Positions 1 through 64,000 of a DNA stretch of 64,000 bases are shown in pieces. The DNA is from Microcaldota archaeon (GTDB lineage: Archaea; Micrarchaeota; Micrarchaeia; Micrarchaeales; Micrarchaeaceae), in assembly GCA_021816895.1 (NCBI GenBank), contig JAKAWW010000001.1, positions 619,067-683,066 on the forward strand. The letters run 5' to 3'. A model generated the notes under the pieces. The model saw only the letters and a list, made by a program, of their open reading frames with translations, had not been told where the DNA came from and made no database searches. The stretch's first letter is position 1. Each line of letters starts with the position of its first letter. Both the position numbers and the translations under genes were made by a program.

Positions 1-549
1 AACCTCGTTTACATATTGATCTGACAGCATGTCGCTGCTCTGCTCGTCTATGAGCAGGCCTGCAATCAGCTTCGTTTCCTTGATAGAAAGCTTGCGCCTA
101 TCGGCATTTATGAAGTAAAACCTATAAGCCTCGCTCTGATCGCTTGCGTGTATCTTGGCTATCTTAGACAGAGCCCTTTCTATCTTAGAACGTTCCTTCG
201 CCGCAGCACTATTGAGGAATTCCTTTATGTCATTGCTAAATGTTACTTTTTGCAATACGGAAAGCTCACCATTGAACTGGTACCTGAAACGTATGGAGAA
301 CACGCCAGTATCATAAATCGCTACCTGCACCTTGAATTTCAGCTGCTCAGCACCAGCACCATAATAAATGTCATGAAGGTTGAATATCGACGGAATGCTG
401 AATATTGCAATCTCCTCTGGAGAGGGATGCACATATTCGTATTTTGAAAATTCCTCCTGGTTCTTAAGAAGGCCCTTCAGCTGCTCCCCGCTAAATCTTG
501 CACCCGAATCATATATGAATAAATTAATAATTTCACAATTAGCGTTCAT
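1..549 (-). CDS. Hypothetical protein, C-terminus outside window
   Basis: An open frame of 183 codons begins with ATG at 547-549 and runs off the left edge. A good ribosome binding site (GGTGGT) lies 3 nt before the ATG, and a TATA-like stretch (cctttaaaa, 601-609) lies about 55 nt upstream. The visible part is a soluble mixed alpha/beta protein with no signal peptide or membrane segment; a lysine/arginine-rich helix (KERSKIERALSKIAKIH) sits in the middle. I do not recognise the family. Confidence 0.7.
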   Translation of the reverse strand, partial: MNANCEIINLFIYDSGARFSGEQLKGLLKNQEEFSKYEYVHPSPEEIAIFSIPSIFNLHDIYYGAGAEQLKFKVQVAIYDTGVFSIRFRYQFNGELSVLQKVTFSNDIKEFLNSAAAKERSKIERALSKIAKIHASDQSEAYRFYFINADRRKLSIKETKLIAGLLIDEQSSDMLSDQYVNEV

Positions 550-758
550 GTTACCACCAAAGGCAAGCCAGAAAAACTAGCAATATACATCTGTTTTTAA
601 CCTTTAAAACCCTTATGCAAAGCACTATGATTTTTAGAACTTTGCTTTTGCCATCTGTTGCTGGCCTAGCTTGAGTTTACCAGCAAAATAGCCTTTTCAA
701 CGTGCCCTTTCGCCACACTCTTTTTATATATTAGCGAAAAATATGTCTTGGTGCTTGG

Positions 759-1322
759 TTGATTGGAATCCTTGTAGTGCTAATACTGGCTTTCGATTTT
801 GTCATATCTGTATGGAATGCGTATGCCAGCGGCTACAACATTGGCATGCTTAGGAAAGCCGGCAATAACAGCGGCTTTAGCAGGGCAGCCGCGTATTCTG
901 GCCTGGCGCTGGCGCTTGTGGGCATGACATACGTGCTTGTTGTAGTTTTGAGCGTCATAGCTTACGCGCTGCAATATGTTGGCATTGGCGTTGTAGATTA
1001 CGCACTTGCCTTTGATTTCCTTGTTTTCGGAATCATGATCATCGGATTTGGTCTTATGATAACCATACAGTCCATAATAATAGCAGCCCATAGGAGAAGC
1101 TTTGGGAGCATCGCCATCGCGCTGTGGAACACCTTTGCAGAAGTATGGGACATAGCAAGCTATGCTGAGGGCTTTAGGGCTTCAGTGCAGATGCTAAAAG
1201 CCAATAAGCAAAGCAGGGCAAACGCCTATGTAATAGTGCTAGTGGCATTGCTCATTGCGTATATTATAACTCATGCCGCATACAAGCACGGCTTAAGGAA
1301 AGCAGGAAGTCAAAATGCATAA
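759..1322 (+). CDS. Membrane protein with four TM segments, unknown function
   Basis: 187 residues with about four hydrophobic helices (roughly residues 1-20, 45-70, 80-112, 160-178). Two segments resemble each other (WNAYASGYNIGML near residue 19 and WNTFAEVWDIASYA near 126), suggesting an internal duplication. The start is TTG at 759; a TATA box (tttatatatt, 722-731) about 30 nt before it fits a leaderless mRNA, and no ATG is available in this frame upstream. A GTG at 777 is an alternative. Family not recognised. Confidence 0.65.
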   Translation: MIGILVVLILAFDFVISVWNAYASGYNIGMLRKAGNNSGFSRAAAYSGLALALVGMTYVLVVVLSVIAYALQYVGIGVVDYALAFDFLVFGIMIIGFGLMITIQSIIIAAHRRSFGSIAIALWNTFAEVWDIASYAEGFRASVQMLKANKQSRANAYVIVLVALLIAYIITHAAYKHGLRKAGSQNA

Positions 1323-1399
1323 ATTTTGCAAATTTTCAAAACTTATTTGATAAAATGTAAATAAAAATAAGCTTTAAATATAAGGAAAATCATACATAT

Positions 1400-1654
1400 A
1401 TGTGTGATTGCATGATTAAGGAAAAGGAGCATAAAGACCACAGAGGCGCTTGGACTACTTTAAATTATACTATGGGCGGGATCCTACTAACACTTGGTAC
1501 TATAGATGTAATGCTTACCAACAATAACGGGATTCCAACAGCAATTTGGATTGGATCGAAAATGGCGCCATTTATAGCAGGTGGCTTAAGTATCTGGGTT
1601 GGCAGAGTTATTTCGCATTCAGATACAGGTAGTAGTGGATTACTAAGGACGTAA
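1400..1654 (+). CDS. Small two-TM membrane protein
   Basis: 84 residues, with two hydrophobic segments (about 25-40 and 51-68) after a charged N-terminus containing two cysteines (MCDCMIK). A TATA box (ctttaaatataag, 1372-1384) ends 16 nt before the ATG, so the transcript is probably leaderless. It is followed by another small two-TM gene in the same direction with its own promoter. No family recognised. Confidence 0.55.
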   Translation: MCDCMIKEKEHKDHRGAWTTLNYTMGGILLTLGTIDVMLTNNNGIPTAIWIGSKMAPFIAGGLSIWVGRVISHSDTGSSGLLRT

Positions 1655-1749
1655 TAATTTATTGCAGTAACCTATTTGAATAAAGAAAAGGATTATACCT
1701 GGCAAACTTACATAAATATAAGAAAAATCACTTCAACACATGTGGTTCT

Positions 1750-2046
1750 ATGTATAAGATCAAAGAAAGGGCAGATTATGGGAAACTTACACATAAGCAA
1801 TTTTTCTTTTGGAGTTCATTTGATCTAGGGGTAGGTATTACGGCATGGACTGCAACTACAATATCTTACTTGCACGGTGCCTTGAACTCCATCAACGAAC
1901 CGCAAATGCACCTTACATTTCAAGGTGGGGCGACGATTGCGCTTGCGATAGCAGCTATAGTGTATACTCAAGCAGGAATCTTTGGCTTTTTAAAGCTTGC
2001 TAGCGATAAATTTAGTAACAGGCTTAGGAATGATGATAATATTTAG
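1750..2046 (+). CDS. Small two-TM membrane protein
   Basis: 98 residues, two hydrophobic segments (about 22-42 and 58-82) and a basic C-terminal tail (KLASDKFSNRLRNDD). A TATA-like element (cataaatataag, 1711-1722) and a GTGGTT site just before the ATG support the start. Size and topology match the preceding gene but I see no convincing sequence similarity. Function unknown. Confidence 0.55.
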   Translation: MYKIKERADYGKLTHKQFFFWSSFDLGVGITAWTATTISYLHGALNSINEPQMHLTFQGGATIALAIAAIVYTQAGIFGFLKLASDKFSNRLRNDDNI

Positions 2047-2096
2047 CTAGGCATTCTTATTTTTTAGCATACAAAGTAAAAATATTTGGTGAAATC

Positions 2097-2540
2097 ATGA
2101 AAGTATTGTTTGTATGCAAATTTAATGTTGGCAGAAGCCAGATGGCTGAAGCATTCTTTAATAAGCTGTCGAAGAAGAACCATTCGACCAGCTGCGGGGT
2201 TGATCCATATTACGTCAAACATTACAATGCCAAAGTCGCAAATTATCCAAAATCTAAAGTGATTGATGTAATGGCTGAGAAGGGGATAGACATCTCCAAG
2301 AACAGGATAAAGATGGCAAATAGGAAGATGGTCGATAATGCAGACATGGTAATTGCCATCATGTCAAACGATAGGGCAAAGAGAGACCTGCCAAAGTACA
2401 TAATGAATTCTCCCAAATTCAGGCTTTGGGAGATAGCGGATGCGAACGCGAGATACGCGAGTTCAATGTACGAGGCGCAGTCCGGAAACAGGGACAAGAT
2501 ATACCTACTGGTCAAGAAGCTGATAAATGAGATTGGCTAA
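2097..2540 (+). CDS. Low-molecular-weight phosphatase / arsenate reductase family protein
   Basis: 147 residues with the P-loop of low-molecular-weight protein tyrosine phosphatases and ArsC at the extreme N-terminus: VCKFNVGRSQMAEA, giving C7-x5-R13-S14. The usual general-acid Asp near the C-terminus is D115 in WEIADA, where the family commonly has DP. Such enzymes dephosphorylate phosphotyrosine or reduce arsenate; the sequence alone does not decide. Only two other cysteines-like positions are seen (C33), so a thioredoxin-coupled triad as in classical ArsC is not evident. Ribosome site GGTGAA lies 5 nt before the ATG. The gene stands alone. Confidence 0.75.
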   Translation: MKVLFVCKFNVGRSQMAEAFFNKLSKKNHSTSCGVDPYYVKHYNAKVANYPKSKVIDVMAEKGIDISKNRIKMANRKMVDNADMVIAIMSNDRAKRDLPKYIMNSPKFRLWEIADANARYASSMYEAQSGNRDKIYLLVKKLINEIG

Positions 2541-2576
2541 TTTTATACTAGATAGTAAGGCGTTAAAATCTCTTTC

Positions 2577-3332
2577 TTATTTTTTAGGTTTGGCTATTAT
2601 CATAAAACTCGGAGCTTTCTCCTTGATTCCAAATTTTCTCATTGCGATAAATTCAAATCCTACCGCGAGCAAATCGCCCTTTATGCTTTTGATCGGCTTG
2701 TTGAAATCTTCAGCTACAGTATATACAAATCTTGAAGTGCGCGTCTTTTTTAGTATCCTGTGAGATTCCTTCAGCACACTAATCCATCTTTTGTCATTTG
2801 ATAAGCCAGACCTTCTGACTAATACAACATCTTGAGAGTTTGACTGCACGGGAACATTAGTGGCCGACGCAGTTATAATCTTAATGTTGCGCTGCTTCAA
2901 CTTTCTTGCTAAAGCTCTTGCCTGTTCATTCATTTCAACTGACAAATCAATGCAGCGTATCATTCCATCCGGAACAAATTCCTTAGCCAGGAACAGTTCA
3001 AACACACATATACCAGATGCCAGACTCGTTATATTATAGTAAGGTTTAAACTTCACGTATCTAGAAAGCAACACAACCTCAGAGAAGCTAGCTGTGGTTG
3101 CAACAACTTTAGGCCATACCCTAGACAATACCTTATTGTATGATGTTTTTATTACTGTTATTGGCTTGTCTGGTGTATCATAAATTTTCTTGTACTCGGC
3201 TTTTGTTATCTTATTCACCGAAGACATTTCTTCATCTGTTGGAATTGCACCTACAGTATCTAAAAGGTGCTTTCTAAATCTTTCTTTCAAGGAGCTTCTC
3301 ATATTGTATCGCCAATTGATGCCATACTTCAA
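2577..3332 (-). CDS. SAM-dependent methyltransferase-like protein
   Basis: 251 residues. The centre has the order of a class I Rossmann methyltransferase: a beta strand and glycine turn (ITSLASGICVFELFLA, about 95-112), an acidic strand end (MIRCIDLS, about 121-128), a motif near ITASATNVPVQSNSQDVVLV, and a late helix KESHRILKK. The glycine-rich motif I is degenerate (one clear glycine instead of GxGxG), so SAM binding is inferred. The N-terminal 80 residues are unassigned. An internal ATG at residue 11 is an alternative start. The tRNA-Glu gene lies directly upstream. Confidence 0.55.
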   Translation of the reverse strand: MKYGINWRYNMRSSLKERFRKHLLDTVGAIPTDEEMSSVNKITKAEYKKIYDTPDKPITVIKTSYNKVLSRVWPKVVATTASFSEVVLLSRYVKFKPYYNITSLASGICVFELFLAKEFVPDGMIRCIDLSVEMNEQARALARKLKQRNIKIITASATNVPVQSNSQDVVLVRRSGLSNDKRWISVLKESHRILKKTRTSRFVYTVAEDFNKPIKSIKGDLLAVGFEFIAMRKFGIKEKAPSFMIIAKPKK

Positions 3333-3370
3333 TTAGGATAGATGCTGACTTTATCCCCAAAATTTTCAAA

Positions 3371-3445
3371 TGCTCCCGTCGGGATTTGAACCCGAGTTTC
3401 GGCCTTGAGAGGGCCGCGTCCTTGACCGGGCTAGACGATGGGAGC
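3371..3445 (-). tRNA. tRNA-Glu (anticodon CTC)
   Basis: A 75-nt cloverleaf: acceptor GCTCCCA/CGGGAGC (an A-C mismatch at 7-66), D stem GTCT/GGAC, anticodon stem CGGCC/GGCCG around loop CTCTCAA, T arm TCGGG-TTCAAAT-CCCGA, discriminator A. CCA is not encoded. No intron. It starts 4 nt after the stop codon of the upstream 256-residue gene, so it is probably co-transcribed with it. Confidence 0.93.
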
Positions 3446-3449
3446 CCTA

Positions 3450-4220
3450 TCATGCTTTTTTCCTTACAATTCTAAAAAGCTTTGCGGTATTGGCACTTTC
3501 AGTGCCAATCATCTCTGCTATGAGCTCCTTCATATATGGATCTGCGGAAGAGAGCTCGGAAAGCACATCAATTATTTCCTTTTTAGCCATTTCTACTTTG
3601 CTGAAGTCGTAATCGCCCTTCCTTATGCTTTTTGTTGCTGCATCTAGCAATACTGAGAGCTCTACTATCCTGTCTGCCAGCTGGCTATGTACCCCTTTTA
3701 TGGCTATGCTTTTTTCAAACTGCATTATGCGCAGTATTGTATTGACAACGCTCCTGCTGGCGAACATAGGCACCGCATTTACATAGCCTGAGATGCACTG
3801 TACTGCTTCGTCAACGGGCTTGCCCTCAATCGCGAATTCAGCAGGCAGCGAAAGCAGGTTTATGCTGCGCTTTCCGTCGAATATTGAGGCGTATTCTGAA
3901 AGTTCCTTCTTGCTAAGGGTGTAGAAAAAGCCGACATATGAATAGATGGCTCCATGCATGCCCTTGCACAGCAGCTCGCTGCTCAAGCTGCTTTCTCCTT
4001 TTGACATGCTTATGAGACCTTTGTGAAACCTTAGCTCTGCTAGCATCTTCCTTGAGTAAAGCCCTGTCGAGCGCCTTGTGCTCCTTATGCCTTTTGCGTG
4101 CCTCCTTGCAAAAGAGAGCATGTATGTTATGGTTTTCAGCGGCATTATGTCCAACGTTGCCCTGAGTTCAGCCTTCACACTGATTTCTGCTTGTGGTATG
4201 TTGAAGCTTTGGGTCCTCAA
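3450..4220 (-). CDS. Hypothetical helical protein
   Basis: 256 residues, soluble, largely alpha-helical, basic in the first third (RRHAKGIRSTRRS) and with a helix-rich C-terminal domain. No motif recognised. The predicted start is TTG at 4220 with GGTGACC just upstream; TATA-like sequences lie at 4240-4265. An ATG at residue 26 is an alternative. The gene ends 4 nt before tRNA-Glu on the same strand. Confidence 0.6.
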   Translation of the reverse strand: MRTQSFNIPQAEISVKAELRATLDIMPLKTITYMLSFARRHAKGIRSTRRSTGLYSRKMLAELRFHKGLISMSKGESSLSSELLCKGMHGAIYSYVGFFYTLSKKELSEYASIFDGKRSINLLSLPAEFAIEGKPVDEAVQCISGYVNAVPMFASRSVVNTILRIMQFEKSIAIKGVHSQLADRIVELSVLLDAATKSIRKGDYDFSKVEMAKKEIIDVLSELSSADPYMKELIAEMIGTESANTAKLFRIVRKKA

Positions 4221-4270
4221 GAGGTCACCGAGTCGAAATGTATAAACTTTCCATGCATGTATTTATATTG

Positions 4271-4744
4271 TTATCGCCTTCCGGCCTTTCGGTTCTCCAC
4301 TGCTTCCTTTATGGAGTATTTTTTTATTACCTTGGCCTTTACGGCATCTATGCTTCTTGGATCAACGCTGCTCTCTATCTGCATGAACTTGCTTTTATAC
4401 GCATTGAAAGCCTTTATGGCTGCAACATATGCGTCCCTTTCGTGCACGTTCTTTATGCGTGTCGCTTTGGCAAGCTCGCGCTTTTCCTGGGTCCTCAGCA
4501 CACGCTGCGGATAGAACAGCGTAGAATTAAATGCCGCATTTGTCTTGTCTATCATGAAGCTGTGTGTTGGCTTGTCGCTTGCTATCAGCACGGGCGTGCC
4601 TATGGAGCTTATGCGCTGTATTATCCACTCCTCGCCAGCAAACGCCATATGCTCTAGAAGCACAAGATTGCCACGCAGGTCTATACATGCTATTCCTACT
4701 GTCTTGCCTGGATCTATGCCTGCTATTACGTACGCAGTATACAC
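4271..4744 (-). CDS. DUF460-type RuvC/YqgF-like nuclease domain protein (short form)
   Basis: 157 residues. The N-terminus IAGIDPGKTVGIACIDLRG is the first strand-turn of the RuvC/RNase H-like fold with its catalytic Asp, and NVHERDAYVAA (about 117-127) matches the second acidic motif of the archaeal DUF460 family. Full-length DUF460 proteins have a long coiled coil after this domain; here the protein ends about 30 residues later in a basic tail. GTG start at 4744 is directly against the stop of the upstream gene, so the two are translationally coupled. Predicted nuclease activity is inference. Confidence 0.7.
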   Translation of the reverse strand: MYTAYVIAGIDPGKTVGIACIDLRGNLVLLEHMAFAGEEWIIQRISSIGTPVLIASDKPTHSFMIDKTNAAFNSTLFYPQRVLRTQEKRELAKATRIKNVHERDAYVAAIKAFNAYKSKFMQIESSVDPRSIDAVKAKVIKKYSIKEAVENRKAGRR

Positions 4745-5791
4745 CTACTTTGTCTCGCTAAGGGCATACGCAATTGTATTGTTGAATGTCTGCGGTATCG
4801 CAAGGTATTTGCAATTTGCTATGAATGTGGGAGTTGATATCACATTGTAGAAGTTCGCAAGCTGGGCCTGGTAAGCGAGTGCAGTATATGAACTGTTCAA
4901 GCACTGGTTAAGCAAGGCAGAATTTAGATTTGATGAGCTTGCTATGCCCGAAAGCGTTGAATTGCTAAGTGGGTAGCCATTGAAGGCGCTCGACAGATTC
5001 GCTGCATATGCGCCGATCTTTCCCTGCTTGTAAGAGCAGAAAAGGTATTTTGCGATATCCTGGGTTTCCTGCACGCCGTATTGAGCGTAGAGAGTCTGCG
5101 CTCTAGGCCCGAAGACGAAATCGTAGCTCACGTTTAGCGAATTGCTGTAAGTAGTTGAAGCCTTAGCTGCAAGCTCTATCGCTTTGATTGCTCCAGGAGC
5201 ATATGGGTCAACGACAAGATATACAGGTATGGGCTTTGTGGTTGTACAAAGGGCTTTGCCGTATATGCTTATCACGCCGGGCGCAACTACAGTGTTGTTT
5301 GTGTAAAGCACCGGCTTTATCGTCTGCAGGTAAGCCTGCTCCAGGGAGAGATTTGAGCTAAGCAGAACAGAGAAGTTGAATATCGTGTTGCTTAGGTATG
5401 GGTCCTTGAAAGGCACAACTACGAACCATGCGCTCTCGTTTGGAATGTAGCTTACGGTGCTTTCGTTCACCAAAGAGTAGTAAGGCAGCAACGACAGAGA
5501 TGTGTTCACAGTAGAATAGCTTGCAAGTATCCGCCCTACTGCCTGAAGCACCTGGGCGTTCGTATAGTGCAGAGAAGCGCATGTGCCGTTTACTATGCCG
5601 TATGGGCAGTTCTTCACTAATACTGCCTGCTTGAACGTCGCCAGCGAGAAGGAAAAAGCTACAAGCACCACCACAAGCACTATCAGCGCTACGTGCAGAT
5701 AGTCGAGACCGTAATGCTTCAGAGCTGGCTTCACTATGAACACTGGCTCGCTTTCCTGCTTTGCCGCTTTTTCAGTTTTTTTGCTTTGCAT
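4745..5791 (-). CDS. Membrane-anchored thioredoxin-fold (DsbA-like) protein without CxxC
   Basis: 348 residues: a short cytoplasmic N-terminus, one TM segment (about 32-52), and an extracytoplasmic domain with many N-glycosylation sequons. The second half follows the DsbA plan: a strand PVYLVVDPYAP, a long helical insert with LNQCL, and the cis-proline loop ISTPTFIANCKY. Where DsbA has CPYC this protein reads APGA after the DPY, so the catalytic cysteines are absent. The chosen ATG (5789-5791) has GAGGTG 6 nt upstream; a GTG at 5800 is less likely. The gene starts 14 nt after the 3' end of tRNA-Arg, implying a joint transcript. Confidence 0.72.
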   Translation of the reverse strand: MQSKKTEKAAKQESEPVFIVKPALKHYGLDYLHVALIVLVVVLVAFSFSLATFKQAVLVKNCPYGIVNGTCASLHYTNAQVLQAVGRILASYSTVNTSLSLLPYYSLVNESTVSYIPNESAWFVVVPFKDPYLSNTIFNFSVLLSSNLSLEQAYLQTIKPVLYTNNTVVAPGVISIYGKALCTTTKPIPVYLVVDPYAPGAIKAIELAAKASTTYSNSLNVSYDFVFGPRAQTLYAQYGVQETQDIAKYLFCSYKQGKIGAYAANLSSAFNGYPLSNSTLSGIASSSNLNSALLNQCLNSSYTALAYQAQLANFYNVISTPTFIANCKYLAIPQTFNNTIAYALSETK

Positions 5792-5805
5792 CTTGAACAC
5801 CTCAG

Positions 5806-5896
5806 CGGGCCCGGCGGGATTTTCATCATTGGGATTTTGAACCCGCGACCTTCACCTTAGGAGGATGCCGCTCTATCCAAGCTGAGCTACGGGCCC
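5806..5896 (-). tRNA. tRNA-Arg (anticodon CCT) with a 16-nt T-loop intron
   Basis: Acceptor GGGCCCG/CGGGCCC pairs perfectly, discriminator G, D stem GCTC/GAGC, anticodon loop CTCCTAA giving CCT. The T stem GCGGG/CCCGC encloses 23 nt instead of 7. Removing 16 nt restores the loop TTCAAAT. A bulge-helix-bulge fits: TTCA in the exon pairs with TGAA at the intron end, with 3-nt bulges AAA and AAT cut after the second base. Mature length is 75 nt. Confidence 0.88.
5820..5835 (-). other. tRNA-Arg intron, T loop (position 59/60)
   Basis: The 16-nt intron reads ATCCCAATGATGAAAA on the minus strand. Boundaries are set by the relaxed bulge-helix-bulge described for the tRNA; a 15-nt reading leaves an 8-nt T loop and is less likely. 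Confidence 0.75.
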
Positions 5897-5980
5897 ACCA
5901 CATCTGATTTATTTATGTCACTAATCAATATAAACCATATGCATAAACTAATCAAGCAAATGCGTTGTCATTGCAGGGCG

Positions 5981-6502
5981 TTAGTACATATCTGATACAA
6001 AGACGGCTAGCGCGCAGGCAGTCGCGTCTGAAAACTCCTTCTTTCGGTCGTACATGCCTTTTGTAAGTATGCCATTGGTGCCAAGTTCGGTGCGCACTGC
6101 TTCGCTGCTCATTTTTGAAATTGATGCCATTGCATTAGCAAGGCCTTCGCCGCGGTCAAGCATCTCTGCCAGTGCCTTTGGCAACATCACCATGGAGCTT
6201 GACCCAAGGCCGATCTTGCCTTTCTTGTCTACTATTGCTACCCACCCATACACAAATATGCCGTAGCTGTTCTTAGATGTTATTCCTTCTGCGCCAACAC
6301 CCATATCTGCATGCTCCTTTTCCATTGCAGCGCGAGCCCTTCCGATTGCGCCGCGTATGCCTTCTTCGTCGCCTACGGGATCCTCACTCACTACGGACTT
6401 TACTTCCGTTGATACGAGCTCCGCTTCTGGGAAAACCTTTACCAGCGATTCAGATACCGCACCAATTTTAAGCTTGTTGGTTGTGCCTATTGCAATCTTC
6501 AT
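5981..6502 (-). CDS. DUF84 / YjjX-family inosine/xanthosine triphosphatase
   Basis: 173 residues, the usual family length. It starts KIAIGTTNKLKIGAVSESL, the nucleotide-binding beginning of the ITPase-like fold, and has SEDPVGDEEGIRGAIGRAR, typical of DUF84/YjjX. The family hydrolyses non-canonical purine nucleoside triphosphates (ITP, XTP), keeping them out of nucleic acids. It is followed on the same strand, upstream, by a phosphodiesterase gene. Confidence 0.85.
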   Translation of the reverse strand: MKIAIGTTNKLKIGAVSESLVKVFPEAELVSTEVKSVVSEDPVGDEEGIRGAIGRARAAMEKEHADMGVGAEGITSKNSYGIFVYGWVAIVDKKGKIGLGSSSMVMLPKALAEMLDRGEGLANAMASISKMSSEAVRTELGTNGILTKGMYDRKKEFSDATACALAVFVSDMY

Positions 6503-6538
6503 TTAAAACACCTTGTTAGGGCACGCATTATTTACAGG

Positions 6539-7207
6539 CTATACCTTCGCGAGTATGCTTGGATAATCTGTTGCGATGCCATCAACGCCTTTTTTCTTGA
6601 ATTCCTCCATCTCTTCCTTTGTATTTATTGTCCACGCTATGACTTTGAAGCCGTTCTCATGGGCGCGCTCTATGTCCTTGCTGTGGGTAAACCTATACAA
6701 TGGAAGCAGGTAACTTGCACCGACAGACTTTGCAGTTGCTATCGGATCCCTGTAGCTTGCATATATAAAGCCTATTTCTATGTGCTTGTCAATCGACCTT
6801 ACCTTCTTCAGTGCTTCCTCATGAAACGAGATCACTATTGACCTCTCGTTTAGCTTCCGCTTTGATATCTCATCGATTATCGACTTTTCCGTTCCTGGCT
6901 CTTTTATCTCTATCAGTATCTTGTCAACCTTGCTGTCTATGAAATCCAGCGCCTCGCCTAGGGTTGGAACTCTTTCGCCTTTAAGGTCAAATGCCTTTAT
7001 CTCCTTGAGTGTGAAATCGCTCACGTAGCCCTTCGCGCTGGTGAGCTTGTCAACCTTCTCGTTGTGGAATACAACGAGCTTCTTGTCCTTTGTGCTCCGA
7101 ACATCAAGCTCCACAGCGTTTGCACCGCTCTTTATCGCCTCTGCAAAGCTGGCAATGGTGTTCTCCGGAACATCGCCGCCAGCGCCCCTATGGCCTATTT
7201 TCAGCAT
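6539..7207 (-). CDS. ugpQ: Glycerophosphodiester phosphodiesterase
   Basis: 222 residues, complete GDPD TIM-barrel. Signature N-terminus IGHRGAGGDVPENT (H6, R7, E15), then AVELDVRSTKDKKLVVFHNE (metal-binding Glu/Asp and second His), KILIEIKEP, and the terminal strands VIAWTINTKEE and GVDGIATDYP. It hydrolyses glycerophosphodiesters to glycerol phosphate plus an alcohol; no signal peptide, so cytoplasmic. Its ATG lies a few bases past the ArgRS stop codon, so it is in an operon with argS. Confidence 0.9.
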   Translation of the reverse strand: MLKIGHRGAGGDVPENTIASFAEAIKSGANAVELDVRSTKDKKLVVFHNEKVDKLTSAKGYVSDFTLKEIKAFDLKGERVPTLGEALDFIDSKVDKILIEIKEPGTEKSIIDEISKRKLNERSIVISFHEEALKKVRSIDKHIEIGFIYASYRDPIATAKSVGASYLLPLYRFTHSKDIERAHENGFKVIAWTINTKEEMEEFKKKGVDGIATDYPSILAKV

Positions 7208-7211
7208 GCAA

Positions 7212-9086
7212 TCACATCCTGGTCAATGCGTCTATGCCCAATATATCAAGCACCTTTTCCATCACGATCTTGAATGAATCAAGCAGCGCAAGCCTTGCGC
7301 TCCTGAGCTTAGGCTCTGCATGCAATACTGGGCACTGCTCATAGAACTTAGCAAAAAGGTCAGCAAGCTCTATGGCATATTCTACCATCGCGCTTGGCCT
7401 GTATTCTTTTGCCGCTTTCCTTATTACAGCATCAACAATTGAAAGCGCTTTGACAAGAGCGAATTCGTATTCAGAGCCGAGAAGCTTTGCCTCGTCGCCG
7501 TTGTATTCAAAATTGCCAGCTTCTTCAAGTATGCGGCTTGCCCGCGCATACATATACTGCAGATACGGGCCTGAATTACCCTCAAAGTTCAGGGCGCGCT
7601 CCCAAGAGAATACTATTTTCTTCTCTACGCTAGGCTTCAGAAACTCGAACTTTATTGCTGCTACGCCTACGCTCCTTGAAACACTCTCCTGCTCTTCTGG
7701 GCCGAAGCTGAACCTGCCCGTCATGGACTGAAGCGCCTTTTTCTTTGCTTCGTCAAGCAGCTCGTCAGCGCTGTAGCCCATCCACGTGCCTTTTCTGCCG
7801 GAAATGCTGCCAGATTCTATTTCGACTTCGCCATACGCAAGGTGCCTTATGCTCTCTGAAATGTCATCCCTTCCCATTACCCTGAAGGCAAGCCTTACTA
7901 GCGCCTGCGGGTAGCTCTGCCTTGCATCTATTATGTTGACGCCAATCTTTGCGGGGCCAAAATTCATCTCCGTGCCGTCAGGGCTTGTCGTATAGACAGG
8001 CTTGCCGTTGGGCTGCTTTTCCATGAACGCCTTGTAGTGGAATGGATCAGGTATTATGCCGAATTTCCACATGTGAAAAGCTATGTCCTTGGCAAGGTAA
8101 GTAGGCACGCCGTTGCTCCTGACGAGCACCTTTGTGCTTTCCTTGATGCCCTTGTATTCCTTTGGTATCGTGCTAATAGATGACAGGTCTATTACAATGC
8201 AGCCCTTGAAATCACCCTCTTCGGCTTTCTTGGCAAAGCCCTTCTGCTCGAGTATTTCAAGCCCCTTGTCAAGGATCTTGTTGCGCACTATGTCACTCTC
8301 CCACACCATCAGGTCGTGGTATATTCCGTATGCAAATGCGGTATCGTACTGCGCCTTGATGCATGCTTCGGCCATCTCCCGCGCCAGCTTTGACTCATAT
8401 GTGCCATCGCGCTCCATTAGGCCAAGCACATTGTTTATCTCTGCCGCAGCATCATGCTCCTCCGTGAACTTGTTGGCCTTGACGTATTCTTCGCCAAGCC
8501 ATCTGTCGTATTTTGCGCCCTCAGGTGAATCGCTGCTGCTCTTCATCTGCCACCATACGCTTTCTGCTACCTGCAGGCCCAGGTTGTCAATGTAATCGGT
8601 ACGGATCACATGCATGCCTGCCGCGCCTAAAAGATTGGCGATGACATCCCCTATAAGTGCGTTCCTTAGGTGCCCTATGTGCCATGGCTTGTTTGGATTA
8701 ACGCTTGGGTATTCAACCATTGCAATCGCACTGCCGTGTTCCTGCTCTTGCTGTTTAGCAAGCTTCTCGCGCACGTAGCTTATCACTTCACTGGAAAACT
8801 GTTCTCTCTTTATGTGGAAGTTGAGGAAGCCGCCCTCTATCGTAATGCGGTTTATGCTGCCACTGGGCTGCATGTTGCCTGATACTATTACAGCTATCTC
8901 TTCTGCTTTTCTCGAAAGCGAGTTTGATATCTTGAAGCATATCGATGACGAGATGTCGCCAAACATTTTTGATATGACTATGCTGTTTGATATGTCTTCA
9001 TCACTTACCGAGAAGCCGGATTTTGCTATTGCATCTTTTATGCTTGAACGTATGCCGCTTATCATAATTTCATAAGGCTCTTCCAT
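7212..9086 (-). CDS. argS: Arginyl-tRNA synthetase
   Basis: 624 residues, class Ia. An N-terminal additional domain for the tRNA D-loop (about 1-110), the HIGH motif in NKPWHIGHLRNALIGD, an anticodon-binding helical C-terminus with YEQCPVLHAE and the short terminal segment LDILGIDALTRM. The KMSKS loop is represented by SGSISGRKGTWM, as in KMSGRKG-type ArgRS but with the first Lys and Met replaced by SI. Start ATG at 9086 has AGGTG 7 nt upstream. The intron-bearing tRNA-Arg(CCT) lies 1.3 kb away. Confidence 0.95.
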   Translation of the reverse strand: MEEPYEIMISGIRSSIKDAIAKSGFSVSDEDISNSIVISKMFGDISSSICFKISNSLSRKAEEIAVIVSGNMQPSGSINRITIEGGFLNFHIKREQFSSEVISYVREKLAKQQEQEHGSAIAMVEYPSVNPNKPWHIGHLRNALIGDVIANLLGAAGMHVIRTDYIDNLGLQVAESVWWQMKSSSDSPEGAKYDRWLGEEYVKANKFTEEHDAAAEINNVLGLMERDGTYESKLAREMAEACIKAQYDTAFAYGIYHDLMVWESDIVRNKILDKGLEILEQKGFAKKAEEGDFKGCIVIDLSSISTIPKEYKGIKESTKVLVRSNGVPTYLAKDIAFHMWKFGIIPDPFHYKAFMEKQPNGKPVYTTSPDGTEMNFGPAKIGVNIIDARQSYPQALVRLAFRVMGRDDISESIRHLAYGEVEIESGSISGRKGTWMGYSADELLDEAKKKALQSMTGRFSFGPEEQESVSRSVGVAAIKFEFLKPSVEKKIVFSWERALNFEGNSGPYLQYMYARASRILEEAGNFEYNGDEAKLLGSEYEFALVKALSIVDAVIRKAAKEYRPSAMVEYAIELADLFAKFYEQCPVLHAEPKLRSARLALLDSFKIVMEKVLDILGIDALTRM

Positions 9087-9094
9087 CCTCGCAC

Positions 9095-10627
9095 CTAGCG
9101 TATTGAATCAAATTTCTTGAGAACTTCGGGTATCCTGCTTATTATGTCGTCCGCAGTTACGTGCAAACCCATCTCCTTGAAGGCGGCATTGCCTATCTGC
9201 GAGTGCACGTATACACCAGCAACGGCACTCTCCAAAGGCTGCTTGTGCACTGATAGATAGCTCGCGATTATTCCGGAAAGCACGTCGCCGGTGCCCATCG
9301 TGGCCAATACCGGAGTTTCTGCTATGTTTATTTTAAGCAGGTTGCCATCTGTCACTATGGTTTCGTGGCCCTTTAGCACAACAATGCACTTGTATGATTT
9401 TGCGAAGTCTATGGCGTTGTGTATGCGCATCTCCAGTGTTGCGCCTTTAAGGTTTTTGCCTGCAAGGTAGCTGAACTCGCCATCATGCGGCGTTATTATG
9501 GTGTTTTTGCCCAGCACGCTCTTGCTCTGGGCCACAGCTTTTATAGCGGTCGCATCAAGTATGACAAATTTGCCTCTTGCTGTTTCAGACTTTACAAGGC
9601 CTATTATGCTTCTCATACTCTCTTTGCTGGAGGAGAGGCCCGGCCCTATCACTGCAACATCGTGCCTTATATCCTCAAGCTTTGGTATATCGGCATCGCT
9701 AAGCTCTTTGCCCAGGAAGCTCCTGACTATGAGGGCAGGCGGCACGTTTGCTTTGCCACGAAGCATACTAGGCATGACCACTGTGACATATCCAGCACCG
9801 GTATAAAGCGCTGAGAGCGCATTGAGCGTGCCGTATGCTGCAAGCATCGGGGCACCGGCGTAGTCTGAGCTTCCGCCTATCACAAGCACGCTGCCGTTGG
9901 TATACTTGTTTGAATTGATTGCGCGCGGCTCCGTTGCGAGCATCACGTCACCAGGGCCTGCGATTAGCTCAGTTGCGTATGGCATTCCTATGTCTATCAC
10001 AGAAACATTCTTAGCATAAGCCCTTGTATTAGAGAACGGCTTCTCTTTGTGTAGGGTATATAGCATGTCTGCCTTTATGCTTGCTATATTAGGCATGCCA
10101 GTATCTGGATCTATGCCAGATGGTATGTCTATCGCTGCGGTGTATTTGCTGTACTTGTTTATTGCGTTTATTGCAGAGGCTATGCGCTTGTCAGGCCTGC
10201 CGCGCAGCCCTACACCAACAATAGCATCTACCACTACGTCTGCATTCTTTATCATAGGCTTGAGCTTCTCTGGATCTTCAATTGCCTTTATTTCAGTAAA
10301 TTTCTGCAATATTTCATAGTTGAGCTTTGTTACAGGCTCCTTGAGCTCCTCAGGATTGCATATCGCCACATCTATATGGCTTACGTGATCTAGAAGATGC
10401 CTTGCAACAGAGAGCCCTATTGCGCCCTTGTTGCCGCACCCGCACACAACCAACACGCGCTGGTTTTTATGATTCAGTAGCAATGCTGCTGCTATATTTG
10501 CTCCTGCATTTTCTGCAAGCATTGCCTTCGACATGCCCATTGCCTCAGCATTGGCGCGCAGGGCATAGGTATCCCTTGCAGTTATGGTCTTTTTCGTGTA
10601 TATTGAAAACTCTTTTAAGCTTTGCAT
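9095..10627 (-). CDS. nnr: Bifunctional NAD(P)H-hydrate repair enzyme (epimerase + ADP/ATP-dependent dehydratase)
   Basis: About 510 residues. The N-terminal YjeF_N epimerase half has VLVVCGCGNKGAIGLSVARHL and DVVVDAIVGVGLRG; the C-terminal ribokinase-like dehydratase half has NGSVLVIGGSSDYAGAPMLA, VAVIGPGLSSSKE, NTIITPHDGEF and VLATMGTGDVLSGIIASYL. It repairs hydrated NADH/NADPH. Possible starts are TTG 10648, ATG 10642 and ATG 10627; I prefer 10627 because a TTTTAATT element 26-30 nt upstream fits a leaderless mRNA. Divergent from the next gene; 8 nt upstream of argS. Confidence 0.93.
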   Translation of the reverse strand: MQSLKEFSIYTKKTITARDTYALRANAEAMGMSKAMLAENAGANIAAALLLNHKNQRVLVVCGCGNKGAIGLSVARHLLDHVSHIDVAICNPEELKEPVTKLNYEILQKFTEIKAIEDPEKLKPMIKNADVVVDAIVGVGLRGRPDKRIASAINAINKYSKYTAAIDIPSGIDPDTGMPNIASIKADMLYTLHKEKPFSNTRAYAKNVSVIDIGMPYATELIAGPGDVMLATEPRAINSNKYTNGSVLVIGGSSDYAGAPMLAAYGTLNALSALYTGAGYVTVVMPSMLRGKANVPPALIVRSFLGKELSDADIPKLEDIRHDVAVIGPGLSSSKESMRSIIGLVKSETARGKFVILDATAIKAVAQSKSVLGKNTIITPHDGEFSYLAGKNLKGATLEMRIHNAIDFAKSYKCIVVLKGHETIVTDGNLLKINIAETPVLATMGTGDVLSGIIASYLSVHKQPLESAVAGVYVHSQIGNAAFKEMGLHVTADDIISRIPEVLKKFDSIR

Positions 10628-10671
10628 ACAATAATATACCATAGGCAAAATTAAAATACTGTGCGGGTGAT

Positions 10672-11526
10672 TTGATTAAGGTATACAAGCTCAACAATAA
10701 GCTTACAGTAAATCTGCCTTTTGAAGTAATAAGCGCGCTTGATCTGCACGACGGTGACGAGATAGACTTCTTCAAGTACTCTGACAGGAGCTTCATCTTC
10801 GCCAAGAAGAACTACGTTGCATCGCTGCTCACTGGCGCAAATGCGCCTTTGAAAACCGGGGTTGAGCCAAAGCAGGAGCTCGGCGAAGATGAGCTCGAGA
10901 TCTTAAAAAAGCTCGACACGCTAAGGTATAGCGAGCGCACAGTAAGCAATGTAAACAGCATGCTGAGCGCCAATGAAAAAAATGTGCTGCAGAAGCTCAT
11001 AAAGGAGAAGTATGTAGTGCCTTTCAAGAAGCCTGGAGAGCAGCAGTACAAATATAGCATAGCCAAAGGTATATATGACAAGTTCCTCTTTGGAAAGCGT
11101 GAGAAAAAGGAGACAGAGCAAAAGATAGCAGGACAGAAAACTGCCAGTGCGGAAGAGGCCCCAAAAACATGGGAGAGCAAGCTTGTGAGCAACAACTACA
11201 TGGATGTGCTCGAATCAAAAGGCTATATAGTGCTCTCCAACGAGGCAGAGGCTGCAAACTTGTCGGCTGCGCTTGAAGAAAGCATAAAGCAGGGCCTTGT
11301 CATAGGCACGCGCGCCTTCAATAAGAGATTCTACATAGCGCTGAGGGGGTTCATCAACAGGTACGCGCCCAAGATAGTCAAGCTCATAGAGCAGAAATCA
11401 ATGAACGTTTCAGAGATAGCGCAAAAGGTAGGCATAGAGCCAGATGGCGCCAGGGCTGTGCTTTATTACATGGCCGAGACAGGAGATGTTACAGAAGTAA
11501 GGAAGGATATATTTAAAGCTGCCTGA
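10672..11526 (+). CDS. Protein with AbrB/SpoVT-like N-terminus and C-terminal winged helix
   Basis: 284 residues. Residues 1-45 (KVYKLNNKLTVNLPFEVISA followed by LDLHDGDEIDFF) follow the swapped-hairpin AbrB pattern. A linker rich in K and E is followed by two helical modules; the last (MNVSEIAQKVGIEPDGARAV, then LYYMAETGDV) reads as a winged helix. A DNA-binding regulator or chromatin-associated protein is the likely role. The start is TTG at 10672 directly after GGTGAT; no in-frame ATG is near. Head-to-head with nnr, 44 nt apart. Confidence 0.65.
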   Translation: MIKVYKLNNKLTVNLPFEVISALDLHDGDEIDFFKYSDRSFIFAKKNYVASLLTGANAPLKTGVEPKQELGEDELEILKKLDTLRYSERTVSNVNSMLSANEKNVLQKLIKEKYVVPFKKPGEQQYKYSIAKGIYDKFLFGKREKKETEQKIAGQKTASAEEAPKTWESKLVSNNYMDVLESKGYIVLSNEAEAANLSAALEESIKQGLVIGTRAFNKRFYIALRGFINRYAPKIVKLIEQKSMNVSEIAQKVGIEPDGARAVLYYMAETGDVTEVRKDIFKAA

Positions 11527-11529
11527 ACC

Positions 11530-11688
11530 TTATATGGCATAGATTAAGTGGTCTACCGCCAATATTACCACAGCGAATATTATTATCGCTATGAGCAGCA
11601 CTTTTGGGCTTATCTTCGGCCCGTTGGTCGGAGCATCGTAAAAGCTTAGCACTCCAGCCTGCGACTGCGGCGTATATAAGTTTGCCAT
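11530..11688 (-). CDS. secG: Preprotein translocase subunit Sec61-beta (SecG)
   Basis: 52 residues. It has the archaeal Sec61-beta plan: a short N-terminus with AGVLSFYDAPTNGP, the invariant KISPK just before the membrane, and one TM segment (LLIAIIIFAVVILAVDHLIY) to the C-terminus. It is the small non-essential subunit of the SecYE translocon in the cytoplasmic membrane. Its stop codon is 3 nt from the stop of the convergent upstream gene. TATA-like T/A-rich sequence lies just upstream of the ATG. Confidence 0.88.
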   Translation of the reverse strand: MANLYTPQSQAGVLSFYDAPTNGPKISPKVLLIAIIIFAVVILAVDHLIYAI

Positions 11689-11863
11689 GATCCTATTTTT
11701 TATGCAAAGTTATTAATACTTTATAGAATTTTGGGACTTTGTGCTACTAGTGGGATTTTCCAATTTTGTTAGGCTTGGAAAGCGCGCTGTCTGTGAACTG
11801 CCTGAAGCCCAGAAACAGCATGATTTTTATAAATGATTTACCAAATGCTATGGTGGTCATGCT

Positions 11864-12409
11864 ATGATAAAGGAGTATAAATACGGTGAGTTCACGCCAG
11901 AAAAGAGCGCTGCGCAGGAGACAGATGAGAAAGAAGCACAGCAGTACGGAGGCCTCAGCATAGCAGAACCACTTACCTTTTGGATAGGCATGCTGCTCCT
12001 TGCAATGTTCATAGAGCTAGTCGTGGTGCCGCTTAGCGGAAGCCTTGGCATCTCCTTGTACAAAAGCACGTTCAATTCAATCGCCAGCTACATCGTTTAC
12101 CTGCCGGGCAGTATCATAATACCATTGCTTGTTGCGGTATGGCTTGGCGAGAGGGTCGGGATAGCGAGCGGTGGCAAAAATGTAGCGTATAAAAGCATTA
12201 TAAACGCGGTTTACGTCTCATTCGTGTACTTGATCGCGATCCTCATAATATTCTTGATAGCTAAATATACAAACCTTGCATTATTCCCGTCATTGCTGCC
12301 ATCCATGGGTGCGGCCAACTTCCTCGTATATCTTGTAGGCATACCAGTAGCAATAGTTTTGGTGCTAGCGCCGCTTTTCTCCATGCTTTCTGCCGCGAGG
12401 CACAAGTAG
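11864..12409 (+). CDS. Four-TM membrane protein, unknown function
   Basis: 181 residues. A 35-residue acidic, polar N-terminus is followed by four hydrophobic helices (about 41-62, 78-98, 113-135, 152-175), the general layout of Yip1-like proteins, but no diagnostic motif is seen. Ribosome site GGTGGTC lies 5 nt before the ATG and a TATA element (tttttataaatg) lies near 11824. Convergent with the GTPase gene, 3 nt apart. Confidence 0.65.
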   Translation: MIKEYKYGEFTPEKSAAQETDEKEAQQYGGLSIAEPLTFWIGMLLLAMFIELVVVPLSGSLGISLYKSTFNSIASYIVYLPGSIIIPLLVAVWLGERVGIASGGKNVAYKSIINAVYVSFVYLIAILIIFLIAKYTNLALFPSLLPSMGAANFLVYLVGIPVAIVLVLAPLFSMLSAARHK

Positions 12410-12412
12410 CGG

Positions 12413-13591
12413 CTATTTCTTCTTTGCAGCGCTCACTATTTTGATTACATCGCTGTCTTCGAGCACATAGCTTTTTGCAAGACGCATCCTTGTTTTCGCA
12501 TTTATCGCATAGAGCATGCCTGCCCCTAAATCGGTGTGGATCTTGTATGCGAGATCCTGCGCTGTGGATCCCTTCCTTATCAGTATTGCATCAGGCAGCA
12601 CATTGCCAAAATGGTCCGAATATTTGTTTTCGTCCTCTACCGGATATACAACTATGTTGCCAAGCACGTCGAAAACCACATGGTTTACGAGCTCTTGCAC
12701 GCCTGTGCCTGCATTTTTTACAAAGCTGCGCATATATTCTATAGCTTCGGCTTGCTCGCCAGAAATGCCATTGCTTAAAATATTGAAATCCCTGCTTCCA
12801 GGCTTATAGTCTATGAGCCCTTTCTTTGATGCTTTCCTTAGCGCCAGCTCTATTGCGGCAGAGCAGGCAAAGACCTTTTCCTTCCCGAAATGCTCCTCCA
12901 GCTTTTTTATGTTGCTGCCAGCTGCGCTGGAATCGGACTTGTTAGCTGCTATTACCATGGGCTTGTTGGCCTTTAGCAGCGAAGAGGCGAACGCCTTGAT
13001 GTCTTCATCGCTCCATGTTATGTTGGACAGCGAGAGGTAGCTCTCTGCGGCAGCGCTTTCTATCTGCGCCTTGGTCGCGCCTATGCCCGTAAGCACCGTA
13101 GCGAGCGCTGAAAGCCCGTCTTCCTTGCGCGACACTGCGCCGATGTTCTTTTTTATTATTGATGCAAACCATTCTGTGATCTCGCTTATTACAATCTCAA
13201 CGTCTTTTACAGGATCGCTCTGGACTGCCTGATTCCCATTCTGGTCAGTGCTCCCGCTAGCGTCAGATACAATTATCAGCGCATCGGCGCCTGCAAGGTC
13301 ATTCAGGAATTGGTTGCCCATGCCCTTGCCGAGATGGGCTCCTTCAACCAAGCCGGCAACGTCAACCACATTCACTGGCAGCATTCGCACGCCATCTATG
13401 CAGAGAGAGTTGCGCGGGTTGCATTTCGTGCTGAGCTCCTTCTCGACGCACTGCTTCGTTGCATACGTGATGCCAAAATTGGGATTTATAGTGGTAAAGG
13501 GGTAATTTGCAATTTCCGCGTCGACCATGGTCATCGCTGAAAAAAGCGTGCTTTTGCCCTTGTTTGGCGCGCCTACTATGCCGATGAGCAC
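12413..13591 (-). CDS. YchF/Obg-family GTPase with TGS domain
   Basis: 392 residues. G1 motif GIVGAPNKGKSTLF near residue 4, Switch I YPFTTINPN, G3 in VDVAGLVEGAHLGKGMGNQF, G4 as NKSD (about residue 217), and a C-terminal TGS domain (ILIRKGSTAQDLAYKIHTDL). Bacterial YchF prefers ATP because it has NxxE at G4; NKxD here predicts GTP use. These P-loop proteins associate with ribosomes. Four residues after its end lies the convergent membrane gene; 7 nt upstream is the permease gene. Confidence 0.88.
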   Translation of the reverse strand: MLIGIVGAPNKGKSTLFSAMTMVDAEIANYPFTTINPNFGITYATKQCVEKELSTKCNPRNSLCIDGVRMLPVNVVDVAGLVEGAHLGKGMGNQFLNDLAGADALIIVSDASGSTDQNGNQAVQSDPVKDVEIVISEITEWFASIIKKNIGAVSRKEDGLSALATVLTGIGATKAQIESAAAESYLSLSNITWSDEDIKAFASSLLKANKPMVIAANKSDSSAAGSNIKKLEEHFGKEKVFACSAAIELALRKASKKGLIDYKPGSRDFNILSNGISGEQAEAIEYMRSFVKNAGTGVQELVNHVVFDVLGNIVVYPVEDENKYSDHFGNVLPDAILIRKGSTAQDLAYKIHTDLGAGMLYAINAKTRMRLAKSYVLEDSDVIKIVSAAKKK

Positions 13592-13598
13592 AAAACCA

Positions 13599-14924
13599 CT
13601 ACCTGAAAAGCTTTATCTTTACCACTTTCTTGCCTTCAAGCTCCCTGAAGAAATAATATGTTATTATCAGCGAAAGAATCATTATTATTCCGATAAGCAG
13701 TGCTTCTTTTGGCATTCCTATTATTAGCACCATAAGCAGTATTATAGCGATTATAACGCTGTACGGGTAGAGCGGGGTGCGGAACTCTGGATTTGCATCG
13801 CGCCTGCGGAAATGCATGACGGCAAAGCTCGATATTAGATATGAGAATACAAGCCCAAAGTTGCTTATCGCTGCTATGACGAATATATTGCCGGAAAACA
13901 GCATTACAACACCTATCAAAGCAGAGAATATGACTCCGTTGATTGCTACATCGCTGCTCTTGTTGTAGCGCCTGAATATCTTTGGCAGGAGATGGTCCTC
14001 GCTTATCTGGTACATTATCCTAGATGAGCTCAGGATCATTGCTAGAGTAGCGGATGTTGTGGCTATGAGGGCGCCTATATCGACCAGCACAGAAAGCCAC
14101 TGCGGCGCATGGCTGTAATTTAGGGCAAATGCGAGCGGATCTGCTGCGATTTTGTAGGAGCTTGCAGGGGCCATGAAGAGCATTGCGAGCACGACAAGCA
14201 CGTAAAGTATTATGCTTATGATTACTGAAAGCACTATCGCCTTTGCTGCGCCCCTGGCGCCGTTTTTCACCCTGTCAGAAAAGGTTGAGATTGCCTGAAA
14301 GCCTGAATACGCGAAGAATACCGCTACGCTTGCGCCGAATATGGCGCCAAGGCCGCTTTTGGAATGCTGTATTGAGAAGTTTCCGAGCATGCTGCCCGGA
14401 TGCTCCAAAACGAGCAGAAGCCCGAACGCTATGAAAACTACCAGTATGGATATTTTCACTGCAACAAGCCCCATGTCGGCATTTGCGGCCTTCTTTATGC
14501 CAAGTATGTTCACGATCGAGAGCGCGGCGATGAGTGCTATCGCAAATGAGTATACAAATGCGCTGCCGTGAAAGCCGAGCACGCTTGAAAGGTATGTACC
14601 AAAACCAGTAGATATGGCTGCTATCGCAGTGGAATAGCTAAAGTAAAGCAAGATGCCGGTTACGAAGCCAAGCTCAGAGCCGAACGCATTGTATGCGTAC
14701 GAATATGAAGCGCCTTTTGCATGAGGCATTATGGAGCCAAGCTCTCCGAGCTCGAATGCAACGAGAAGCGCTATTGCGCCAACAAGTATGAACGCTATGA
14801 GCGCCTCTGAGCCCGCAAGCGCTATCGCACTGCCGCTCAGGACAAAGATTCCTGCGCCTATTATCGCGCCTAAGCCAACAGAAGTTGCTGCAATAACGCT
14901 TATGCCCTTGACCAATCGGAACAC
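13599..14924 (-). CDS. APC-superfamily amino acid permease
   Basis: 441 residues with 12 predicted TM segments. TM1 contains GLGAIIGAGIFVLSG, the unwound substrate-binding GxG segment of APC transporters; TM6 carries FFAYSGFQAISTFSDRV, the second broken helix. Likely a proton-coupled amino acid importer; substrate cannot be told. The gene shares strand and close spacing with the GTPase gene. A second APC permease is at 45205-46554. Confidence 0.88.
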   Translation of the reverse strand: MFRLVKGISVIAATSVGLGAIIGAGIFVLSGSAIALAGSEALIAFILVGAIALLVAFELGELGSIMPHAKGASYSYAYNAFGSELGFVTGILLYFSYSTAIAAISTGFGTYLSSVLGFHGSAFVYSFAIALIAALSIVNILGIKKAANADMGLVAVKISILVVFIAFGLLLVLEHPGSMLGNFSIQHSKSGLGAIFGASVAVFFAYSGFQAISTFSDRVKNGARGAAKAIVLSVIISIILYVLVVLAMLFMAPASSYKIAADPLAFALNYSHAPQWLSVLVDIGALIATTSATLAMILSSSRIMYQISEDHLLPKIFRRYNKSSDVAINGVIFSALIGVVMLFSGNIFVIAAISNFGLVFSYLISSFAVMHFRRRDANPEFRTPLYPYSVIIAIILLMVLIIGMPKEALLIGIIMILSLIITYYFFRELEGKKVVKIKLFR

Positions 14925-14992
14925 CCACGCTGATTTATGTTGAACTTAGCAGGTATTTATATATTTTTATAGGAAAATAGATGCATTGGCAT

Positions 14993-15078
14993 GCAGGGGT
15001 AGCAAAGCCTGGTCAACTGCGCGAGGTTCAGGGCCTCGTCCCGTAGAGGGTTCGTGAGTCCAAATCTCACCCCCTGCA
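14993..15078 (+). tRNA. tRNA-Leu (anticodon CAG)
   Basis: Class II tRNA, 86 nt: acceptor GCAGGGG/CCCCTGC, anticodon stem CGAGG/CCTCG around TTCAGGG, a long variable arm (CCCGTAGAGGG), T stem GTGAG/CTCAC, discriminator A. No intron. The T loop reads TCCAAAT, so the usual pseudouridine-55 position is C. Confidence 0.93.
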
Positions 15079-15107
15079 TTTCCAATTGATTTTGTTTATG
15101 TTATATA

Positions 15108-15202
15108 CGCCGGGATTGGGATTCGAACCCAAATTTCCTTTCGGAAACCAGATCTCGAGTTTCGCCATGTTCTGGCGCGTTACCTGATTCCGCCATCCCG
15201 GC
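15108..15202 (-). tRNA. tRNA-Ser (anticodon CGA) with an 11-nt intron
   Basis: Class II tRNA: acceptor GCCGGGA/TCCCGGC, discriminator G (serine identity), variable arm TTTCC-GAAA-GGAAA, T arm TTGGG-TTCGAAT-CCCAA. The anticodon stem CCAGA/TCTGG encloses 18 nt; removing 11 nt leaves CTCGAGA, a correct loop with U33 and anticodon CGA. Pairing CGCC/GGCG with 3-nt bulges AGA and AAA gives splice sites that restore exactly this stem. The intron lies at 30/31, not at the canonical 37/38. Confidence 0.87.
15161..15171 (-). other. tRNA-Ser intron (position 30/31)
   Basis: 11 nt, AACATGGCGAA on the minus strand. The central helix CGCC/GGCG uses the end of the D/anticodon junction in exon 1 and the intron 3' part. 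A shift by one base (31/32) gives the same mature tRNA. Confidence 0.72.
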
Positions 15203-15341
15203 ATTGCTTGCCTTGCACGTATTGATATGAGCCTTATATTTATATAGTTTTCACTGCAGCACAGACCACATAAAACGCAATGAAAGCATGCCTGCACAAC
15301 CTATAAAAAGGTATACAGCCCACAATATATAAATCAGGCAA

Positions 15342-16961
15342 TTGTTTAGTGCTGATAACAATGTGCCGCGCTCAACTGCGGCTTTGAATGATTTAATGGC
15401 ATACAGACCAAGCAGGGCTACAGTCAGGCTTGTTACGGTGATGCTGTTCACGCTGCTTGCAGCCGCAGGCATAATATTCTCAGTGTATCTTTTTGTTGTT
15501 TCTACTAACCTGTATATGTACATGATTGCGTTTGCCTTCCTCATGCTTTCTGTGATATCAGGCTTTTTCAACGTTTTTGCTGCGTATTGGTACTACAAAG
15601 CATATTTCTACCCAGACTACATAAAAAGCATCAAGAGGTCTCTTAAGCCGATGAAGGAGCTGCCACGCGTGGCCATAATGGTGCCTGCATACAACGAGGA
15701 TCCGAATACAGTAGAGAGGGCGCTAACAAAGCTGCTTGGGCTCAATTACCCAAAGGACAAGCTCAGGTATTACCTGCTTGACGACTCAAACAAGCAAGGA
15801 ATCGCAGACAAGCTTGAAGCCTTCTGCAAGAAGCAGAACATAGTTTATATACACAGGGCTTACAGGAGAGGCTTCAAGGCAGGAGCGCTGAATGAAGCGC
15901 TAAAGGTGTCAAGAGAGGAGCTCATAGCGGTATTTGACGCAGATGAATACATAATCAACAACAACTTCCTCGTTGATCTTGTGCCATATTTCCAGGATGA
16001 AAAGATCTCATATATCCAAACGGAAAAAAAGTCAGCGAAGGGCGGCTTTTTCGCAGACTCAGTGGACATGTTCAATGCATTCTTCTTCAAATTCATACAA
16101 ACTGCAAGGGCCCTTGACAATACAGCCATATTTGCAGGCTCATGCGGGATAATCAGGAAAAGCTCTCTTGACAAGATCGGCGGCTTCCCAGAATATGTGA
16201 TAGAAGACACATTCTTCAGCTTCGAATCGGACGAAAACAATTTCAAGAGCTTGTACATACCGAAAGTATACGCGCTTGGAAGGCCGATAAAAACGTTCAC
16301 AGCCCTTGCGAGGCAGCAATGGCGTTACAATTACGGGGATACGCAGTTCCTAGCGTATCTGATGCACACGTTTAACAAGAAGAAGAAGAAAGTCAAGAAC
16401 CTGACGACTTTGTCAAGCATTGATTACATAGCGCACGGTTTCGGGCTTAACTACCTCTCTCTCATACTCATAATATTCACTCTTGTTTCAGTGCTCATTG
16501 TGTTCTCGTCGTTCCCGATGAGCCACTTTACATTCAGCCAGATAGGGCAGCTGCTACAGGTAAGAAGTTTGACCTTGTACCTGCAGATGTTTGGCATTAT
16601 CGCTTTCACCCTCTCGCTGCTCATACCTGTGCTCCTCACGAAGTTCTACTTCAACTCCATAAGCAAGGGCGTGATGATATTCATACTGAACTTCTCGCTG
16701 GCTTTCGTAAGGGTAAAGGCCGCGCTTGCCGCAATCCTAAAGCTTGATCCAAGGTCCCACTGGCAGAAGGCGAGCCACGGCAACAGGAACATGATCGCTT
16801 CGGTGGTCAATACAAAATTCGAGATTGCGTTCTCCACCCTACTCATGGCGCTGGGCTACATATCGATAACGGTTAATGACAATATGACAGGAGGTCTGTG
16901 GCTCATAGGCTATGGATCGCTGTATGTATTCTCGACGCTTTTCTTCTATAGGTACGGCTGA
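15342..16961 (+). CDS. Membrane glycosyltransferase, family 2 (cellulose-synthase-like)
   Basis: 539 residues: two N-terminal TM segments, a GT-A domain and four to five C-terminal TM segments. Catalytic motifs in order: VPAYNEDPNTVERAL, LLDDSNKQG, the metal-binding VFDADEY, IEDTFFSFE and the acceptor-site QQWRYNYGD (QxxRW variant). It should transfer sugars from a nucleotide donor at the membrane, for a surface glycan or glycolipid. The frame opens at TTG 15342; GTG at 15363 fits the TATA box (atataaatc, 15324-15332) better. Operon with the DUF424 gene, 4 nt downstream. Confidence 0.85.
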   Translation: MFSADNNVPRSTAALNDLMAYRPSRATVRLVTVMLFTLLAAAGIIFSVYLFVVSTNLYMYMIAFAFLMLSVISGFFNVFAAYWYYKAYFYPDYIKSIKRSLKPMKELPRVAIMVPAYNEDPNTVERALTKLLGLNYPKDKLRYYLLDDSNKQGIADKLEAFCKKQNIVYIHRAYRRGFKAGALNEALKVSREELIAVFDADEYIINNNFLVDLVPYFQDEKISYIQTEKKSAKGGFFADSVDMFNAFFFKFIQTARALDNTAIFAGSCGIIRKSSLDKIGGFPEYVIEDTFFSFESDENNFKSLYIPKVYALGRPIKTFTALARQQWRYNYGDTQFLAYLMHTFNKKKKKVKNLTTLSSIDYIAHGFGLNYLSLILIIFTLVSVLIVFSSFPMSHFTFSQIGQLLQVRSLTLYLQMFGIIAFTLSLLIPVLLTKFYFNSISKGVMIFILNFSLAFVRVKAALAAILKLDPRSHWQKASHGNRNMIASVVNTKFEIAFSTLLMALGYISITVNDNMTGGLWLIGYGSLYVFSTLFFYRYG

Positions 16962-16965
16962 GCTT

Positions 16966-17277
16966 ATGATCTACCTGAAAGTGCATAGCACTGACAACGG
17001 CGACATGATCGCCATGTGCGATGAAGCGCTTATAGACAAGGTGCTGAGCAAGGGAGAGATAGTAATAGACATAAAAGGATACAGCTCATTCTACAAGGGG
17101 GACAAGGTCGACAAAGAGACAGCAGTGAGCAGGATAAGGGATCTTGAACATATATATTCGGCCAACATAGTGGGCACAGATAGCATTGACGTTGCGCTGA
17201 GCGCAAGGATAATAGACAGGAAGGGGATACTTTTTGTGGGAGATGTGCCCTACGCCCATTCGTATAGCATGGATTAG
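16966..17277 (+). CDS. DUF424 family protein
   Basis: 103 residues, ATG at 16966, five bases after the glycosyltransferase stop. It has the archaeal DUF424 features: MIYLKVHSTDNGDMIAMCDE at the N-terminus, a short FYKGDKV segment, ANIVGTDSIDVAL and the terminal GDVPYAHSY (family consensus GVPHAQ). The family is conserved in archaea, function unknown. The upstream in-frame start at 16912 lies inside the previous gene and is rejected. Confidence 0.85.
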   Translation: MIYLKVHSTDNGDMIAMCDEALIDKVLSKGEIVIDIKGYSSFYKGDKVDKETAVSRIRDLEHIYSANIVGTDSIDVALSARIIDRKGILFVGDVPYAHSYSMD

Positions 17278-17305
17278 GGGCACAGCAAGCGCAAGCAAAG
17301 GCGCG

Positions 17306-17650
17306 TTAGCTGCCCTGGAGCAGCAGTATGGCCTCGGCTATGTCGCCCTTGGTCTTTTCAAGGGCTTCTTTTATACGTTCCTTGTCGGCGATGCCAGTCT
17401 TATCGGCAACCATGTTGATGTCATCTTCAGTTATCTCTACTGAAGTCTGCTTCTCAACCTCTGATATATCGCCGCTTATCTGAAATGTACGTACGCCCTG
17501 CGCATCTATTGCAGTGACTTGCGGGCTCTCTATTATTATGTCCTTGTCATCGAGCTCTATCACCACCCTGCTGGCGCTCATCTCGGTAGTCTTTATGCCC
17601 ATCTTGCTCATGAGGTTCTTCATTGTGCGTGGGTCCAGGTTTGGCATCAT
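17306..17650 (-). CDS. nac: Nascent polypeptide-associated complex protein (NAC)
   Basis: 114 residues from ATG 17650 (or the adjacent ATG 17647). N-terminal MPNLDPRTMKNLMSKMGI, NAC beta-barrel (VVIELDDKDIIIESPQVTAI, then QTFQISG-like RTFQISGDI) and a C-terminal UBA domain (EITEDDINMVADKTG, IAEAILLLQG). It binds ribosomes and emerging nascent chains as a homodimer. The longer frame to 17722 adds a non-conserved cysteine-containing leader over the divergent promoter. Head-to-head with the S66 peptidase gene. Confidence 0.93.
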   Translation of the reverse strand: MMPNLDPRTMKNLMSKMGIKTTEMSASRVVIELDDKDIIIESPQVTAIDAQGVRTFQISGDISEVEKQTSVEITEDDINMVADKTGIADKERIKEALEKTKGDIAEAILLLQGS

Positions 17651-17716
17651 TGAACCACTACTTGCTAGGTAACATTTGGTGCCAAAGCATAAATAACTTT
17701 TTGACAAAATGCTATT

Positions 17717-18730
17717 ATGCATGAAATGATAAAACCGCGGGCGCTGAAGCCGGGAGACACTATAAAGATTATAGCCCCATCGTCAACGCTAGGCAATGTC
17801 GAAGGCCTGTCGAATGCCATAGATTTCATCAAAAAGCACGGCTTTAAGGTCAGCCTGTCTACAAACCTTACCCATGCCACCCCGCAGAGGTTCTCAACTA
17901 CAGGGGATCGCATAAGAAAAACTGAGCTTGAAAACGCCTTCAAGAATGACGACATAGATGCGATAATAGCATTGCGTGGCGGCGCTGGCTCAATAGACTT
18001 GCTTGACATAATAGACTATGACATCATAAGGGAGCACCCAAAGATATTCGTAGGCTATAGCGACATAACATTGCTCCAGCTCGCGTTCTTGAAGAAGGCA
18101 AACCTCATAACCTTCCAGGGGCCCATGCTCATAGACCTTACTGAAGGAGACAGCCAGGTGCTGAACCAGAATTGGTCCACTTTGCTAAGCATTATCAGCG
18201 CTGGCGATGCACTGGAACTGAAGAACCCAATAGGCAGCAAGTGGTCAAAAACGATAACAGAGGGTAGAGGGAGGGGCATGCTTCTTGGCGGCAACATGAC
18301 CATGCTGTCGCTTATCTCCAATACGCAGTATATGCCGAGCACAGAGGGCTCAGTCATGTTCCTGGAAGACGTGGATTTGGCGCCATGGATGGTCGACAAT
18401 ATATTTACCTCGCTTATAATAAAGGGGGCCATGAACGGCATAACAGGGCTGGTGTTCGGTGAATTCCCGCATTATGGCTTTGAGGAAGCGCTAAAGAATT
18501 CAAGCGCTGCTGCGTTCCTGTTCAACGACCTATTCGTAGAGGACTATGTTGATTCCACAATAAAAGACATTATAATAGACATATTGATCAAAAAACTGCA
18601 AAATATACCGTCTTTTGTGGATTTCGCATGCTGCCATGGAAAATACATAACTACAATTCCGATGGGGGCAATGGTTGAAATAGACGCGAAAGAGCAAAAA
18701 CTGAGCATGCTTGAAAGCGCGGTTTCCTGA
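17717..18730 (+). CDS. S66-family serine peptidase (LD-carboxypeptidase / MccF-like)
   Basis: 337 residues. Start RALKPGDTIKIIAPSSTLG, then AIIALRGGAGSIDLLDIID and the nucleophile elbow FVGYSDITLL (S115). The catalytic Glu lies in VMFLEDVDLAPWMVD and the His in ACCHGKYITTIPMGA. S66 enzymes cleave L,D-peptide bonds of murein or hydrolyse microcin C-type adducts; with no murein expected in archaea, a detoxifying MccF-like role is more likely, but this is inference. No signal peptide, so cytoplasmic. Confidence 0.87.
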   Translation: MHEMIKPRALKPGDTIKIIAPSSTLGNVEGLSNAIDFIKKHGFKVSLSTNLTHATPQRFSTTGDRIRKTELENAFKNDDIDAIIALRGGAGSIDLLDIIDYDIIREHPKIFVGYSDITLLQLAFLKKANLITFQGPMLIDLTEGDSQVLNQNWSTLLSIISAGDALELKNPIGSKWSKTITEGRGRGMLLGGNMTMLSLISNTQYMPSTEGSVMFLEDVDLAPWMVDNIFTSLIIKGAMNGITGLVFGEFPHYGFEEALKNSSAAAFLFNDLFVEDYVDSTIKDIIIDILIKKLQNIPSFVDFACCHGKYITTIPMGAMVEIDAKEQKLSMLESAVS

Positions 18731-18870
18731 GGGAAAGCTTTTTAAATGCTCTTTTTGCCACGAGGCAACATATAAATATTATAATAAGCTGATTATGTAG
18801 TGCATGTGCTATGGCGCTAATGGCGCGCAGGGCAACATATAATTATTTGTTTGTGTTTAAATAGCACAGT

Positions 18871-18968
18871 GCAGGGATGGCGGAGCCTGGTCAAACGCGA
18901 CGGACTCAAGATCCGTTGACTTAGGTCTACGGGAGTTCAATCGGTGCGAACAAATCTCCCTCCCTGCA
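18871..18968 (+). tRNA. tRNA-Leu (anticodon CAA) with a 13-nt T-loop intron
   Basis: Acceptor GCAGGGA/TCCCTGC, anticodon stem ACGGA/TCCGT with loop CTCAAGA (CAA), long variable arm, discriminator A. The T stem GGGAG/CTCCC encloses 20 nt. Pairing GTTC with GAAC leaves 3-nt bulges AAT and AAA; cutting each after its second base removes 13 nt and leaves the consensus loop TTCAAAT. Mature length 85 nt. A TATA-like tttaaatag lies just upstream; the next gene starts 21 nt downstream. Confidence 0.9.
18941..18953 (+). other. tRNA-Leu intron, T loop (position 58/59)
   Basis: TCGGTGCGAACAA, 13 nt. It has the same geometry as the tRNA-Arg T-loop intron: the first bases of the T loop pair with the 3' part of the intron. 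Confidence 0.8.
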
Positions 18969-18989
18969 TCGTACTGCAAAGGTGGTTAA

Positions 18990-19673
18990 ATGGCTGGAAA
19001 GAACAAGACTTCTAAAAAAAATGTAAAGGCGAAAAGCCCAAAGAGGCAGTATAAGGAATCTAAGATGCTCGATATAATCAATTATCCCCAGTCTGAGGAA
19101 TTTACCAGCGCCGCAGCATGCGTGCTCATGGCGCTCAAGTACATAAACAAGAATATGAGCATAAAGAAAGGGATGGAATATGATATTTGGGAGGAAGCGA
19201 ACTATGGCAGCGTATGGCACGGATCACGCTACGGCATTGCGTACTCACTTGCAAAGAGAGGCGCCAGACCTTACATAATGACCAATGCCAAGGACGAGGG
19301 CTATGAAAAGAAGCTTGCTGTTTATGAAGGGATAAACCTGGAAACGCTCAGGTCATCGTTCAACGAAATAAAAAAGCGCGCAGAGGACCTCAAGGTTAAA
19401 GAGGTAAAAAAGTTTGTCACTCTCAACACCATAAAGAAAGAGCTTAATGTAGGCAGGGTGCCTATAGTACTGGTGAATGCGAACAAGCTCAGTCCGCAGG
19501 ACCATCCAGAGCCGAGCCCTCATTGGGTAGTGGTAAAAGGTTACGACAAAGATACTGTTTACATAAACGACCCGTATTCGAATGAGACAATAAGCATGGA
19601 GCCGCAGGTATTCAGGAGCGTGCTGGGCTACGACAACGAGTACCATATGATATCTGTAAGCGCGAAGCGCTGA
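18990..19673 (+). CDS. Peptidase C39-like (papain-fold) protein
   Basis: 227 residues with a lysine-rich N-terminal tail (about 1-25). The putative nucleophile is in FTSAAACVLMALKYI, the His in EPSPHWVVVKGYD, followed by TVYINDPY, the order seen in the C39-like family. There is no signal peptide, so it acts in the cytoplasm, perhaps as a peptidase or isopeptidase. Ribosome site GGTGG lies 6 nt before ATG. It sits 21 nt downstream of tRNA-Leu(CAA) and may be on its transcript. Confidence 0.72.
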   Translation: MAGKNKTSKKNVKAKSPKRQYKESKMLDIINYPQSEEFTSAAACVLMALKYINKNMSIKKGMEYDIWEEANYGSVWHGSRYGIAYSLAKRGARPYIMTNAKDEGYEKKLAVYEGINLETLRSSFNEIKKRAEDLKVKEVKKFVTLNTIKKELNVGRVPIVLVNANKLSPQDHPEPSPHWVVVKGYDKDTVYINDPYSNETISMEPQVFRSVLGYDNEYHMISVSAKR

Positions 19674-19693
19674 CTAAACAAAGCATTGGCATC

Positions 19694-20692
19694 TTATTTT
19701 TGCTTGAGTTCCAATCGCGATTGTTTGCTGCTTTGCTGCCAGGCAATCACTTTCTTGAGCTTCCTGAAGTCTTCTTCTATCAGGGGCATGTTCTTTTTCA
19801 GCCTTACCGCTGCAGCAGGATGCAAAGTGACAAAATATTTGCCCTTGAATAGGCTGCCGTGCATTTGCATTACACCTACTTTGCCTGCTACCTCATTTGC
19901 AGCTATTGCTCCAAGCAGCACAATAAGCTTCGGCTTGATTGTTGATATCTGCTTGGCAAGGTAATCGCTGCATGCTTTTATCTCATCATTTGTCGGCTGC
20001 CTGTTTCTTGGAGGGAAAAATTGCACCACGCTTGTTATATAGACTTGCTCCCTTCTCAGCCCGGCGAGCCTAAGCAGGTGCTCGAGAAGCTTGCCGCTTG
20101 CTCCTACAAAAGGCCTTCCTTGCATATCTTCGTTCTTTCCTGGGGCCTGACCTATAACCATTATGCTTGCATCTGCGGGGCCTTCGCCTGGCACGAATTT
20201 TGTGCTCAAGTTCCATCCTTTGAACTTTCTTGGCAGGGCAGCGTATTCTGCATTGATCCTGTCAAGCGCTTCCCTCTTGTCTATGTAAGTGTCTGCAGCT
20301 ATTATGAGGTCGCGTTCGTTCTTGAATACAGCGCTGCCTGTCACTTGCCCATAGGTGAGCCAAACATATCCAGAATGCTCTGTTACCCTTACCTTTGCAC
20401 CATTGCTTGCCTTTGCAAGATACATAGTAAGTTCGGTCTTTACCTTATCACCGCCCTCGACATACCAGAAGTAAACCCTGTGCTTGAAATACCTGTCAGG
20501 GCTCACCCGCATGCCGGTTTCTTCAAAAGTTTCTCTTATTGCGGCTTCCAATGACGTTTCCCCTCTTTCAATATGCCCCTTAGGCAAATCAAGATGCCCC
20601 TTGCCCTTTAGGAAAAGGTAGCGCCTCTCGCCTTTGATATACTTATATACCAGAACGCCTCCGTCGTAGACAAACACAACCATGTCATGCAC
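19694..20692 (-). CDS. Fusion of Nudix hydrolase and family 4-like uracil-DNA glycosylase
   Basis: 332 residues. Residues 1-145 are a Ap4A-type Nudix domain with a perfect box: [20 protein letters not shown] then TG. Residues 165-330 are a UDG domain: [20 protein letters not shown] (motif A), [19 protein letters not shown] and the C-terminal motif TLHPAAAVR. Three of the four cysteines that bind the 4Fe-4S cluster in family 4 UDG are missing; only ACSDYL remains. Joining pool sanitising to uracil excision makes biological sense. GTG start overlaps the upstream archaeosortase stop; an ATG at 20683 is an alternative. Confidence 0.86.
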
Positions 20693-22190
20693 TCTTGGCT
20701 ATATTATATGCAGCGCACATAAAGCCAGCCGTGGCATTGCTCATGCTGAGCGCATTGTACATTGCCGCTTCTGCGCCATTTGCAACACCGCTGCTTGGGA
20801 TGCATGTGCGTATCCTGTAGCTTTCGTTAATAGGAGCAAAGAGCTCATAGTTTTCAGTAACATACTTGCCTCCAAGCACGTATGGCATGGAGAAATAGTC
20901 TATTTCGAATGTCGTGTTCTTGGAAGTGATTATTGCTTCGTGGAGTGTTATGCCGTTGGGAAGAAGCGCTGTGCGCTTGCCCTTGATAGAGCTGTAATTG
21001 TTTGTTATGATATATCCGCCGTCTGGCCTTGCATTAAGTTTAATCATGGCGTATATAGTGGAATTGGAAGTCGTGTTTTGCAGGCCGTAGAGCAGTAAGG
21101 TGTTTGATGTGTATAGCTGGAGTATGTTGCTGTTCGCGTTTTCAAGGCTTATTATGACCTTTCCTATGAGCGCGCTTTGGGTAACGCTAGAATTGCCGCT
21201 AAACAGCAGGGCAGGCGCCATTAATGCGCTGCCATATTGGGAGGCAAGCACAAGGGCAACTAAGCCGAGAACCAAGGCGATTAAAAGGGTAGCAGCGGCG
21301 TCGCGAGCAGGGCGATGCTTCGCCATCGTTTGCCTGCTGAGCTTTTGTATGTGCAGGCCGAAGCGCCCACCCAAGAGGATCATGACTATCACAGCTATGT
21401 AGAAGAGTATCTGCCCTGCGAAAGCATGAAAGATAAGCACAGAGTTGCCAAGGCCGTAGTAGGCACCGGCAAGTATCACTGCAATCATTCTTGCCAGGTT
21501 CAGGGCGACCATAAGCACAATGCCGCCAAGCAGCCACAGCGCCTTTCTCCGTATGCTGCCTTTGTACAGGTATGCGACCGGAATCATGAACATCGCCAAC
21601 GCCACGAATGTGCCCAGCGATACGCATGTTGTTGATATCGTTATGGTAGGCCCTGACAACCCCGAAAAGGTGCTGCCTATCTTCGATAGCGGCACCCCAA
21701 GCACCTTTAGCAGTGCATACACAAAATTTGAGTTTGCCAATGCCCAAGCGCCGTTGAGTGCGAACAGCGGAAGCAGGAGCAACGGAGATGCGAATATCGA
21801 ATAGACAACAAGCACCTTCATCTTTCTGATCCCATCAAAGCCGAAAATGATAGCGACAAGCGCCATTATGAAGACGGGCCATATGAATGCATCTATCCGG
21901 TATGACATGAACGCGAAAGAAAATGCAATTCTTGCAAAAGCAGTCACCAGCACAAACACCGCGAAAAGCGCCAATCCAAATATAGTGCTCGACAACCTAT
22001 TGGATAGCTTCAGGTCTTCCTTCGCTGAAAAAATAATCATTACAGGGAGCATCAGCATTACTACTATTATGTATGTGCTGGAGTCTGTATCAAGTATGCT
22101 GGGGTTTGTTATGAGTATAGAGCTGAAAGCCCCTAGCAGGAATGCTGCAAGCAGAACTATTATGCCGATAAGTTTGCCGTTGTTGGCCAT
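20685..22190 (-). CDS. Archaeosortase/exosortase family transpeptidase
   Basis: 501 residues. Residues 1-275 form about eight TM helices with the three catalytic residues of the family: C189 in [12 protein letters not shown]234 in [10 protein letters not shown] and H255 in [10 protein letters not shown] further TM at about 297-318 is followed by an extracytoplasmic domain of about 180 residues. Archaeosortases cleave C-terminal sorting tails of surface proteins and attach them to lipid. No tripartite sorting tail was seen on any protein in this window. The gene overlaps the Nudix-UDG gene by 8 nt. Confidence 0.82.
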
Positions 22191-22219
22191 GCATGCACTT
22201 ATATGACAAATTTTGCCAA

Positions 22220-22281
22220 TGGTCCTCAGCCGAAATGGGCTTCATCACATTTCAGAAGTTACTCTTTTCTTCATAGGACCA
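22220..22281 (-). promoter_or_regulatory. Possible structured leader of the archaeosortase gene
   Basis: Inverted repeat TGGTCCT/AGGACCA (22220-22226 and 22275-22281) with a smaller AGCC/GGCT hairpin inside. It lies directly downstream of a TATA element (atatatat, about 22283-22291, minus strand) and upstream of the archaeosortase ATG. It also contains a 9-codon open frame. A regulatory role is a guess. Confidence 0.25.
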
Positions 22282-22383
22282 AATATATATCAAACCAAGT
22301 TTTATTATACTTGCTATGCTTGGAGCTTTATTCCCTGCCAGGAGCCTGGCAAATGCCGCAGAAGCAGCCAATTTAGCATTGTT

Positions 22384-23811
22384 TCATTTTTGGCCTGAGC
22401 GCTTTTCCATCGGAAATAAGATGACCTCCTTTATCGAAGGCTTGTCAGTAAGCAGCATCACCAGCCTGTCTATCCCCAGCCCAAGCCCGCCAGTAGGGGG
22501 CATCCCATACTCCATCGCCTCTACAAAATCCATATCAAGTGGCTCGGCTGTGCCGCCGGCAGCATTTGCTGCTGCAATCTGGCTTTCAAAGTTCTGCCTC
22601 TGCACAACGGGGTCATTAAGCTCTGAATAAGCGTTTGCCAGTTCCATTCCCGCTGCATACAGCTCAAACCTCTCGACAAGACGCGGATCTCCGCGCTTTG
22701 CGCGAGTAAGAGTAGAGGTTTCCTTTGGAAAATCAATCGCAAATGCCGGTTGAACGAGCGTTGGCTGCACAAGCGCTTCGAAAAGCTTTTCATATGCGTG
22801 GGAGCGCGTGCGCTTTCCCTTCTCAAACTTTATCCCTTTGCTTTCAGCGAGCTTGAAGAGCTCCTCGTCGCCAAGCTCAAGCACGTCTATGCCATTGCCG
22901 GCACGCTCGTTTATGCTGTCTACGTATTTGACTCTGGCAAATGGCGCCCTGAAATCTATCTTTTTGCCCTGGTAGGTTATTTCAGTGCTGCCGTACAGGT
23001 TTTTGGCTATATATTCTAGCAACGATTCAGAGAGTTTCATCATCTCCTCATAATCTGCATACGCCTGGTACCATTCGATCATTGTGAATTCTGGGCTGTG
23101 GGTAACATCAATATCCTCATTCCTAAACGCCTTGTAGATCTCATAGACCTTTTCTAAGCCGCCGATGATAAGCCTTTTAAGGTACAATTCATTGGATATG
23201 CGAAGGTAGTCTTCCTCGCCAAGAGTGTTTACAAAAACTTTGAACGGATCAGCATCGGCACCACCATAAAGAGGCTGTATGACAGGCGTTTCAAATTCCA
23301 TGAAGCCCTTACTGTCTAGGAATTTGCGTATAAACGAGACTATCTTGCTTCGCTTAATGAATATTTCACTTACGGCAGGATTCATTATAAGATCGAGGTA
23401 GCGCTTCCTGTATCTCAACTCAACATCCTGCAGCCCATGCCACTTGTCAGGCAGCATGCGCATAGCCTTTGCGAGAAGCGAGTATTCCTCTACGTTAATG
23501 CTTATTTCACCGGGTTTTGTCTTGAACACCTTGCCTTTCGCTCCGATTATATCTCCGCTATTAAATTTTTTTACAGCCTCAAACCTCTCGCCGAGCTGCG
23601 CAAAGTCAAAATAAGCCTGTATTTTGCCTGTCGCATCAAGCACATCTATGAATATTAGCTTGCCAGACTTTCTCATGCCGGTTATGCGTCCAGCTATAGA
23701 TACCTGCTTGCCTTCATAATCTGCATACGCCTGCTTTATTTCAGCTGCATGCGCATTTACGCTATATGAGTAGGGAAGCCCTGAGAATACGCTTTCGTTA
23801 TTGCTAGCCAT
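22384..23811 (-). CDS. lysS: Lysyl-tRNA synthetase, class II
   Basis: 475 residues. An N-terminal OB-fold anticodon domain (VSIAGRITGMRKSGKLIFID), the LysRS-II tag DVELRYRKRYLDLI, motif 2 in YEIYKAFRNEDIDVTHSPEF, and motif 3 GLGLGIDRLVMLL. Many archaea use the unrelated class I LysRS, so a class II enzyme here is of bacterial/eukaryotic type by family. Cytoplasmic. The gene is preceded by an intrinsic-terminator-like hairpin. Confidence 0.95.
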   Translation of the reverse strand: MASNNESVFSGLPYSYSVNAHAAEIKQAYADYEGKQVSIAGRITGMRKSGKLIFIDVLDATGKIQAYFDFAQLGERFEAVKKFNSGDIIGAKGKVFKTKPGEISINVEEYSLLAKAMRMLPDKWHGLQDVELRYRKRYLDLIMNPAVSEIFIKRSKIVSFIRKFLDSKGFMEFETPVIQPLYGGADADPFKVFVNTLGEEDYLRISNELYLKRLIIGGLEKVYEIYKAFRNEDIDVTHSPEFTMIEWYQAYADYEEMMKLSESLLEYIAKNLYGSTEITYQGKKIDFRAPFARVKYVDSINERAGNGIDVLELGDEELFKLAESKGIKFEKGKRTRSHAYEKLFEALVQPTLVQPAFAIDFPKETSTLTRAKRGDPRLVERFELYAAGMELANAYSELNDPVVQRQNFESQIAAANAAGGTAEPLDMDFVEAMEYGMPPTGGLGLGIDRLVMLLTDKPSIKEVILFPMEKRSGQK

Positions 23812-23865
23812 TGTAGTAGCACCGCTAGATATAGATTTTGCAAAAGGTTATTAATGCCTTTCCTC

Positions 23866-23905
23866 AAAAAAAGAGGGTCGGCCTGTAGCCCGAAGGCTAC
23901 AGGCC
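23866..23905 (-). terminator. UUCG hairpin plus U tract after the winged-helix gene
   Basis: On the minus strand GGCCTGTAGCC and GGCTACAGGCC pair perfectly (11 bp) around a TTCG tetraloop at 23880-23905, 2 nt after the stop codon of the regulator gene. Seven T follow within CCTC-T7-GAGG. It resembles a bacterial intrinsic terminator and separates that gene from lysS. Confidence 0.65.
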
Positions 23906-23907
23906 AT

Positions 23908-24483
23908 TTACTGTGGGGGTGATATAATTAGCGTGTTGGTCGTCTTGCCAGCATCATATTTGTAAAAGACCTTGTGACCAAGCTGATACCTGGCCAGCAG
24001 GCCCTGCTTGTAAAGCTTTGTAAGCCTTGCGGTCGCTGCGTTCCTGCCTTTATAATTAAACTGCGCCTTCACGTCGTCGGCGCATGCCATGCCTTTTCTT
24101 TGCACAATCTGTAGAATCTTTGCATCAAGATCAGATAATGGCAGCTCTTTTGGAAGATTTTGCTGCACTTCGTTGTCAGCAACCGGCGCAGCTGAAGCAT
24201 TCTGCTCTGCCCCTTCATCAGCAAACAGCTCGCTTTCAAGTCTGTTAATGCCATCTGCAAGACCCTGCAGTATCAGTGTGGTCTTCTTGTTTTCATCAAC
24301 AAGGTATTTTATAAGCGAGAACAGGTTTGAGTTTATCTGGTCGGTCTTTACCTTCTCATCTATTATATCGGTTATCATTGAGTTCTTTGCTTTGAGGGCC
24401 TTTATGCCATGCTTGATTTTCTGTACGTCATGCTCCAGTTCTTTTTTTGATCTCACAGCACCATCCCATCGCGATCCAGTCAC
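23908..24483 (-). CDS. Coiled-coil protein with C-terminal winged helix (transcriptional regulator)
   Basis: 191 residues. Residues 10-75 are a coiled coil (KKELEHDVQKIKHGIKALKA), then an acidic Ala/Gln linker, then a winged helix: LPLSDLDAKILQIVQRKGMA, CADDVKAQFNYKGRNAATA, LTKLYKQGLLARY with a wing at LGHKVFYKYDAG. Probably a dimeric DNA-binding regulator. GTG at 24483 or GTG at 24456. Tandem repeats over its predicted transcription start suggest autoregulation. Confidence 0.7.
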   Translation of the reverse strand: MTGSRWDGAVRSKKELEHDVQKIKHGIKALKAKNSMITDIIDEKVKTDQINSNLFSLIKYLVDENKKTTLILQGLADGINRLESELFADEGAEQNASAAPVADNEVQQNLPKELPLSDLDAKILQIVQRKGMACADDVKAQFNYKGRNAATARLTKLYKQGLLARYQLGHKVFYKYDAGKTTNTLIISPPQ

Positions 24484-24487
24484 TTAA

Positions 24488-24520
24488 GAATCATGAATGA
24501 ATCATGAATTAATTGTGAAT
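24488..24520 (-). promoter_or_regulatory. Tandem operator-like repeats in the regulator promoter
   Basis: GAATCATGAAT occurs twice head to tail (24488-24498, 24499-24509), with a degenerate third copy AATTGTGAATG. A TATA box (ATTTAAATATC, 24525-24535 on the minus strand) places the transcription start near 24503, inside the repeats. Binding there would block initiation. Confidence 0.5.
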
Positions 24521-24681
24521 GATAGATATTTAAATGTTACTATTATTCATAGCATAATACAGATTAGCGGAACTCCAACAACTAACATACTTTATTCATC
24601 GCAAAAAAAGCATGAGCAAGGTATATAAGGGTAAACGCTAAATAATATAGAGCTTAAAGCTACATTACCGAGAGTGTTTCC

Positions 24682-25206
24682 ATGCAGCGTGTTCTCATAC
24701 CTTATGAGCGTATAAAACTGATGAAGAGAGACAGGAGCATTGCAGAGATGGTAGAAAGCCTGTGCAAATGCACTGTGAGCATCAGCGATGACGGCGTCGA
24801 GGTAAGCGGCGATCCGCTAGGCGAATTCAACGCAAGCAACATCATTTTTGCATTTGGCAGGGGCTTTGACATTGGCACTGCATGCATGCTTGCTGATGAA
24901 AGTCTCTACTTTTCTCTTATAGACCTTGAGCAGCACTTTGGCAGCGAAAACAGGATTCACCAGGTAAAGGCCAGGATAATAGGCGAAAACGGCAAGGTAA
25001 AAGCCAATATAGAGAAGGTGAGCAAAGCAAAGCTCAGCATATACGGCAATACAGTATGCTTTATAGGCACGCATGAAGAGATCAATGAAGCCCAGGCATG
25101 CGTCAATGCACTTATTGACGGAGAAACGCACAGAAGCGCGTACAGGAAGATGGAAGCCGCACACAGGAAGAACAGGGAGAGAGCAAGCAGCATGTTGCAG
25201 CAGTAG
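24682..25206 (+). CDS. KH-domain protein, PNO1/Dim2-like
   Basis: 174 residues with two degenerate KH modules: one near the N-terminus (VLIPYERIKLMKRDRSIAEM) and one with RIIGENGKVKANIEKVSKAK followed by IYGNTVCFIGTHEEINEA. The tail GETHRSAYRKMEAAHRKNRE is typical of archaeal PNO1/Dim2-like proteins that act in small-subunit rRNA maturation. It lies 9 nt upstream of top6B on the same strand, so both are likely co-transcribed. Confidence 0.85.
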   Translation: MQRVLIPYERIKLMKRDRSIAEMVESLCKCTVSISDDGVEVSGDPLGEFNASNIIFAFGRGFDIGTACMLADESLYFSLIDLEQHFGSENRIHQVKARIIGENGKVKANIEKVSKAKLSIYGNTVCFIGTHEEINEAQACVNALIDGETHRSAYRKMEAAHRKNRERASSMLQQ

Positions 25207-25215
25207 GCGACCTAA

Positions 25216-26814
25216 ATGGCGGACAGAACTGCAGATGAGATATTCAAGGAATTCAAGGAGCATTCGATAGCGGAGTTTTTCAAGAAGAATAGGCAGATGC
25301 TCGGCTATGCGGGGAAGGTGCATTCCCTCGTTACAATAGTACATGAATATGTTACAAATTCTTTGGACGCGTGCGAAGAAGCAGGCATACTGCCCGACAT
25401 AACAATATCCATAAAGGGCATTGGCGAGGACAAGTATAAGGTAACTGTAGAGGACAACGGCCCAGGCATACCAAAAAATTTTGTCGGCAAAGCGTTGGCA
25501 CAGATACTTTCTGGCACAAAATTCCACAGGTATATGCAGCAGCGCGGCCAGCAGGGCATAGGGGCAGCGGGCTGCACGCTCTACTCGCAGATAACCACTG
25601 GCAAGCAGGTATCTGTCAGATCAACAGTATCAAAAGGCAAAAGCTACTCTTGCTCAATAGGAATTGAAACGATGCGCAACAAGCCAATTGTGTCAAACAT
25701 GCAGGATATCGAAAACGGCAGCGACCACACAGGACTATACATCGAGGGGGAGTTTGCCGATGTAAAGTATGAAAACAGCGACCATGGAGTGTATGAGTAC
25801 CTAAAAAGGACCGCGCTTTCGAACCCGCATGTGCAGATCAAGCTCATAGACCCAGAGGGCAAGGAATTTACGTTCATGCGTGCAGTGAATTCAGTACCGG
25901 AAAGGCCGATACCAACCAAGCCCCACCCGCTAGGCCTCACAGTAAACGATCTCTTAGAATTCGCACAGAGGAGCAGCAGCAGGAAGGTATCTTCGTTCCT
26001 GCTTGACACCTTTGCCAGGGTAACGCCAAACAAGATAAACGAGATCAAGGGCATGCTTACCCAGCTCGACATGGAAAAGGAGCCTCAAAAGCTCACCTGG
26101 CAGGATGCAGAGGAGCTCATCAAAGCATTCAGCAGGGTGAAATGGCTTGCGCCTGACGCAAGCTACATAAAGCCGATAGGGGCCGAGCAGATAAGGATAG
26201 CGTTGAAAAATATACTTAATCCGGAATTCATGAACGTGATCGAGAGGAGGCCTGCAGTATTCAGGGGCGGCATACCGTTCATAGTGGAAGCTGCAGTCGC
26301 ATTTGGGGGCACTTCGGGCAAGAAGACTGAAGAAGGCTATGAAGGCAGCATATTAAGATTTGCAAACAGGGTGCCGCTGCTTTTTGACAGCGGCAATTGT
26401 GCGATAACAGAAGCTGTCAAGAGCATCGAATGGAAACGCTATGGGATAGACCTTGATATGCAGCCTGTAAGCGTGTTTGTAAACGTTTCTTCTGTGTACA
26501 TACCGTATTCCGGAGTAGGCAAGGAAGCGATTGCGCAAGAAGACGAGATAATAGGGGAGATAAAGCTCGCCCTTATGGAAGCTGCAAGAGGCCTGCAGAG
26601 GTACATAAGCGGCAAGGAGCACATGCACGAGGAAGCCAGCAAGTACAATGCAGTAATGCGCTACACCAAGCAGCTTGCTAGCGACCTGAGCAGCATGAGC
26701 GGCATTGACCATGCCATAATAGAGAAAAAACTAGAAACGCTGATTGCTAAGCATTATCAAAGAGTGGCAAAGAAGGAGGAGGGCTCAGGGGACGCAAAAC
26801 AAGAGCAGCGATAG
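25216..26814 (+). CDS. top6B: DNA topoisomerase VI subunit B
   Basis: 532 residues. GHKL ATPase motifs in order: EYVTNSLDACEEAG (Bergerat N-box), VTVEDNGPGIPKNF, and QQRGQQGIGAAGCTLYSQIT. The switch Lys lies in the transducer domain at VNVSSVYIPYSGVGKEAI-like sequence near residue 430. It powers the type IIB enzyme with subunit A. Subunit A, often adjacent in archaea, is not next to it here. Confidence 0.95.
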   Translation: MADRTADEIFKEFKEHSIAEFFKKNRQMLGYAGKVHSLVTIVHEYVTNSLDACEEAGILPDITISIKGIGEDKYKVTVEDNGPGIPKNFVGKALAQILSGTKFHRYMQQRGQQGIGAAGCTLYSQITTGKQVSVRSTVSKGKSYSCSIGIETMRNKPIVSNMQDIENGSDHTGLYIEGEFADVKYENSDHGVYEYLKRTALSNPHVQIKLIDPEGKEFTFMRAVNSVPERPIPTKPHPLGLTVNDLLEFAQRSSSRKVSSFLLDTFARVTPNKINEIKGMLTQLDMEKEPQKLTWQDAEELIKAFSRVKWLAPDASYIKPIGAEQIRIALKNILNPEFMNVIERRPAVFRGGIPFIVEAAVAFGGTSGKKTEEGYEGSILRFANRVPLLFDSGNCAITEAVKSIEWKRYGIDLDMQPVSVFVNVSSVYIPYSGVGKEAIAQEDEIIGEIKLALMEAARGLQRYISGKEHMHEEASKYNAVMRYTKQLASDLSSMSGIDHAIIEKKLETLIAKHYQRVAKKEEGSGDAKQEQR

Positions 26815-26849
26815 GTGCTTTGTCTGCAATGGCGCGCAAGGCGCTGAGT

Positions 26850-29216
26850 TCACGCGAAAGAGTCTCCCGGTGCGTCTGCGTCAACAAGCTTTACACTCCC
26901 TGATGACATGTATATCTTGAGCTGCTCAGCCTCTGGCGTGAATGATGTTAGGATAGACTCCCTGAACTCCTCGAGCCTCATTGAATTAAGGAATGCTATG
27001 TAAGTTGTCTGGTTGCCGTATACTGGCATGCGCAGGAACTTGCTTGTCTTTGAGTATATTACTATGTATGCGCGATCGCCATGTATCGTGGCCACTATAT
27101 CGGCGAGATTGCTGGCATCTATGTCTGTGAACATGTATGCGTGCGTGACCAGGTAGAGCCTTATCTTCTTGAATGTCGCAAGGTATTCTATGTCGTGGCC
27201 GCTCTTCTGTATCCATTCTGCCGGAGCGTAAAGGTTGTCAGCACCTACAAGATAGCCTTTTACCACAAGCTGGTCTACTATCGAATCTATGTTGCTGTAT
27301 GTAACCCCTATGGGCATGTTGTTGTACCTCATGTTAGAGCTTATTGCAGAGCGCAGCTCGCTCTTCGTGAGCGGCATGAACTTCCAGTGGTAACGCACAT
27401 TCAGCTTGTCAAACTGGCTCAGCACTTCCCTGGCGCTGACTTTTATGTCAATTTTTTTCTGCTGCGGCAGGCTTGGCACATCTATGTAGAATTCATCCCT
27501 ATTCGGGGCCTTGACCATCGTCACCATTAACAATACCACAACCACTACTATTACAAGCTCTATGTACTGCTTGTTTACCACTATTTTCGGAGCAGCATGA
27601 ACGGTTGTATATGAGAATGATGAAGAGAGAGCTGACAGGACAAACTTCATTGTGCCATAAATCTGTGGCGTTCCTGCAGGAAGGCTGTAGTTTACAGTTC
27701 CGTTCTGCAGTATGCCGCTGCTTTTGTACGCGCCGTTTAGCGTTATCGTGTAGTTTACGCCAGATATCGGCAGCCCTTTGGAATACAGGGAAAGCCTGTA
27801 TTTGTTTGCTGAGAAGTTTGCGCTGACGAGCGAAATGTTCACCTGCGCTACATCGAACAATGAAGCAGCATATAGGTTGCCCGAATAGCCCTGCAGCTCT
27901 CCGATGTACCTGCCTGGAGGCAGATTGAATGGGATGTATTTTATGAATGTGAAATTGCCGTACGCCTGAGAGAACGGCAGAGGTATGGAGTACACACTAG
28001 ACATGTTCATATTGTAGATGGTTATGTGAGGCTGTATTGATATTGGCAGCGTTGAATTAGTGAATATGGTCATCGTTACAGGCACTGTATGCGTTGGGAT
28101 GACCTCGCTCTGCATGCTTATGGTGCCGTTAATGGTATGGCCAGGCGAGAAATAGATGTAAAGGTAGCGTGTCTTTCTGCCTGCGCTGCTTGAAAAGTTT
28201 GACGTTATTGTCATGATGCCGAAGCTGTTCTTGAGGATCTGAAGGTTGCTTATGGTAGGCGTTAGCGTAGAATTGTCAAGCACTATGCCGATTGAGCCGC
28301 TTGAATTCAGCGAAGTGGTATTAAGGCTGAGCCCGCCGCTGGCAAGCCTTGGTATCCAGAATGCAGAGTCTATGGCCTTTGCTATGTCAGAAGCAGCCTC
28401 TTGCGGTGACTTCCATGATTGCAATGTGTTCGAAAAAGCAATCATTACCCCCGGGCCTATATATTCATATGTCAGCGGGCCGTACGTGAATCCTCCTGTG
28501 AACGAGAAGGTAGTGGAGTTGAAATAAAACGGGCTCTTGCCCTTGTACAGCGATGGCTGGGATTCTAGGTAGCCAGGCATTATGTTGTCAGGCACTATTA
28601 TAGAACCCGGAAGCAGCATCCTGGAGAAGTTGTCCCCTATGTATATGACAATGTCCTGCTTTGACATCAATATGCTAAGAGGCGTCTCGCTTGTGCTGGC
28701 ATTGATAGGCTCAATCAGGGAGCTCGGCATAAGGCCTGTTGGTACAATCAGTATGGAGTAGTTCTCTATATTGTCCACATTTGCAATTGAAACATTTGAT
28801 ATGTTGGAAAGGTTATAGAAGTTGTATGACTTCAAATCGCTTGAAAGCAGTGCAGTCAGTTGCGGCATGCTTGCGCACTGGTAGCATTCGTTGCTGGTAT
28901 TGAGCATGTAGACTTTCAGCGGCATCGGGTCCATTAGTATGGTAGCGTTGAAAGAGATGCTCGTCGCATTTACGGCGTTGTAATTTACCAGCGCATAAGG
29001 GAAGAGCTCCCTTGAATCGTTATACTGCAGCAGGCCCTGTCCTGCTATGAAGCCGCTTACGCTTGGCTCGAGGAGCTTTGATGGCACCACATGCGAGCTC
29101 ACATGGGAAAGAAGGGAGCTAAGATATGCGAATATAGCTACAACAGCGATGATCAGCACGACGATTATTATTACTGCGATCTTAAGGACCATGGAATGCC
29201 TGGCTGATGCCACATA
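26850..29216 (-). CDS. Large surface protein with N-terminal anchor and cytoplasmic C-terminal domain
   Basis: About 788 residues. One TM near the N-terminus (KIAVIIIVVLIIAVVAIFAY), an extracytoplasmic region of about 500 residues rich in N-glycosylation sequons, a second TM (YIELVIVVVVVLLMVTMV), then about 210 cytoplasmic residues with a winged-helix-like segment (TYSNIDSIVDQLVVKGYLVG). It is the last gene of the secretion-like cluster. GTG at 29216 follows GGGTGAT and the stop of the small gene upstream; a TTG at 29255 would overlap that gene. Function unknown. Confidence 0.72.
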   Translation of the reverse strand, partial: YVASARHSMVLKIAVIIIVVLIIAVVAIFAYLSSLLSHVSSHVVPSKLLEPSVSGFIAGQGLLQYNDSRELFPYALVNYNAVNATSISFNATILMDPMPLKVYMLNTSNECYQCASMPQLTALLSSDLKSYNFYNLSNISNVSIANVDNIENYSILIVPTGLMPSSLIEPINASTSETPLSILMSKQDIVIYIGDNFSRMLLPGSIIVPDNIMPGYLESQPSLYKGKSPFYFNSTTFSFTGGFTYGPLTYEYIGPGVMIAFSNTLQSWKSPQEAASDIAKAIDSAFWIPRLASGGLSLNTTSLNSSGSIGIVLDNSTLTPTISNLQILKNSFGIMTITSNFSSSAGRKTRYLYIYFSPGHTINGTISMQSEVIPTHTVPVTMTIFTNSTLPISIQPHITIYNMNMSSVYSIPLPFSQAYGNFTFIKYIPFNLPPGRYIGELQGYSGNLYAASLFDVAQVNISLVSANFSANKYRLSLYSKGLPISGVNYTITLNGAYKSSGILQNGTVNYSLPAGTPQIYGTMKFVLSALSSSFSYTTVHAAPKIVVNKQYIELVIVVVVVLLMVTMVKAPNRDEFYIDVPSLPQQKKIDIKVSAREVLSQFDKLNVRYHWKFMPLTKSELRSAISSNMRYNNMPIGVTYSNIDSIVDQLVVKGYLVGADNLYAPAEWIQKSGHDIEYLATFKKIRLYLVTHAYMFTDIDASNLADIVATIHGDRAYIVIYSKTSKFLRMPVYGNQTTYIAFLNSMRLEEFRESILTSFTPEAEQLKIYMSSGSVKLVDADAPGDSFA

Positions 29217-29217
29217 A

Positions 29218-29379
29218 TCACCCTTGCTGCTCGCCTGACTTGCCACCTTGGCCAAACAGCTTCATGAATAAAGAGGTAAACGCCTTCGACACCACGTTCT
29301 GCTCCCCTTCTACCTTCTTGGCTATCGCATATACACGGATGTACCGTATGCGCTTGTTTATCTTTATCACATATTTCAT
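29218..29379 (-). CDS. Small basic protein in the secretion-like cluster
   Basis: 53 residues, begins MKYVIKINKRIRYIRVYAIA and is strongly basic in its first half, with a gly/gln-rich tail. ATG at 29379 follows AAGGAC and lies 5 nt after the stop of the upstream gene; its stop overlaps the ribosome site of the next gene. This tight packing argues for a real coupled gene. No family recognised. Confidence 0.5.
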   Translation of the reverse strand: MKYVIKINKRIRYIRVYAIAKKVEGEQNVVSKAFTSLFMKLFGQGGKSGEQQG

Positions 29380-29384
29380 GTCCT

Positions 29385-30122
29385 TCAGCCTTTCAGCGTT
29401 ATGTAGCCCTGGGAGACCATCTTGTTCAGTATCTGCTCGACCCTAGTAGGGGATATCTTGTAGTTCTGGGCAAACTCGTTTATGTCTATTGTGCTGTCGT
29501 GAGCCTCAATCCAGTCTTCTACCATCACCATAAGCGACTCATCGGAGTACGCTTCAAGAACACTTAGCCTGCCATGAAGCTCTTTGTTCTCCGCGCTGAG
29601 CTGCTGCGCCTGAACGGTCAGGCTCTTGTTCGAAGCGGCAAGCTCGAGATTCAGCCTTTTTAGCTCCCTGTAGTCATTGAACAGTGAATCGTAATTATTG
29701 AAAAGCGAGCTATAGCTCTGCGACATGGAATTCAGCATGTCGTCTATCGCGGAATCTGTGTATTGGAACAGCTCGGCATTGTCAGCGATATAAAGGTCAG
29801 ACACCAGCGAGAGTATGCTTAGCAGTACCTTAAGCACATAGAGCTTCCTTATCTTGGGGCTTGAATCCATCGGTATTGTATAGTCGATGGTAATGCTGCT
29901 CTTTGAAAAGGTAATTATTATGAACAGGAATGGCCTCTTCTGTATGTCGCGGCTTTCAATCCTTGCGATTGAAAGCTCGTCGATGGTGTTCTTTACTGAA
30001 AATACCTGCAGCGTTGATATCCTGCTCGCCATGGCGTCAAAAGTCCCTATAAGGGTGCCTTTTAGCACCAGCTGCTCCGCCTTTGGTTCCACGACATTTT
30101 GGTTCTCTTCTGCCAATGACAC
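29385..30122 (-). CDS. Coiled-coil protein with C-terminal winged helix, secretion-like cluster
   Basis: 245 residues. A beta-rich N-terminal domain (about 15-90), a long coiled coil (DYRELKRLNLELAASNKSLT continuing to about 185) and a winged helix at the end (IDINEFAQNYKISPTRVEQI, LNKMVSQGYITLKG). No TM. A TATA-like element near 30184-30192 suggests its own promoter inside the cluster. It may be a cytoplasmic scaffold or regulator of the machine. GTG start. Confidence 0.68.
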   Translation of the reverse strand: MSLAEENQNVVEPKAEQLVLKGTLIGTFDAMASRISTLQVFSVKNTIDELSIARIESRDIQKRPFLFIIITFSKSSITIDYTIPMDSSPKIRKLYVLKVLLSILSLVSDLYIADNAELFQYTDSAIDDMLNSMSQSYSSLFNNYDSLFNDYRELKRLNLELAASNKSLTVQAQQLSAENKELHGRLSVLEAYSDESLMVMVEDWIEAHDSTIDINEFAQNYKISPTRVEQILNKMVSQGYITLKG

Positions 30123-30258
30123 ACCTTTTGTTAGATCCTGCCTAGGTTTGCGAAAACCGTAGCACAGAGAGGTTCAAACCCGATATAATATAAAAGATAA
30201 AAGAATAATAATAAATATGGTAGCCATTATGGCAGGCGCTTGCTTCGCTTCATGGTAT

Positions 30259-30681
30259 TTATGCTTTCTTTGCTCGCCTTGAGATCGTTTTCGCCTGACT
30301 TGCAGCGTGATGCACCTTTGCGCTTTGAGGGATTTGAGGCAGTTTCAATGCAGGCATGTAGCTGAGCTGCGCCAAGAGGTACATGAACACTATTATTATA
30401 GCACCGTACAGTATTGCGCGGAGCACATGCCCGCCTGAGAATACTACGAGCATCGCCGCGAACAGCACGCCTATTGCGAGGTAGGTCAACTCCTTGCGCA
30501 CGTAGCTGTCGCGTGCCTTTTTGTATTTTGGGTAGCACTCCTTGCACACCACGAGGCGGTAGCCTTTCTCGCTCCTTGTGATATTGCGCTTTATCCACCT
30601 TATGGTATTTATTATGAAATCTTCCTTCACTTCTATGCCGTCCTTTTCAAGGCCGCAGATTATGCATCTTGTTTCTTCCAT
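30259..30681 (-). CDS. Zinc-ribbon protein with two TM segments, secretion-like cluster
   Basis: 140 residues. Two CxxC pairs near the N-terminus (CIICGLEKDG and VVCKECYPKYKK) should bind one zinc on the cytoplasmic side; two TM helices follow (about 68-83 and 89-107) and a basic C-terminal tail (SQAKTISRRAKKA). The start is 5 nt after the stop of the upstream 105-residue gene. No known T4SS component matches it. Confidence 0.68.
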   Translation of the reverse strand: MEETRCIICGLEKDGIEVKEDFIINTIRWIKRNITRSEKGYRLVVCKECYPKYKKARDSYVRKELTYLAIGVLFAAMLVVFSGGHVLRAILYGAIIIVFMYLLAQLSYMPALKLPQIPQSAKVHHAASQAKTISRRAKKA

Positions 30682-30685
30682 TGCA

Positions 30686-30994
30686 TCAGCTGAAATCGAG
30701 CGTTACATTGTAAACCCTGCCGGCTTCGGCAGATATCTTCTGCATGTCCACCATCTCGAACACGCTTGCTATGGTTATGTCGTCCATTCCTATGCGCCTC
30801 AGCACGTTCGCTATCTGGTCCCTTTCCAAGCCCATCTTCTCCAGCTGCGAAACGAACGCCGCCGAGTTGAAATGCCTGTGGCTTTTCTCCATTGTTGACA
30901 ACAGTGCCTCTATGCCCTTGTTGTCCACATGCATTGCCGTCAATATGCGCCTTAGCACAGTGCGCTGCACAGTGAATGTGTTCTGGCTAGCCAT
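30686..30994 (-). CDS. Small helical protein, secretion-like cluster
   Basis: 102 residues from ATG 30994. Soluble and helical, with two similar units (HVDNKGIEALLSTMEKSHRH and GMDDITIASVFEMVDMQKIS). A comparable segment (SIVNIVSFLKSLSIDDLLIA) ends the ATPase encoded just upstream, so it may be a detached paralog of the ATPase C-terminal domain. AGGTG 7 nt upstream supports the start, which overlaps the ATPase stop codon. Confidence 0.62.
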   Translation of the reverse strand: MASQNTFTVQRTVLRRILTAMHVDNKGIEALLSTMEKSHRHFNSAAFVSQLEKMGLERDQIANVLRRIGMDDITIASVFEMVDMQKISAEAGRVYNVTLDFS

Positions 30995-32504
30995 TCTCAA
31001 CACCTGAAGATGAAATGATTCTGGCTATGAGCAGGTCGTCTATGCTCAAGCTCTTCAAGAATGACACTATATTAACTATGCTTGTGCCAGATTTTGACAG
31101 CTCCCTTATGAAGTCGAGCATTTTTATCCCGCGGCTCTGAGCATCCATTTCGGCGAAAAGCGAGTCTATGGAATTGCCACTGACGTTGTACTCTATAAGC
31201 TTCCCTTTCAGCTCATCCATCTCGAACTCAAAATCCTTGGGCAGCACGTTTGCGGAGAGCTCGCTTTGCGTCAGCACGTCGGACATGTCTATTGTGTAGA
31301 TGTACAGTGGCTCCTCTCCCTGTATGCGCTCGAGCAGGAAGGTCTCAGGGAATCTTATTGCGGTCTGGAATGCCATCTCCACCGCAGCCTGGCCCACGCC
31401 GAACTTCGTTATTTCAGATCTTATGAAGCTCGAGAAGCTCATCGAACTCTGCAGGTAGTTGAGGAACTTCTCAAATTTTACCCTGAGAACAAACGTAGTG
31501 CCCACGTTCGAGAATATGGCCTCGTTTATGTCTGTAGGGTTCTGCGATGCCACAATGAGCCCGAACTGGTATTTTCGCCCTTCCCTCACTATCATGACAG
31601 CGTCGCTCCTGTCGTCTCCTGCGATCTTCCACGCTTCGTCTAGGACAACCAGCGCCTTGAGCCCTTTGGTCTCGCTCCATCCCTCGCTGCGCATGCGCTC
31701 CTTGAGCGACTGAAGTATGAACAGCGCGGCAAGCGCCCTGAAGCGCTCGTCAGGCAGCGACGAAAGATCTATGTCAACAAGCCCTGACGTGGTAAGCTTG
31801 CCTAGGTCTATGGTGCTCTGCCTTGCGAAATAGTCCTCGCCTTCCCGCGCGAACTGCCTAAGCCTGTATATGGCATTCTCGAGCTCTGCCGGGTATTCGT
31901 ATGTGCCTTCCTGCAGCTTTTCTTGGAGCAGCGATATGACGTCTTTCAGCGTGGGCGCCTGCTTGCCCTCAGGAGCCTTCTCATAGACAATGAAGCCGCT
32001 GTTTGTATACGCCTGCTCTATCGCTTCTTCTGTGATGCGCCTCTGCTCTGGGTAGTCACCTATGTCTGTAAGTATCTCCAATGAGGTTATTATCTGCTTT
32101 GTCCTGTCAAGGGGCTTCATTCCGCTCAAATCCATTATGTTTAGGAACGCGCCCTTTCCAAGGGAAACCACTATGCCTGCGCTCTGGTTCACCCACGCCT
32201 TGTATTCTCCGGCCCAGTCTATTATTACAGCGTTAGTATTCCATACGTAGCTTGCCCTTATCAGGAAGGTCTTCACGAAATAGCTCTTGCCTGCGCCAGT
32301 TATGCCTACAACAGCTATGTGCGGGTTCGTCAGGTTTATGTAAGACCATGTAAACGGCACCTTGAATATTTTTGTGGTGCCTATGTATATCGACTGGAAA
32401 GGATCACTCAGCAGCACTGTTGCAGGAGGCTCCGGCGGCCTTGAGAGGAATGACCGCTTTGCCACCTCGCTGGTTGTTATGTGCTGCAATTTCAGAAGGG
32501 TCAT
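30987..32504 (-). CDS. VirB4/HerA-type secretion ATPase
   Basis: 505 residues. Walker A VGITGAGKSY (66-75), an all-alpha insertion (about 125-235), Walker B ALVVLDEAWK (284-293), an arginine-finger region MIVREGRKYQFGL and the sensor ASQNPTD (319-325). This is the FtsK-HerA class, closest in layout to VirB4/CedB. It lacks a TM anchor and the VirB4 N-terminal domain, which two separate upstream genes seem to supply. It would power pilus assembly or DNA transport at the inner side of the membrane. Confidence 0.87.
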   Translation of the reverse strand: MTLLKLQHITTSEVAKRSFLSRPPEPPATVLLSDPFQSIYIGTTKIFKVPFTWSYINLTNPHIAVVGITGAGKSYFVKTFLIRASYVWNTNAVIIDWAGEYKAWVNQSAGIVVSLGKGAFLNIMDLSGMKPLDRTKQIITSLEILTDIGDYPEQRRITEEAIEQAYTNSGFIVYEKAPEGKQAPTLKDVISLLQEKLQEGTYEYPAELENAIYRLRQFAREGEDYFARQSTIDLGKLTTSGLVDIDLSSLPDERFRALAALFILQSLKERMRSEGWSETKGLKALVVLDEAWKIAGDDRSDAVMIVREGRKYQFGLIVASQNPTDINEAIFSNVGTTFVLRVKFEKFLNYLQSSMSFSSFIRSEITKFGVGQAAVEMAFQTAIRFPETFLLERIQGEEPLYIYTIDMSDVLTQSELSANVLPKDFEFEMDELKGKLIEYNVSGNSIDSLFAEMDAQSRGIKMLDFIRELSKSGTSIVNIVSFLKSLSIDDLLIARIISSSGVENG

Positions 32505-32539
32505 CAGCTCAACTCAATACCATTAGCGCGTAAAAATTA

Positions 32540-33373
32540 TTATTTCTGCTGGTCAAAGTATGCCGCGGCTTCAGCGAACGACGTGGGCACTGCGAAGTTG
32601 AACTTGAACAGCGTGTAAAGCTCCCTGCCGCGGACCTGCGTCAGGTCTACGTCAAACCCACTTAGCGCTATCTGAAGCGCGCGCACCTGCGAAGCGAGCG
32701 CGTCGGTAGCTGCCTTCTCGCTTATGCCTATTGCAGATGTTTCTATGTACATGAGCGAGGCAAGCGGCTTTTCGCCTGCTGATATCCTGTCTATCTTCGC
32801 CTGAAGCGAGCTTATCTTCCTCTGTATGTCGGTTACTGTTACCTCGTTGGCATTGCTCTGTATCGCCCTGGAAAGCTGGAACTCTTGGTAGGAGCGCTTT
32901 CCTTCCAGCTCGTCGCGCACCTGCTGCACGTCAAGCCCAGCTGCGAACACGTGGTACTTGAATGGAAAGCTTATGCTTATTAGAGCACGCTCCCAGAGCT
33001 CCGGCGCCGCAGCGATTCTGTCATTATCGCTCACAACTTCAGAAGTCTCAAGCTTGAAAACATACGCATATAGATTTGCAGTTATGAAGCCGGTAGCATA
33101 ATAGAGGCCGTTGACTTCTTTTATTACGGCATCCTGGGTCTTGTTTATTTTGTAATTTGCCGAAGGCTGGAACGTTATGCCCATCACGCTCGTGAATATA
33201 GGGAAGAGTATGAAGTCGGCCCAGTTCAGCATCAGCACAACGGCAACGCCGAGCAGCAATAGCACAAGTATCAATATTGCAACTGCACCGTGGCCTATGC
33301 TGCCTATCACGGAGAACGCTATAATGTAGAACAGGAGGGTGAATACAAGGTACATTATTGATTCCTCATCCAT
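32540..33373 (-). CDS. Two-TM protein resembling a detached VirB3/VirB4 N-terminal part (copy 2)
   Basis: 277 residues: two TM segments (about 7-30 and 34-52) then a soluble domain. Features such as ISFPFKYHVFAAGLDVQQVR, KRSYQEFQLSRAI and AATDALASQVRALQIALSGF follow the VirB4/TrbE N-terminal domain (TM-derived VirB3 part plus alpha/beta domain before the ATPase). It is one base from its paralog upstream and 36 nt from the ATPase gene. The VirB4 relation is my inference from pattern and position. Confidence 0.62.
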   Translation of the reverse strand: MDEESIMYLVFTLLFYIIAFSVIGSIGHGAVAILILVLLLLGVAVVLMLNWADFILFPIFTSVMGITFQPSANYKINKTQDAVIKEVNGLYYATGFITANLYAYVFKLETSEVVSDNDRIAAAPELWERALISISFPFKYHVFAAGLDVQQVRDELEGKRSYQEFQLSRAIQSNANEVTVTDIQRKISSLQAKIDRISAGEKPLASLMYIETSAIGISEKAATDALASQVRALQIALSGFDVDLTQVRGRELYTLFKFNFAVPTSFAEAAAYFDQQK

Positions 33374-34210
33374 TCATATCACCTCCTCCTGTATATTCTT
33401 TGTTATCTGCTCGCTTACTGTTGAATAAGGTATAAGGAATTCCGGCTCTATGAATTTCAGGATGTCGTTGCCTATTACAAGGTTAGGCGAGACCCCAAGC
33501 GTTGCACCTATGCCAGACATTATTTCCATGGCCTTTTGGTGCACTGCATTCACCGCCTCGTATTCCTTTGTGCCTTTTGCGGAGATTGTCGCGAATGTAG
33601 CTAGCTCCAAAGACATGTTTTTGCTCACATTGTCAAGCATCTTCTTCCACATCGCCAGGGCGCCGTGCACCTTGCTTATTTCTCCTTGGGGCGCGCCTTC
33701 TTGCGTAAGCTGCGCTTCCTTATTTTCCATTGTACTTATGGTGTCGCGCAATTGCTGTATATACGAATCCTTGTTCATCACATACAGCTGCGATGTTATT
33801 CGCATGGGGTAGCTTGTTATGCTGGAAAGCCTGCCTACCTGAGCCGCGAAGTTAAGCTTCTCCTCACCGCTCATCTCCGTGCTTGAAACATAAAGGGGTA
33901 TGTTTACGATAACTGTAGCGACAAAGTCCTCGCCTTCCTTGTGCAGTATGGCGTCATTTGACGAGGAAAGCCAATATGCATTCTCACTGCTAAGCACGAG
34001 GTGCCTTGAATGCTGCTGGAACATTGGTATTATGAGATACGTGTAATAGCGCGAGGCGAATGCAAGTATGCTGAAGGTTATGCCTACCAAAAGAAGTATG
34101 ATCTTTGCAATGCCAAGGAGTATGTTTGAATTTGGTATTGAAGCCGCAGCCGCTAGGAATACGAATGCAATTGCAAGGAACACTACTAATATGAGAAATT
34201 TTGCCTGCAT
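33374..34210 (-). CDS. Two-TM protein resembling a detached VirB3/VirB4 N-terminal part (copy 1)
   Basis: 278 residues with the same layout as its neighbour: two TM segments (about 5-25 and 34-58), a beta-rich soluble domain and helical stretches (MRITSQLYVMNKDSYIQQLR, and later KKMLDNVSKNMSLELATFAT). A TATA box (TTTATTTATAAATTT, 34226-34240) sits about 24 nt before ATG 34210, so this gene and those below it have an internal promoter. GTG 34219 is an alternative start. Confidence 0.62.
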   Translation of the reverse strand: MQAKFLILVVFLAIAFVFLAAAASIPNSNILLGIAKIILLLVGITFSILAFASRYYTYLIIPMFQQHSRHLVLSSENAYWLSSSNDAILHKEGEDFVATVIVNIPLYVSSTEMSGEEKLNFAAQVGRLSSITSYPMRITSQLYVMNKDSYIQQLRDTISTMENKEAQLTQEGAPQGEISKVHGALAMWKKMLDNVSKNMSLELATFATISAKGTKEYEAVNAVHQKAMEIMSGIGATLGVSPNLVIGNDILKFIEPEFLIPYSTVSEQITKNIQEEVI

Positions 34211-34225
34211 TTGCAACACGTTTCT

Positions 34226-34240
34226 AAATTTATAAATAAA
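34226..34240 (-). promoter_or_regulatory. Internal TATA box before the VirB4-like genes
   Basis: TTTATTTATAAATTT on the minus strand, centred about 24 nt before ATG 34210. It splits the cluster into a channel/pilin part and an ATPase part. Confidence 0.5.
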
Positions 34241-34250
34241 TGAAATACAT

Positions 34251-35513
34251 TTATATAAATCCTCTCATTCTGCCGCCCATTCTGCTTGCTCCGCCTATCA
34301 GGTTTGCCACCTGCACTATAAAAGCGTATGTTACAGAAGTTATGAGCACTGGATAGAATAATATCAGGAGCCACAATGAGCTCATCGCGCTGCCTGCCGA
34401 GGACACTGCTAGCGTCAGCGGGCTTGTCGGCGAAAGCGAATTCTGCACCGAGGAAGTGCCGCCGAACCTTGTGATCTGAGCTGACACGCCTGCAAGCTCA
34501 TGCAATAGGTTTGGCGCTGTGAAGTAATAGGCTATGGCGAACATGGAAGGCGCGACGATATAAAAGCCCAATGCCACTGCTATGAGCATGCCGCCGAATG
34601 CCCTTGTAGGGAAGAACGCCCTGAATAGCACCCCAGGTATGAGGAATACGGGTATTGACGCAACAGAGAAAAACACTATAAGGTAGTACTGCCCGTACAA
34701 GGCGAGCACCCCGTCGGAAAGCAGCCCTGCAAGGTTAAGCGCCGGGTCCATGAAGTACACAATCAGGTATGCGTAATAGGTATTGAGTATTGTCTGCACT
34801 ATCGAAACACTTGCCTGCTCGACCTGGAGCGTTACCTGGAATGAAGTATATTCGGCATCGTGCATGTATACGCTTGTAAGACCGGTTATGACGCCTTCTG
34901 CATTGCCTATTGTATTGCCTATCAGGTTGAATGCGGTTGCATACGGGTTTATGCTGCCTACAAGAAGCCCTGGCGTTACGCCGAACATTACCGCCGATAC
35001 ATACAGGAACAAGCCAACGATTATGGCGCTGGCTGTCGCCTCGTAAAGCTCGCCTACGCCAAAGTTCTTGATGCGCTCGCTGTGCGAGGCTATGCCAAGC
35101 ATTATTATTATAGCTGCAACAGAGAAGGAGAGAAGGACTACCAGAAGCGCCAATGGCAGGTATGGCTTCCATTCCATGTAAATCTGCTCATTTATCGGGC
35201 AGTACCATGGCTCGTATGCCGATATGCTCTTGGCAAGGCCTGGCGGCAGGAGCCCGCACGCATTCTGCGCCGAACTGGAGTAGCATTCCACGCCAGGAGT
35301 GCTGAGCGGCAGGCCTGATGGCGTGGTGCCTGACTGAGCCTGGCAGACACCAACCTGGCTCATGGTATAGCCAGCAGGGCATGTATAGCCGGACTGGTAT
35401 GCGTTGCAAGCCGGATACGGCAGATACGTCTGCGCAGCCGGCAGGTGCGCGACGGCAAGCAGAGTCAAAAGTGCCACAAAGGAAAGCAGAGCAATACGTT
35501 TAGGCCTGTTCAT
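34251..35513 (-). CDS. Polytopic membrane protein, VirB6/CedA-like paralog 1
   Basis: 420 residues. Signal-like N-terminus, a cysteine-rich extracytoplasmic segment (YPACNAYQSGYTCPAGYTMS) of about 90 residues, then six to seven TM helices. The family motif is RAFFPTRAFGGMLIAVALGF. The plan (amphipathic loop with R-x3-[FW]-TR-xx-GG between TM helices) recurs in five neighbours. By position and topology it resembles the channel proteins VirB6/CedA; homology is not proven. GAGGTG 5 nt before ATG. Confidence 0.66.
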   Translation of the reverse strand: MNRPKRIALLSFVALLTLLAVAHLPAAQTYLPYPACNAYQSGYTCPAGYTMSQVGVCQAQSGTTPSGLPLSTPGVECYSSSAQNACGLLPPGLAKSISAYEPWYCPINEQIYMEWKPYLPLALLVVLLSFSVAAIIIMLGIASHSERIKNFGVGELYEATASAIIVGLFLYVSAVMFGVTPGLLVGSINPYATAFNLIGNTIGNAEGVITGLTSVYMHDAEYTSFQVTLQVEQASVSIVQTILNTYYAYLIVYFMDPALNLAGLLSDGVLALYGQYYLIVFFSVASIPVFLIPGVLFRAFFPTRAFGGMLIAVALGFYIVAPSMFAIAYYFTAPNLLHELAGVSAQITRFGGTSSVQNSLSPTSPLTLAVSSAGSAMSSLWLLILFYPVLITSVTYAFIVQVANLIGGASRMGGRMRGFI

Positions 35514-35522
35514 TTTTGCACC

Positions 35523-36611
35523 TCATATTATGTTTGACAGCAAAGACATGAAATCCATGCGCTCGCCTATCGACCTTGAAAAATCAACTATGAACGCGTC
35601 AACTATGGTGAAATTCAGGAATGGTATGAATGTGAGCCCGGCAAGTATGTAGCCGAACACCTTGACGCCACCAGTAAGAAGCGACAGGTTGACACCAGCT
35701 CCTGTTGCATACGTGAATACCATAGATAGGACAGTGCCAAGCATGTACACCTGCCCGCATGCTGAAGTACCGAGGCACGTTGAAACTATGTTAGTGTCTA
35801 TGAAGCCGTATGTGATTGAGGTCAACAGAGGGAACACAAGCCCGAGGCCTAGGCCGAACGCTATCATGGCCCCGCCAAATGTCCTTGTAAACCCGAATGT
35901 CCTCATCACGAGCCCGAGAGTGAGGAATACCGAAAGGAATAGCAGCGAGCCAGAGAGTATCAAAAGCTGCAGCTGGCTTATCAGCAGTGCAAACATTATA
36001 CCAGAATACACAACAGGAAGGAGATTGTCGATCTCTCCGGGCAGCAGCGAGGTGGCAAAACCCACGTTAAGGTTTTCTTCAGGATAGTCGGGTATGCCGA
36101 TTTTTATAGACAATGTCGGCACTATTCCAGTCAGATATGACACGTAATATGCAAATTCAGCCATGCTGCCAGCTACGCCATTGAAAAGCGAAAGGTCGCA
36201 TACTGACAGCTGGAATATGTCTGTAGCGCTGGTGCAGCCTTGCTGAAGCACGCTGAAGCCGAGCACGTCAACGCCTGATCCCTGAGGCACGATGTTAAGC
36301 CCCTTTGGGCCGAATGCTGCCTGCGGGCTGATGAAGAACAGGTATGAAAACGCGCCAAACACAAGTATCATTACTATCGAAAGGAATGCCTCATATATCT
36401 GCATGCGGGCCCATGCCTTTGCGTTAGCGCTCATTATTATATTTGCAAGCATGTACACGATTGCAGCTACCAGTATTACTACAAGCACAGCCACAAATGC
36501 TATCGGAAGCCATGTCAATGGTGTATATAAAAGCCCCAGCAACGGCATGCTTATGGGCAGCGCTGCAGAGAGATGCGCAAGGGCAAGCATTGCGATGACC
36601 AACATGACCAT
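35523..36611 (-). CDS. Polytopic membrane protein, VirB6/CedA-like paralog 2
   Basis: 362 residues, about seven TM helices. Family motif RTFGFTRTFGGAMIAFGLGL. It has an extracytoplasmic loop with two cysteines (LQQGCTSATDIFQLSVCDLS) and another pair at STCLGTSACGQ, likely disulfides. Its ATG overlaps the stop of the upstream paralog (TAATG), so the two are translationally coupled. Confidence 0.65.
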   Translation of the reverse strand: MVMLVIAMLALAHLSAALPISMPLLGLLYTPLTWLPIAFVAVLVVILVAAIVYMLANIIMSANAKAWARMQIYEAFLSIVMILVFGAFSYLFFISPQAAFGPKGLNIVPQGSGVDVLGFSVLQQGCTSATDIFQLSVCDLSLFNGVAGSMAEFAYYVSYLTGIVPTLSIKIGIPDYPEENLNVGFATSLLPGEIDNLLPVVYSGIMFALLISQLQLLILSGSLLFLSVFLTLGLVMRTFGFTRTFGGAMIAFGLGLGLVFPLLTSITYGFIDTNIVSTCLGTSACGQVYMLGTVLSMVFTYATGAGVNLSLLTGGVKVFGYILAGLTFIPFLNFTIVDAFIVDFSRSIGERMDFMSLLSNII

Positions 36612-37678
36612 TACAACAACCTCTTCAGCGTTTTCCCGGAGCTAAGGCTAGGCGCGCCAAGCAGGTCGCCGAGCACCTCCATGAAATTATATGATATTAT
36701 AAAGGAAAGCACAACACCTATTACATAGAACATGGAGGGCTCCAGCACAGAGCGTATAAAAGCAATGAAGATGCCGCTAGAAGAGCTCTCCTCGCTTTGT
36801 ATGAGCGCGGTGTCGCTCTGCAAGCTGCCCGATGCTGTAGTGAGGGTTCCTAATACTGAGCTCAGCGATGTGCTGCTGCCCGATACGCTGCTTACCGAGA
36901 ATGCTGAGGTGAATATGTAGATCATGATAGGCAGCACTATGAAGAAGCCGACAAACAGACCTATGAATGCGCCTCCTGCAGCCCTTGTCCATGGTATGGT
37001 GCGCAGCACTACGCCAGCGAAGAAGAACAGTGGGAAGAGCTTGTACGCTATGAGTAACACGAACATGGTAGCAAGGAGCATGCCGAAGAACATCGCACCT
37101 ATATTGATCATCATCTTAGCTACGCTGTTGGCAACCAAGAGACCAGAGAACGGTTTTAAGGCTATGCCGAAGTATACAGGTTGTATCTGAATGCTTACAG
37201 AAGTGATTAGCGATATCACCATCTCATAGCCCATTAACCCAAAGGTAGGCAACACCATTCCGAGAGATGTGCTGTAGAGCGCCTTGCAGTCATACATGTA
37301 TATGCCGGTACTGAATGTTCCCTTGCTTATTGATAGGAAGTTGCTTGGGGTTGACACAGAGATTACTGTGAACGAGCCCACGAAAATAAACACTATTATA
37401 AGGGTAATAATCACTTCGCCCATCTCGCTCTTCGCAAACCTGGTGAGCTTGTCCACCTTTATCACGCTGCCTATCGCATAGAGCACGCCGGCTATCATGA
37501 GCATTATGAGCATCAGGAGCAGCGAGATGGCAAGCAGGTTTGTCGCAGAAGTGCCTCCATGAAGCACGTTCCCGCCTGTGAAGAGGTTGCTGCAGAAACC
37601 CGCTGCGTCGGCGCCTGCCATGCCAGGCACCGCTAGCACCAAAGTGGCAAAGAGCAGCAATAACATAATCTTGCGCAT
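36611..37678 (-). CDS. Polytopic membrane protein, VirB6/CedA-like paralog 3
   Basis: 355 residues: signal peptide (KIMLLLLFATLVLAVPGMAG), then about six TM helices. Family motif RTIPWTRAAGGAFIGLFVGF. A long serine/threonine-rich extracytoplasmic loop (SSVSGSSTSLSSVLGTLTTA region) precedes the last TM. Start overlaps the upstream stop as TAATG, as in the next junction. Confidence 0.65.
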   Translation of the reverse strand: MRKIMLLLLFATLVLAVPGMAGADAAGFCSNLFTGGNVLHGGTSATNLLAISLLLMLIMLMIAGVLYAIGSVIKVDKLTRFAKSEMGEVIITLIIVFIFVGSFTVISVSTPSNFLSISKGTFSTGIYMYDCKALYSTSLGMVLPTFGLMGYEMVISLITSVSIQIQPVYFGIALKPFSGLLVANSVAKMMINIGAMFFGMLLATMFVLLIAYKLFPLFFFAGVVLRTIPWTRAAGGAFIGLFVGFFIVLPIMIYIFTSAFSVSSVSGSSTSLSSVLGTLTTASGSLQSDTALIQSEESSSSGIFIAFIRSVLEPSMFYVIGVVLSFIISYNFMEVLGDLLGAPSLSSGKTLKRLL

Positions 37679-39075
37679 TACACCAACCTAGCCAAGCCCG
37701 CAAGCTCTGTATCACCACCGAGCAGCGAGGATATGCCTATTATCGCAGATATTGTAATTAAAAGGTTTATCAGTGGCAGGAAATAAGCAGTAATGCCCAT
37801 TATGCCGTAAATCTGGAAGAGCATGTACGTAGCGGGCATTATGTTATTAGGCGAGCAGGAGTAAGGGAGATAGAAATATGGGGCCACGTTGCCGCTCGCG
37901 GCGGCAGAATATAAGCCAGCTCCAACGCTGTAGAAAGGCACCAGTAGCACAGCTATGTCACCGGCTTCACCATCGACAAGGTTGTTGGCCGGAGGGAGGC
38001 ATCCAAAATGGTTGAGCGCCTTCTGCACGCTCGGCATCACGAAGAAGTTGAGCACATAAGTGCTTGTAGAGGATGGCACGCCGCTTGATGGTATCGTAGT
38101 CAATGTGCTGTAGCCGAAAGCGGAATTGTAGTTGGCTGAGCTTGTAGACAAAGCAAGGTATTCCATTGAGTAGACAGCAGGCAGAAAGATCAGGAATCCC
38201 AATGCCACTGCTATAAGAAGCCCGCCAAGCCTTCTGGTAAAGAACACAGAGCGCAATATGAGCCCGAAGAATATCAGTAACGGCCATATGTATAGCGCTA
38301 TCATGTTGATTGAAAGCTGCGCAACGAAGAATTCTACAGCAGTAGTCATCAATGTGCCTAATGGAGTAAGCAGCTTGTACACCATTGAATAGCCATCGTA
38401 TGGAGTGAATTGCACGTGCAGCAGCAGATCCGGCACGAGCAATTCGCCATACAGCGGTATCACGCAAGGGCTCACCCAGCCAGGAAATACGCACACGTTA
38501 ACTTGCGGCGACAAATCGGAAAGGAATCCAACCCATGCGTCGAACAGGAATGCGCCGTTGTAATCTACAACCGACTGGTTCGTAAGGTTTGCTACTACAA
38601 CGGTTGTCGCAGCAAGCGGATAATCGAGCTGCTCTGTAAGGCTAGGGTTCGAACCAAGGCTTACCATGCTGCACAGGCCATTTAATTTCGATGAAGGATT
38701 GCCCGAAAGATAAGACTCGAGTATACCTAGCGAATATGAATTGCTTGAGCTCTCATACTGGGAGATGTCATTGCACATGGTCGAAACAGCGTTCGTGTTC
38801 AAAAGCTTTGTGCCGTTCAATATGGAGATGTATGTCGATGCTATTACATATACAGAGCCCAGCACTATCGCTATGAGCACGGCGGTGCCTATGAGCTGGT
38901 AGAATTCGTCTCTTGCACCTGCCTTGACGGTGGAATTGCCCAATAGCGAGCCCACGATGTACCACACGGCTATGAAAGCTGAATCAAGCAGCAGGGCGAG
39001 GAACACAAGCGGCAGAAGCATGTTCTTGGCTGACGTGAAGCCGGTCTGGAACAGGAATGTGATTATCGGTATCAT
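37678..39075 (-). CDS. Polytopic membrane protein, VirB6/CedA-like paralog 4
   Basis: 465 residues, the longest of the six. About seven TM helices, a 150-residue extracytoplasmic region after TM2 with cysteines (CNDISQ, LCSMVS, CVFPGWVSPC), and the family motif RSVFFTRRLGGLLIAVALGF. A second extracytoplasmic loop has further cysteines (FGCLPP, YSCSPN). Starts 9 nt after the upstream gene. Confidence 0.65.
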   Translation of the reverse strand: MIPIITFLFQTGFTSAKNMLLPLVFLALLLDSAFIAVWYIVGSLLGNSTVKAGARDEFYQLIGTAVLIAIVLGSVYVIASTYISILNGTKLLNTNAVSTMCNDISQYESSSNSYSLGILESYLSGNPSSKLNGLCSMVSLGSNPSLTEQLDYPLAATTVVVANLTNQSVVDYNGAFLFDAWVGFLSDLSPQVNVCVFPGWVSPCVIPLYGELLVPDLLLHVQFTPYDGYSMVYKLLTPLGTLMTTAVEFFVAQLSINMIALYIWPLLIFFGLILRSVFFTRRLGGLLIAVALGFLIFLPAVYSMEYLALSTSSANYNSAFGYSTLTTIPSSGVPSSTSTYVLNFFVMPSVQKALNHFGCLPPANNLVDGEAGDIAVLLVPFYSVGAGLYSAAASGNVAPYFYLPYSCSPNNIMPATYMLFQIYGIMGITAYFLPLINLLITISAIIGISSLLGGDTELAGLARLV

Positions 39076-39083
39076 ATACGCAC

Positions 39084-40250
39084 CTACAGGTTGCCCCAGA
39101 ATGTCGAAGCGCCCTCTACGCCGCTGTTAAGCGCCTTCGTCAAGCCCATCGCAAGGCCTGCCGTGACCCCTATGTTTATTGCAAACATGAATATGCCTAT
39201 GAACAGGAATTTTGCCATCTCCCAAACAATTGCGCTTGTAGTGAACGGAGCTGTCGCCGCACTGCTAACCAGAGAGCCCAGCTCCGACAGCGGATTAAGG
39301 TTTATAGAGGCACTGCTGAGAAATGATTCCAGGTAGGATGGCGCTGTCGCCGAGTTGCCGCTCAAGAGGCTGCCTGACGGCAGTGATGAGAACAGGGTAC
39401 TTGTGGAATATGAAGTATATGTGTTCGCAAATTGAAGGTACTTATACGAGGGGTTGCTTGCTGAAAATATCCAGCTTACGGCATAGCCGTCAAAGCCCAC
39501 CATGAGTGGATATATCATATATGCAGCTATTGCTATGGCAAGGAACGCGTTTGCAGTGTTCCTCAGGTTCCCTCCTGCAAAGGAGAGGGAGCGCATTACC
39601 AGCGCAACTGGCAGCACCACGAGGAATGCAGTGTATTCGAGCAGAGGCAGCATAAGCCATTGCAGGTAAAGCGCGCCTATTACGGTTATCAGCAGCATTG
39701 AGAATATAGAGAGGTATACATCGGCAAGCACCTTGAATACTTTGCCCAGCTCAAACTTCGGGCCAAACGAAACAGAAATTGGTAGTGATCCGCCGCCGAA
39801 GCTTGGCGATAGCGGCGCGTAGCCGTTGAGTATCTGCCCGAAGCTGACATCCAATATGGTGCTCTCTATGCTGTATTGCATCGACGTGAAGTATATTTTG
39901 GAGAGAAGGCCTATACCCGTGTTTGTTGTGAGGTTTCCTATGTAGTAATCTGCGTACTGGAACGGGCTCAGCGACGATCCCGTAACGGTCCTGCTCATTG
40001 CTGCGGATATGCTGCACGCGGTGCTCGCCATCCCTAGCAGGATCATTATTATTATGGCGCTGAGGAAAGCCTGGGTAAGCTCTGTCCTCACTGCGCTGGT
40101 GACCTTGCCGCTGAACCTTGACGGCATGATTCTCGAAAGCGCAAGCACCAGGGCGCCGATGAGCAGGCTTACCAGTATGACGAGCAGGTTTATGCTCAAC
40201 CAGTTGTTCACGTACGCCGTGCCGCCCAGTATCGCGCATGTGTTTACCAT
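39084..40250 (-). CDS. Polytopic membrane protein, VirB6/CedA-like paralog 5 (divergent)
   Basis: 388 residues, about seven TM helices. The shared motif is degenerate: RSLSFAGGNLRNTANAFLAI keeps R-x3-F and the following hydrophobic helix but has lost the TR-xx-GG core. The topology and the position between paralogs 4 and 6 still place it in the group. It begins 7 nt after the upstream stop. Confidence 0.6.
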   Translation of the reverse strand: MVNTCAILGGTAYVNNWLSINLLVILVSLLIGALVLALSRIMPSRFSGKVTSAVRTELTQAFLSAIIIMILLGMASTACSISAAMSRTVTGSSLSPFQYADYYIGNLTTNTGIGLLSKIYFTSMQYSIESTILDVSFGQILNGYAPLSPSFGGGSLPISVSFGPKFELGKVFKVLADVYLSIFSMLLITVIGALYLQWLMLPLLEYTAFLVVLPVALVMRSLSFAGGNLRNTANAFLAIAIAAYMIYPLMVGFDGYAVSWIFSASNPSYKYLQFANTYTSYSTSTLFSSLPSGSLLSGNSATAPSYLESFLSSASINLNPLSELGSLVSSAATAPFTTSAIVWEMAKFLFIGIFMFAINIGVTAGLAMGLTKALNSGVEGASTFWGNL

Positions 40251-40256
40251 ATAGAT

Positions 40257-41543
40257 TCACGAAAGCTTCATTTTACCCACGCCCATCCTGCTTATGCTCA
40301 TTGTGCCGCCGAGCATTGTGGCTATCTGATTTACCACTGCCAAGCCTATCACCATGTCGAATATAAACAGGAACAACTGCAACAGTAGATAGCTTGTCTG
40401 ATTCAGCACAACATTCAAAATCTCGACTATGTTGCTGGAAAGCGGATCGTAAAAGCCTGCGCTAGACCCTAGGGCAAAGCCGTTATTCATATCATTTACT
40501 ATGTTGGGATAGCCTTGCACCACAGGGCTGCCAAAGAGGAATGCTATTATAAGAGGCCCTTCGCCAAGGCCGTTAAAGAAGCTTTGCGCGTTGTAGACCA
40601 TCTGGCCGAACAGGCCTGATGTTGCAGGCTGGGTTGTCGCTGCAGGCTGGTTTGGCAGTATATTTGACAGGTAGTTTGAAATAGGCAGGTTGAAGCCTAC
40701 CAGGAGCACAGGGTATACAAGCGATGCGCCTATTCCTAGCGCTATGAACGTGCCGCCTATGCCGCGTGTGAAGGGCATTGCCCTCAATATTATGCCTACA
40801 GGCAGAAGGCCTCCTAGCCCGAGCGCTATTATGACGCTTATGAAGTCGTACTGGAATTGGAACAGATACAGCGTTGGAAATATTATCATGGTAAACATGT
40901 CCTTTACAAATGAGAATACCGCAGTAGGCGTGATGGTTTCTATGTAGCTGCTGACGTAGATGTTTGCTATAGAGCCGGACTGCAATGTCAGTATGGGCTC
41001 AGGAATAGGAGGTATAATAATAGGCAGCGGGAACCATGTGGCCAGGCTGATGCTTTTCAAAGCTGCGATGCCCTGCGACACGCCGAGCATTGTTGCAAAA
41101 TCAACGTATGCCTGGTTGAGCCCGTATGCAAGGTACGAGGTCGCGCCGCTGCAAAGTCCTTCGAGGTTTGTGCTCAGGCTGCTGAACATAGATGAGGTGC
41201 TGCCGCCCTGCAGCGAAGCGGCATTGCCAACGAGCATGTCGGCAATAGCGCTAGCTATTATGATTGAGGAAAACACCACCGCTATTATCAGTATGCTCTT
41301 TGAAACCTCCCACAGCTCTGTCTTATACCAGCCCTTCAGGGCGTTATAGTTGAGCACCTCGCCGGCCATGTATGAGACTGCAATGAATAGGAATGATATT
41401 GCGATGCCTATTGCTGCAAGCCCTATGAATGTAGAGAAGTTGCTTGCGCTCAGTGCCACCGTGCAAGAATAGGTGCTTGAAGCTGAAGCCATGCCTGCAA
41501 GAACAGGCAGCAGAAGCGCTATCAGAGCGACGACACGGCGCAT
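40257..41543 (-). CDS. Polytopic membrane protein, VirB6/CedA-like paralog 6
   Basis: 428 residues: signal peptide (VVALIALLLPVLAGMASASS), about seven TM helices, family motif RAMPFTRGIGGTFIALGIGA. First gene of the channel-like series in transcription order. A TATA box (GCTATAAATAC, 41565-41575) lies about 25 nt before the ATG, so the six paralogs probably start from a leaderless mRNA here. Confidence 0.66.
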   Translation of the reverse strand: MRRVVALIALLLPVLAGMASASSTYSCTVALSASNFSTFIGLAAIGIAISFLFIAVSYMAGEVLNYNALKGWYKTELWEVSKSILIIAVVFSSIIIASAIADMLVGNAASLQGGSTSSMFSSLSTNLEGLCSGATSYLAYGLNQAYVDFATMLGVSQGIAALKSISLATWFPLPIIIPPIPEPILTLQSGSIANIYVSSYIETITPTAVFSFVKDMFTMIIFPTLYLFQFQYDFISVIIALGLGGLLPVGIILRAMPFTRGIGGTFIALGIGASLVYPVLLVGFNLPISNYLSNILPNQPAATTQPATSGLFGQMVYNAQSFFNGLGEGPLIIAFLFGSPVVQGYPNIVNDMNNGFALGSSAGFYDPLSSNIVEILNVVLNQTSYLLLQLFLFIFDMVIGLAVVNQIATMLGGTMSISRMGVGKMKLS

Positions 41544-41564
41544 ACTAGGATATTTGATAACAAA

Positions 41565-41575
41565 GTATTTATAGC
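41565..41575 (-). promoter_or_regulatory. TATA box of the six-paralog operon
   Basis: GCTATAAATAC on the minus strand, 22 nt from its end to ATG 41543. It is the clearest promoter within the cluster. Confidence 0.6.
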
Positions 41576-41597
41576 TGACGAAAACGCTGACATCAAA

Positions 41598-42239
41598 TCA
41601 GCGCTTTAGAAGCCTGAAGCGCTTCATGTACATCTCGCTCTGCAGCACCACAAGGAAAGGAAGTATGAAAAGGGAGTTGAATACCAGCAGCGCATACCTT
41701 GAATATACTGTGCCTGAAGCTGCGATGAACACGAAGTCGAAGAACGTGATGAGCACTATTGCAAGGAACAGCCACAGCAAGAAGTAGTCGAAGCGCCTGA
41801 AGAAAAACGAAACGCTTGCCTTCAATGACCTTAGGATCCTGTTTTCGTCTATCACTATGGAAGCGGGCGCATAGAACACAAACGGGGTAATTGCGAGTAT
41901 TGCCAGGCTTGTTATTATGCCCGAATAACCAGTGCCGAAGCTCAGCATGTCGGCAAGCACTATCACGGCGCTGAGCAGGAGCAGCACTATGAACACCTTG
42001 CTCGTATACTTTTCAAGGCCCTGGATGACTTCTCTTGTTATCTTCCTTTGGACGCGGCTATGCTTCACCACAACGTTAATCGCAACAATTGCAAAGCTGA
42101 GGAAGAGAAGCGAGAAGAAAAGTGCCACAATAATGACTGCCGAGGAAAGAAGGCTCATGTTAGAGAATATGCTCGCTGTGCGCAGGAATATGCCTCCAGC
42201 ATCATTATAAGTTGGAAAGGCGGCGAAGGCAGGTATCAT
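41598..42239 (-). CDS. Membrane protein, unknown function; true start probably upstream
   Basis: 213 residues from ATG 42239 with about four TM helices. The frame stays open for 53 more codons (to 42398) and encodes a credible membrane segment there (FFFPLLFGFAWAKA, then SYAWSTYAANIKLILSFSLA), yet has no ATG, GTG or TTG. Either a non-standard start or a frameshift in the 5' part is possible. It lies between the pilin and the channel-like genes on the same strand. Basic helix KHSRVQRKITREVIQGLEKY is cytoplasmic. Confidence 0.6.
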   Translation of the reverse strand: MIPAFAAFPTYNDAGGIFLRTASIFSNMSLLSSAVIIVALFFSLLFLSFAIVAINVVVKHSRVQRKITREVIQGLEKYTSKVFIVLLLLSAVIVLADMLSFGTGYSGIITSLAILAITPFVFYAPASIVIDENRILRSLKASVSFFFRRFDYFLLWLFLAIVLITFFDFVFIAASGTVYSRYALLVFNSLFILPFLVVLQSEMYMKRFRLLKR

Positions 42240-42419
42240 GAATGCGATTATGAAGGCAAGCGAAAATGACAGTATCAGCTTTATGTTAGCCGCATAAGTG
42301 GACCATGCATATGATACAACATTGGTTATGCCAACACCTGCCGCTTTTGCCCAAGCAAAGCCAAATAATAAAGGGAAGAAAAAGATAAAAGCCTTACATT
42401 ATTGTGGTATGTGCATTGG

Positions 42420-42794
42420 TTAGGAGGCTCCGCACGCTGCACTGATGTTTGAATTGCCCGTTATTACGGTAAGTATGTAAGGCGCAGCTACTGCAATTAT
42501 TACCCCGATTACGCCGCCGAGGATCATGCCCATGCCATAGCCCTGCACAGAGCCTTTTGTGCTCCCGGGGAGCACGTGAGCTCCAGCATACATTGCGCCT
42601 CCCAATATTATTAGCACAAGGCCCAGTATAAATATGACACTTTTGACAGCGAGGTATAGGGTGCATATCGCGTTGACGGCGTTTGATGCCTGCCCGTACG
42701 CCATTGAAACGAATCCCAGCAGCAACAGCAACGAGATCGCGGGGCCTACAATACGCCCTGAGTTGAGCAATTTGCCGAACCATGATATATTCAT
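42420..42794 (-). CDS. VirB2/CedA1-like pilin
   Basis: 124 residues. A signal peptide with cleavage likely after AYG (SLLLLLGFVSMAYG), then a mature protein of about 90 residues made of two hydrophobic helices joined by a short basic loop: SVIFILGLVLIILGGAMYAG, AHVLPGSTKGSVQGYGMG, MILGGVIGVIIAVAAPYIL. This is the VirB2/TrbC pilin plan. Two cysteines (AIC near the mature N-terminus, AAC near the C-terminus) could pair. ATG 42794 has GTGGT 5 nt upstream; GTG 42803 is the alternative. First gene of the cluster. Confidence 0.82.
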   Translation of the reverse strand: MNISWFGKLLNSGRIVGPAISLLLLLGFVSMAYGQASNAVNAICTLYLAVKSVIFILGLVLIILGGAMYAGAHVLPGSTKGSVQGYGMGMILGGVIGVIIAVAAPYILTVITGNSNISAACGAS

Positions 42795-42810
42795 ATGAAC
42801 CACTTCGCCT

Positions 42811-42830
42811 CTTTATATATAATAAAATAC
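42811..42830 (-). promoter_or_regulatory. TATA box of the pilin gene
   Basis: GTATTTTATTATATATAAAG on the minus strand, centred 25 nt before the pilin ATG. Strong match to the archaeal TATA consensus; probably the main promoter of the whole cluster. Confidence 0.6.
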
Positions 42831-42854
42831 ATTTAAATAATTATCGCTAAGGCG

Positions 42855-43277
42855 TTATTGCTCGTTGCGGAGCAAATTGCTGCAGCGCCTATAGGTTATT
42901 ATCTCGTTTGCTTCCTTTTTGGTGAAGCTCGAAACAATCCTTTTAGCCTCTTCGCGCGCCAGCACAGCTTCTGCATCTGTATCTGCATGGAGCACAAGCT
43001 TGCCGTCAAGCTCCCTGCGGTACGTGCTGCCCAATGTGAGCCTTGCCTTGCTTTCGTTGCTTTCTACAGGCTCCAAAAGCAGGGGAAACGCGAAAGCGCT
43101 GCCCGATTTCATTCTGACCACTACAGCATCTTCAAAAACGTCGACGTGCATCTCATCGTAGAAAGGCTTTGACGGCACTACCAGAGTCCTCATTAGATCT
43201 ATTGCTTTCTCGTTGCAGAGGTAGTCAAAATTGTTCCTGGTTAGGTTGTCTTTCACATTGCCTATCGCTATGTCCAT
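42855..43277 (-). CDS. Hypothetical soluble protein
   Basis: 140 residues from ATG 43277, which has GGTG 6 nt upstream; a longer frame to 43337 lacks such a site. Beta-rich centre (EMHVDVFEDAVVVRMKSGSA, TYRRELDGKLVLHADTDAEA) and a helical C-terminus ending in CSNLLRNEQ. No TM. It lies just upstream of the pilin on the same strand but the pilin has its own promoter. Family not recognised. Confidence 0.6.
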   Translation of the reverse strand: MDIAIGNVKDNLTRNNFDYLCNEKAIDLMRTLVVPSKPFYDEMHVDVFEDAVVVRMKSGSAFAFPLLLEPVESNESKARLTLGSTYRRELDGKLVLHADTDAEAVLAREEAKRIVSSFTKKEANEIITYRRCSNLLRNEQ

Positions 43278-43504
43278 AATTACACCAATAATAGCTTGGA
43301 TTATGCGATATATAAGCTTTTTGCGGAATTTAGGCAAAGGTTCTTAAATCTTCCTATATGGTGCAAGGGATAAGCATGACCAGGCCATTATTTGAAGCAT
43401 AGGAAGCATTCTTCCATGCGCCTGCATTATACAAAAGCGCATATACAAAAGTGTTTTAATAACAATTGCTCATTATATGGAATTGATACCGATTAGATGA
43501 TCTT
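43278..43504. other. Intergenic region between hypothetical gene and thrS
   Basis: 227 nt carrying divergent promoters. T/A-rich elements (gttttaataac, 43453-43463) fit the thrS promoter. No RNA gene, small gene or repeat could be supported. Confidence 0.4.
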
Positions 43505-45196
43505 ATGAAGATACTGCAGCTTGATGTAAACAACATAACATACGAGCTAATAAAGCCAGAGGCAAGCATCTACGAGGATTCCGACGAGAAGAGGGCAAGC
43601 ATAGATGACACACTTGCATTGCTAGTGAGCGTTGAGAAAAAAGACACAGAGGGCACTGCAGAGCTTGCAGTAAAGGAAGCAATTGATACAATGCAAAAGC
43701 TGAAGAGGGAGCGCATTGTGGTATACCCATTCGCGCATCTAAGCAACGACCTGGCAGAGCCAAAGGAGGCGATGCATATAATAGATTACATGTTCAACGA
43801 GCTCAAGAAGCATTTCGACACAAAAAAGGCCCCATTCGGCTGGAACAAGGCCCTCTCGCTAAGCATAAAGGGCCATCCGCTTGCAGAGCAGTCGAAGAGC
43901 TACGGAGCAGAAGGCGCAGAGGCAAAGCATTATGCAAAGGCAAAGCCAACGAGCGTCAATACAGCTATAGTCAGGAAGAGCGACATGTCTGGGCTGCCTG
44001 AAGCAGACCACAGGACCATAGGAGAAAAGCTTGATTTATTCAGCTTCCAGGAGGTATCGCCAGGCATGGTTTACTGGCACAAGAACGGCAGCACAATATT
44101 CAGGCAGCTTGTGGGCCTCATGAGAGAGCTGCTTGACTATTACGACTACAGCGAGATAAGCACGCCCGTGCTTGCGAACATTGCCCTGTGGCACGTGAGC
44201 GGGCACATAGATCATTACAAGAGCAACATGTTCATATTCGACAGCGAGGGCGAGAACATGGGCATGAAGCCGATGAACTGCCCCTCAACAATATTGGTGT
44301 ACAAGTCAAGGAAATGGAGCTACAAGGAACTGCCATTCAGGACGGCGATATTTGACCACCTTTACAGGAACGAGATAAGCGGCGCGCTCACAGGCCTGTT
44401 CAGGGTGCGGGAGATGACACAGGATGACGGCCACATATTCGCAAGGGAGGACCAGATAGAAAAAGAGGTAACGCTTTTGCTTGAGCTTGTCAACAAGGTC
44501 TATACCACGTTCGGCATGAAGTACAAGGCAAAGCTCTCCACAATGCCGGAAGACCATATGGGTGACGAGAAGCTCTGGGAGAAGGCATCAGAAGCGCTGA
44601 AGAAGGCACTGGATGCAAACAAAATGGAATATGAAGTGAAAGAGAAGGAGGGCGCCTTCTACGGCCCGAAAATAGATTTTGACGTGTTCGATTCCATGGG
44701 CAGGACATGGCAGTGCGCCACCATCCAGCTGGATTACCAGCTGCCCTTGAGGTTTGGCCTTACTTATACAGGAGAAGACGGCAAGGAGCATGCACCTGTA
44801 ATAATACACAGGGCGATACTTGGCTCATTGGAAAGGTTCATAGGCGTCATGATAGAGCACTTCCAGGGCAAGTTCCCCACGTGGCTTGCGCCTGTGCAGG
44901 CGCGCGTGATAACTATATCGGAGCATGAGAACGGCTATGCAGGCTCTGTTTACAAGGCTCTCAGGGAAAACGGCATAAGGGCTGTGCTTGACGACAGCGA
45001 CCGCACGCTTGAATACAAGATAAGGGAAGCGCAGATGCTGAAAGTGCCGTACATGCTCGTGATAGGCAAGAAGGAAGCGGATTCAAACAGCATAACAGTA
45101 AGGCGCAGGTCAGGCAAGCAGGAGCACGGCGTGAGCCTTGGCGCTTTCATTGAAAACGTAAAAAGCGAGATAAAAGAGAGAAGGCTTGAGCAGTAG
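43505..45196 (+). CDS. thrS: Threonyl-tRNA synthetase, archaeal type
   Basis: 563 residues. The first 140 form the archaeal editing domain related to D-aminoacyl-tRNA deacylase (KILQLDVNNITYELIKPEAS and ends KGHPLAEQSKSY), which removes mischarged serine. Class II catalytic core: motif 1 around YDYSEISTPVL, zinc site Cys in MKPMNCPSTI, motif 2 FRVREMTQDDGHIF, motif 3 HRAILGSLERFIG. A C-terminal anticodon domain (VITISEHENGYAGSVYKALR) follows. Confidence 0.95.
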   Translation: MKILQLDVNNITYELIKPEASIYEDSDEKRASIDDTLALLVSVEKKDTEGTAELAVKEAIDTMQKLKRERIVVYPFAHLSNDLAEPKEAMHIIDYMFNELKKHFDTKKAPFGWNKALSLSIKGHPLAEQSKSYGAEGAEAKHYAKAKPTSVNTAIVRKSDMSGLPEADHRTIGEKLDLFSFQEVSPGMVYWHKNGSTIFRQLVGLMRELLDYYDYSEISTPVLANIALWHVSGHIDHYKSNMFIFDSEGENMGMKPMNCPSTILVYKSRKWSYKELPFRTAIFDHLYRNEISGALTGLFRVREMTQDDGHIFAREDQIEKEVTLLLELVNKVYTTFGMKYKAKLSTMPEDHMGDEKLWEKASEALKKALDANKMEYEVKEKEGAFYGPKIDFDVFDSMGRTWQCATIQLDYQLPLRFGLTYTGEDGKEHAPVIIHRAILGSLERFIGVMIEHFQGKFPTWLAPVQARVITISEHENGYAGSVYKALRENGIRAVLDDSDRTLEYKIREAQMLKVPYMLVIGKKEADSNSITVRRRSGKQEHGVSLGAFIENVKSEIKERRLEQ

Positions 45197-45204
45197 CGAG
45201 CGAG

Positions 45205-46554
45205 TCAGCGCCTCTCGCGGCTTGGGCCGAATTCCCTGACAACGCTGTGCATAGGTATCTCTTTGCGTATATACGCTTCCATGCCTTTTGCAAGCCTCAG
45301 GTTCCTGTAAGCATAATAGATTGCGCCAATGGCGAATATGAGCAGCGCCAACGCAAGGCTCTTCGCGCCCAGATAGAGCATTACAAGCATTATTGTGGCG
45401 AAGCCCGCAATCGGTATCGCGAAGAATAGCCTGTGCCTTATGAGCGTCTTCCTATTCTTTTCCAGCCTGAGCCACAGGCTCAGCGCGGATATGTTTATTA
45501 CCGCATACGCAGTGAGTATGCCGGCATTGGAGAGCTCCACTATGGACTTGAAAGGCATGAAAAGTATGAATAGCACTGCAAGCACAGAAGAGAGCGCTAT
45601 TGCATTTATAGGCGTTGAGAATCTGTCTATGTACGAGAGCTTTTTCGGCAGCTCGCTGTCGCGGCCCATCGCGAAAAACACCCTTGAAACCCCCAATATG
45701 CCGGTAAACACGACACCTGCAGTAGCGACAACGCCCCCTATTGCCACCGCTATGCTGAGCGCCGCTATGTGCAGGGAGCCTATCGCATATGACAGCGGCG
45801 CTGCAGAATGCTCGAACTGCTGGTAGGGCACAAGCCCGACCGCGCCAAGCGCTATCAGCACGTAGAGCAGCGAAGAGATTATTATCGAAGCTATTATTGC
45901 TTTTGGTATAGTGCGCCTGGGATCCTTCACCTCGTCGCTCACTGTAGTGACGCGCGAGAAGCCGGTGAATGCGAAGAATATAAGAGCGGAACCCGCAAGT
46001 ATGCCGTTTGCGCCGTTTGGCGCGAAATTAGACAGGTTTGCAACGTTGAAATGCAATATTGAGAATGCGACGAAGAGCGACAGCACTAGAAGGTTTATGC
46101 CCACCATCGCAGCGATTGTGCGGGCTGAATGCTTTATGCCTAGTATGTTTATCACTGCAAAGGCTATTATCGCTGCTATGGCGTAATATGCGGAAGGCAT
46201 AGTGCTGCCAATGAGCAGGTTGAAGTAGCTGCCGAAGCTGAGCCCCACAGCAGCTATGGCTATTACGTTGCCTATTGTCCACATCCACCCTGCAAGGAAG
46301 CCTGCGCTTGGCGCAAATGCGTCTTTTGCGTACTCGTATACGCCGCCCTCCTTTGCCACATGCAATGCTATTTCAGAAAAGCTCAGCCCGCTCAGAAGCG
46401 AAACTATCGCAGCAAGCGCTATTGCTATTACAATAGCAGGGCCTGCGGCGTTCACTGCAAGCCCGATTATGACGAAGATGCCTGCGCCGATTATCGCACC
46501 GAGGTTTATCATCAGCGCGTCGAAGAAGGTAAGCGCCCGCTTAAGCTTGTACAT
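45205..46554 (-). CDS. APC-superfamily amino acid permease
   Basis: 449 residues, 12 TM segments. TM1 has NLGAIIGAGIFVIIGLAVN; TM6 has FFAFTGFSRVTTVSDEVKDP, the standard broken helix and following loop. It is more like the cationic amino acid/YhdG branch than the first permease (13599-14924), judged by the SDEVKDPRRTIPKAI loop. C-terminus basic (EFGPSRERR). Convergent with thrS, 8 nt apart. Confidence 0.88.
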   Translation of the reverse strand: MYKLKRALTFFDALMINLGAIIGAGIFVIIGLAVNAAGPAIVIAIALAAIVSLLSGLSFSEIALHVAKEGGVYEYAKDAFAPSAGFLAGWMWTIGNVIAIAAVGLSFGSYFNLLIGSTMPSAYYAIAAIIAFAVINILGIKHSARTIAAMVGINLLVLSLFVAFSILHFNVANLSNFAPNGANGILAGSALIFFAFTGFSRVTTVSDEVKDPRRTIPKAIIASIIISSLLYVLIALGAVGLVPYQQFEHSAAPLSYAIGSLHIAALSIAVAIGGVVATAGVVFTGILGVSRVFFAMGRDSELPKKLSYIDRFSTPINAIALSSVLAVLFILFMPFKSIVELSNAGILTAYAVINISALSLWLRLEKNRKTLIRHRLFFAIPIAGFATIMLVMLYLGAKSLALALLIFAIGAIYYAYRNLRLAKGMEAYIRKEIPMHSVVREFGPSRERR

Positions 46555-46625
46555 ACTTTAAAAGTCGCAATGAAATTTATTAAACCTACGTATATATTGA
46601 AAAATAAAAAATAGAAGCGGGTTCT

Positions 46626-46793
46626 TTAGCCTTTATTTTTGTCTTTGATATTGAGATCAGTCTCTCCGCGCAACAGAGCCGTTATAATTGTCTGTGCTAT
46701 TTCTTTGTTCCCTGCCCTCATTGTATACATCAATGGTGTCAATCCGTTTTTGTCAGCTTCTTCTCTTTTATTATTTTTTTCAATTTCTGGCAT
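46626..46793 (-). CDS. Very short ankyrin-repeat protein (one and a half repeats)
   Basis: 55 residues. KNGLTPLMYTMRAGNKEIAQ is a near-consensus ankyrin helix pair, and TDLNIKDKNKG begins the next repeat but ends before its TPL tetrapeptide. A perfect AGGTG lies 7 nt before the ATG and a TATA box (TTTATATATC, about 46841-46850) upstream, so the gene looks expressed although one repeat cannot form a stable solenoid. It may be the remnant of a longer gene. Confidence 0.5.
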   Translation of the reverse strand: MPEIEKNNKREEADKNGLTPLMYTMRAGNKEIAQTIITALLRGETDLNIKDKNKG

Positions 46794-46958
46794 ATTTTCA
46801 CCTTTTTAACTAGAATTAGAGTGAAAAAGGTGATATATAAACATTTTGAATTTTTGCAATTAATCAAATGTTTTTTGAAGGAATAAAAATTGCCTTCTAT
46901 GCAATTTACTATATATTGTCTAACTGGTCGTGATATTATTGCCTGTAAATAGGAAATG

Positions 46959-47312
46959 CTACCTTCGCATGTCAAGCTCAATGAGGCCTATTATGCTGCC
47001 TATGAACACGAGCACTGCGCCTATGATAAAGCCGCCGCCATCAACCATGCTTATTATCGAAGCTACAAGAGCGATGACAAGCCACATCTCGCTGCTGGCC
47101 TTTTTCTTGCCCAGCTCGTTAGCAGTAACAATGACAAGCGCGCCAAGAAGCAGGCCTATCACGCCAAGGGTGCCTATGAACACTCCGGCGCGAAACATCA
47201 TAGACATCATTGCGCCTATTCCGCCAAATACCAGGGTGAAAAGCGCACCTATAACTATTAGCGTGCCGCCTATGTAAAGCAGCATCTTTGGAGCTATGAA
47301 TTTCTCGGCCAT
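46959..47312 (-). CDS. Three- to four-TM membrane protein
   Basis: 117 residues from ATG 47312; a TATA-like element (GTATTTATTG, about 47336) sits 25 nt upstream, favouring a leaderless start over the longer frame. Hydrophobic helices at about 12-35, 43-62, 75-88 and 94-110, with a short cytoplasmic loop NELGKKKASSEMW. Function unknown. Confidence 0.6.
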   Translation of the reverse strand: MAEKFIAPKMLLYIGGTLIVIGALFTLVFGGIGAMMSMMFRAGVFIGTLGVIGLLLGALVIVTANELGKKKASSEMWLVIALVASIISMVDGGGFIIGAVLVFIGSIIGLIELDMRR

Positions 47313-47366
47313 AATAAGATTGCTCTGCCAAGCAATAAATACCATTGCTTTTTCTGCGTTGCCGCG

Positions 47367-47918
47367 CTAGCCCGTGCTGCGCATCTTTGCGCCTGCATGC
47401 TTTGACAGGTCTTTGCTTGCCTTCTCTGCGACCAGCCCTTTCAAGAAGTCCAGCGCACCGTCAAGCGTGCCGAATAGCTTGCCTCCTGAGCCGTATATCG
47501 CAGCTTCGACCTGCAGGTTTACCCCAGAAGAGGAATCTCCGGAACGCCTGAAATCGGTCCTGTAGCCTATTATAGTCTTGCCAAGGGCATGGGCATGGCC
47601 TATCTCTATGCAGGTGCCGCTATCTGGATCTGCGCCGTTGAGGTTTGCAAGTATTACGTCTGCATTCCCTATCGACTTAAAATTCATATTGCCTATCCTT
47701 TCCGATTCTTTTGCATCTAGCACGCCCATGTGCATTATTTGGCTTTCATCCATGCGCAATATGGATGACCAAGGGTCTATCACGGCTACGCCTTCAATTT
47801 TTTCAATCTTAGGCAGCAGCACATCTCTTATGTAGACCCTGCCTTCCTCTGTAAAGCCCAAAGGGCTTGCGAGATATACAACAACATTTGCCGCGTTGCC
47901 TATGAATAATTTCCCCAC
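47367..47918 (-). CDS. Nucleoside 2-deoxyribosyltransferase-like protein
   Basis: 183 residues. VVVYLASPLGFTEEGRVYIR is the substrate-binding start of the family and ADVILANLNGADPDSGTCIE followed by IGHAHALGK carries the catalytic Glu and the conserved D-x-GT-x-EIG pattern. It would cleave or exchange the N-glycosidic bond of deoxynucleosides or nucleotides. GTG start at 47918 with GGTGAG 5 nt upstream. Confidence 0.82.
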   Translation of the reverse strand: MGKLFIGNAANVVVYLASPLGFTEEGRVYIRDVLLPKIEKIEGVAVIDPWSSILRMDESQIMHMGVLDAKESERIGNMNFKSIGNADVILANLNGADPDSGTCIEIGHAHALGKTIIGYRTDFRRSGDSSSGVNLQVEAAIYGSGGKLFGTLDGALDFLKGLVAEKASKDLSKHAGAKMRSTG

Positions 47919-48123
47919 ATGCTCACCACAATTGATTTGTTTATTAAATATTTATGCATTGCGTCTTCGCTCCCTTGGAACCGAGAAAAATGGGATCAGC
48001 CACATTTCTGTTTACATGAAATGCCAAAGCCATTTAGAGAACTTAAGGTTATGTATAGAAGTATACAAAGGTGTAGAAAGACTTATATATCTATTAGGGT
48101 ATATATTTATTAGGTGTTAGATT

Positions 48124-48390
48124 ATGCAAATTCAAAAGGAAGTCGTCCATTATCCCACACTTAAGACCATATTGGCAATAGAAGAAGTAGTAAAGAAGGC
48201 CAATAACCCTGTCAGCAGGAACCAGATACTGGCTAGATTGCAGACTGGCGTAATGCGTTCTACTTTGAACCTTGCGCTTGATTACATGGAGAAGCGTGGC
48301 ATGGTACTTGAAACTAGGAAAGGGTTTATTTGGACATTCAACCATAGCAAGAAGCTAGAGAAGGCTGAGCAGGAAGGCTTACCGGTGTGA
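48124..48390 (+). CDS. Small winged-helix DNA-binding protein
   Basis: 88 residues. TLKTILAIEEVVKKANNPVS, NQILARLQTGVMRSTLNLAL and DYMEKRGMVLETRKGFIWTF make a complete winged helix with a wing at the C-terminal side. Two TATA-like elements (cttatatatct 48080-48090, gtatatattta 48098-48108) precede it, and GGTG lies 9 nt before the ATG. Likely a transcriptional regulator; target unknown. Confidence 0.75.
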   Translation: MQIQKEVVHYPTLKTILAIEEVVKKANNPVSRNQILARLQTGVMRSTLNLALDYMEKRGMVLETRKGFIWTFNHSKKLEKAEQEGLPV

Positions 48391-48522
48391 TGTTTTGGTA
48401 GAGAAACGCGTTTCATTAAGAATTCTAGTCGACTTTGCTTTCAGGCCAACTGCTTCGCTCAGGCCGAATGTGCTGTCTATTTCCTTGTATAGCTCCTCTT
48501 TGCGTGTGGCTATATGGGTCAT
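48379..48522 (-). CDS. Possible small ORF between tRNA-Leu and the winged-helix gene
   Basis: 47 residues (MTHIATRKEELYKEIDSTFG, then LSEAVGLKAKSTRILNE). The composition is protein-like and no gene is annotated opposite it except a 12-nt overlap with the end of the winged-helix gene. There is no ribosome site close to the ATG (a strong GGAGG lies too far upstream, about 48565). Weak support. Confidence 0.25.
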   Translation of the reverse strand: MTHIATRKEELYKEIDSTFGLSEAVGLKAKSTRILNETRFSTKTSHR

Positions 48523-48603
48523 CGTGGTGTTTGGATCGCTCTGCCTAGCGAACCTCCTTTCTTGAGGATTTCCGGGCCCTGCCTTGTCGCCGTAAATTGG
48601 ATT

Positions 48604-48688
48604 TGCAGGGAGAGAGATTTGAACTCTCGCAGCCCTAAGGCACAAGGTCCTAAGCCTTGCGCGTTTGACCAGACTCCGCCATCCCTGC
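48604..48688 (-). tRNA. tRNA-Leu (anticodon TAG)
   Basis: Class II, 85 nt: acceptor GCAGGGA/TCCCTGC, anticodon stem CAAGG/CCTTG around CTTAGGA, variable arm TGCCTTAGGGCTGC, T arm GAGAG-TTCAAAT-CTCTC, discriminator A. No intron, in contrast to tRNA-Leu(CAA). Confidence 0.95.
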
Positions 48689-48760
48689 AATGCCTGCACA
48701 TTAGGTATTTTATATTTTGCTTGTGACTATTTATAAACATTTGTTTGACGGAGCATTGAA

Positions 48761-50059
48761 ATGATAACGACAAAATATGTAAGGGAGAACATAGAAGCGA
48801 TAAGGAAATCGCTCGAAAAGAGGAAGAGCGACTACCCGATAGAAGAGCTTCTTGAGCTTGACAAGGTCTGGCGGGAGAGCAAGACAAGATTGCAAGAATT
48901 GCAGTCAAAGCGCAACAAGCTCAGCCTGGAGATAGCTGAGCTCAAGAAGAAGGGCATGAACGACGAGGCCGCGGGCAAGGCCAAGGAAGCCTCGCAAATA
49001 AAAGATGACATAGACAAGCTCAGCACAGAAACGGGCAAGAATGAGGCAAGGATAGAATTCCTTTTGTTCAACCTGCCCAATGTGCTTCATGATTCTGTCC
49101 CTTACGGCAAGGACAGCAGCGAAAACCTGGAGATAAAAAAATGGGGCGACGCCGCAAAGAAGGACATTCCAGGGCATGACGAGCTGCTCAAGAAGCTGGG
49201 CCTGCTTGATACGGAGCAGGCTGCAGAAGTATCTGGCGCGAGATTTTACTACCTGAAAGGAGACCTTGCCTTGCTCGAGCACGCGCTGATGCGCTTCGCC
49301 ATAGACGAGCTGCTCAAGAAGGGCTATGAGCTCATAGAGCCGCCGCTGCTCATGAAGAAGCAGTACTACAAGGGCGTGACGGCGCTCGGCGATTTTGAGG
49401 AAATGCTCTACAGGGCAGGCGAGCCAGCCGAATCGAAGGGCAAGAATGTGGAGCACATTGACGATGACCTCTTCCTCATAGCAACTTCAGAGCACCCGAT
49501 AGCGGCGATGCACGCTAACCATGTATTCTCTGCAAAGGAGCTTCCTAAAAAATACATCGGCTACAGCCCATGCTTCAGGCGAGAAGCAGGCGCCCACGGG
49601 AAGGACACAAAAGGCATATTCAGAACCCACCAGTTCTACAAGGTCGAGCAGTTCATATTTTCAAGGCAGGAAGACTCGTGGAAGTACCACGAGGAGCTGC
49701 TGCACAACGAAGAGGAGCTCTTCCAGAAGCTCAAGATACCATACAGGGTGGTGAACATCTGCACTGGCGACATAGGAGTTGTCGCCGCAAAGAAATATGA
49801 CATAGAGGCGTATATGCCCGCACAGAACGAATATAGGGAGGTAACGTCATGCTCGAACTGCACAGACTGGCAGTCGCTCAGGCTGGACATAAAGTACGAC
49901 GAGGGCAACGAGAGGAAATATGCGCACACCCTAAATGCAACTGCGATATCTGCAAACAGGGCGATGGTGGCGATAGTTGAGAACTATGCCATGGACAACG
50001 GCAAGATAAAAGTGCCAGACGTGCTCGTGCAGTACATGGGCAAAGATATTATAGGATAA
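48761..50059 (+). CDS. serS: Seryl-tRNA synthetase
   Basis: 432 residues. N-terminal long antiparallel coiled coil (about 25-100) for the tRNA variable arm, then a class II core: motif 1 near YELIEPPLLMKKQYYKG, motif 2 CFRREAGAHGKDTKGIFRTH, and motif 3 NATAISANRAMVAIVENYA. This is the common SerRS, not the rare methanogen type. A TATA element (atttataa, 48729-48736) 25 nt before ATG predicts a leaderless mRNA. Confidence 0.95.
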   Translation: MITTKYVRENIEAIRKSLEKRKSDYPIEELLELDKVWRESKTRLQELQSKRNKLSLEIAELKKKGMNDEAAGKAKEASQIKDDIDKLSTETGKNEARIEFLLFNLPNVLHDSVPYGKDSSENLEIKKWGDAAKKDIPGHDELLKKLGLLDTEQAAEVSGARFYYLKGDLALLEHALMRFAIDELLKKGYELIEPPLLMKKQYYKGVTALGDFEEMLYRAGEPAESKGKNVEHIDDDLFLIATSEHPIAAMHANHVFSAKELPKKYIGYSPCFRREAGAHGKDTKGIFRTHQFYKVEQFIFSRQEDSWKYHEELLHNEEELFQKLKIPYRVVNICTGDIGVVAAKKYDIEAYMPAQNEYREVTSCSNCTDWQSLRLDIKYDEGNERKYAHTLNATAISANRAMVAIVENYAMDNGKIKVPDVLVQYMGKDIIG

Positions 50060-50143
50060 AAATCTGCCGCAGTGGCTATTCAATCTCAAATTTTTTCCTT
50101 TTTGCTTTTATGCTTTTATAACAATACATGCGAGTGAACGATA

Positions 50144-51352
50144 ATGAAGAAGGAGTATGACATCAAGAAGGAGCTCAAGAGGCTTTCCAGCATACGCGGC
50201 TCAGGCACGGAGCTCATAAGCGTGTACATACCGCCAGGCTTCAACATCTTCGAAGAGATAGCAAGGCTGCGCGACGAATACGGCCAGGCATCGAACATAA
50301 AGTCCAAAACGACAAGGCTTAACGTACAGGGAGCCATAGAGCGCATCATGCAGTACCTGAAGCTCTACAAGGAGCCGCCGAAGGAAGGCCTTGCCGTGTT
50401 TGCCGGTAATATTTCCAGCATACAGGCCAACCCTGACATAGAATTGTTCTCTATAGAGCCGCCCATGCCGATAAAGGCCAACATATACAGGTGCGACTCT
50501 ACGTTCATGCTGGAGCCCATAGAGGAGATGCTCGAGGCGAAGGACCAGTACATAATATTGGTAATGGACGGGCGTGAAGCGACCATAGCGCTGCTCAAGG
50601 GCACCCATATAAACGTAGAAAAGAAGCTGCATTCGTTCGCACATGCAAAAGTAAGGAAAGGAGGCCAGAGCGCGGCAAGGTACGAGCGCGCAATAAGCGA
50701 GAGCATTGATGACTTCTATAAGAGCATAGGCGATTCCATAAACGCCGTCTTCATGAAATACGGGGGCAAGATAAACGGTGTTATTGTGGGCGGCCCAGGG
50801 CCAGCCAAGGACAATTTTGTCAAGGCAAAAACACTCAACTACCAGCTGAAGGTGCTTGGCGTGTTCGACACGGGCTATACTGACGAGCACAACGGCATAG
50901 ACGAATTGCTTGAAAAGGCGAAGGACCTGCTTGCCGAGCAGGCTTCCGTAAAAGAGAGAAGGATCATGGAGCGCTTCCTCAACGAAGTTTCGAGGAACGG
51001 GCTTGCGACATACGGCTTCGAGAGGGTAAAGGAGGAACTTGAAAACGACAATGTCACAAGGCTCATAATAAGCGACGACATAGACCTTGCAAGAGTGTCA
51101 TACAAATGCAGCTCTTGCGGGGCGGAATTCACGGCGATAGAGCAGGGCAATACAAGGCAGCAGAAGCACTCCTGCGGCGGGAGCCTTGCCATAACAAAAG
51201 AAGAGGACCCCGTGGAAGAGCTCATAGACAAGGCAGACAAAAAGGGCATCGAGGTCGTTTTCGTATCTACGGACAGCCAGTACGGCAACGAGCTGCTTCT
51301 AGGCTTCCAGGGTATAGGCGCTATGCTAAAATACAAGCGATCCAAGCAGTAG
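50144..51352 (+). CDS. prf1: Peptide chain release factor aRF1
   Basis: 402 residues. Stop-codon recognition domain with NIKS (51-54), GGQ (173-175, in KVRKGGQSAARYERA) for peptidyl-tRNA hydrolysis, and a C-terminal domain with a zinc-like mini-domain (YKCSSCGAEFT ... QKHSCGG). Recognises all three stop codons on archaeal ribosomes. TATA element (ttttataac, 50112-50120) 24 nt before the ATG. Convergent with the second pilin operon. Confidence 0.96.
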   Translation: MKKEYDIKKELKRLSSIRGSGTELISVYIPPGFNIFEEIARLRDEYGQASNIKSKTTRLNVQGAIERIMQYLKLYKEPPKEGLAVFAGNISSIQANPDIELFSIEPPMPIKANIYRCDSTFMLEPIEEMLEAKDQYIILVMDGREATIALLKGTHINVEKKLHSFAHAKVRKGGQSAARYERAISESIDDFYKSIGDSINAVFMKYGGKINGVIVGGPGPAKDNFVKAKTLNYQLKVLGVFDTGYTDEHNGIDELLEKAKDLLAEQASVKERRIMERFLNEVSRNGLATYGFERVKEELENDNVTRLIISDDIDLARVSYKCSSCGAEFTAIEQGNTRQQKHSCGGSLAITKEEDPVEELIDKADKKGIEVVFVSTDSQYGNELLLGFQGIGAMLKYKRSKQ

Positions 51353-51382
51353 GCACCAACGAATGGAGCGCAAAATAGAATG

Positions 51383-52225
51383 CTATACAGCGCACGCGCC
51401 AGTGATTACTGATATAGAGTAGCCTGTTGCTATGGACAGCACATACGGAGCGGCCACAGCTATAATGACACCTATTACGCCGCCAAGTATCATGCCCATG
51501 CCGTAGCCCTGCACAGAGCCCCTCGTTTGGCCAGGGAGCACGTGAGCTCCTGCATACAGCGCGCCGCCAAGGATCATCAGGGTAAGTCCCAGTATGAATA
51601 TGATGCTCTCTACAGTTGTATAGACAGAGCATATGGCATTTGTTGCACCGCCAAGATTGGGCGGCGTGCCTGAAGTGCCTCCAGTGCTACCGCTGCCGGG
51701 AGTTGATGATGAGCCTACTTGAATATATGCTATTTGCGAATCTTGGAAGGCGCCGCCGCTTTCTACCTGCACCAAGAGCGCTACGGTCTCAGATGTCTGC
51801 CCAGACACAAGGTCAAAGCTTGATGTTCCCTGCCCACAGTTTGAGCACGAAAATGGGACAGGATTCTGCTGCGAATTGGTAGCATTGTACCATGTATATG
51901 TGTAAGAGCCTGTTCCGCCGGTGGCAGTTGCGGTATACTGCTCTACGTCTCCAGGGCTAAGTGTTTGCTGGGCTGTTGTCAGCGGCGATATGGAAACGGA
52001 AAACTGCGGGGTGTTTTGCACACAGCTGTAACTGCATCGCGAAAATCTACCCGGTGTGCAGCTGCATAGGTGAACGGTATATCCAGTTGGGCAGCTGCTG
52101 CAGTAATACGCACAGCTAGCCGTTGGGCAGTATGTTGCGTATGCGTAATGAACCATGTAAGGCGCAAGCACCAGTGACAACAGCAGTGCAATCTTGGCAA
52201 TGTTGCTTATTTTAATGCCCGTCAA
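51383..52225 (-). CDS. Pilin with cysteine-rich and Ig-like ectodomain (VirB2-like C-terminus)
   Basis: 280 residues. Signal peptide (about 1-30), a region with eight cysteines in 40 residues (YCPTASCAYYCSSC, CSCTPG, RCSYSC), an Ig/PKD-like domain (about 72-165; TATATGGTGSYTYTWYNATN), a Gly/Ser/Pro linker, then a two-helix pilin domain (about 195-280) nearly identical to the pilin at 42420: both share ILGGALYAGAHVLPG (A/M variant) and QGYGMGMILGGVIGVIIAVA. Likely a minor or tip pilin with adhesive function. TTG start after GGTGTT, 6 nt after the upstream stop. Last gene of a three-gene operon. Confidence 0.78.
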   Translation of the reverse strand: MTGIKISNIAKIALLLSLVLAPYMVHYAYATYCPTASCAYYCSSCPTGYTVHLCSCTPGRFSRCSYSCVQNTPQFSVSISPLTTAQQTLSPGDVEQYTATATGGTGSYTYTWYNATNSQQNPVPFSCSNCGQGTSSFDLVSGQTSETVALLVQVESGGAFQDSQIAYIQVGSSSTPGSGSTGGTSGTPPNLGGATNAICSVYTTVESIIFILGLTLMILGGALYAGAHVLPGQTRGSVQGYGMGMILGGVIGVIIAVAAPYVLSIATGYSISVITGACAV

Positions 52226-52231
52226 AACACC

Positions 52232-52810
52232 TTATGACAGAGCAGGCGCGACGCCGCATTCACTTAGGAACGCAGAATCGCCCTGCATTACAAGCTTGTC
52301 AGGCGTTATTATCGTGCTGTTTACATCGCTGTAATTTACAAATATCGAAGGCATGCTTTTGCTCGCATTGAGGCATTCGCTTATGGGCTCTTGCGTGTAG
52401 TTTGACACAATGCCAAGCGCCTTTGCACTTGTGAAGCATGCAGTCTGGTTAAGCACGAAGAAGTTTATCGTCGATGCGTTCCTGTGGTACTTCGAGCTTG
52501 ACACTATGCTCTCTACGATGCTGGTCGCGCACGGCTCCGTGCTCGCAAACACTGTGCCGTTATACGCTGACATGTATATGGCCACGCTCTTTGCCGAATG
52601 GAAGTTGCTTTCAAACGTGTAGAAAGGCTGTCCAGCGCTTGGATGGTAGAGGAAAAGCAGCAGGTCAAGCGCCACCAGCACTGCTATTATGTAGTAAACG
52701 CTTTTCATGCCTGTGCCTGCTTTCTGCCTGCCTTTTTCACCGTCTGCCTGGCGCGCCTCATTCGCGTTGGCGCGCTTTGCTGCATTTGAACCTTTATCGC
52801 CCTTCTGCAT
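52232..52810 (-). CDS. Single-TM secreted protein with four conserved cysteines
   Basis: 192 residues: a charged cytoplasmic tail (about 1-36), one TM (SVYYIIAVLVALDLLLFLY), and an extracytoplasmic domain with cysteines in STEPCATSI, NQTACF, ISECLN and LSECG. The domain matches the C-terminal domain of the protein encoded just upstream in cysteine spacing and in the ends of both (VMQGDSAFLSECGVA against LTADGNVTYGSACTL). Fold may be thioredoxin-like but no CxxC is present. Coupled to both neighbours by 6-nt gaps. Confidence 0.65.
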   Translation of the reverse strand: MQKGDKGSNAAKRANANEARQADGEKGRQKAGTGMKSVYYIIAVLVALDLLLFLYHPSAGQPFYTFESNFHSAKSVAIYMSAYNGTVFASTEPCATSIVESIVSSSKYHRNASTINFFVLNQTACFTSAKALGIVSNYTQEPISECLNASKSMPSIFVNYSDVNSTIITPDKLVMQGDSAFLSECGVAPALS

Positions 52811-52816
52811 ATGTGA

Positions 52817-54898
52817 TCACTTCAGAATGTTGCCCAGTGTGCACGCGCTGCCATATGTCACGTTGCCATCAGCAGTAAGCATGTACCCGTACATGCCGCT
52901 GTATGCAATTGAGCTTTGCGCCGAGCTGCCCATGTATATTACAGGCACGCCCGAAGCAAGCAGCTTGTTGAAGCACTGCGCTCCCGAGAAGCTTGAATTT
53001 GTAGAGGTGCACGAATAGTTCTGCGACGCGAACACCGCTACGCGCTTGCCTTCGTTTTGCAGCGCCTTCTGCAGGGCGCCCGCGCAAAGCAGCTGCTGCG
53101 AGTTGAAAGAGCCTGAACTGTTTATTATTATCGCTGCGCTTGGAGAACTGTGCAGCTTCGCTGTGAACATGGAAGCAGGCAGGAACGCGTTAGCGCTCTG
53201 CGCCCAAGCAAATGTCGCATAAGCATACACAAGCACTAGTATGAACAGCACAAGGAACACAATGCCCCATGAGCGCCTTACCCTCCTGTTAAGCTTTATC
53301 TTCTTCCTCTTCCTTAGCCTTGCATAGGTAAGCGAGTATATGAGCAGCACTATCACTATGCCTATTATGAATGATATTAGCGCTGCATAAGCAGGCGCAG
53401 CCGCTATTTTGCTGATAACAGGGCCGTTTGCGCTGTACAGCATTGAGCTCACTGCCCCGCCATCGATGCCTTTCACCAGCGCCGCCATTGTAATCGGTGC
53501 TTGGGAGAATTGCGAAATGCCCTTGCTTATCGCTGTTTCATTGGCCAGCATGCCTTGCAGCGAGGAGCTGCTGACGCCCTGCATGAGCTCAAGAGAGATA
53601 CCCTGCTGCTCCGCAGATAGCTTAGCAAGCGCAGGCGGCACGTTCCTGAAGTTGAGCTGGTACTTTATCGCAGCGATAGATGCATTGCGGGCAGTCGAAT
53701 TAAGCGGCTCATAGAGCGCGTCAAGCCTCGAATACAGTGCAGTGACGTTTGACATGCCGGCAATGAGCTCCGTGTTTGCGAGCGCTATGCTCTGGTTTAT
53801 GCCTAGCTTCTTTATCGCGGAGAAGGTGGCCTCAAGCCTTGAAACGCTGGCGCTTAATGTTGAGTTGCTTATCCTTGAAAGCAGCGCCTGGGCGTTTGAC
53901 AGTGTTGAATTGTATTTGGGCATTGTGGCATTGAGGAAAGCGTCAAAAGCAGCTGTTTCCTTTGCATTGACGACAGGCTCCACGTATGCCTTTGCTATGT
54001 TGGAGGCATTCACGCTCAGCTGTGTTATGCTTGCATTAGACAGGGGCAGCATTGAAAGCTGCTGCACCGCATACTGCATGCTAGTGAGCATTGTGGAGTT
54101 GAAAGTGGTATATTCGCACATGCCTATGTCGACGCAGTACCAGGGCTCTTGCGTCGGTATGGAATAGCTAGAGCAAGAAGCGAAATTCGAAGCGGTGAAG
54201 TTCGTCGGCACCGGGAATATAGGGTTCTGGGGCATCACCACTGCTATGAACGAGATGTTGCTGAGTGCGCTTTTCATCGCTGTTATGCTTGCATATGGGT
54301 CAATCGAAGCATTGTGAAGCGCCTTGTAGAACGCGCTGTAGTTTGCTTCAAGGTTGTTATACTTGGCGGAGAAGTTCATTATGCCAAGGCCCATCACGCC
54401 GGTAGGGCCGCCGTACTGCGGCATGTTGCGCGAGCATATCGGCACGGTCTGGCAAGAGAAGCAGTTGTTAGCAGCGGTGCACGTGTATTGGTTAAGCCCT
54501 GTCTCTGTGAGGCAGTCGTTGAGTGGCGGAGCAGCCTGCGTTTCATAGGCATTCATTGAGGCGTTGAGCGATGCAAGCACAGAGGAGCTTGGCGCATATG
54601 CGCTCAGCACATAAGGCCTGAGCACCTTGTATATCTGCGTCGCGTTCATGAGCATTGAGTAGTTGCCATGCGTTGCATTTACAACAATGAACGTGTTGCC
54701 GTGCTGCATTATCACATATGCATTTGCGCCAACGCTTTCATTGTGCATCGAATATGAGCTTATCGTCGAATTCGGTATGTATGTGTTTAGATACTGTACA
54801 AGAGACGCATTGGCGCTGGCACCGAGGGAAGCCGTCGCCAGGACTGAAAACAAAACCACGGCAAGGATTTCAACACGCATATAGGGTCGCCTTTTCAT
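52817..54898 (-). CDS. Large secreted membrane protein of the second pilin operon
   Basis: 693 residues: signal peptide (about 7-29), an ectodomain rich in N-glycosylation sequons with a cysteine cluster (CLTETGLNQYTCTAANNCFS), long helical stretches (about 290-480), two TM segments (about 520-545 and 562-585) joined by a basic loop (RKRKKIKLNRRVRRSWG), and a C-terminal ectodomain of about 110 residues paralogous to the next gene. First gene of the operon leading to the second pilin. A scaffold or receptor role at the surface is inferred. Confidence 0.65.
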   Translation of the reverse strand: MKRRPYMRVEILAVVLFSVLATASLGASANASLVQYLNTYIPNSTISSYSMHNESVGANAYVIMQHGNTFIVVNATHGNYSMLMNATQIYKVLRPYVLSAYAPSSSVLASLNASMNAYETQAAPPLNDCLTETGLNQYTCTAANNCFSCQTVPICSRNMPQYGGPTGVMGLGIMNFSAKYNNLEANYSAFYKALHNASIDPYASITAMKSALSNISFIAVVMPQNPIFPVPTNFTASNFASCSSYSIPTQEPWYCVDIGMCEYTTFNSTMLTSMQYAVQQLSMLPLSNASITQLSVNASNIAKAYVEPVVNAKETAAFDAFLNATMPKYNSTLSNAQALLSRISNSTLSASVSRLEATFSAIKKLGINQSIALANTELIAGMSNVTALYSRLDALYEPLNSTARNASIAAIKYQLNFRNVPPALAKLSAEQQGISLELMQGVSSSSLQGMLANETAISKGISQFSQAPITMAALVKGIDGGAVSSMLYSANGPVISKIAAAPAYAALISFIIGIVIVLLIYSLTYARLRKRKKIKLNRRVRRSWGIVFLVLFILVLVYAYATFAWAQSANAFLPASMFTAKLHSSPSAAIIINSSGSFNSQQLLCAGALQKALQNEGKRVAVFASQNYSCTSTNSSFSGAQCFNKLLASGVPVIYMGSSAQSSIAYSGMYGYMLTADGNVTYGSACTLGNILK

Positions 54899-55068
54899 AT
54901 ATTATTGAGTAGAAATGTTTAAATACATGTTGCAAAGAGCGACGATAATTTTGCATAAAGGGCGCAAGCAGCATTGCCAATGCATTTAGCAAGTATTTCA
55001 GCGCCGCAAAAAAGGCATGGGCAGCATTATGATATACATTGCACATGCAGCATTAACAATCAGAATCA

Positions 55069-55110
55069 GAAAAACCTAAAATAGAAAAAGGAAAAGAAGA
55101 AAGAAAGGCA
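55069..55110 (-). terminator. Pyrimidine-rich terminator of the S-layer gene
   Basis: Directly after the S-layer stop codon the minus strand becomes a long T/C tract with several runs of four to five T (TTTCTTTCTTCTTTTCC, then TTTTTCTATTTTAGG). Archaeal RNA polymerase terminates at such T-rich tracts without a hairpin. Confidence 0.55.
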
Positions 55111-55117
55111 AGCAGGT

Positions 55118-58081
55118 TTAGCTGCTTGCTGCCTTCGCATATAGCTGCTGTATGAATGCGTTTGCCGCTGCGGTTGTCTGGTTGGCGTAGTATCCCGCTA
55201 TCAGTATGCGGTTTGTTCCGTACGCCTGGTCTATCTGCGTTGTTGGCGTCATTGAGATGTTGTATGCCTTCTGCAGCTGTGCGCTCAGCGTGTTGACGTA
55301 GCCGCTTCCTACCAGTATCAGGTTGCTGGCTGGGTTTGCATTGCTGTCAAGCACTACTAGCGGAGCTGTTGGCAAGCTGCTCAGGAGCACTGGCTGGTCT
55401 GCTGTGAGCACTGACGGAGTTGCCGTTATGTTGCTTATGCCTGTTATCGTGTAGTGCGATGAACCGCTCACTGTTACGCCTGCTGTTATATTTGCTACCG
55501 TGACGTTTGGTATGTTGGTTGCCTGGCCTATGCCGTATGGGCCGTAGGTCTTGACGCTCTTCGTTATTGTGCTTGTTGATGGAGCAACTGCGAACTGCAG
55601 CATGTCGATGCTCTTCGCGATCTGGAATGTCAGCGATGTTCCGCCACTTGGCAGTACCACTTCGCTTCCGCGCTCAGTCCTGAAGCCGTTCGGCGCCCTT
55701 ATTGCGTTGCTTGTGGAGTAACCAGTACCTTGCACTGCCGGATAGTATGTAACGTTGTTGCCTATGCCACCATTACTAGCTGAGCCTACTGTGTAGTTGA
55801 GATTGAATATCGTGCCAGTTGAAGATGGATTGGAGTTGTTGTCAATGCCGAAGCCCAGCGCATCAGTGTATGTGGGTGACGAAACAGCGGTTTCTGGAAC
55901 TACTACATTGAAGTACTGACCTACTCCTGAGGTAACGCTTGGTGTTATTGGTGTCAAAGTTATTGTCTGTATGTTTCCACCGTTCTGCTGGTTGTACTGC
56001 ACTGAAGACGACCCAATCTCATTTAGCCCACTTGACGTGTAGAGCACTCCTGAAGAGCCTGGTGCTAATTGTGCTAGGTAATTGCCTGGTGTGCCGCTCG
56101 TTAATGCGTTTGTAGCTACAGTCAATGTCAGGTCAGGGAATGCTGTCTTCGTTGTCACGTTTATTGAGTTGACGCTTGTGTAAACCGAGCTGCTTACTGC
56201 TGGCGTTACTACCAGAGGAGAGGATCCTGTAGAGGTGACCTCGAACGTTGTCTTTACTGGATTTCCACTGTTGTATCCGTATACGTTCACGTATACTGGG
56301 TTGTTCTTTATGTAGTTGTAGAAGCGGCTGCTTGTGCCGAGCGTTGCTGACAGTGATATGCCGTTGGTTGTGCCTGCTGAAATGTCGTTTGATGTGAATT
56401 GTGTGAATTTATATGGCGCCAAAAGGAACGTTGCACTGCTGCTTGACGTGCCGCCGTATGAGAACGCGTTAGGTATTGAGCTTGAGACTGTGAGCTCCTG
56501 CACCGGCTCTGTCACGTTCCCGTTGCCTATGTTGCTACCCTGGTAGACCAAAGATGTCGACGTGAGGCCGAAGCTCAGCGGATCATAGTTTGCTGAAGGC
56601 ACTGCGCCCAACGTGTCGCCAACGAATGTCACCTTGTACATCTGCGGGCTGTTTATGAAGTAGAATGACTGCCCTGGCATCAGATTTGTTGTAGGTGATA
56701 CATTGTATATGGTTATGCCCTGCAGGCCATCAACCTTTGTGCCTGTTCCAGACGCGTTTGCCCATGTGAGCAATACGTCCCAGCCCTTGTTTTTCGAGTT
56801 GAATGCACTGCTGCTTGTCAGGTTTACTACATTTGAGTAGAGCTGAATCTTCGCCCACTTCTGGTATGCGTACAATCCTGCAAATGTCTGGCCCACTTTC
56901 ACGTAAAGCGTGTGGCCGCTTACGTTGAATTCTTGAGCGGGGCTGTTTCTTGGTATTGATGTCTCGTTTGTAAGAACGTGGTTGTAGTACACACCTATTG
57001 CCGCAGGTGTTCCGTTAGGATAGCTAAGGTCCTGCAATTCCACTGTGAAGTTGCCTGCTGAGATGTTGTGACCTACGTATACGGTTTGCAATCCCGTCAG
57101 CGTCGAGGCAAGCTGTAGCTTTCCTCCTGAAACGACATCACCTACTGCTGAAAGAGTACCAGTAACGCTTGGTACTGTTCCTGACTGCATTCCGTTATAG
57201 CTTATTATAGAGTAGTTCTGGCCGAGCATTGTGAATGCTGCATTGTTTATGCTGCCGCTTATTGTGGTTGGTATCGGACTGCCGAAAACTATCTGGTATG
57301 CGCCGCCTGTGTTAAGCAGCGTGAAGCTCTTTGAAGCCTGCGAATATACAGGGAATCCTGTTACCCAGAGGTTTTCGCTCTCCTTGTAGGTACCTACGCT
57401 GTTGAGCAGACCGTTCATGTTTGTTGGCGCAACTCTTAGTATGTTGTCATAGCCACCTGATGTGAACGTTGAAGAGAAGGCTGTGACTCCGCCAGCGTTT
57501 GTTCCTGCGCTAAGGGTGTCGTTGAAAGGCACGCCGTTTGCCACGTTAGTGAACGGGCTTGGGTAGATGTTACCTGCGCTGTACGCGCCGCTCACAACGC
57601 TGTTTTCTGGGTATGCGCTACCTGTTGAGGTAGAAGATAGAGTCTTTGTATTTGCGTAGTTCTGCGATGTTGACTTCACACCGCGGTTAAGCACTGATCC
57701 TATGAGCGCCTGGAATCCGTATGTGCCGCTCGCTATTGCAGTTCCTGACTCGTTGAGCCATACCTGCGGGTTTACTAGGGAGTAGCTCGCGCCGCTCACT
57801 GCTATGTGCAGCACGCTTGCTGCCTGCGTAGCGTTTACGCTTGCGGTTACTGGCACGCTAGTGAAAGCGAGGTTGCCGATCGCTGCTGCGATGTTAGCTG
57901 CTGCCACGCCGTCGCTTGGCTTTGCAGAGCTTCCTACGACGATCTGCACTTGTGGCGCTCCGGCGTTATTTATTATCGGTACGCTCTGGAATGTTACAGG
58001 GCTTGCGAACGCAAGGCCGAGTCCTAACAATGCCGCGCCTGCTGTTACCGCGGCTATTTTCTTTGCATTTATGCTTTTCAC
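55118..58081 (-). CDS. S-layer protein, methanococcal type
   Basis: 987 residues. Signal peptide KKIAAVTAGAALLGLGLAFA. The mature N-terminus has APQVQIVVGSSAKPSDGVAA followed by ANIAAAIG, the hallmark of the S_layer_N domain, and the C-terminus (NLILVGSGYVNTLSAQLQ, and NRILIAGYYANQTTAAANAF) matches S_layer_C. In between lies a beta-rich, Ser/Thr/Asn-rich region with many glycosylation sequons and very few charged residues or cysteines. There is no C-terminal TM or sorting tail. GTG start with AGGTGAG 3 nt upstream. Confidence 0.86.
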   Translation of the reverse strand: MKSINAKKIAAVTAGAALLGLGLAFASPVTFQSVPIINNAGAPQVQIVVGSSAKPSDGVAAANIAAAIGNLAFTSVPVTASVNATQAASVLHIAVSGASYSLVNPQVWLNESGTAIASGTYGFQALIGSVLNRGVKSTSQNYANTKTLSSTSTGSAYPENSVVSGAYSAGNIYPSPFTNVANGVPFNDTLSAGTNAGGVTAFSSTFTSGGYDNILRVAPTNMNGLLNSVGTYKESENLWVTGFPVYSQASKSFTLLNTGGAYQIVFGSPIPTTISGSINNAAFTMLGQNYSIISYNGMQSGTVPSVTGTLSAVGDVVSGGKLQLASTLTGLQTVYVGHNISAGNFTVELQDLSYPNGTPAAIGVYYNHVLTNETSIPRNSPAQEFNVSGHTLYVKVGQTFAGLYAYQKWAKIQLYSNVVNLTSSSAFNSKNKGWDVLLTWANASGTGTKVDGLQGITIYNVSPTTNLMPGQSFYFINSPQMYKVTFVGDTLGAVPSANYDPLSFGLTSTSLVYQGSNIGNGNVTEPVQELTVSSSIPNAFSYGGTSSSSATFLLAPYKFTQFTSNDISAGTTNGISLSATLGTSSRFYNYIKNNPVYVNVYGYNSGNPVKTTFEVTSTGSSPLVVTPAVSSSVYTSVNSINVTTKTAFPDLTLTVATNALTSGTPGNYLAQLAPGSSGVLYTSSGLNEIGSSSVQYNQQNGGNIQTITLTPITPSVTSGVGQYFNVVVPETAVSSPTYTDALGFGIDNNSNPSSTGTIFNLNYTVGSASNGGIGNNVTYYPAVQGTGYSTSNAIRAPNGFRTERGSEVVLPSGGTSLTFQIAKSIDMLQFAVAPSTSTITKSVKTYGPYGIGQATNIPNVTVANITAGVTVSGSSHYTITGISNITATPSVLTADQPVLLSSLPTAPLVVLDSNANPASNLILVGSGYVNTLSAQLQKAYNISMTPTTQIDQAYGTNRILIAGYYANQTTAAANAFIQQLYAKAASS

Positions 58082-58126
58082 TTGCTCACCTAAACATTTT
58101 TTGTTGTTCTATTAGTCAATTGAAAA

Positions 58127-58138
58127 GTATTTAAATAC
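58127..58138 (-). promoter_or_regulatory. TATA box of the S-layer gene
   Basis: GTATTTAAATAC, a perfect 12-bp palindrome matching the archaeal TATA consensus. It predicts a start near 58103 and a leader of about 20 nt containing the AGGTGAG ribosome site, fitting a highly expressed gene. Confidence 0.65.
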
Positions 58139-58466
58139 ATATGTTACGTATAACAATTTTTTTATAAACAAACTTTTATACTTCGCCATTTGTCAAATTT
58201 CCTATCTTTTATTGACAGGCAGCACAGACGGCAGCTCTTTGCTCGGCGACGATATGGCGGCGTGCCGCCTTGCAGATCAAAGCAATGGCATGCGCATGCC
58301 TGCGCGGCATCCACTGCCTATTATATAGTATAGTCATTGCAGCCAAAGCTTAAAAACCTTCCTTGGCTGCAGTGGGTGCACCGTTTTCAGGTTGGGCATG
58401 GAATGACTATTGCCCAATATGTATTGACCTGTAGCAAAGGCAAAACGAGATTTATGCCGCTTGCTC
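58139..58466. other. Structured 330-nt intergenic region upstream of the S-layer gene
   Basis: No credible protein gene. It holds several strong inverted repeats: GGCGGCGTGCCGCC (58256-58269), the palindrome GGCATGCGCATGCC (58287-58300), GCAGCCAA/TTGGCTGC (58339-58346 and 58363-58370) and TTGGGCA/TGCCCAA (58392-58398 and 58411-58417). A TATA-like attatatag lies at about 58320-58328 on the plus strand. It may encode a structured RNA, or hold regulatory sites. Confidence 0.4.
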
Positions 58467-58808
58467 TCAGCTGTATATGCCGTTCGAGGATAATGAGGAA
58501 AGCTTTGTCATGTTGACAGTGAGATTGTAACGCGCAATCACGCCGCTTGAATTATACACCTTTATGGCTGCTATTGCGCAACTGCTACCGTTGTAGGCCA
58601 TGCTTATGAATGAAACGACCTGCTGCCTAGTGGGATTTGCAGGTATGTTGAAGCAGCCTGATTGCACAGCAGGCACGGTGCTGCTTACGTTCCGTTGCTT
58701 GAACTGATAGCTTGTGGCAAAGATTGCCAGGCCAGCTACCACTATTACAGCCAGCGCCAATGCGGCTATGAGTGCCTTTGCTCTGCTATTCAACCCAAAC
58801 AGCCTCAA
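58467..58808 (-). CDS. Small single-TM surface protein
   Basis: 113 residues: a short basic N-terminus, one TM (ALIAALALAVIVVAGLAIFA), and an 80-residue ectodomain with two cysteines (SGCFNIP and SSCAIAA) and several N-glycosylation sequons. The form resembles a minor pilin or periplasm-side anchor, but no type IV pilin signal cleavage motif is seen. Function unknown. Confidence 0.6.
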   Translation of the reverse strand: MRLFGLNSRAKALIAALALAVIVVAGLAIFATSYQFKQRNVSSTVPAVQSGCFNIPANPTRQQVVSFISMAYNGSSCAIAAIKVYNSSGVIARYNLTVNMTKLSSLSSNGIYS

Positions 58809-58919
58809 GTTTATTTACATAGGGAAAGCATTTAGCGTTTTGCTTCGCTTGCCTTGGCGTTGCTTCTGCAGCAGACGAATGCCATGCAACGCTTATATAC
58901 CAGCTTGAACACAAATACC

Positions 58920-59774
58920 ATGATGGCTACCGTTACGAAAGATGCCGCTGTGCATCCTTTCTATGAGCGCATAAAAGACGGCAGCATGTCTGCGCTGCTG
59001 CTAAGGCCTGAGCTTCTTGAGCACGAAAAGAGCGCAGAGCTCAAGGGCATGCTGAAAAGCACTCTTGCAAGCAACGGCTTCGAGCTTGTGCACAGCTTTG
59101 AAGCTGTGCAAACCAAGGATCCCATAGACAGGCATTATAACGGTGATTCAGAAAGCGGCGTGCTAAGCAAGCTTGCTGAAAGCGGCATAAAGGTGCTCCT
59201 TTCTTCAATGAGAGAGGGCATAGCGCTCAGGGACCTTGTTGACGAGATGCTAGAAAAAGGGTATATAAGCAAAGAGAGCCATGAGGAGCTGGGCCAAAGC
59301 ACAGAGGCGCTTGAAAAGCTTGCAGGCGCTCTTGCCTACAAGAAGAGCATGAAGGAGATGGCTGGATTTGTGGAAAGCTTGCCTGAGAGGGAGAGCGTAG
59401 AAAAGAGCCTCAAAGCGCTTGGAAGCGCGCTCCCAAATGTGGAGTACAGGAGCATAGGCAAAAGAATAGAGATATGGATATTGTACAGCAAAGAGGGCAA
59501 TGCAAGCGAAAGGCTTTACGCAATGAGAGGCCCAACCGATCCGTTCTTTGCAAGCGAGAAAAGCTTGAGAGGAATGCTCAGGGAAGTGAGCAGAGGCAGG
59601 AGCCTTGCAAGGAACTTCCTTGATTTCGGCATTGTGTGCCAAGTTGTGCATACTGATCCTAGCAGCGAGAGCGTTGCGGAAATGCTCAGGCTTTTCCAAG
59701 AGCAGGGCTTCATAGGAGAAAATGATTTACTGAAAATGTCTGAAAGTATTAAAAATATTGGCAGAGAGGGCTGA
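58920..59774 (+). CDS. Nucleoside-diphosphate-kinase-like protein with a large insertion
   Basis: 284 residues from ATG 58920, placed by a TATA box (cttatata, 58892-58899) 21-28 nt upstream. Residues 24-60 resemble the first strand and helix of NDK (SALLLRPELLEH for the usual VKPD start), and the end has RGPTDPFFASEKSLRG and VCQVVHTDPSSES, matching the NDK pattern G-x-TDP-x-A and N-x-x-H-x-SDS-x-ES. H244 would be the phosphoaccepting His. An insertion of about 110 helical residues separates the halves; NDK is normally about 150 residues. Activity uncertain. Confidence 0.55.
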   Translation: MMATVTKDAAVHPFYERIKDGSMSALLLRPELLEHEKSAELKGMLKSTLASNGFELVHSFEAVQTKDPIDRHYNGDSESGVLSKLAESGIKVLLSSMREGIALRDLVDEMLEKGYISKESHEELGQSTEALEKLAGALAYKKSMKEMAGFVESLPERESVEKSLKALGSALPNVEYRSIGKRIEIWILYSKEGNASERLYAMRGPTDPFFASEKSLRGMLREVSRGRSLARNFLDFGIVCQVVHTDPSSESVAEMLRLFQEQGFIGENDLLKMSESIKNIGREG

Positions 59775-59785
59775 TAGATGCTTTT

Positions 59786-60250
59786 ATGCGCGCTTACATA
59801 GAGATGGAAGCTGGATCAAGGGTAAAGCATGTTTTCAACGAGGAGAAGAACGAGCTGCTCATACACAGGCTGCTCAAGGAGCCGCTCATAGAGCCTTTCT
59901 GCTACGGCTTCATAAAGGGCACAATGAGCGGAGACGGCGACCCGCTTGACGTGTTCGTGATGAGCGGCAGGCACATAAGCGCAGGCGACGAGGTGAACGC
60001 AGAGCCGATAGGGGTGCTGTATTCAGAGGACGAGATGGGCGACGACAACAAGATCATCGCCGTGGAAAAATATGACAAGACTTACGGCAGCATGATAGAC
60101 ATATCGCAAGTAGACAAGAGGCTCATCTATGCGCTGCTCTACCAGATAGAGCACAACAAGGACGGGCTGGAAGGGAAATTCACAAGGATAAAGGGCATCG
60201 GCAACGCAGAAGAGGCCAAAGCAGCAATAGAGAAAGCTTCAAAGCAATAG
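59786..60250 (+). CDS. ppa: Inorganic pyrophosphatase, family I
   Basis: 154 residues. The signature GDGDPLDVFVM (D50, D52, D55) binds the catalytic metals; EMEAGSRVKHVFNEE and CYGFIKGTMSG precede it as in soluble family I enzymes, and IIAVEKYDK follows. It hydrolyses pyrophosphate from biosynthesis. Somewhat shorter than the usual 170-180 residues, with a trimmed C-terminus. It starts 11 nt after the NDK-like gene and is probably co-transcribed with it. Confidence 0.9.
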   Translation: MRAYIEMEAGSRVKHVFNEEKNELLIHRLLKEPLIEPFCYGFIKGTMSGDGDPLDVFVMSGRHISAGDEVNAEPIGVLYSEDEMGDDNKIIAVEKYDKTYGSMIDISQVDKRLIYALLYQIEHNKDGLEGKFTRIKGIGNAEEAKAAIEKASKQ

Positions 60251-60293
60251 CGCCCGCATGGCATTTCATGAAGTTATTATTTAGCCGCTACTT

Positions 60294-60350
60294 TGTATGC
60301 ATTTGTTAATATATTTTTATTAATTGATGCATACGTTTTAGGAAAAGAGC
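60294..60350 (+). repeat. 57-bp direct repeat, left copy
   Basis: Begins TGTATGCATTTGTTAATATA and ends CGTTTTAGGAAAAGAGC. It matches the copy at 61782-61838 in 55 of 57 positions and covers the last codons and stop of the AbiEii gene. Inside it, GTATGCAT and ATGCATAC form an interrupted palindrome. The two copies bracket the AbiE module. Confidence 0.85.
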
Positions 60351-61045
60351 GCTGATATGAAATCATTTAGCGCATTCCTGACTTTGCCCAATGGGGGTAT
60401 TGAGCTTTTTTCCACGTAGTCGTTTAGCTGCCCAAGGTACCTGTGCTCTGGCCAGCCATTTATCGTTTCAATAAATGCATTCCTGCTGAATTCGAAAGGA
60501 GGGCTTGAATGCACGCATTTGTATTCTATGTACTGCCTTGTGCATCTTATGCCTTTCTGCAGTATCATGTACGCATCAAAAAGATCCTTTGCTTCCCTGC
60601 GCTCAATTATTGCGCGGATCTTCTCTGCAAGTATCTCCTCTATGCCCATCGCCTTCACAAAGTACCTGCTGCCTGCCATTGATACGACGCTGGTGAAATT
60701 CACATCCTTATTTATCACGTCCCTGAGGTATGAAACATCTATGCTTGATCTTATCAAGCCTATTTTGAACTCTATGGTATTTGATGACACTGCAGTAACA
60801 GCCAGGCCGCTGCCCTCTATGAAATCCCTGACTTGATAGGTTATGCTGCCGTAGCCCGGGCCCGTATACGAAAGATCTATGTCCTTAGAGAACCTATTTA
60901 TTCCGTAAACCTTTGCCAAGGCGGTGCCGCCTTTGAAAAGCACCAGGTCGGGCAGCGTGCTGTCGCTATATATGTACTCCAATATGTCATCCAAAACAGT
61001 CGATACTTCATCTTTTGCTTTCCTGCTTATCATGCAATCATCCAT
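60338..61045 (-). CDS. AbiEii/AbiGii-type nucleotidyltransferase toxin
   Basis: 235 residues. Nucleotidyltransferase motif LVLFKGGTALAKVYGINRFS followed by KDIDLSY (G39, G40, D55, D57), then IEEILAEKIRAIIERREAKD and LFDAYMI, the typical DUF1814 order. Toxins of this family transfer nucleotides to tRNA and halt growth; they act in abortive phage infection. It overlaps the antitoxin gene upstream by 16 nt. Confidence 0.86.
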   Translation of the reverse strand: MDDCMISRKAKDEVSTVLDDILEYIYSDSTLPDLVLFKGGTALAKVYGINRFSKDIDLSYTGPGYGSITYQVRDFIEGSGLAVTAVSSNTIEFKIGLIRSSIDVSYLRDVINKDVNFTSVVSMAGSRYFVKAMGIEEILAEKIRAIIERREAKDLFDAYMILQKGIRCTRQYIEYKCVHSSPPFEFSRNAFIETINGWPEHRYLGQLNDYVEKSSIPPLGKVRNALNDFISALFS

Positions 61046-61743
61046 TTCTTGCTTTTGTAGGAAGCACCTGATCTGTCAATCCTGACAGCCTTCTTTTTGT
61101 AGATTCTGCGCAGCAGCATGCTTGCTGCATCGCTCCTGCCTACATAATCAAGGAAGAATCCAACCTTGTTCGGCAGCACTTTTGAATCCATCCTCAAGGT
61201 GTATTCTACAAGCCTTTTATAGTCAAGGTCTCTGCCGAAAGAGACCATCTTCCTGTAGTAGTTTGCAATATCAGAAAAAAACGGGAACTCTCCGATATAC
61301 AGCGAATCGACAAATGCCTTTTCAATCGTTGATATGGATATCCATCTCGATTCGTTATAGCCGAAAAAGTTTTGCTTTTTAAACTTTATGAACTTTACCG
61401 CTACGCCGGAAAACTCTATGCCCCTGTGCTGCCTTGTTGCAATAACCCTTATGTCTTTAGGTATTATATCGGAAATGCCGTAGCGCTCGAACGCCGATTC
61501 TGTTGCTATGTACGCAGGGCAGACAATCTTTGAAGCAACTGCATATACATCGTGCACAGGCGCGTTTGAAAAATAGTAGATGCCTTTTGCTATCCTTGAT
61601 ACGGTGCCGCGTTTTTCAAGCGAATTCAGCACGCTTGTGAGCAGCGGCCCTGCAATGCCGAGCTGCTTTGATGCCTCTTTCGAGGAGAAAACAAGCCTGC
61701 GGCTTGACTTCAGCCATTCCACCAGCGTATCCTTGTACATCAT
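61030..61743 (-). CDS. AbiEi-type antitoxin / transcriptional regulator
   Basis: 237 residues from ATG 61743. N-terminal winged helix (VFSSKEASKQLGIAGPLLTS, LNSLEKRGTVSRIAKGIYYF) and the AbiEi C-terminal domain (YIATESAFERYGISDIIPKD, RWISISTIEKAFVDSLY). AbiEi proteins neutralise the toxin and repress their own operon. TATA (TTTTAAATATC, about 61766-61776) 24 nt upstream supports a leaderless start; the longer frame to 62145 crosses the divergent gene and is rejected. The right repeat copy lies just behind the TATA box. Confidence 0.86.
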   Translation of the reverse strand: MMYKDTLVEWLKSSRRLVFSSKEASKQLGIAGPLLTSVLNSLEKRGTVSRIAKGIYYFSNAPVHDVYAVASKIVCPAYIATESAFERYGISDIIPKDIRVIATRQHRGIEFSGVAVKFIKFKKQNFFGYNESRWISISTIEKAFVDSLYIGEFPFFSDIANYYRKMVSFGRDLDYKRLVEYTLRMDSKVLPNKVGFFLDYVGRSDAASMLLRRIYKKKAVRIDRSGASYKSKKWMIA

Positions 61744-61781
61744 TGCATTATGGGTGCCAAGATATTTAAAATTATCTATTC

Positions 61782-61838
61782 TGTATGCATTTGTTAATAT
61801 ATTTTTATTAATTTGTGCATACGTTTTAGGAAAAGAGC
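61782..61838 (+). repeat. 57-bp direct repeat, right copy
   Basis: Same 57 bp as at 60294-60350 with GA changed to TG. It sits 7 nt upstream of the antitoxin TATA box, where AbiEi would be expected to bind inverted repeats (GTATGCAT ... TGCATAC). Confidence 0.85.
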
Positions 61839-61882
61839 AAAAAATAAAAAGTAATTTAAATACTGAATAAAAAATCTGCTTG

Positions 61883-62644
61883 ATGGAAAGCGTAACGGTA
61901 AAAGGCATCAGCCTCACAATAGAGACAAGGCTCAAAAACGTTAGGAATGCAAGCGCAAGGCTCAGGAACGGCGTCATAGTGGTGACGATGCCTATGCACC
62001 TCGGCGACGAGCGCAGGCAGGAGATATACGAGAAGCTCAAGTCGAGGATGATAAAAAGCATTGAAAGGAGCGGAGCAACAAGCTTGCAAGGGAGCGCCGA
62101 GGTCAGGGACGGCCAATCCATAAGCGCCATGGATAGAAACTTCACGATAAGCGTGAAGCGCTGCGAAAACAGGCGCTATTCAAGCGCAAGGCTCCGGGGC
62201 AGCAACATCGAGATAAGGCTTGCGGGCGCCGTTGGGGAAGAGCTTGCAGGAAGGCACGCTACAGTGCTTGCAATAAAGACCATTTCAAGAGCTTTGCAGG
62301 AGAGCGTTGAAGAGAGGGTAAAGGAGCTCAATGCGGTGCATTTCAACGCACGGATAAGCAGGGTGCGCATAAGGAACAACTCAAGGCTTTGGGGCAGCTA
62401 CAGCATGAAGAGCAAAAACATAAGCATAAACTTCAAGCTTCTTCTTGCTCCTCCTGATGTATTGGACTATGTGATAATACACGAGCTCGCACATGCAAAG
62501 GTGCATAACCACAGCAAGGAGTTCTGGAACATTGTCGCAGGCGCAATGCCTGATTATATGGAAAAGAGGAGATGGCTCAGGAAGAACGGAAACACGCTAG
62601 ACCTGACGCCTCAAAATCCCGCGCCGTTTGGCATGCAGCGGTGA
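61883..62644 (+). CDS. YgjP/SprT-type zinc metallopeptidase (DUF45)
   Basis: 253 residues. Zinc motif HELAH (about 200-204) with the third ligand in VHNHSKEFW, the DUF45/WLM arrangement, followed by EKRRWLRKNG. The N-terminal half is a basic beta-rich domain. Archaeal and bacterial YgjP proteins are thought to act in DNA-protein crosslink or salvage proteolysis; role here unproven. TATA (aatttaaatac, about 61853-61863) 20-30 nt before ATG 61883. Confidence 0.85.
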   Translation: MESVTVKGISLTIETRLKNVRNASARLRNGVIVVTMPMHLGDERRQEIYEKLKSRMIKSIERSGATSLQGSAEVRDGQSISAMDRNFTISVKRCENRRYSSARLRGSNIEIRLAGAVGEELAGRHATVLAIKTISRALQESVEERVKELNAVHFNARISRVRIRNNSRLWGSYSMKSKNISINFKLLLAPPDVLDYVIIHELAHAKVHNHSKEFWNIVAGAMPDYMEKRRWLRKNGNTLDLTPQNPAPFGMQR

Positions 62645-62657
62645 CTGCCTTACCATT

Positions 62658-64000
62658 TCAGTCAGCTTTGTATATTGCGCAGCCCATAACAGGCACGCCG
62701 TATGCGCTGCCTGCAACTTTTGGCCCAATATTCTCAATCAGGGAGATGTTGCATTGCGGCGGCGCGTTTATTGCTCCGGGATTTGCGCTGGCGCTGCTGT
62801 TATAGAAATATAATAGATATGCACTGCTTGCACCTGAGCACGCTGATATGGGTGCGACTCCGTAATCGCTTCCACTCATTATGCTGGCGTATTCCGCCGC
62901 TTCATAGTTGTTCGAGAACACTGGCAGGCTATGGTACCGCATCACGTTAGCTGCCAGGGTAAGCACACGCGTGTCCGAGCCTATTGCTGAATTGTATTCA
63001 TGAATCATAAGGAAAGTAGGCACGCTGAACAGCACTATTTCTGCAATGAATATCGCTGATATTGCATAGGCTTTCCTCCCTATGCGGGATTCGAGCTTCA
63101 TGTGGAACCCGACAAGGCCGTATGCTGCCAAGACCGCAAGCGGTATCGCGATTATTGAGAAATACCTGGTTATGACGGCGATGAACGTATACGAAGACAG
63201 CTCCATGGTGCCGAAGAAGAGGTAGAAGAAGATGGGCCATGAAAGCAGGGAGAGAAATGCTGCATTGCGCTTCCTGTCTCCTATCGCGAAGATGGTGCCG
63301 ATTATGGAGAACACGATGGAAAACCCGTACGGGTATATGATCGGGCTTATCTGATACGCGGCCAGAATGCTGCCCGATCCAGTGTAAAGGTAGCCAAAAA
63401 GGGTGACATACAGGTTGGCCAGGTTGTCTGAAAGACCAACAGGGGATATCGCATGCTGCCACGCGCCGTAATTCTCAAGCGCTATTATGGCGCTTCCCGT
63501 ATATGCGTAGCTTATTGCCATATACAGGCATATTGCAACAGCGACGCCAAGCATCGCATACATGAACTCGCTTAGGCTTATCGAGAGGGCACTGGGCTGG
63601 CGCTTCCCCTTGGCTTTGACATGGTACATGGAAAGCACAAGAAGCGAAAGGGCAAAGAATAGCACAAAGGCAAGGCCTTCCAGCTTTGCGTATATAGTCA
63701 ATGCGGCAAAAGCGCCCGAAAGCAGAAATAGCGCGTTTCTTCTGCCTTGAATCCGCCTGCTCGAATAGCCCGCGCTTGCAAGCGCATAAAGCGACATGCC
63801 CGTAAGCATCCCGATAAGCATGTCCGGCATGGCCCTTGTAGCATATTGCACTATGAACGGAGCGATTATTACAAACAGCATTGCAAGCAGCCCTTCTGTT
63901 GAGCCGAAAAGCTTCCTGCCAAGCAGGAATGCAAGAAGCGCCATCGCGATGTATTCGACTATTGATGGAAGCTCGGCCTGGAAGGTGCCGTAACCGAATG
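62658..64000 (-). CDS. Membrane glycosyltransferase, GT39/GT83-like, N-terminus outside window
   Basis: At least 447 residues; the frame remains open to the right edge, so the ATG at 63944 is internal. Ten or more TM helices; the loop ATRAMPDMLIGMLTGMSLYA has the acidic residue and pattern of dolichol-phosphate-sugar-dependent transferases (PMT/ArnT group). The C-terminus is extracytoplasmic with cysteines (SACSGAS, PPQCNISL, VMGCAIY). It should pass sugars from a lipid carrier to surface proteins or lipids. Confidence 0.75.
   Translation of the reverse strand, partial: FGYGTFQAELPSIVEYIAMALLAFLLGRKLFGSTEGLLAMLFVIIAPFIVQYATRAMPDMLIGMLTGMSLYALASAGYSSRRIQGRRNALFLLSGAFAALTIYAKLEGLAFVLFFALSLLVLSMYHVKAKGKRQPSALSISLSEFMYAMLGVAVAICLYMAISYAYTGSAIIALENYGAWQHAISPVGLSDNLANLYVTLFGYLYTGSGSILAAYQISPIIYPYGFSIVFSIIGTIFAIGDRKRNAAFLSLLSWPIFFYLFFGTMELSSYTFIAVITRYFSIIAIPLAVLAAYGLVGFHMKLESRIGRKAYAISAIFIAEIVLFSVPTFLMIHEYNSAIGSDTRVLTLAANVMRYHSLPVFSNNYEAAEYASIMSGSDYGVAPISACSGASSAYLLYFYNSSASANPGAINAPPQCNISLIENIGPKVAGSAYGVPVMGCAIYKAD

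Follow-up and report, generated by a model that had tools for sequence, protein, structure and literature searches.

A 15-gene T4SS-like locus of Micrarchaeota as a candidate machine for contact and exchange with other cells

Micrarchaeota are tiny archaea that live on other archaea. Which proteins form the contact structures of DPANN archaea, and how these cells hold on to their hosts and draw nourishment from them, is an open question (PMC11420986). A cluster of 15 co-directional genes (42803-26850, minus strand; Table 1) was found in a 64,000-nucleotide window, the whole stretch of DNA that was analysed, on the complete chromosome (928,770 bp) of a member of this phylum. What does this cluster encode? 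The gene set is a strong candidate for a device of contact and exchange with other cells.

The initial annotation had counted 14 co-directional genes. Their shared direction and coordinates are correct, but the number rises to 15 with the 105-aa gene g12, which overlaps the end of the ATPase gene g11. The tight coupling described earlier includes 1-base overlaps (TAATG) at two junctions, g05-g06 and g06-g07. TATA-like boxes are present upstream of g01 and, internally, of g03, g09 and g14. The boxes of these three internal genes recur in relatives (17/36, 15/37 and 12/36, respectively), which makes the three internal TATA boxes of the first description plausible. Such boxes are found in 0-4 of about 36-38 relatives for genes within the tight blocks, in 7/38 for g11 and in 6/34 for g02. 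The neighbouring genes in the window encode topoVI-B and threonyl-tRNA synthetase.

Table 1. Genes of the 15-gene locus and one unlinked gene in the window
Gene	Product	Coordinates	Strand	Features and evidence
g01	VirB2-like pilin, 127 aa	42420..42803	-	signal peptide (..AYG/QA), two hydrophobic helices
g02	polytopic accessory protein, 213 aa, about 5 TM	41598..42239	-	family without Pfam match
g03	channel paralogue, array position 1	40257..41543	-	hhalign to g04-g08 prob 98-99%; position-1 clade in tree
g04	channel paralogue, array position 2	39084..40250	-	hhalign; N-terminal part pilin-like
g05	channel paralogue, array position 3	37678..39075	-	hhalign; tree
g06	channel paralogue, array position 4	36611..37678	-	1-base TAATG overlap at each end; hhalign; tree
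g07	channel paralogue, array position 5	35523..36611	-	AlphaFold pLDDT 81, pTM 0.77
g08	channel paralogue, array position 6	34251..35513	-	hhalign; tree
g09	2 TM + VirB4-N-like domain, paralogue of g10	33374..34219	-	hhalign g09/g10 prob 99.8%, E 4e-29
g10	2 TM + VirB4-N-like domain	32540..33373	-	AlphaFold pLDDT 81; PDB fold matches
g11	VirB4/CedB/CedD-type ATPase, 505 aa	30987..32504	-	without VirB4 N-terminal domain
g12	stand-alone copy of g11 C-terminal domain, 105 aa	30686..31003	-	hhalign prob 99.6%, E 2e-23
g13	CxxC...CxxC (zinc-ribbon-like) + 2 TM	30259..30681	-	conserved across class
g14	coiled-coil + C-terminal winged helix, cytosolic, 245 aa	29385..30122	-	conserved across class
g15	801-aa protein	26850..29255	-	ectodomain of about 500 aa between an N-terminal and a second TM; cytosolic C-terminus of about 200 aa; conserved across class
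	unlinked 280-aa protein	51383..52225	-	signal peptide; PKD/Ig-looking domain (by eye); C-terminal pilin domain

The ATPase g11 carries the Walker motifs noticed earlier (Walker A GITGAGKS, Walker B VVLDEAW). Its NCBIfam matches are CedD (7.9e-20), CedB (3.9e-17), VirB4-like (2.5e-16) and HerA (4.5e-13), and it matches the VirB4 structure 4ag5 in the PDB (E 3.8e-9). The best-scoring models, CedD and CedB, have curated cut-offs of 600-700 bits, of which g11 reached 62-71, so that it appears to be a relative and not a member. All 21 members of the ATPase family match the CedB, CedD and VirB4-like models, and curated VirB4 models matched 20-21 of the 21 (best 5e-21), as expected of the VirB4-type ATPase of a T4SS. 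The VirB4/HerA-type assignment of the initial annotation is thereby narrowed to CedD/CedB/VirB4 as nearest relatives, and not HerA alone; the curated HerA models scored below these three and far below their own cut-offs, which argues against HerA orthology.

The gene g10 lies immediately upstream of the ATPase gene in 58 of 60 loci. When the g10 model was compared with the PDB, TrwK/VirB4 of R388 took ranks 1-4 and 9, the first four at prob 0.99-1.0, although these are weak matches (E 7e-3 to 6e-2, TM 0.34-0.39). No match of g09 or g10 to VirB4 or VirB3 was obtained by sequence profile. The earlier likening of two proteins to the N-terminal half of VirB4 is suggested by fold, through g10, and not by sequence; the g10 domain may correspond to VirB4-N.

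The mature part of g01 has a conserved Cys near each end. It matches Pfam TrbC (E 6.6e-4), and the window pilin itself falls under the PF18895 cut-off. Among its relatives, T4SS_pilin was matched by 7/12 and TrbC by 6/12. PF04956/PF18895 matches occur in half of the pilin family, and PF18895 is above cut-off in 34 of 196 genomes (best 1.6e-12). Profile comparison with TrwL of R388 gave prob 59%, E 9e-5, whereas NCBIfam gave no Ced match for the pilin or the channels. The two-helix pilin first described, which also has a signal peptide, is thus VirB2-like, and its family matches the VirB2/T4SS pilins. The C-terminal pilin domain of the unlinked 280-aa protein is 74% identical to g01. This protein has no Pfam match and may serve the same system as its tip or as a decorated pilin.

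The genes g03 to g08 encode the six polytopic proteins of the original description, with 6-7 predicted helices apiece, and these are mutual paralogues in one array. Exactly six genes are present in 49 of 51 arrays, and descent is position-specific (9 changes versus 94 when shuffled); together, these observations suggest that the channel is a hetero-oligomer. VirB6 of known T4SSs is homo-pentameric. No description of a six-paralogue channel in fixed order was found for any T4SS, and the arrangement is new here.

The position-2 channel profile (g04) resembles the pilin in its N-terminal part (prob 92%, E 7e-7), and a pilin-like channel N-terminus was also obtained in the comparison of A1 with A4 (prob 85%, E 6e-6). 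The same relation between pilin and channel N-terminus has been reported for CedA1/CedA and VirB2/VirB6 (PMC9905601), and this indirect similarity is the sole VirB6-type hint. The comparison with VirB6 proposed at the outset detected no homology by profile, HMM or fold. The channel profile gave prob 0.1-1.5% against nine VirB6 proteins (R388 and other plasmids), the TrbL HMM produced only 4 sub-threshold matches in 196 genomes, and Pfam gave nothing significant for 53 channel members. Foldseek with g07 found no fold match in the PDB (best E 1.1), and its top viral match, annotated TrbL, had E 0.86 and is not evidence. Of the 4 sub-threshold TrbL matches, the one in the genome of the window lies at C1:418094, outside the 15-gene cluster.

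Of the accessory proteins, g02 is conserved between the pilin and the channels in lineages f1/f2. The winged helix of g14 weakly matches that of ESCRT-III/CdvB (E 0.005), and g15 has no Pfam match and no significant PDB match.

Of the 196 genomes of the phylum, about 173 have a close orthologue of the ATPase, and gene order is maintained in dozens of relatives, as the neighbourhood search suggested in the initial annotation revealed. Chance is excluded, since 20 independent loci show the identical 15-gene order and the core g10-g11-(g12)-g13-g14-g15 was found again across the class. The lineages f10, f13, f15, f22 and most of f17 are without the system, so it is not needed by every member. In a scan of genome contigs, nearly all of the best 80 loci were labelled Micrarchaeota. 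The literature searched contains no earlier description of the locus and nothing linking Micrarchaeota with VirB6 or DPANN with CedB; papers linking Micrarchaeota with VirB4, judged mainly from their titles, seemingly include none on this system.

The two Pfam families searched for VirD4 (PF02534) and relaxase (PF03432) are both absent from the genome, in agreement with the earlier observation. The locus is conserved vertically, and with these two families as the markers searched it lacks the features of a conjugative T4SS (relaxase, VirD4, mobile element). A mobile-element origin was rejected: no relative was found among IMG/VR viral contigs, and the plasmid matches are distant T4SS-type ATPases only, with 22-28% identity. 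For the Sulfolobus conjugative plasmids pNOB8/pKEF9, the ATPases alone match.

The best reading of the locus is a domesticated, T4SS-like machine. The T4SS/Ced-related apparatus initially proposed is supported by the ATPase nearest to CedD/CedB/VirB4, the VirB2-like pilin, the VirB4-N-like fold and the conserved neighbourhood, which are the reverse of the HerA-only ATPase, unrelated pilin and unconserved neighbourhood that would have spoken against it. It is slightly more probable than not that this chromosomal, vertically inherited locus specifies an envelope machine that derives from a T4SS and serves contact-dependent attachment to, and transfer with, other cells. In such a machine, g10 and its paralogue g09 would be membrane-anchored VirB4-N-like subunits docking a separate g11 ATPase ring. 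This ring would power the movement of substrate, the building of a VirB2-like pilus from g01 and its paralogues, or both. The substrate would pass through a membrane complex of six different, non-interchangeable channel subunits (g03-g08). Outside contact would be made by the large ectodomain of g15 and the adhesin-like pilin fusion, whereas g13 and g14 may act as cytosolic/membrane couplers. The proposed partners in attachment and transfer are other cells, chiefly the archaeal host of the Micrarchaeon, and the cargo may be DNA, protein or other. More tentatively, a trans-envelope channel of six different paralogous subunits may replace the homo-pentameric VirB6 and form, with VirB2-like pili and the large ectodomain protein, an organelle for attachment to host archaea and exchange of material. 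The channel would possibly be a six-part ring that matches the hexameric motor.

The Ced/Ted systems of Thermoproteota are also chromosomal and without relaxase or VirD4, and contain a CedB/CedD/VirB4-type ATPase (the models nearest to g11), a VirB2-like pilin and a polytopic channel with a pilin-like N-terminus (as described for CedA/CedA1). For Ced, it has been reported or proposed that the N-terminal domain of VirB4 is divided among several proteins, as is suggested here, and that CedA paralogues hetero-oligomerise (PMC11868833). These features, the Ced ATPases as best matches of g11 and the undetected relaxase and VirD4 favour a Ced/Ted-like system. It would import or exchange DNA to repair genomes, with other Micrarchaeota cells or the host as the source, and the six channels would be an elaboration specific to the lineage. 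This reading is considered somewhat unlikely. Ced/Ted systems have one or two channels, whereas this DPANN locus has six channel paralogues in fixed order, two versions of the VirB4-N-like domain, each a membrane protein of its own, and the additional g12-g15, including the large ectodomain protein. Against the import reading, no gene for recombination or repair was seen in the operon. The same genome contains a second, compact locus (C1:359472-366882, L111), in which pilin, channel, VirB4-N and ATPase form one operon. Such compact loci, which genomes with the large locus carry separately (L111, L112, L113 and L122), fit the Ced/Ted parts list much better, which leaves the 15-gene locus for another job. 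L111 shares the four families with the 15-gene locus but has a single channel, lacks g02, g12, g13 and g15, and ends with a second, divergent CedD-like ATPase of 740 aa. It is probably the true Ced counterpart of this genome, and the 15-gene locus a different, expanded machine, so the DNA uptake first proposed is retained as just one of several possible functions.

Secretion of protein effectors into the host, as by the T4SSs of intracellular bacteria and as suggested for Saccharibacteria, is an unlikely alternative. A hallmark of Rickettsiales T4SSs (Rvh, sodB-virB operon) is the presence of 4-5 tandem virB6 paralogues beside virB4, in host-dependent cells (PMC7648143), and Saccharibacteria depend for epibiotic growth on a T4SS that has pilins but neither relaxase nor coupling protein (PMC10633639). 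However, a VirD4-type coupling protein is usual in effector T4SSs and was undetected here (PF02534). Rvh differs from the 15-gene locus in its diderm VirB8-10/VirB11/VirD4 components and its copy number of 4-5, and a sequence relation between its VirB6 and the channels was undetected with the profile tested, that of plasmid VirB6.

In another reading, the ATPase is a motor of HerA type that works in an unrelated membrane complex, for envelope biogenesis, division, the S-layer or lipid traffic, and the pilin-like protein is an unrelated small membrane protein. This would agree with DUF87/HerA as Pfam's top ATPase match, the persistence of the core g10-g15 in families whose channel array lies elsewhere, the weakly CdvB/ESCRT-III-like g14 and the missing channel-VirB6 homology, but is improbable given the curated models that place CedD, CedB and VirB4 above HerA, the pilin family over cut-off in 34 genomes, the pilin adjoining g10 in families without an adjacent array (L052, L089, L090, L092 and L094) and the g10 fold that points to VirB4.

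A contact-dependent, domesticated T4SS-like machine would extend such machines past Thermoproteota into DPANN, in parallel to the essential T4SS of Patescibacteria. The latter, common across the phylum of these ultrasmall epibionts, contains VirB4 and VirB2-like pilins, often in arrays, and most clusters are without relaxase and coupling protein. Unlike the 15-gene locus, it has an unsplit VirB4, PrgI/VirB3 and VirB6, derives from bacterial MPF-FATA systems and has no six-channel array. The locus supplies candidate contact genes for a whole phylum. In the cultured member Ca. Micrarchaeum harzensis, cryo-ET showed filaments at the host contact sites, for which the authors lean to a host origin (PMC8975820). 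Its genome (989,838 bp) contains the same cluster (L036), which makes the idea directly testable.

A cluster of 15 genes (g01 to g15, in order of transcription) was identified between a topoisomerase VI subunit B gene and a threonyl-tRNA synthetase gene in a Micrarchaeota archaeon whose genome is one contig of 928,770 bp, the window being its bases 619067-683066. Neighbouring genes are separated by short gaps or share one-base TAATG overlaps, and TATA-like boxes found 5' of g01, g03, g09 and g14 recur in relatives. The initial annotation had recognized this tight coupling, the overlaps and the three internal boxes, but its count of 14 genes was too low, g12 probably having been missed. An open reading frame just 5' of the pilin gene lies outside the counted system; it matched no family, and the neighbouring loci contained no relative.

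Features of the 15-gene cluster and associated loci (window positions unless a contig or locus is named)
Feature	Position (strand)	Description
Cluster g01-g15	42803 to 26850 (-)	15 genes
g01	42420-42803 (-)	pilin
g02	(-)	5-TM protein
g03-g08	(-)	six polytopic proteins (channels, array positions 1-6)
g09, g10	(-)	two 2-TM proteins
g11	(-)	ATPase
g12	(-)	105-aa protein
g13	(-)	CxxC-rich 2-TM protein
g14	29385-30122 (-)	coiled-coil/winged-helix protein
g15	(-)	801 aa, large ectodomain between two TM helices
Upstream ORF	42855-43337 (-)	160 aa
Pilin-domain protein	51383-52225 (-)	280 aa; signal peptide, PKD/Ig-looking domain, C-terminal pilin domain
Compact operon	C1:359472-366882 (L111 7473-14883)	pilin, one channel, VirB4-N, ATPase, coiled-coil, 2-TM, 3-TM, 740-aa ATPase

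The cluster probably encodes a previously undescribed form of T4SS-type machine, since the literature searched, which was incomplete, contained nothing linking Micrarchaeota with VirB6 or DPANN with CedB, and the treatment of archaea in a T4SS review from late 2025 covers only Sulfolobus and Thermococcus plasmids; an earlier report is possible. The giant VirB4-domain proteins of Nanohaloarchaea, for which a secretion role is proposed (PMC10266531), have an arrangement unlike that of the Micrarchaeota cluster. The best-supported reading is a machine used at cell-cell contacts, in which a VirB4-like motor would dock at the membrane, a VirB2-like pilus and a six-subunit channel complex would form further parts and a large contact protein would complete the assembly. 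In co-cultures of Ca. Micrarchaeum harzensis A_DKE with Ca. Scheffleriplasma hospitalis, cryo-ET revealed thin filaments where the cells touch the host, for which the authors favour a host origin (PMC8975820). For metabolites and for part of its lipid synthesis, Ca. M. harzensis depends on the host.

The g11 product matches the Pfam families DUF87, AAA_10 and TraG P-loop and the NCBIfam models of CedD (71 bits), CedB (62), VirB4-like conjugation ATPase (59) and HerA (48). The VirB4/HerA-type assignment made earlier holds, with HerA outscored by the other three, and all 21 members of the g11 family match the CedB and CedD models. Since the g11 scores lie far below all equivalog cut-offs, its sequence marks it as a relative, not a member, of these curated families. 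Profile comparison identified g12 as a free-standing copy of the g11 C-terminal domain (probability 99.6%, E 2e-23) and g09 and g10 as paralogues (99.8%). The best PDB fold matches of the g10 AlphaFold model (pLDDT 81) were to TrwK/VirB4 of plasmid R388 (ranks 1-4 and 9; probability 0.99-1.0 for the first four; E 0.007 to 0.06; TM 0.34-0.39). Of the claim of two proteins like the VirB4 N-terminal half, the pairing is upheld; the fold of g10 hints at VirB4 but does not prove it. As a pair, g10 and g11 resemble a VirB4 encoded by two separate genes; the VirB4 N-terminal domain is likewise divided in Sulfolobales, between CedB and CedD (PMC11868833). The winged helix at the C-terminus of g14 shows weak similarity to ESCRT-III/CdvB (PDB 2xvc, E 0.005; NCBIfam CdvB, E 0.017).

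The six channel-like proteins reported earlier were confirmed as one paralogous family (profile comparison, pairs 94.6-99.1%), but a relation to VirB6, sought by profile, HMM, Pfam and fold comparison, was not demonstrable. Exactly six channel genes occur in 44 of the 46 loci where the array was read and in 5/5 further arrays of families f3, f6, f14 and f21, and the count holds where the array lies far from the ATPase gene (L114-L116, L118, L119). A tree built from 149 channel proteins requires just 9 changes of array position; after shuffling the positions inside each array, the requirement averages 94 (minimum 83). The tree has nine clades of one position each, with weakly supported deep branches; positions 1, 3 and 5 are each monophyletic across every family sampled, and positions 2, 4 and 6 each form two pure clades (f1/f2 versus the rest) on long branches. 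Such long separation of the six lineages would be most readily accounted for if the subunits were non-interchangeable components of a single complex. Canonical VirB6 is a homo-pentamer (PMC12857230), and a hetero-oligomer has been proposed for the Ced paralogues CedA and CedE (PMC11868833). The sole hint of a VirB6-type relation is a pilin-like channel N-terminus (A1 versus A4, 85%, E 6e-6; position-2 channel, 92%; unrelated permease, <1%), a likeness also reported for CedA-CedA1 and VirB6-VirB2 (PMC9905601). Families f3 (L118, L231) and f6 (L114, L115) each appear to carry a pair of large arrays, and f3 appears to have a second VirB4-N/ATPase core (L232). The second six-channel arrays of f3 and f6 (L231, L114, L118) adjoin genes encoding proteins of 1,300-1,430 aa, in which between one and three TM helices are predicted, and some of the channel copies in these arrays reach 680-1,126 aa.

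The pilin assignment is borne out by its family, which exceeds the curated T4SS_pilin cut-off in 34 of 196 genomes (best E 1.6e-12); this model is matched by 7/12 pilin relatives, and g01 itself matches TrbC (Pfam, E 6.6e-4). In g01 and its relatives, two conserved cysteines, one ahead of helix 1 and the other following helix 2, tend to co-occur (both, 35; C-terminal only, 6; neither, 7; counts uncorrected for relatedness) and might staple the pilin ends. The 280-aa protein, whose pilin domain is 74% identical to g01, may serve the 15-gene system as a tip adhesin or as a decorated pilin. Genome G042 has an expanded pilin family of 10 matches (contig C8, ~17-25 kb and 57 kb), including a 633-aa open frame with four; both G042 and other genomes have pilins within frames of 693, 679 and 561 aa.

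The ATPase was matched in 185 of 196 Micrarchaeota genomes (E <= 1e-5). Twelve of these have weak matches only (compact-locus ATPase, other ATPase or incomplete genome), and about 173 genomes carry a close g11 orthologue. The neighbourhood, whose conservation the initial annotation had named as a check, is indeed conserved: the exact 15-gene order was found in 20 of the 60 loci read at length, the remaining f1, f2 and f11 loci depart from it chiefly in how many pilins they have, in g02 or through contig ends, and elsewhere in the class the families keep the core g10-g11-(g12)-g13-g14-g15. Families f10, f13, f15 and f22 and several f17 genomes are without the system, and no relative was found in the viral contigs searched. 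This distribution is one of vertical descent with occasional loss rather than of a mobile element acquired recently. The g11 matches of G008, G042, G067, G141 and G192 contain one to three in-frame stop codons, which may be assembly errors or decay. Loci L154 and L200, labelled Woesearchaeota and 'bacterium', with g11-type ATPases of 40-43% identity to the query, are probably mislabelled or misbinned Micrarchaeota.

In line with the initial annotation, neither a VirD4-type coupling protein nor a relaxase of the PF03432 class, the only one searched, was found in the genome. Recognisable relaxases are likewise absent from Ced and Ted (PMC9905601) and from the Saccharibacterial T4SS, which also lacks a coupling protein and is essential for epibiotic growth (PMC10633639), an analogy to the present cluster. 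Ced/Ted-like DNA import or exchange is a possible but rather doubtful function of the 15-gene locus, and the Ced/Ted parts list is better fitted by a compact second operon of the same genome. Secretion of protein effectors into the host is more unlikely still; the tandem VirB6 copies next to VirB4 that mark Rickettsiales T4SS (PMC7648143) offer an analogy in gene arrangement. The 740-aa ATPase of the compact operon is CedD-like and divergent, and the operon is also present in Ca. M. harzensis, G011 (952,257 bp) and G017 (L112, L113, L122).
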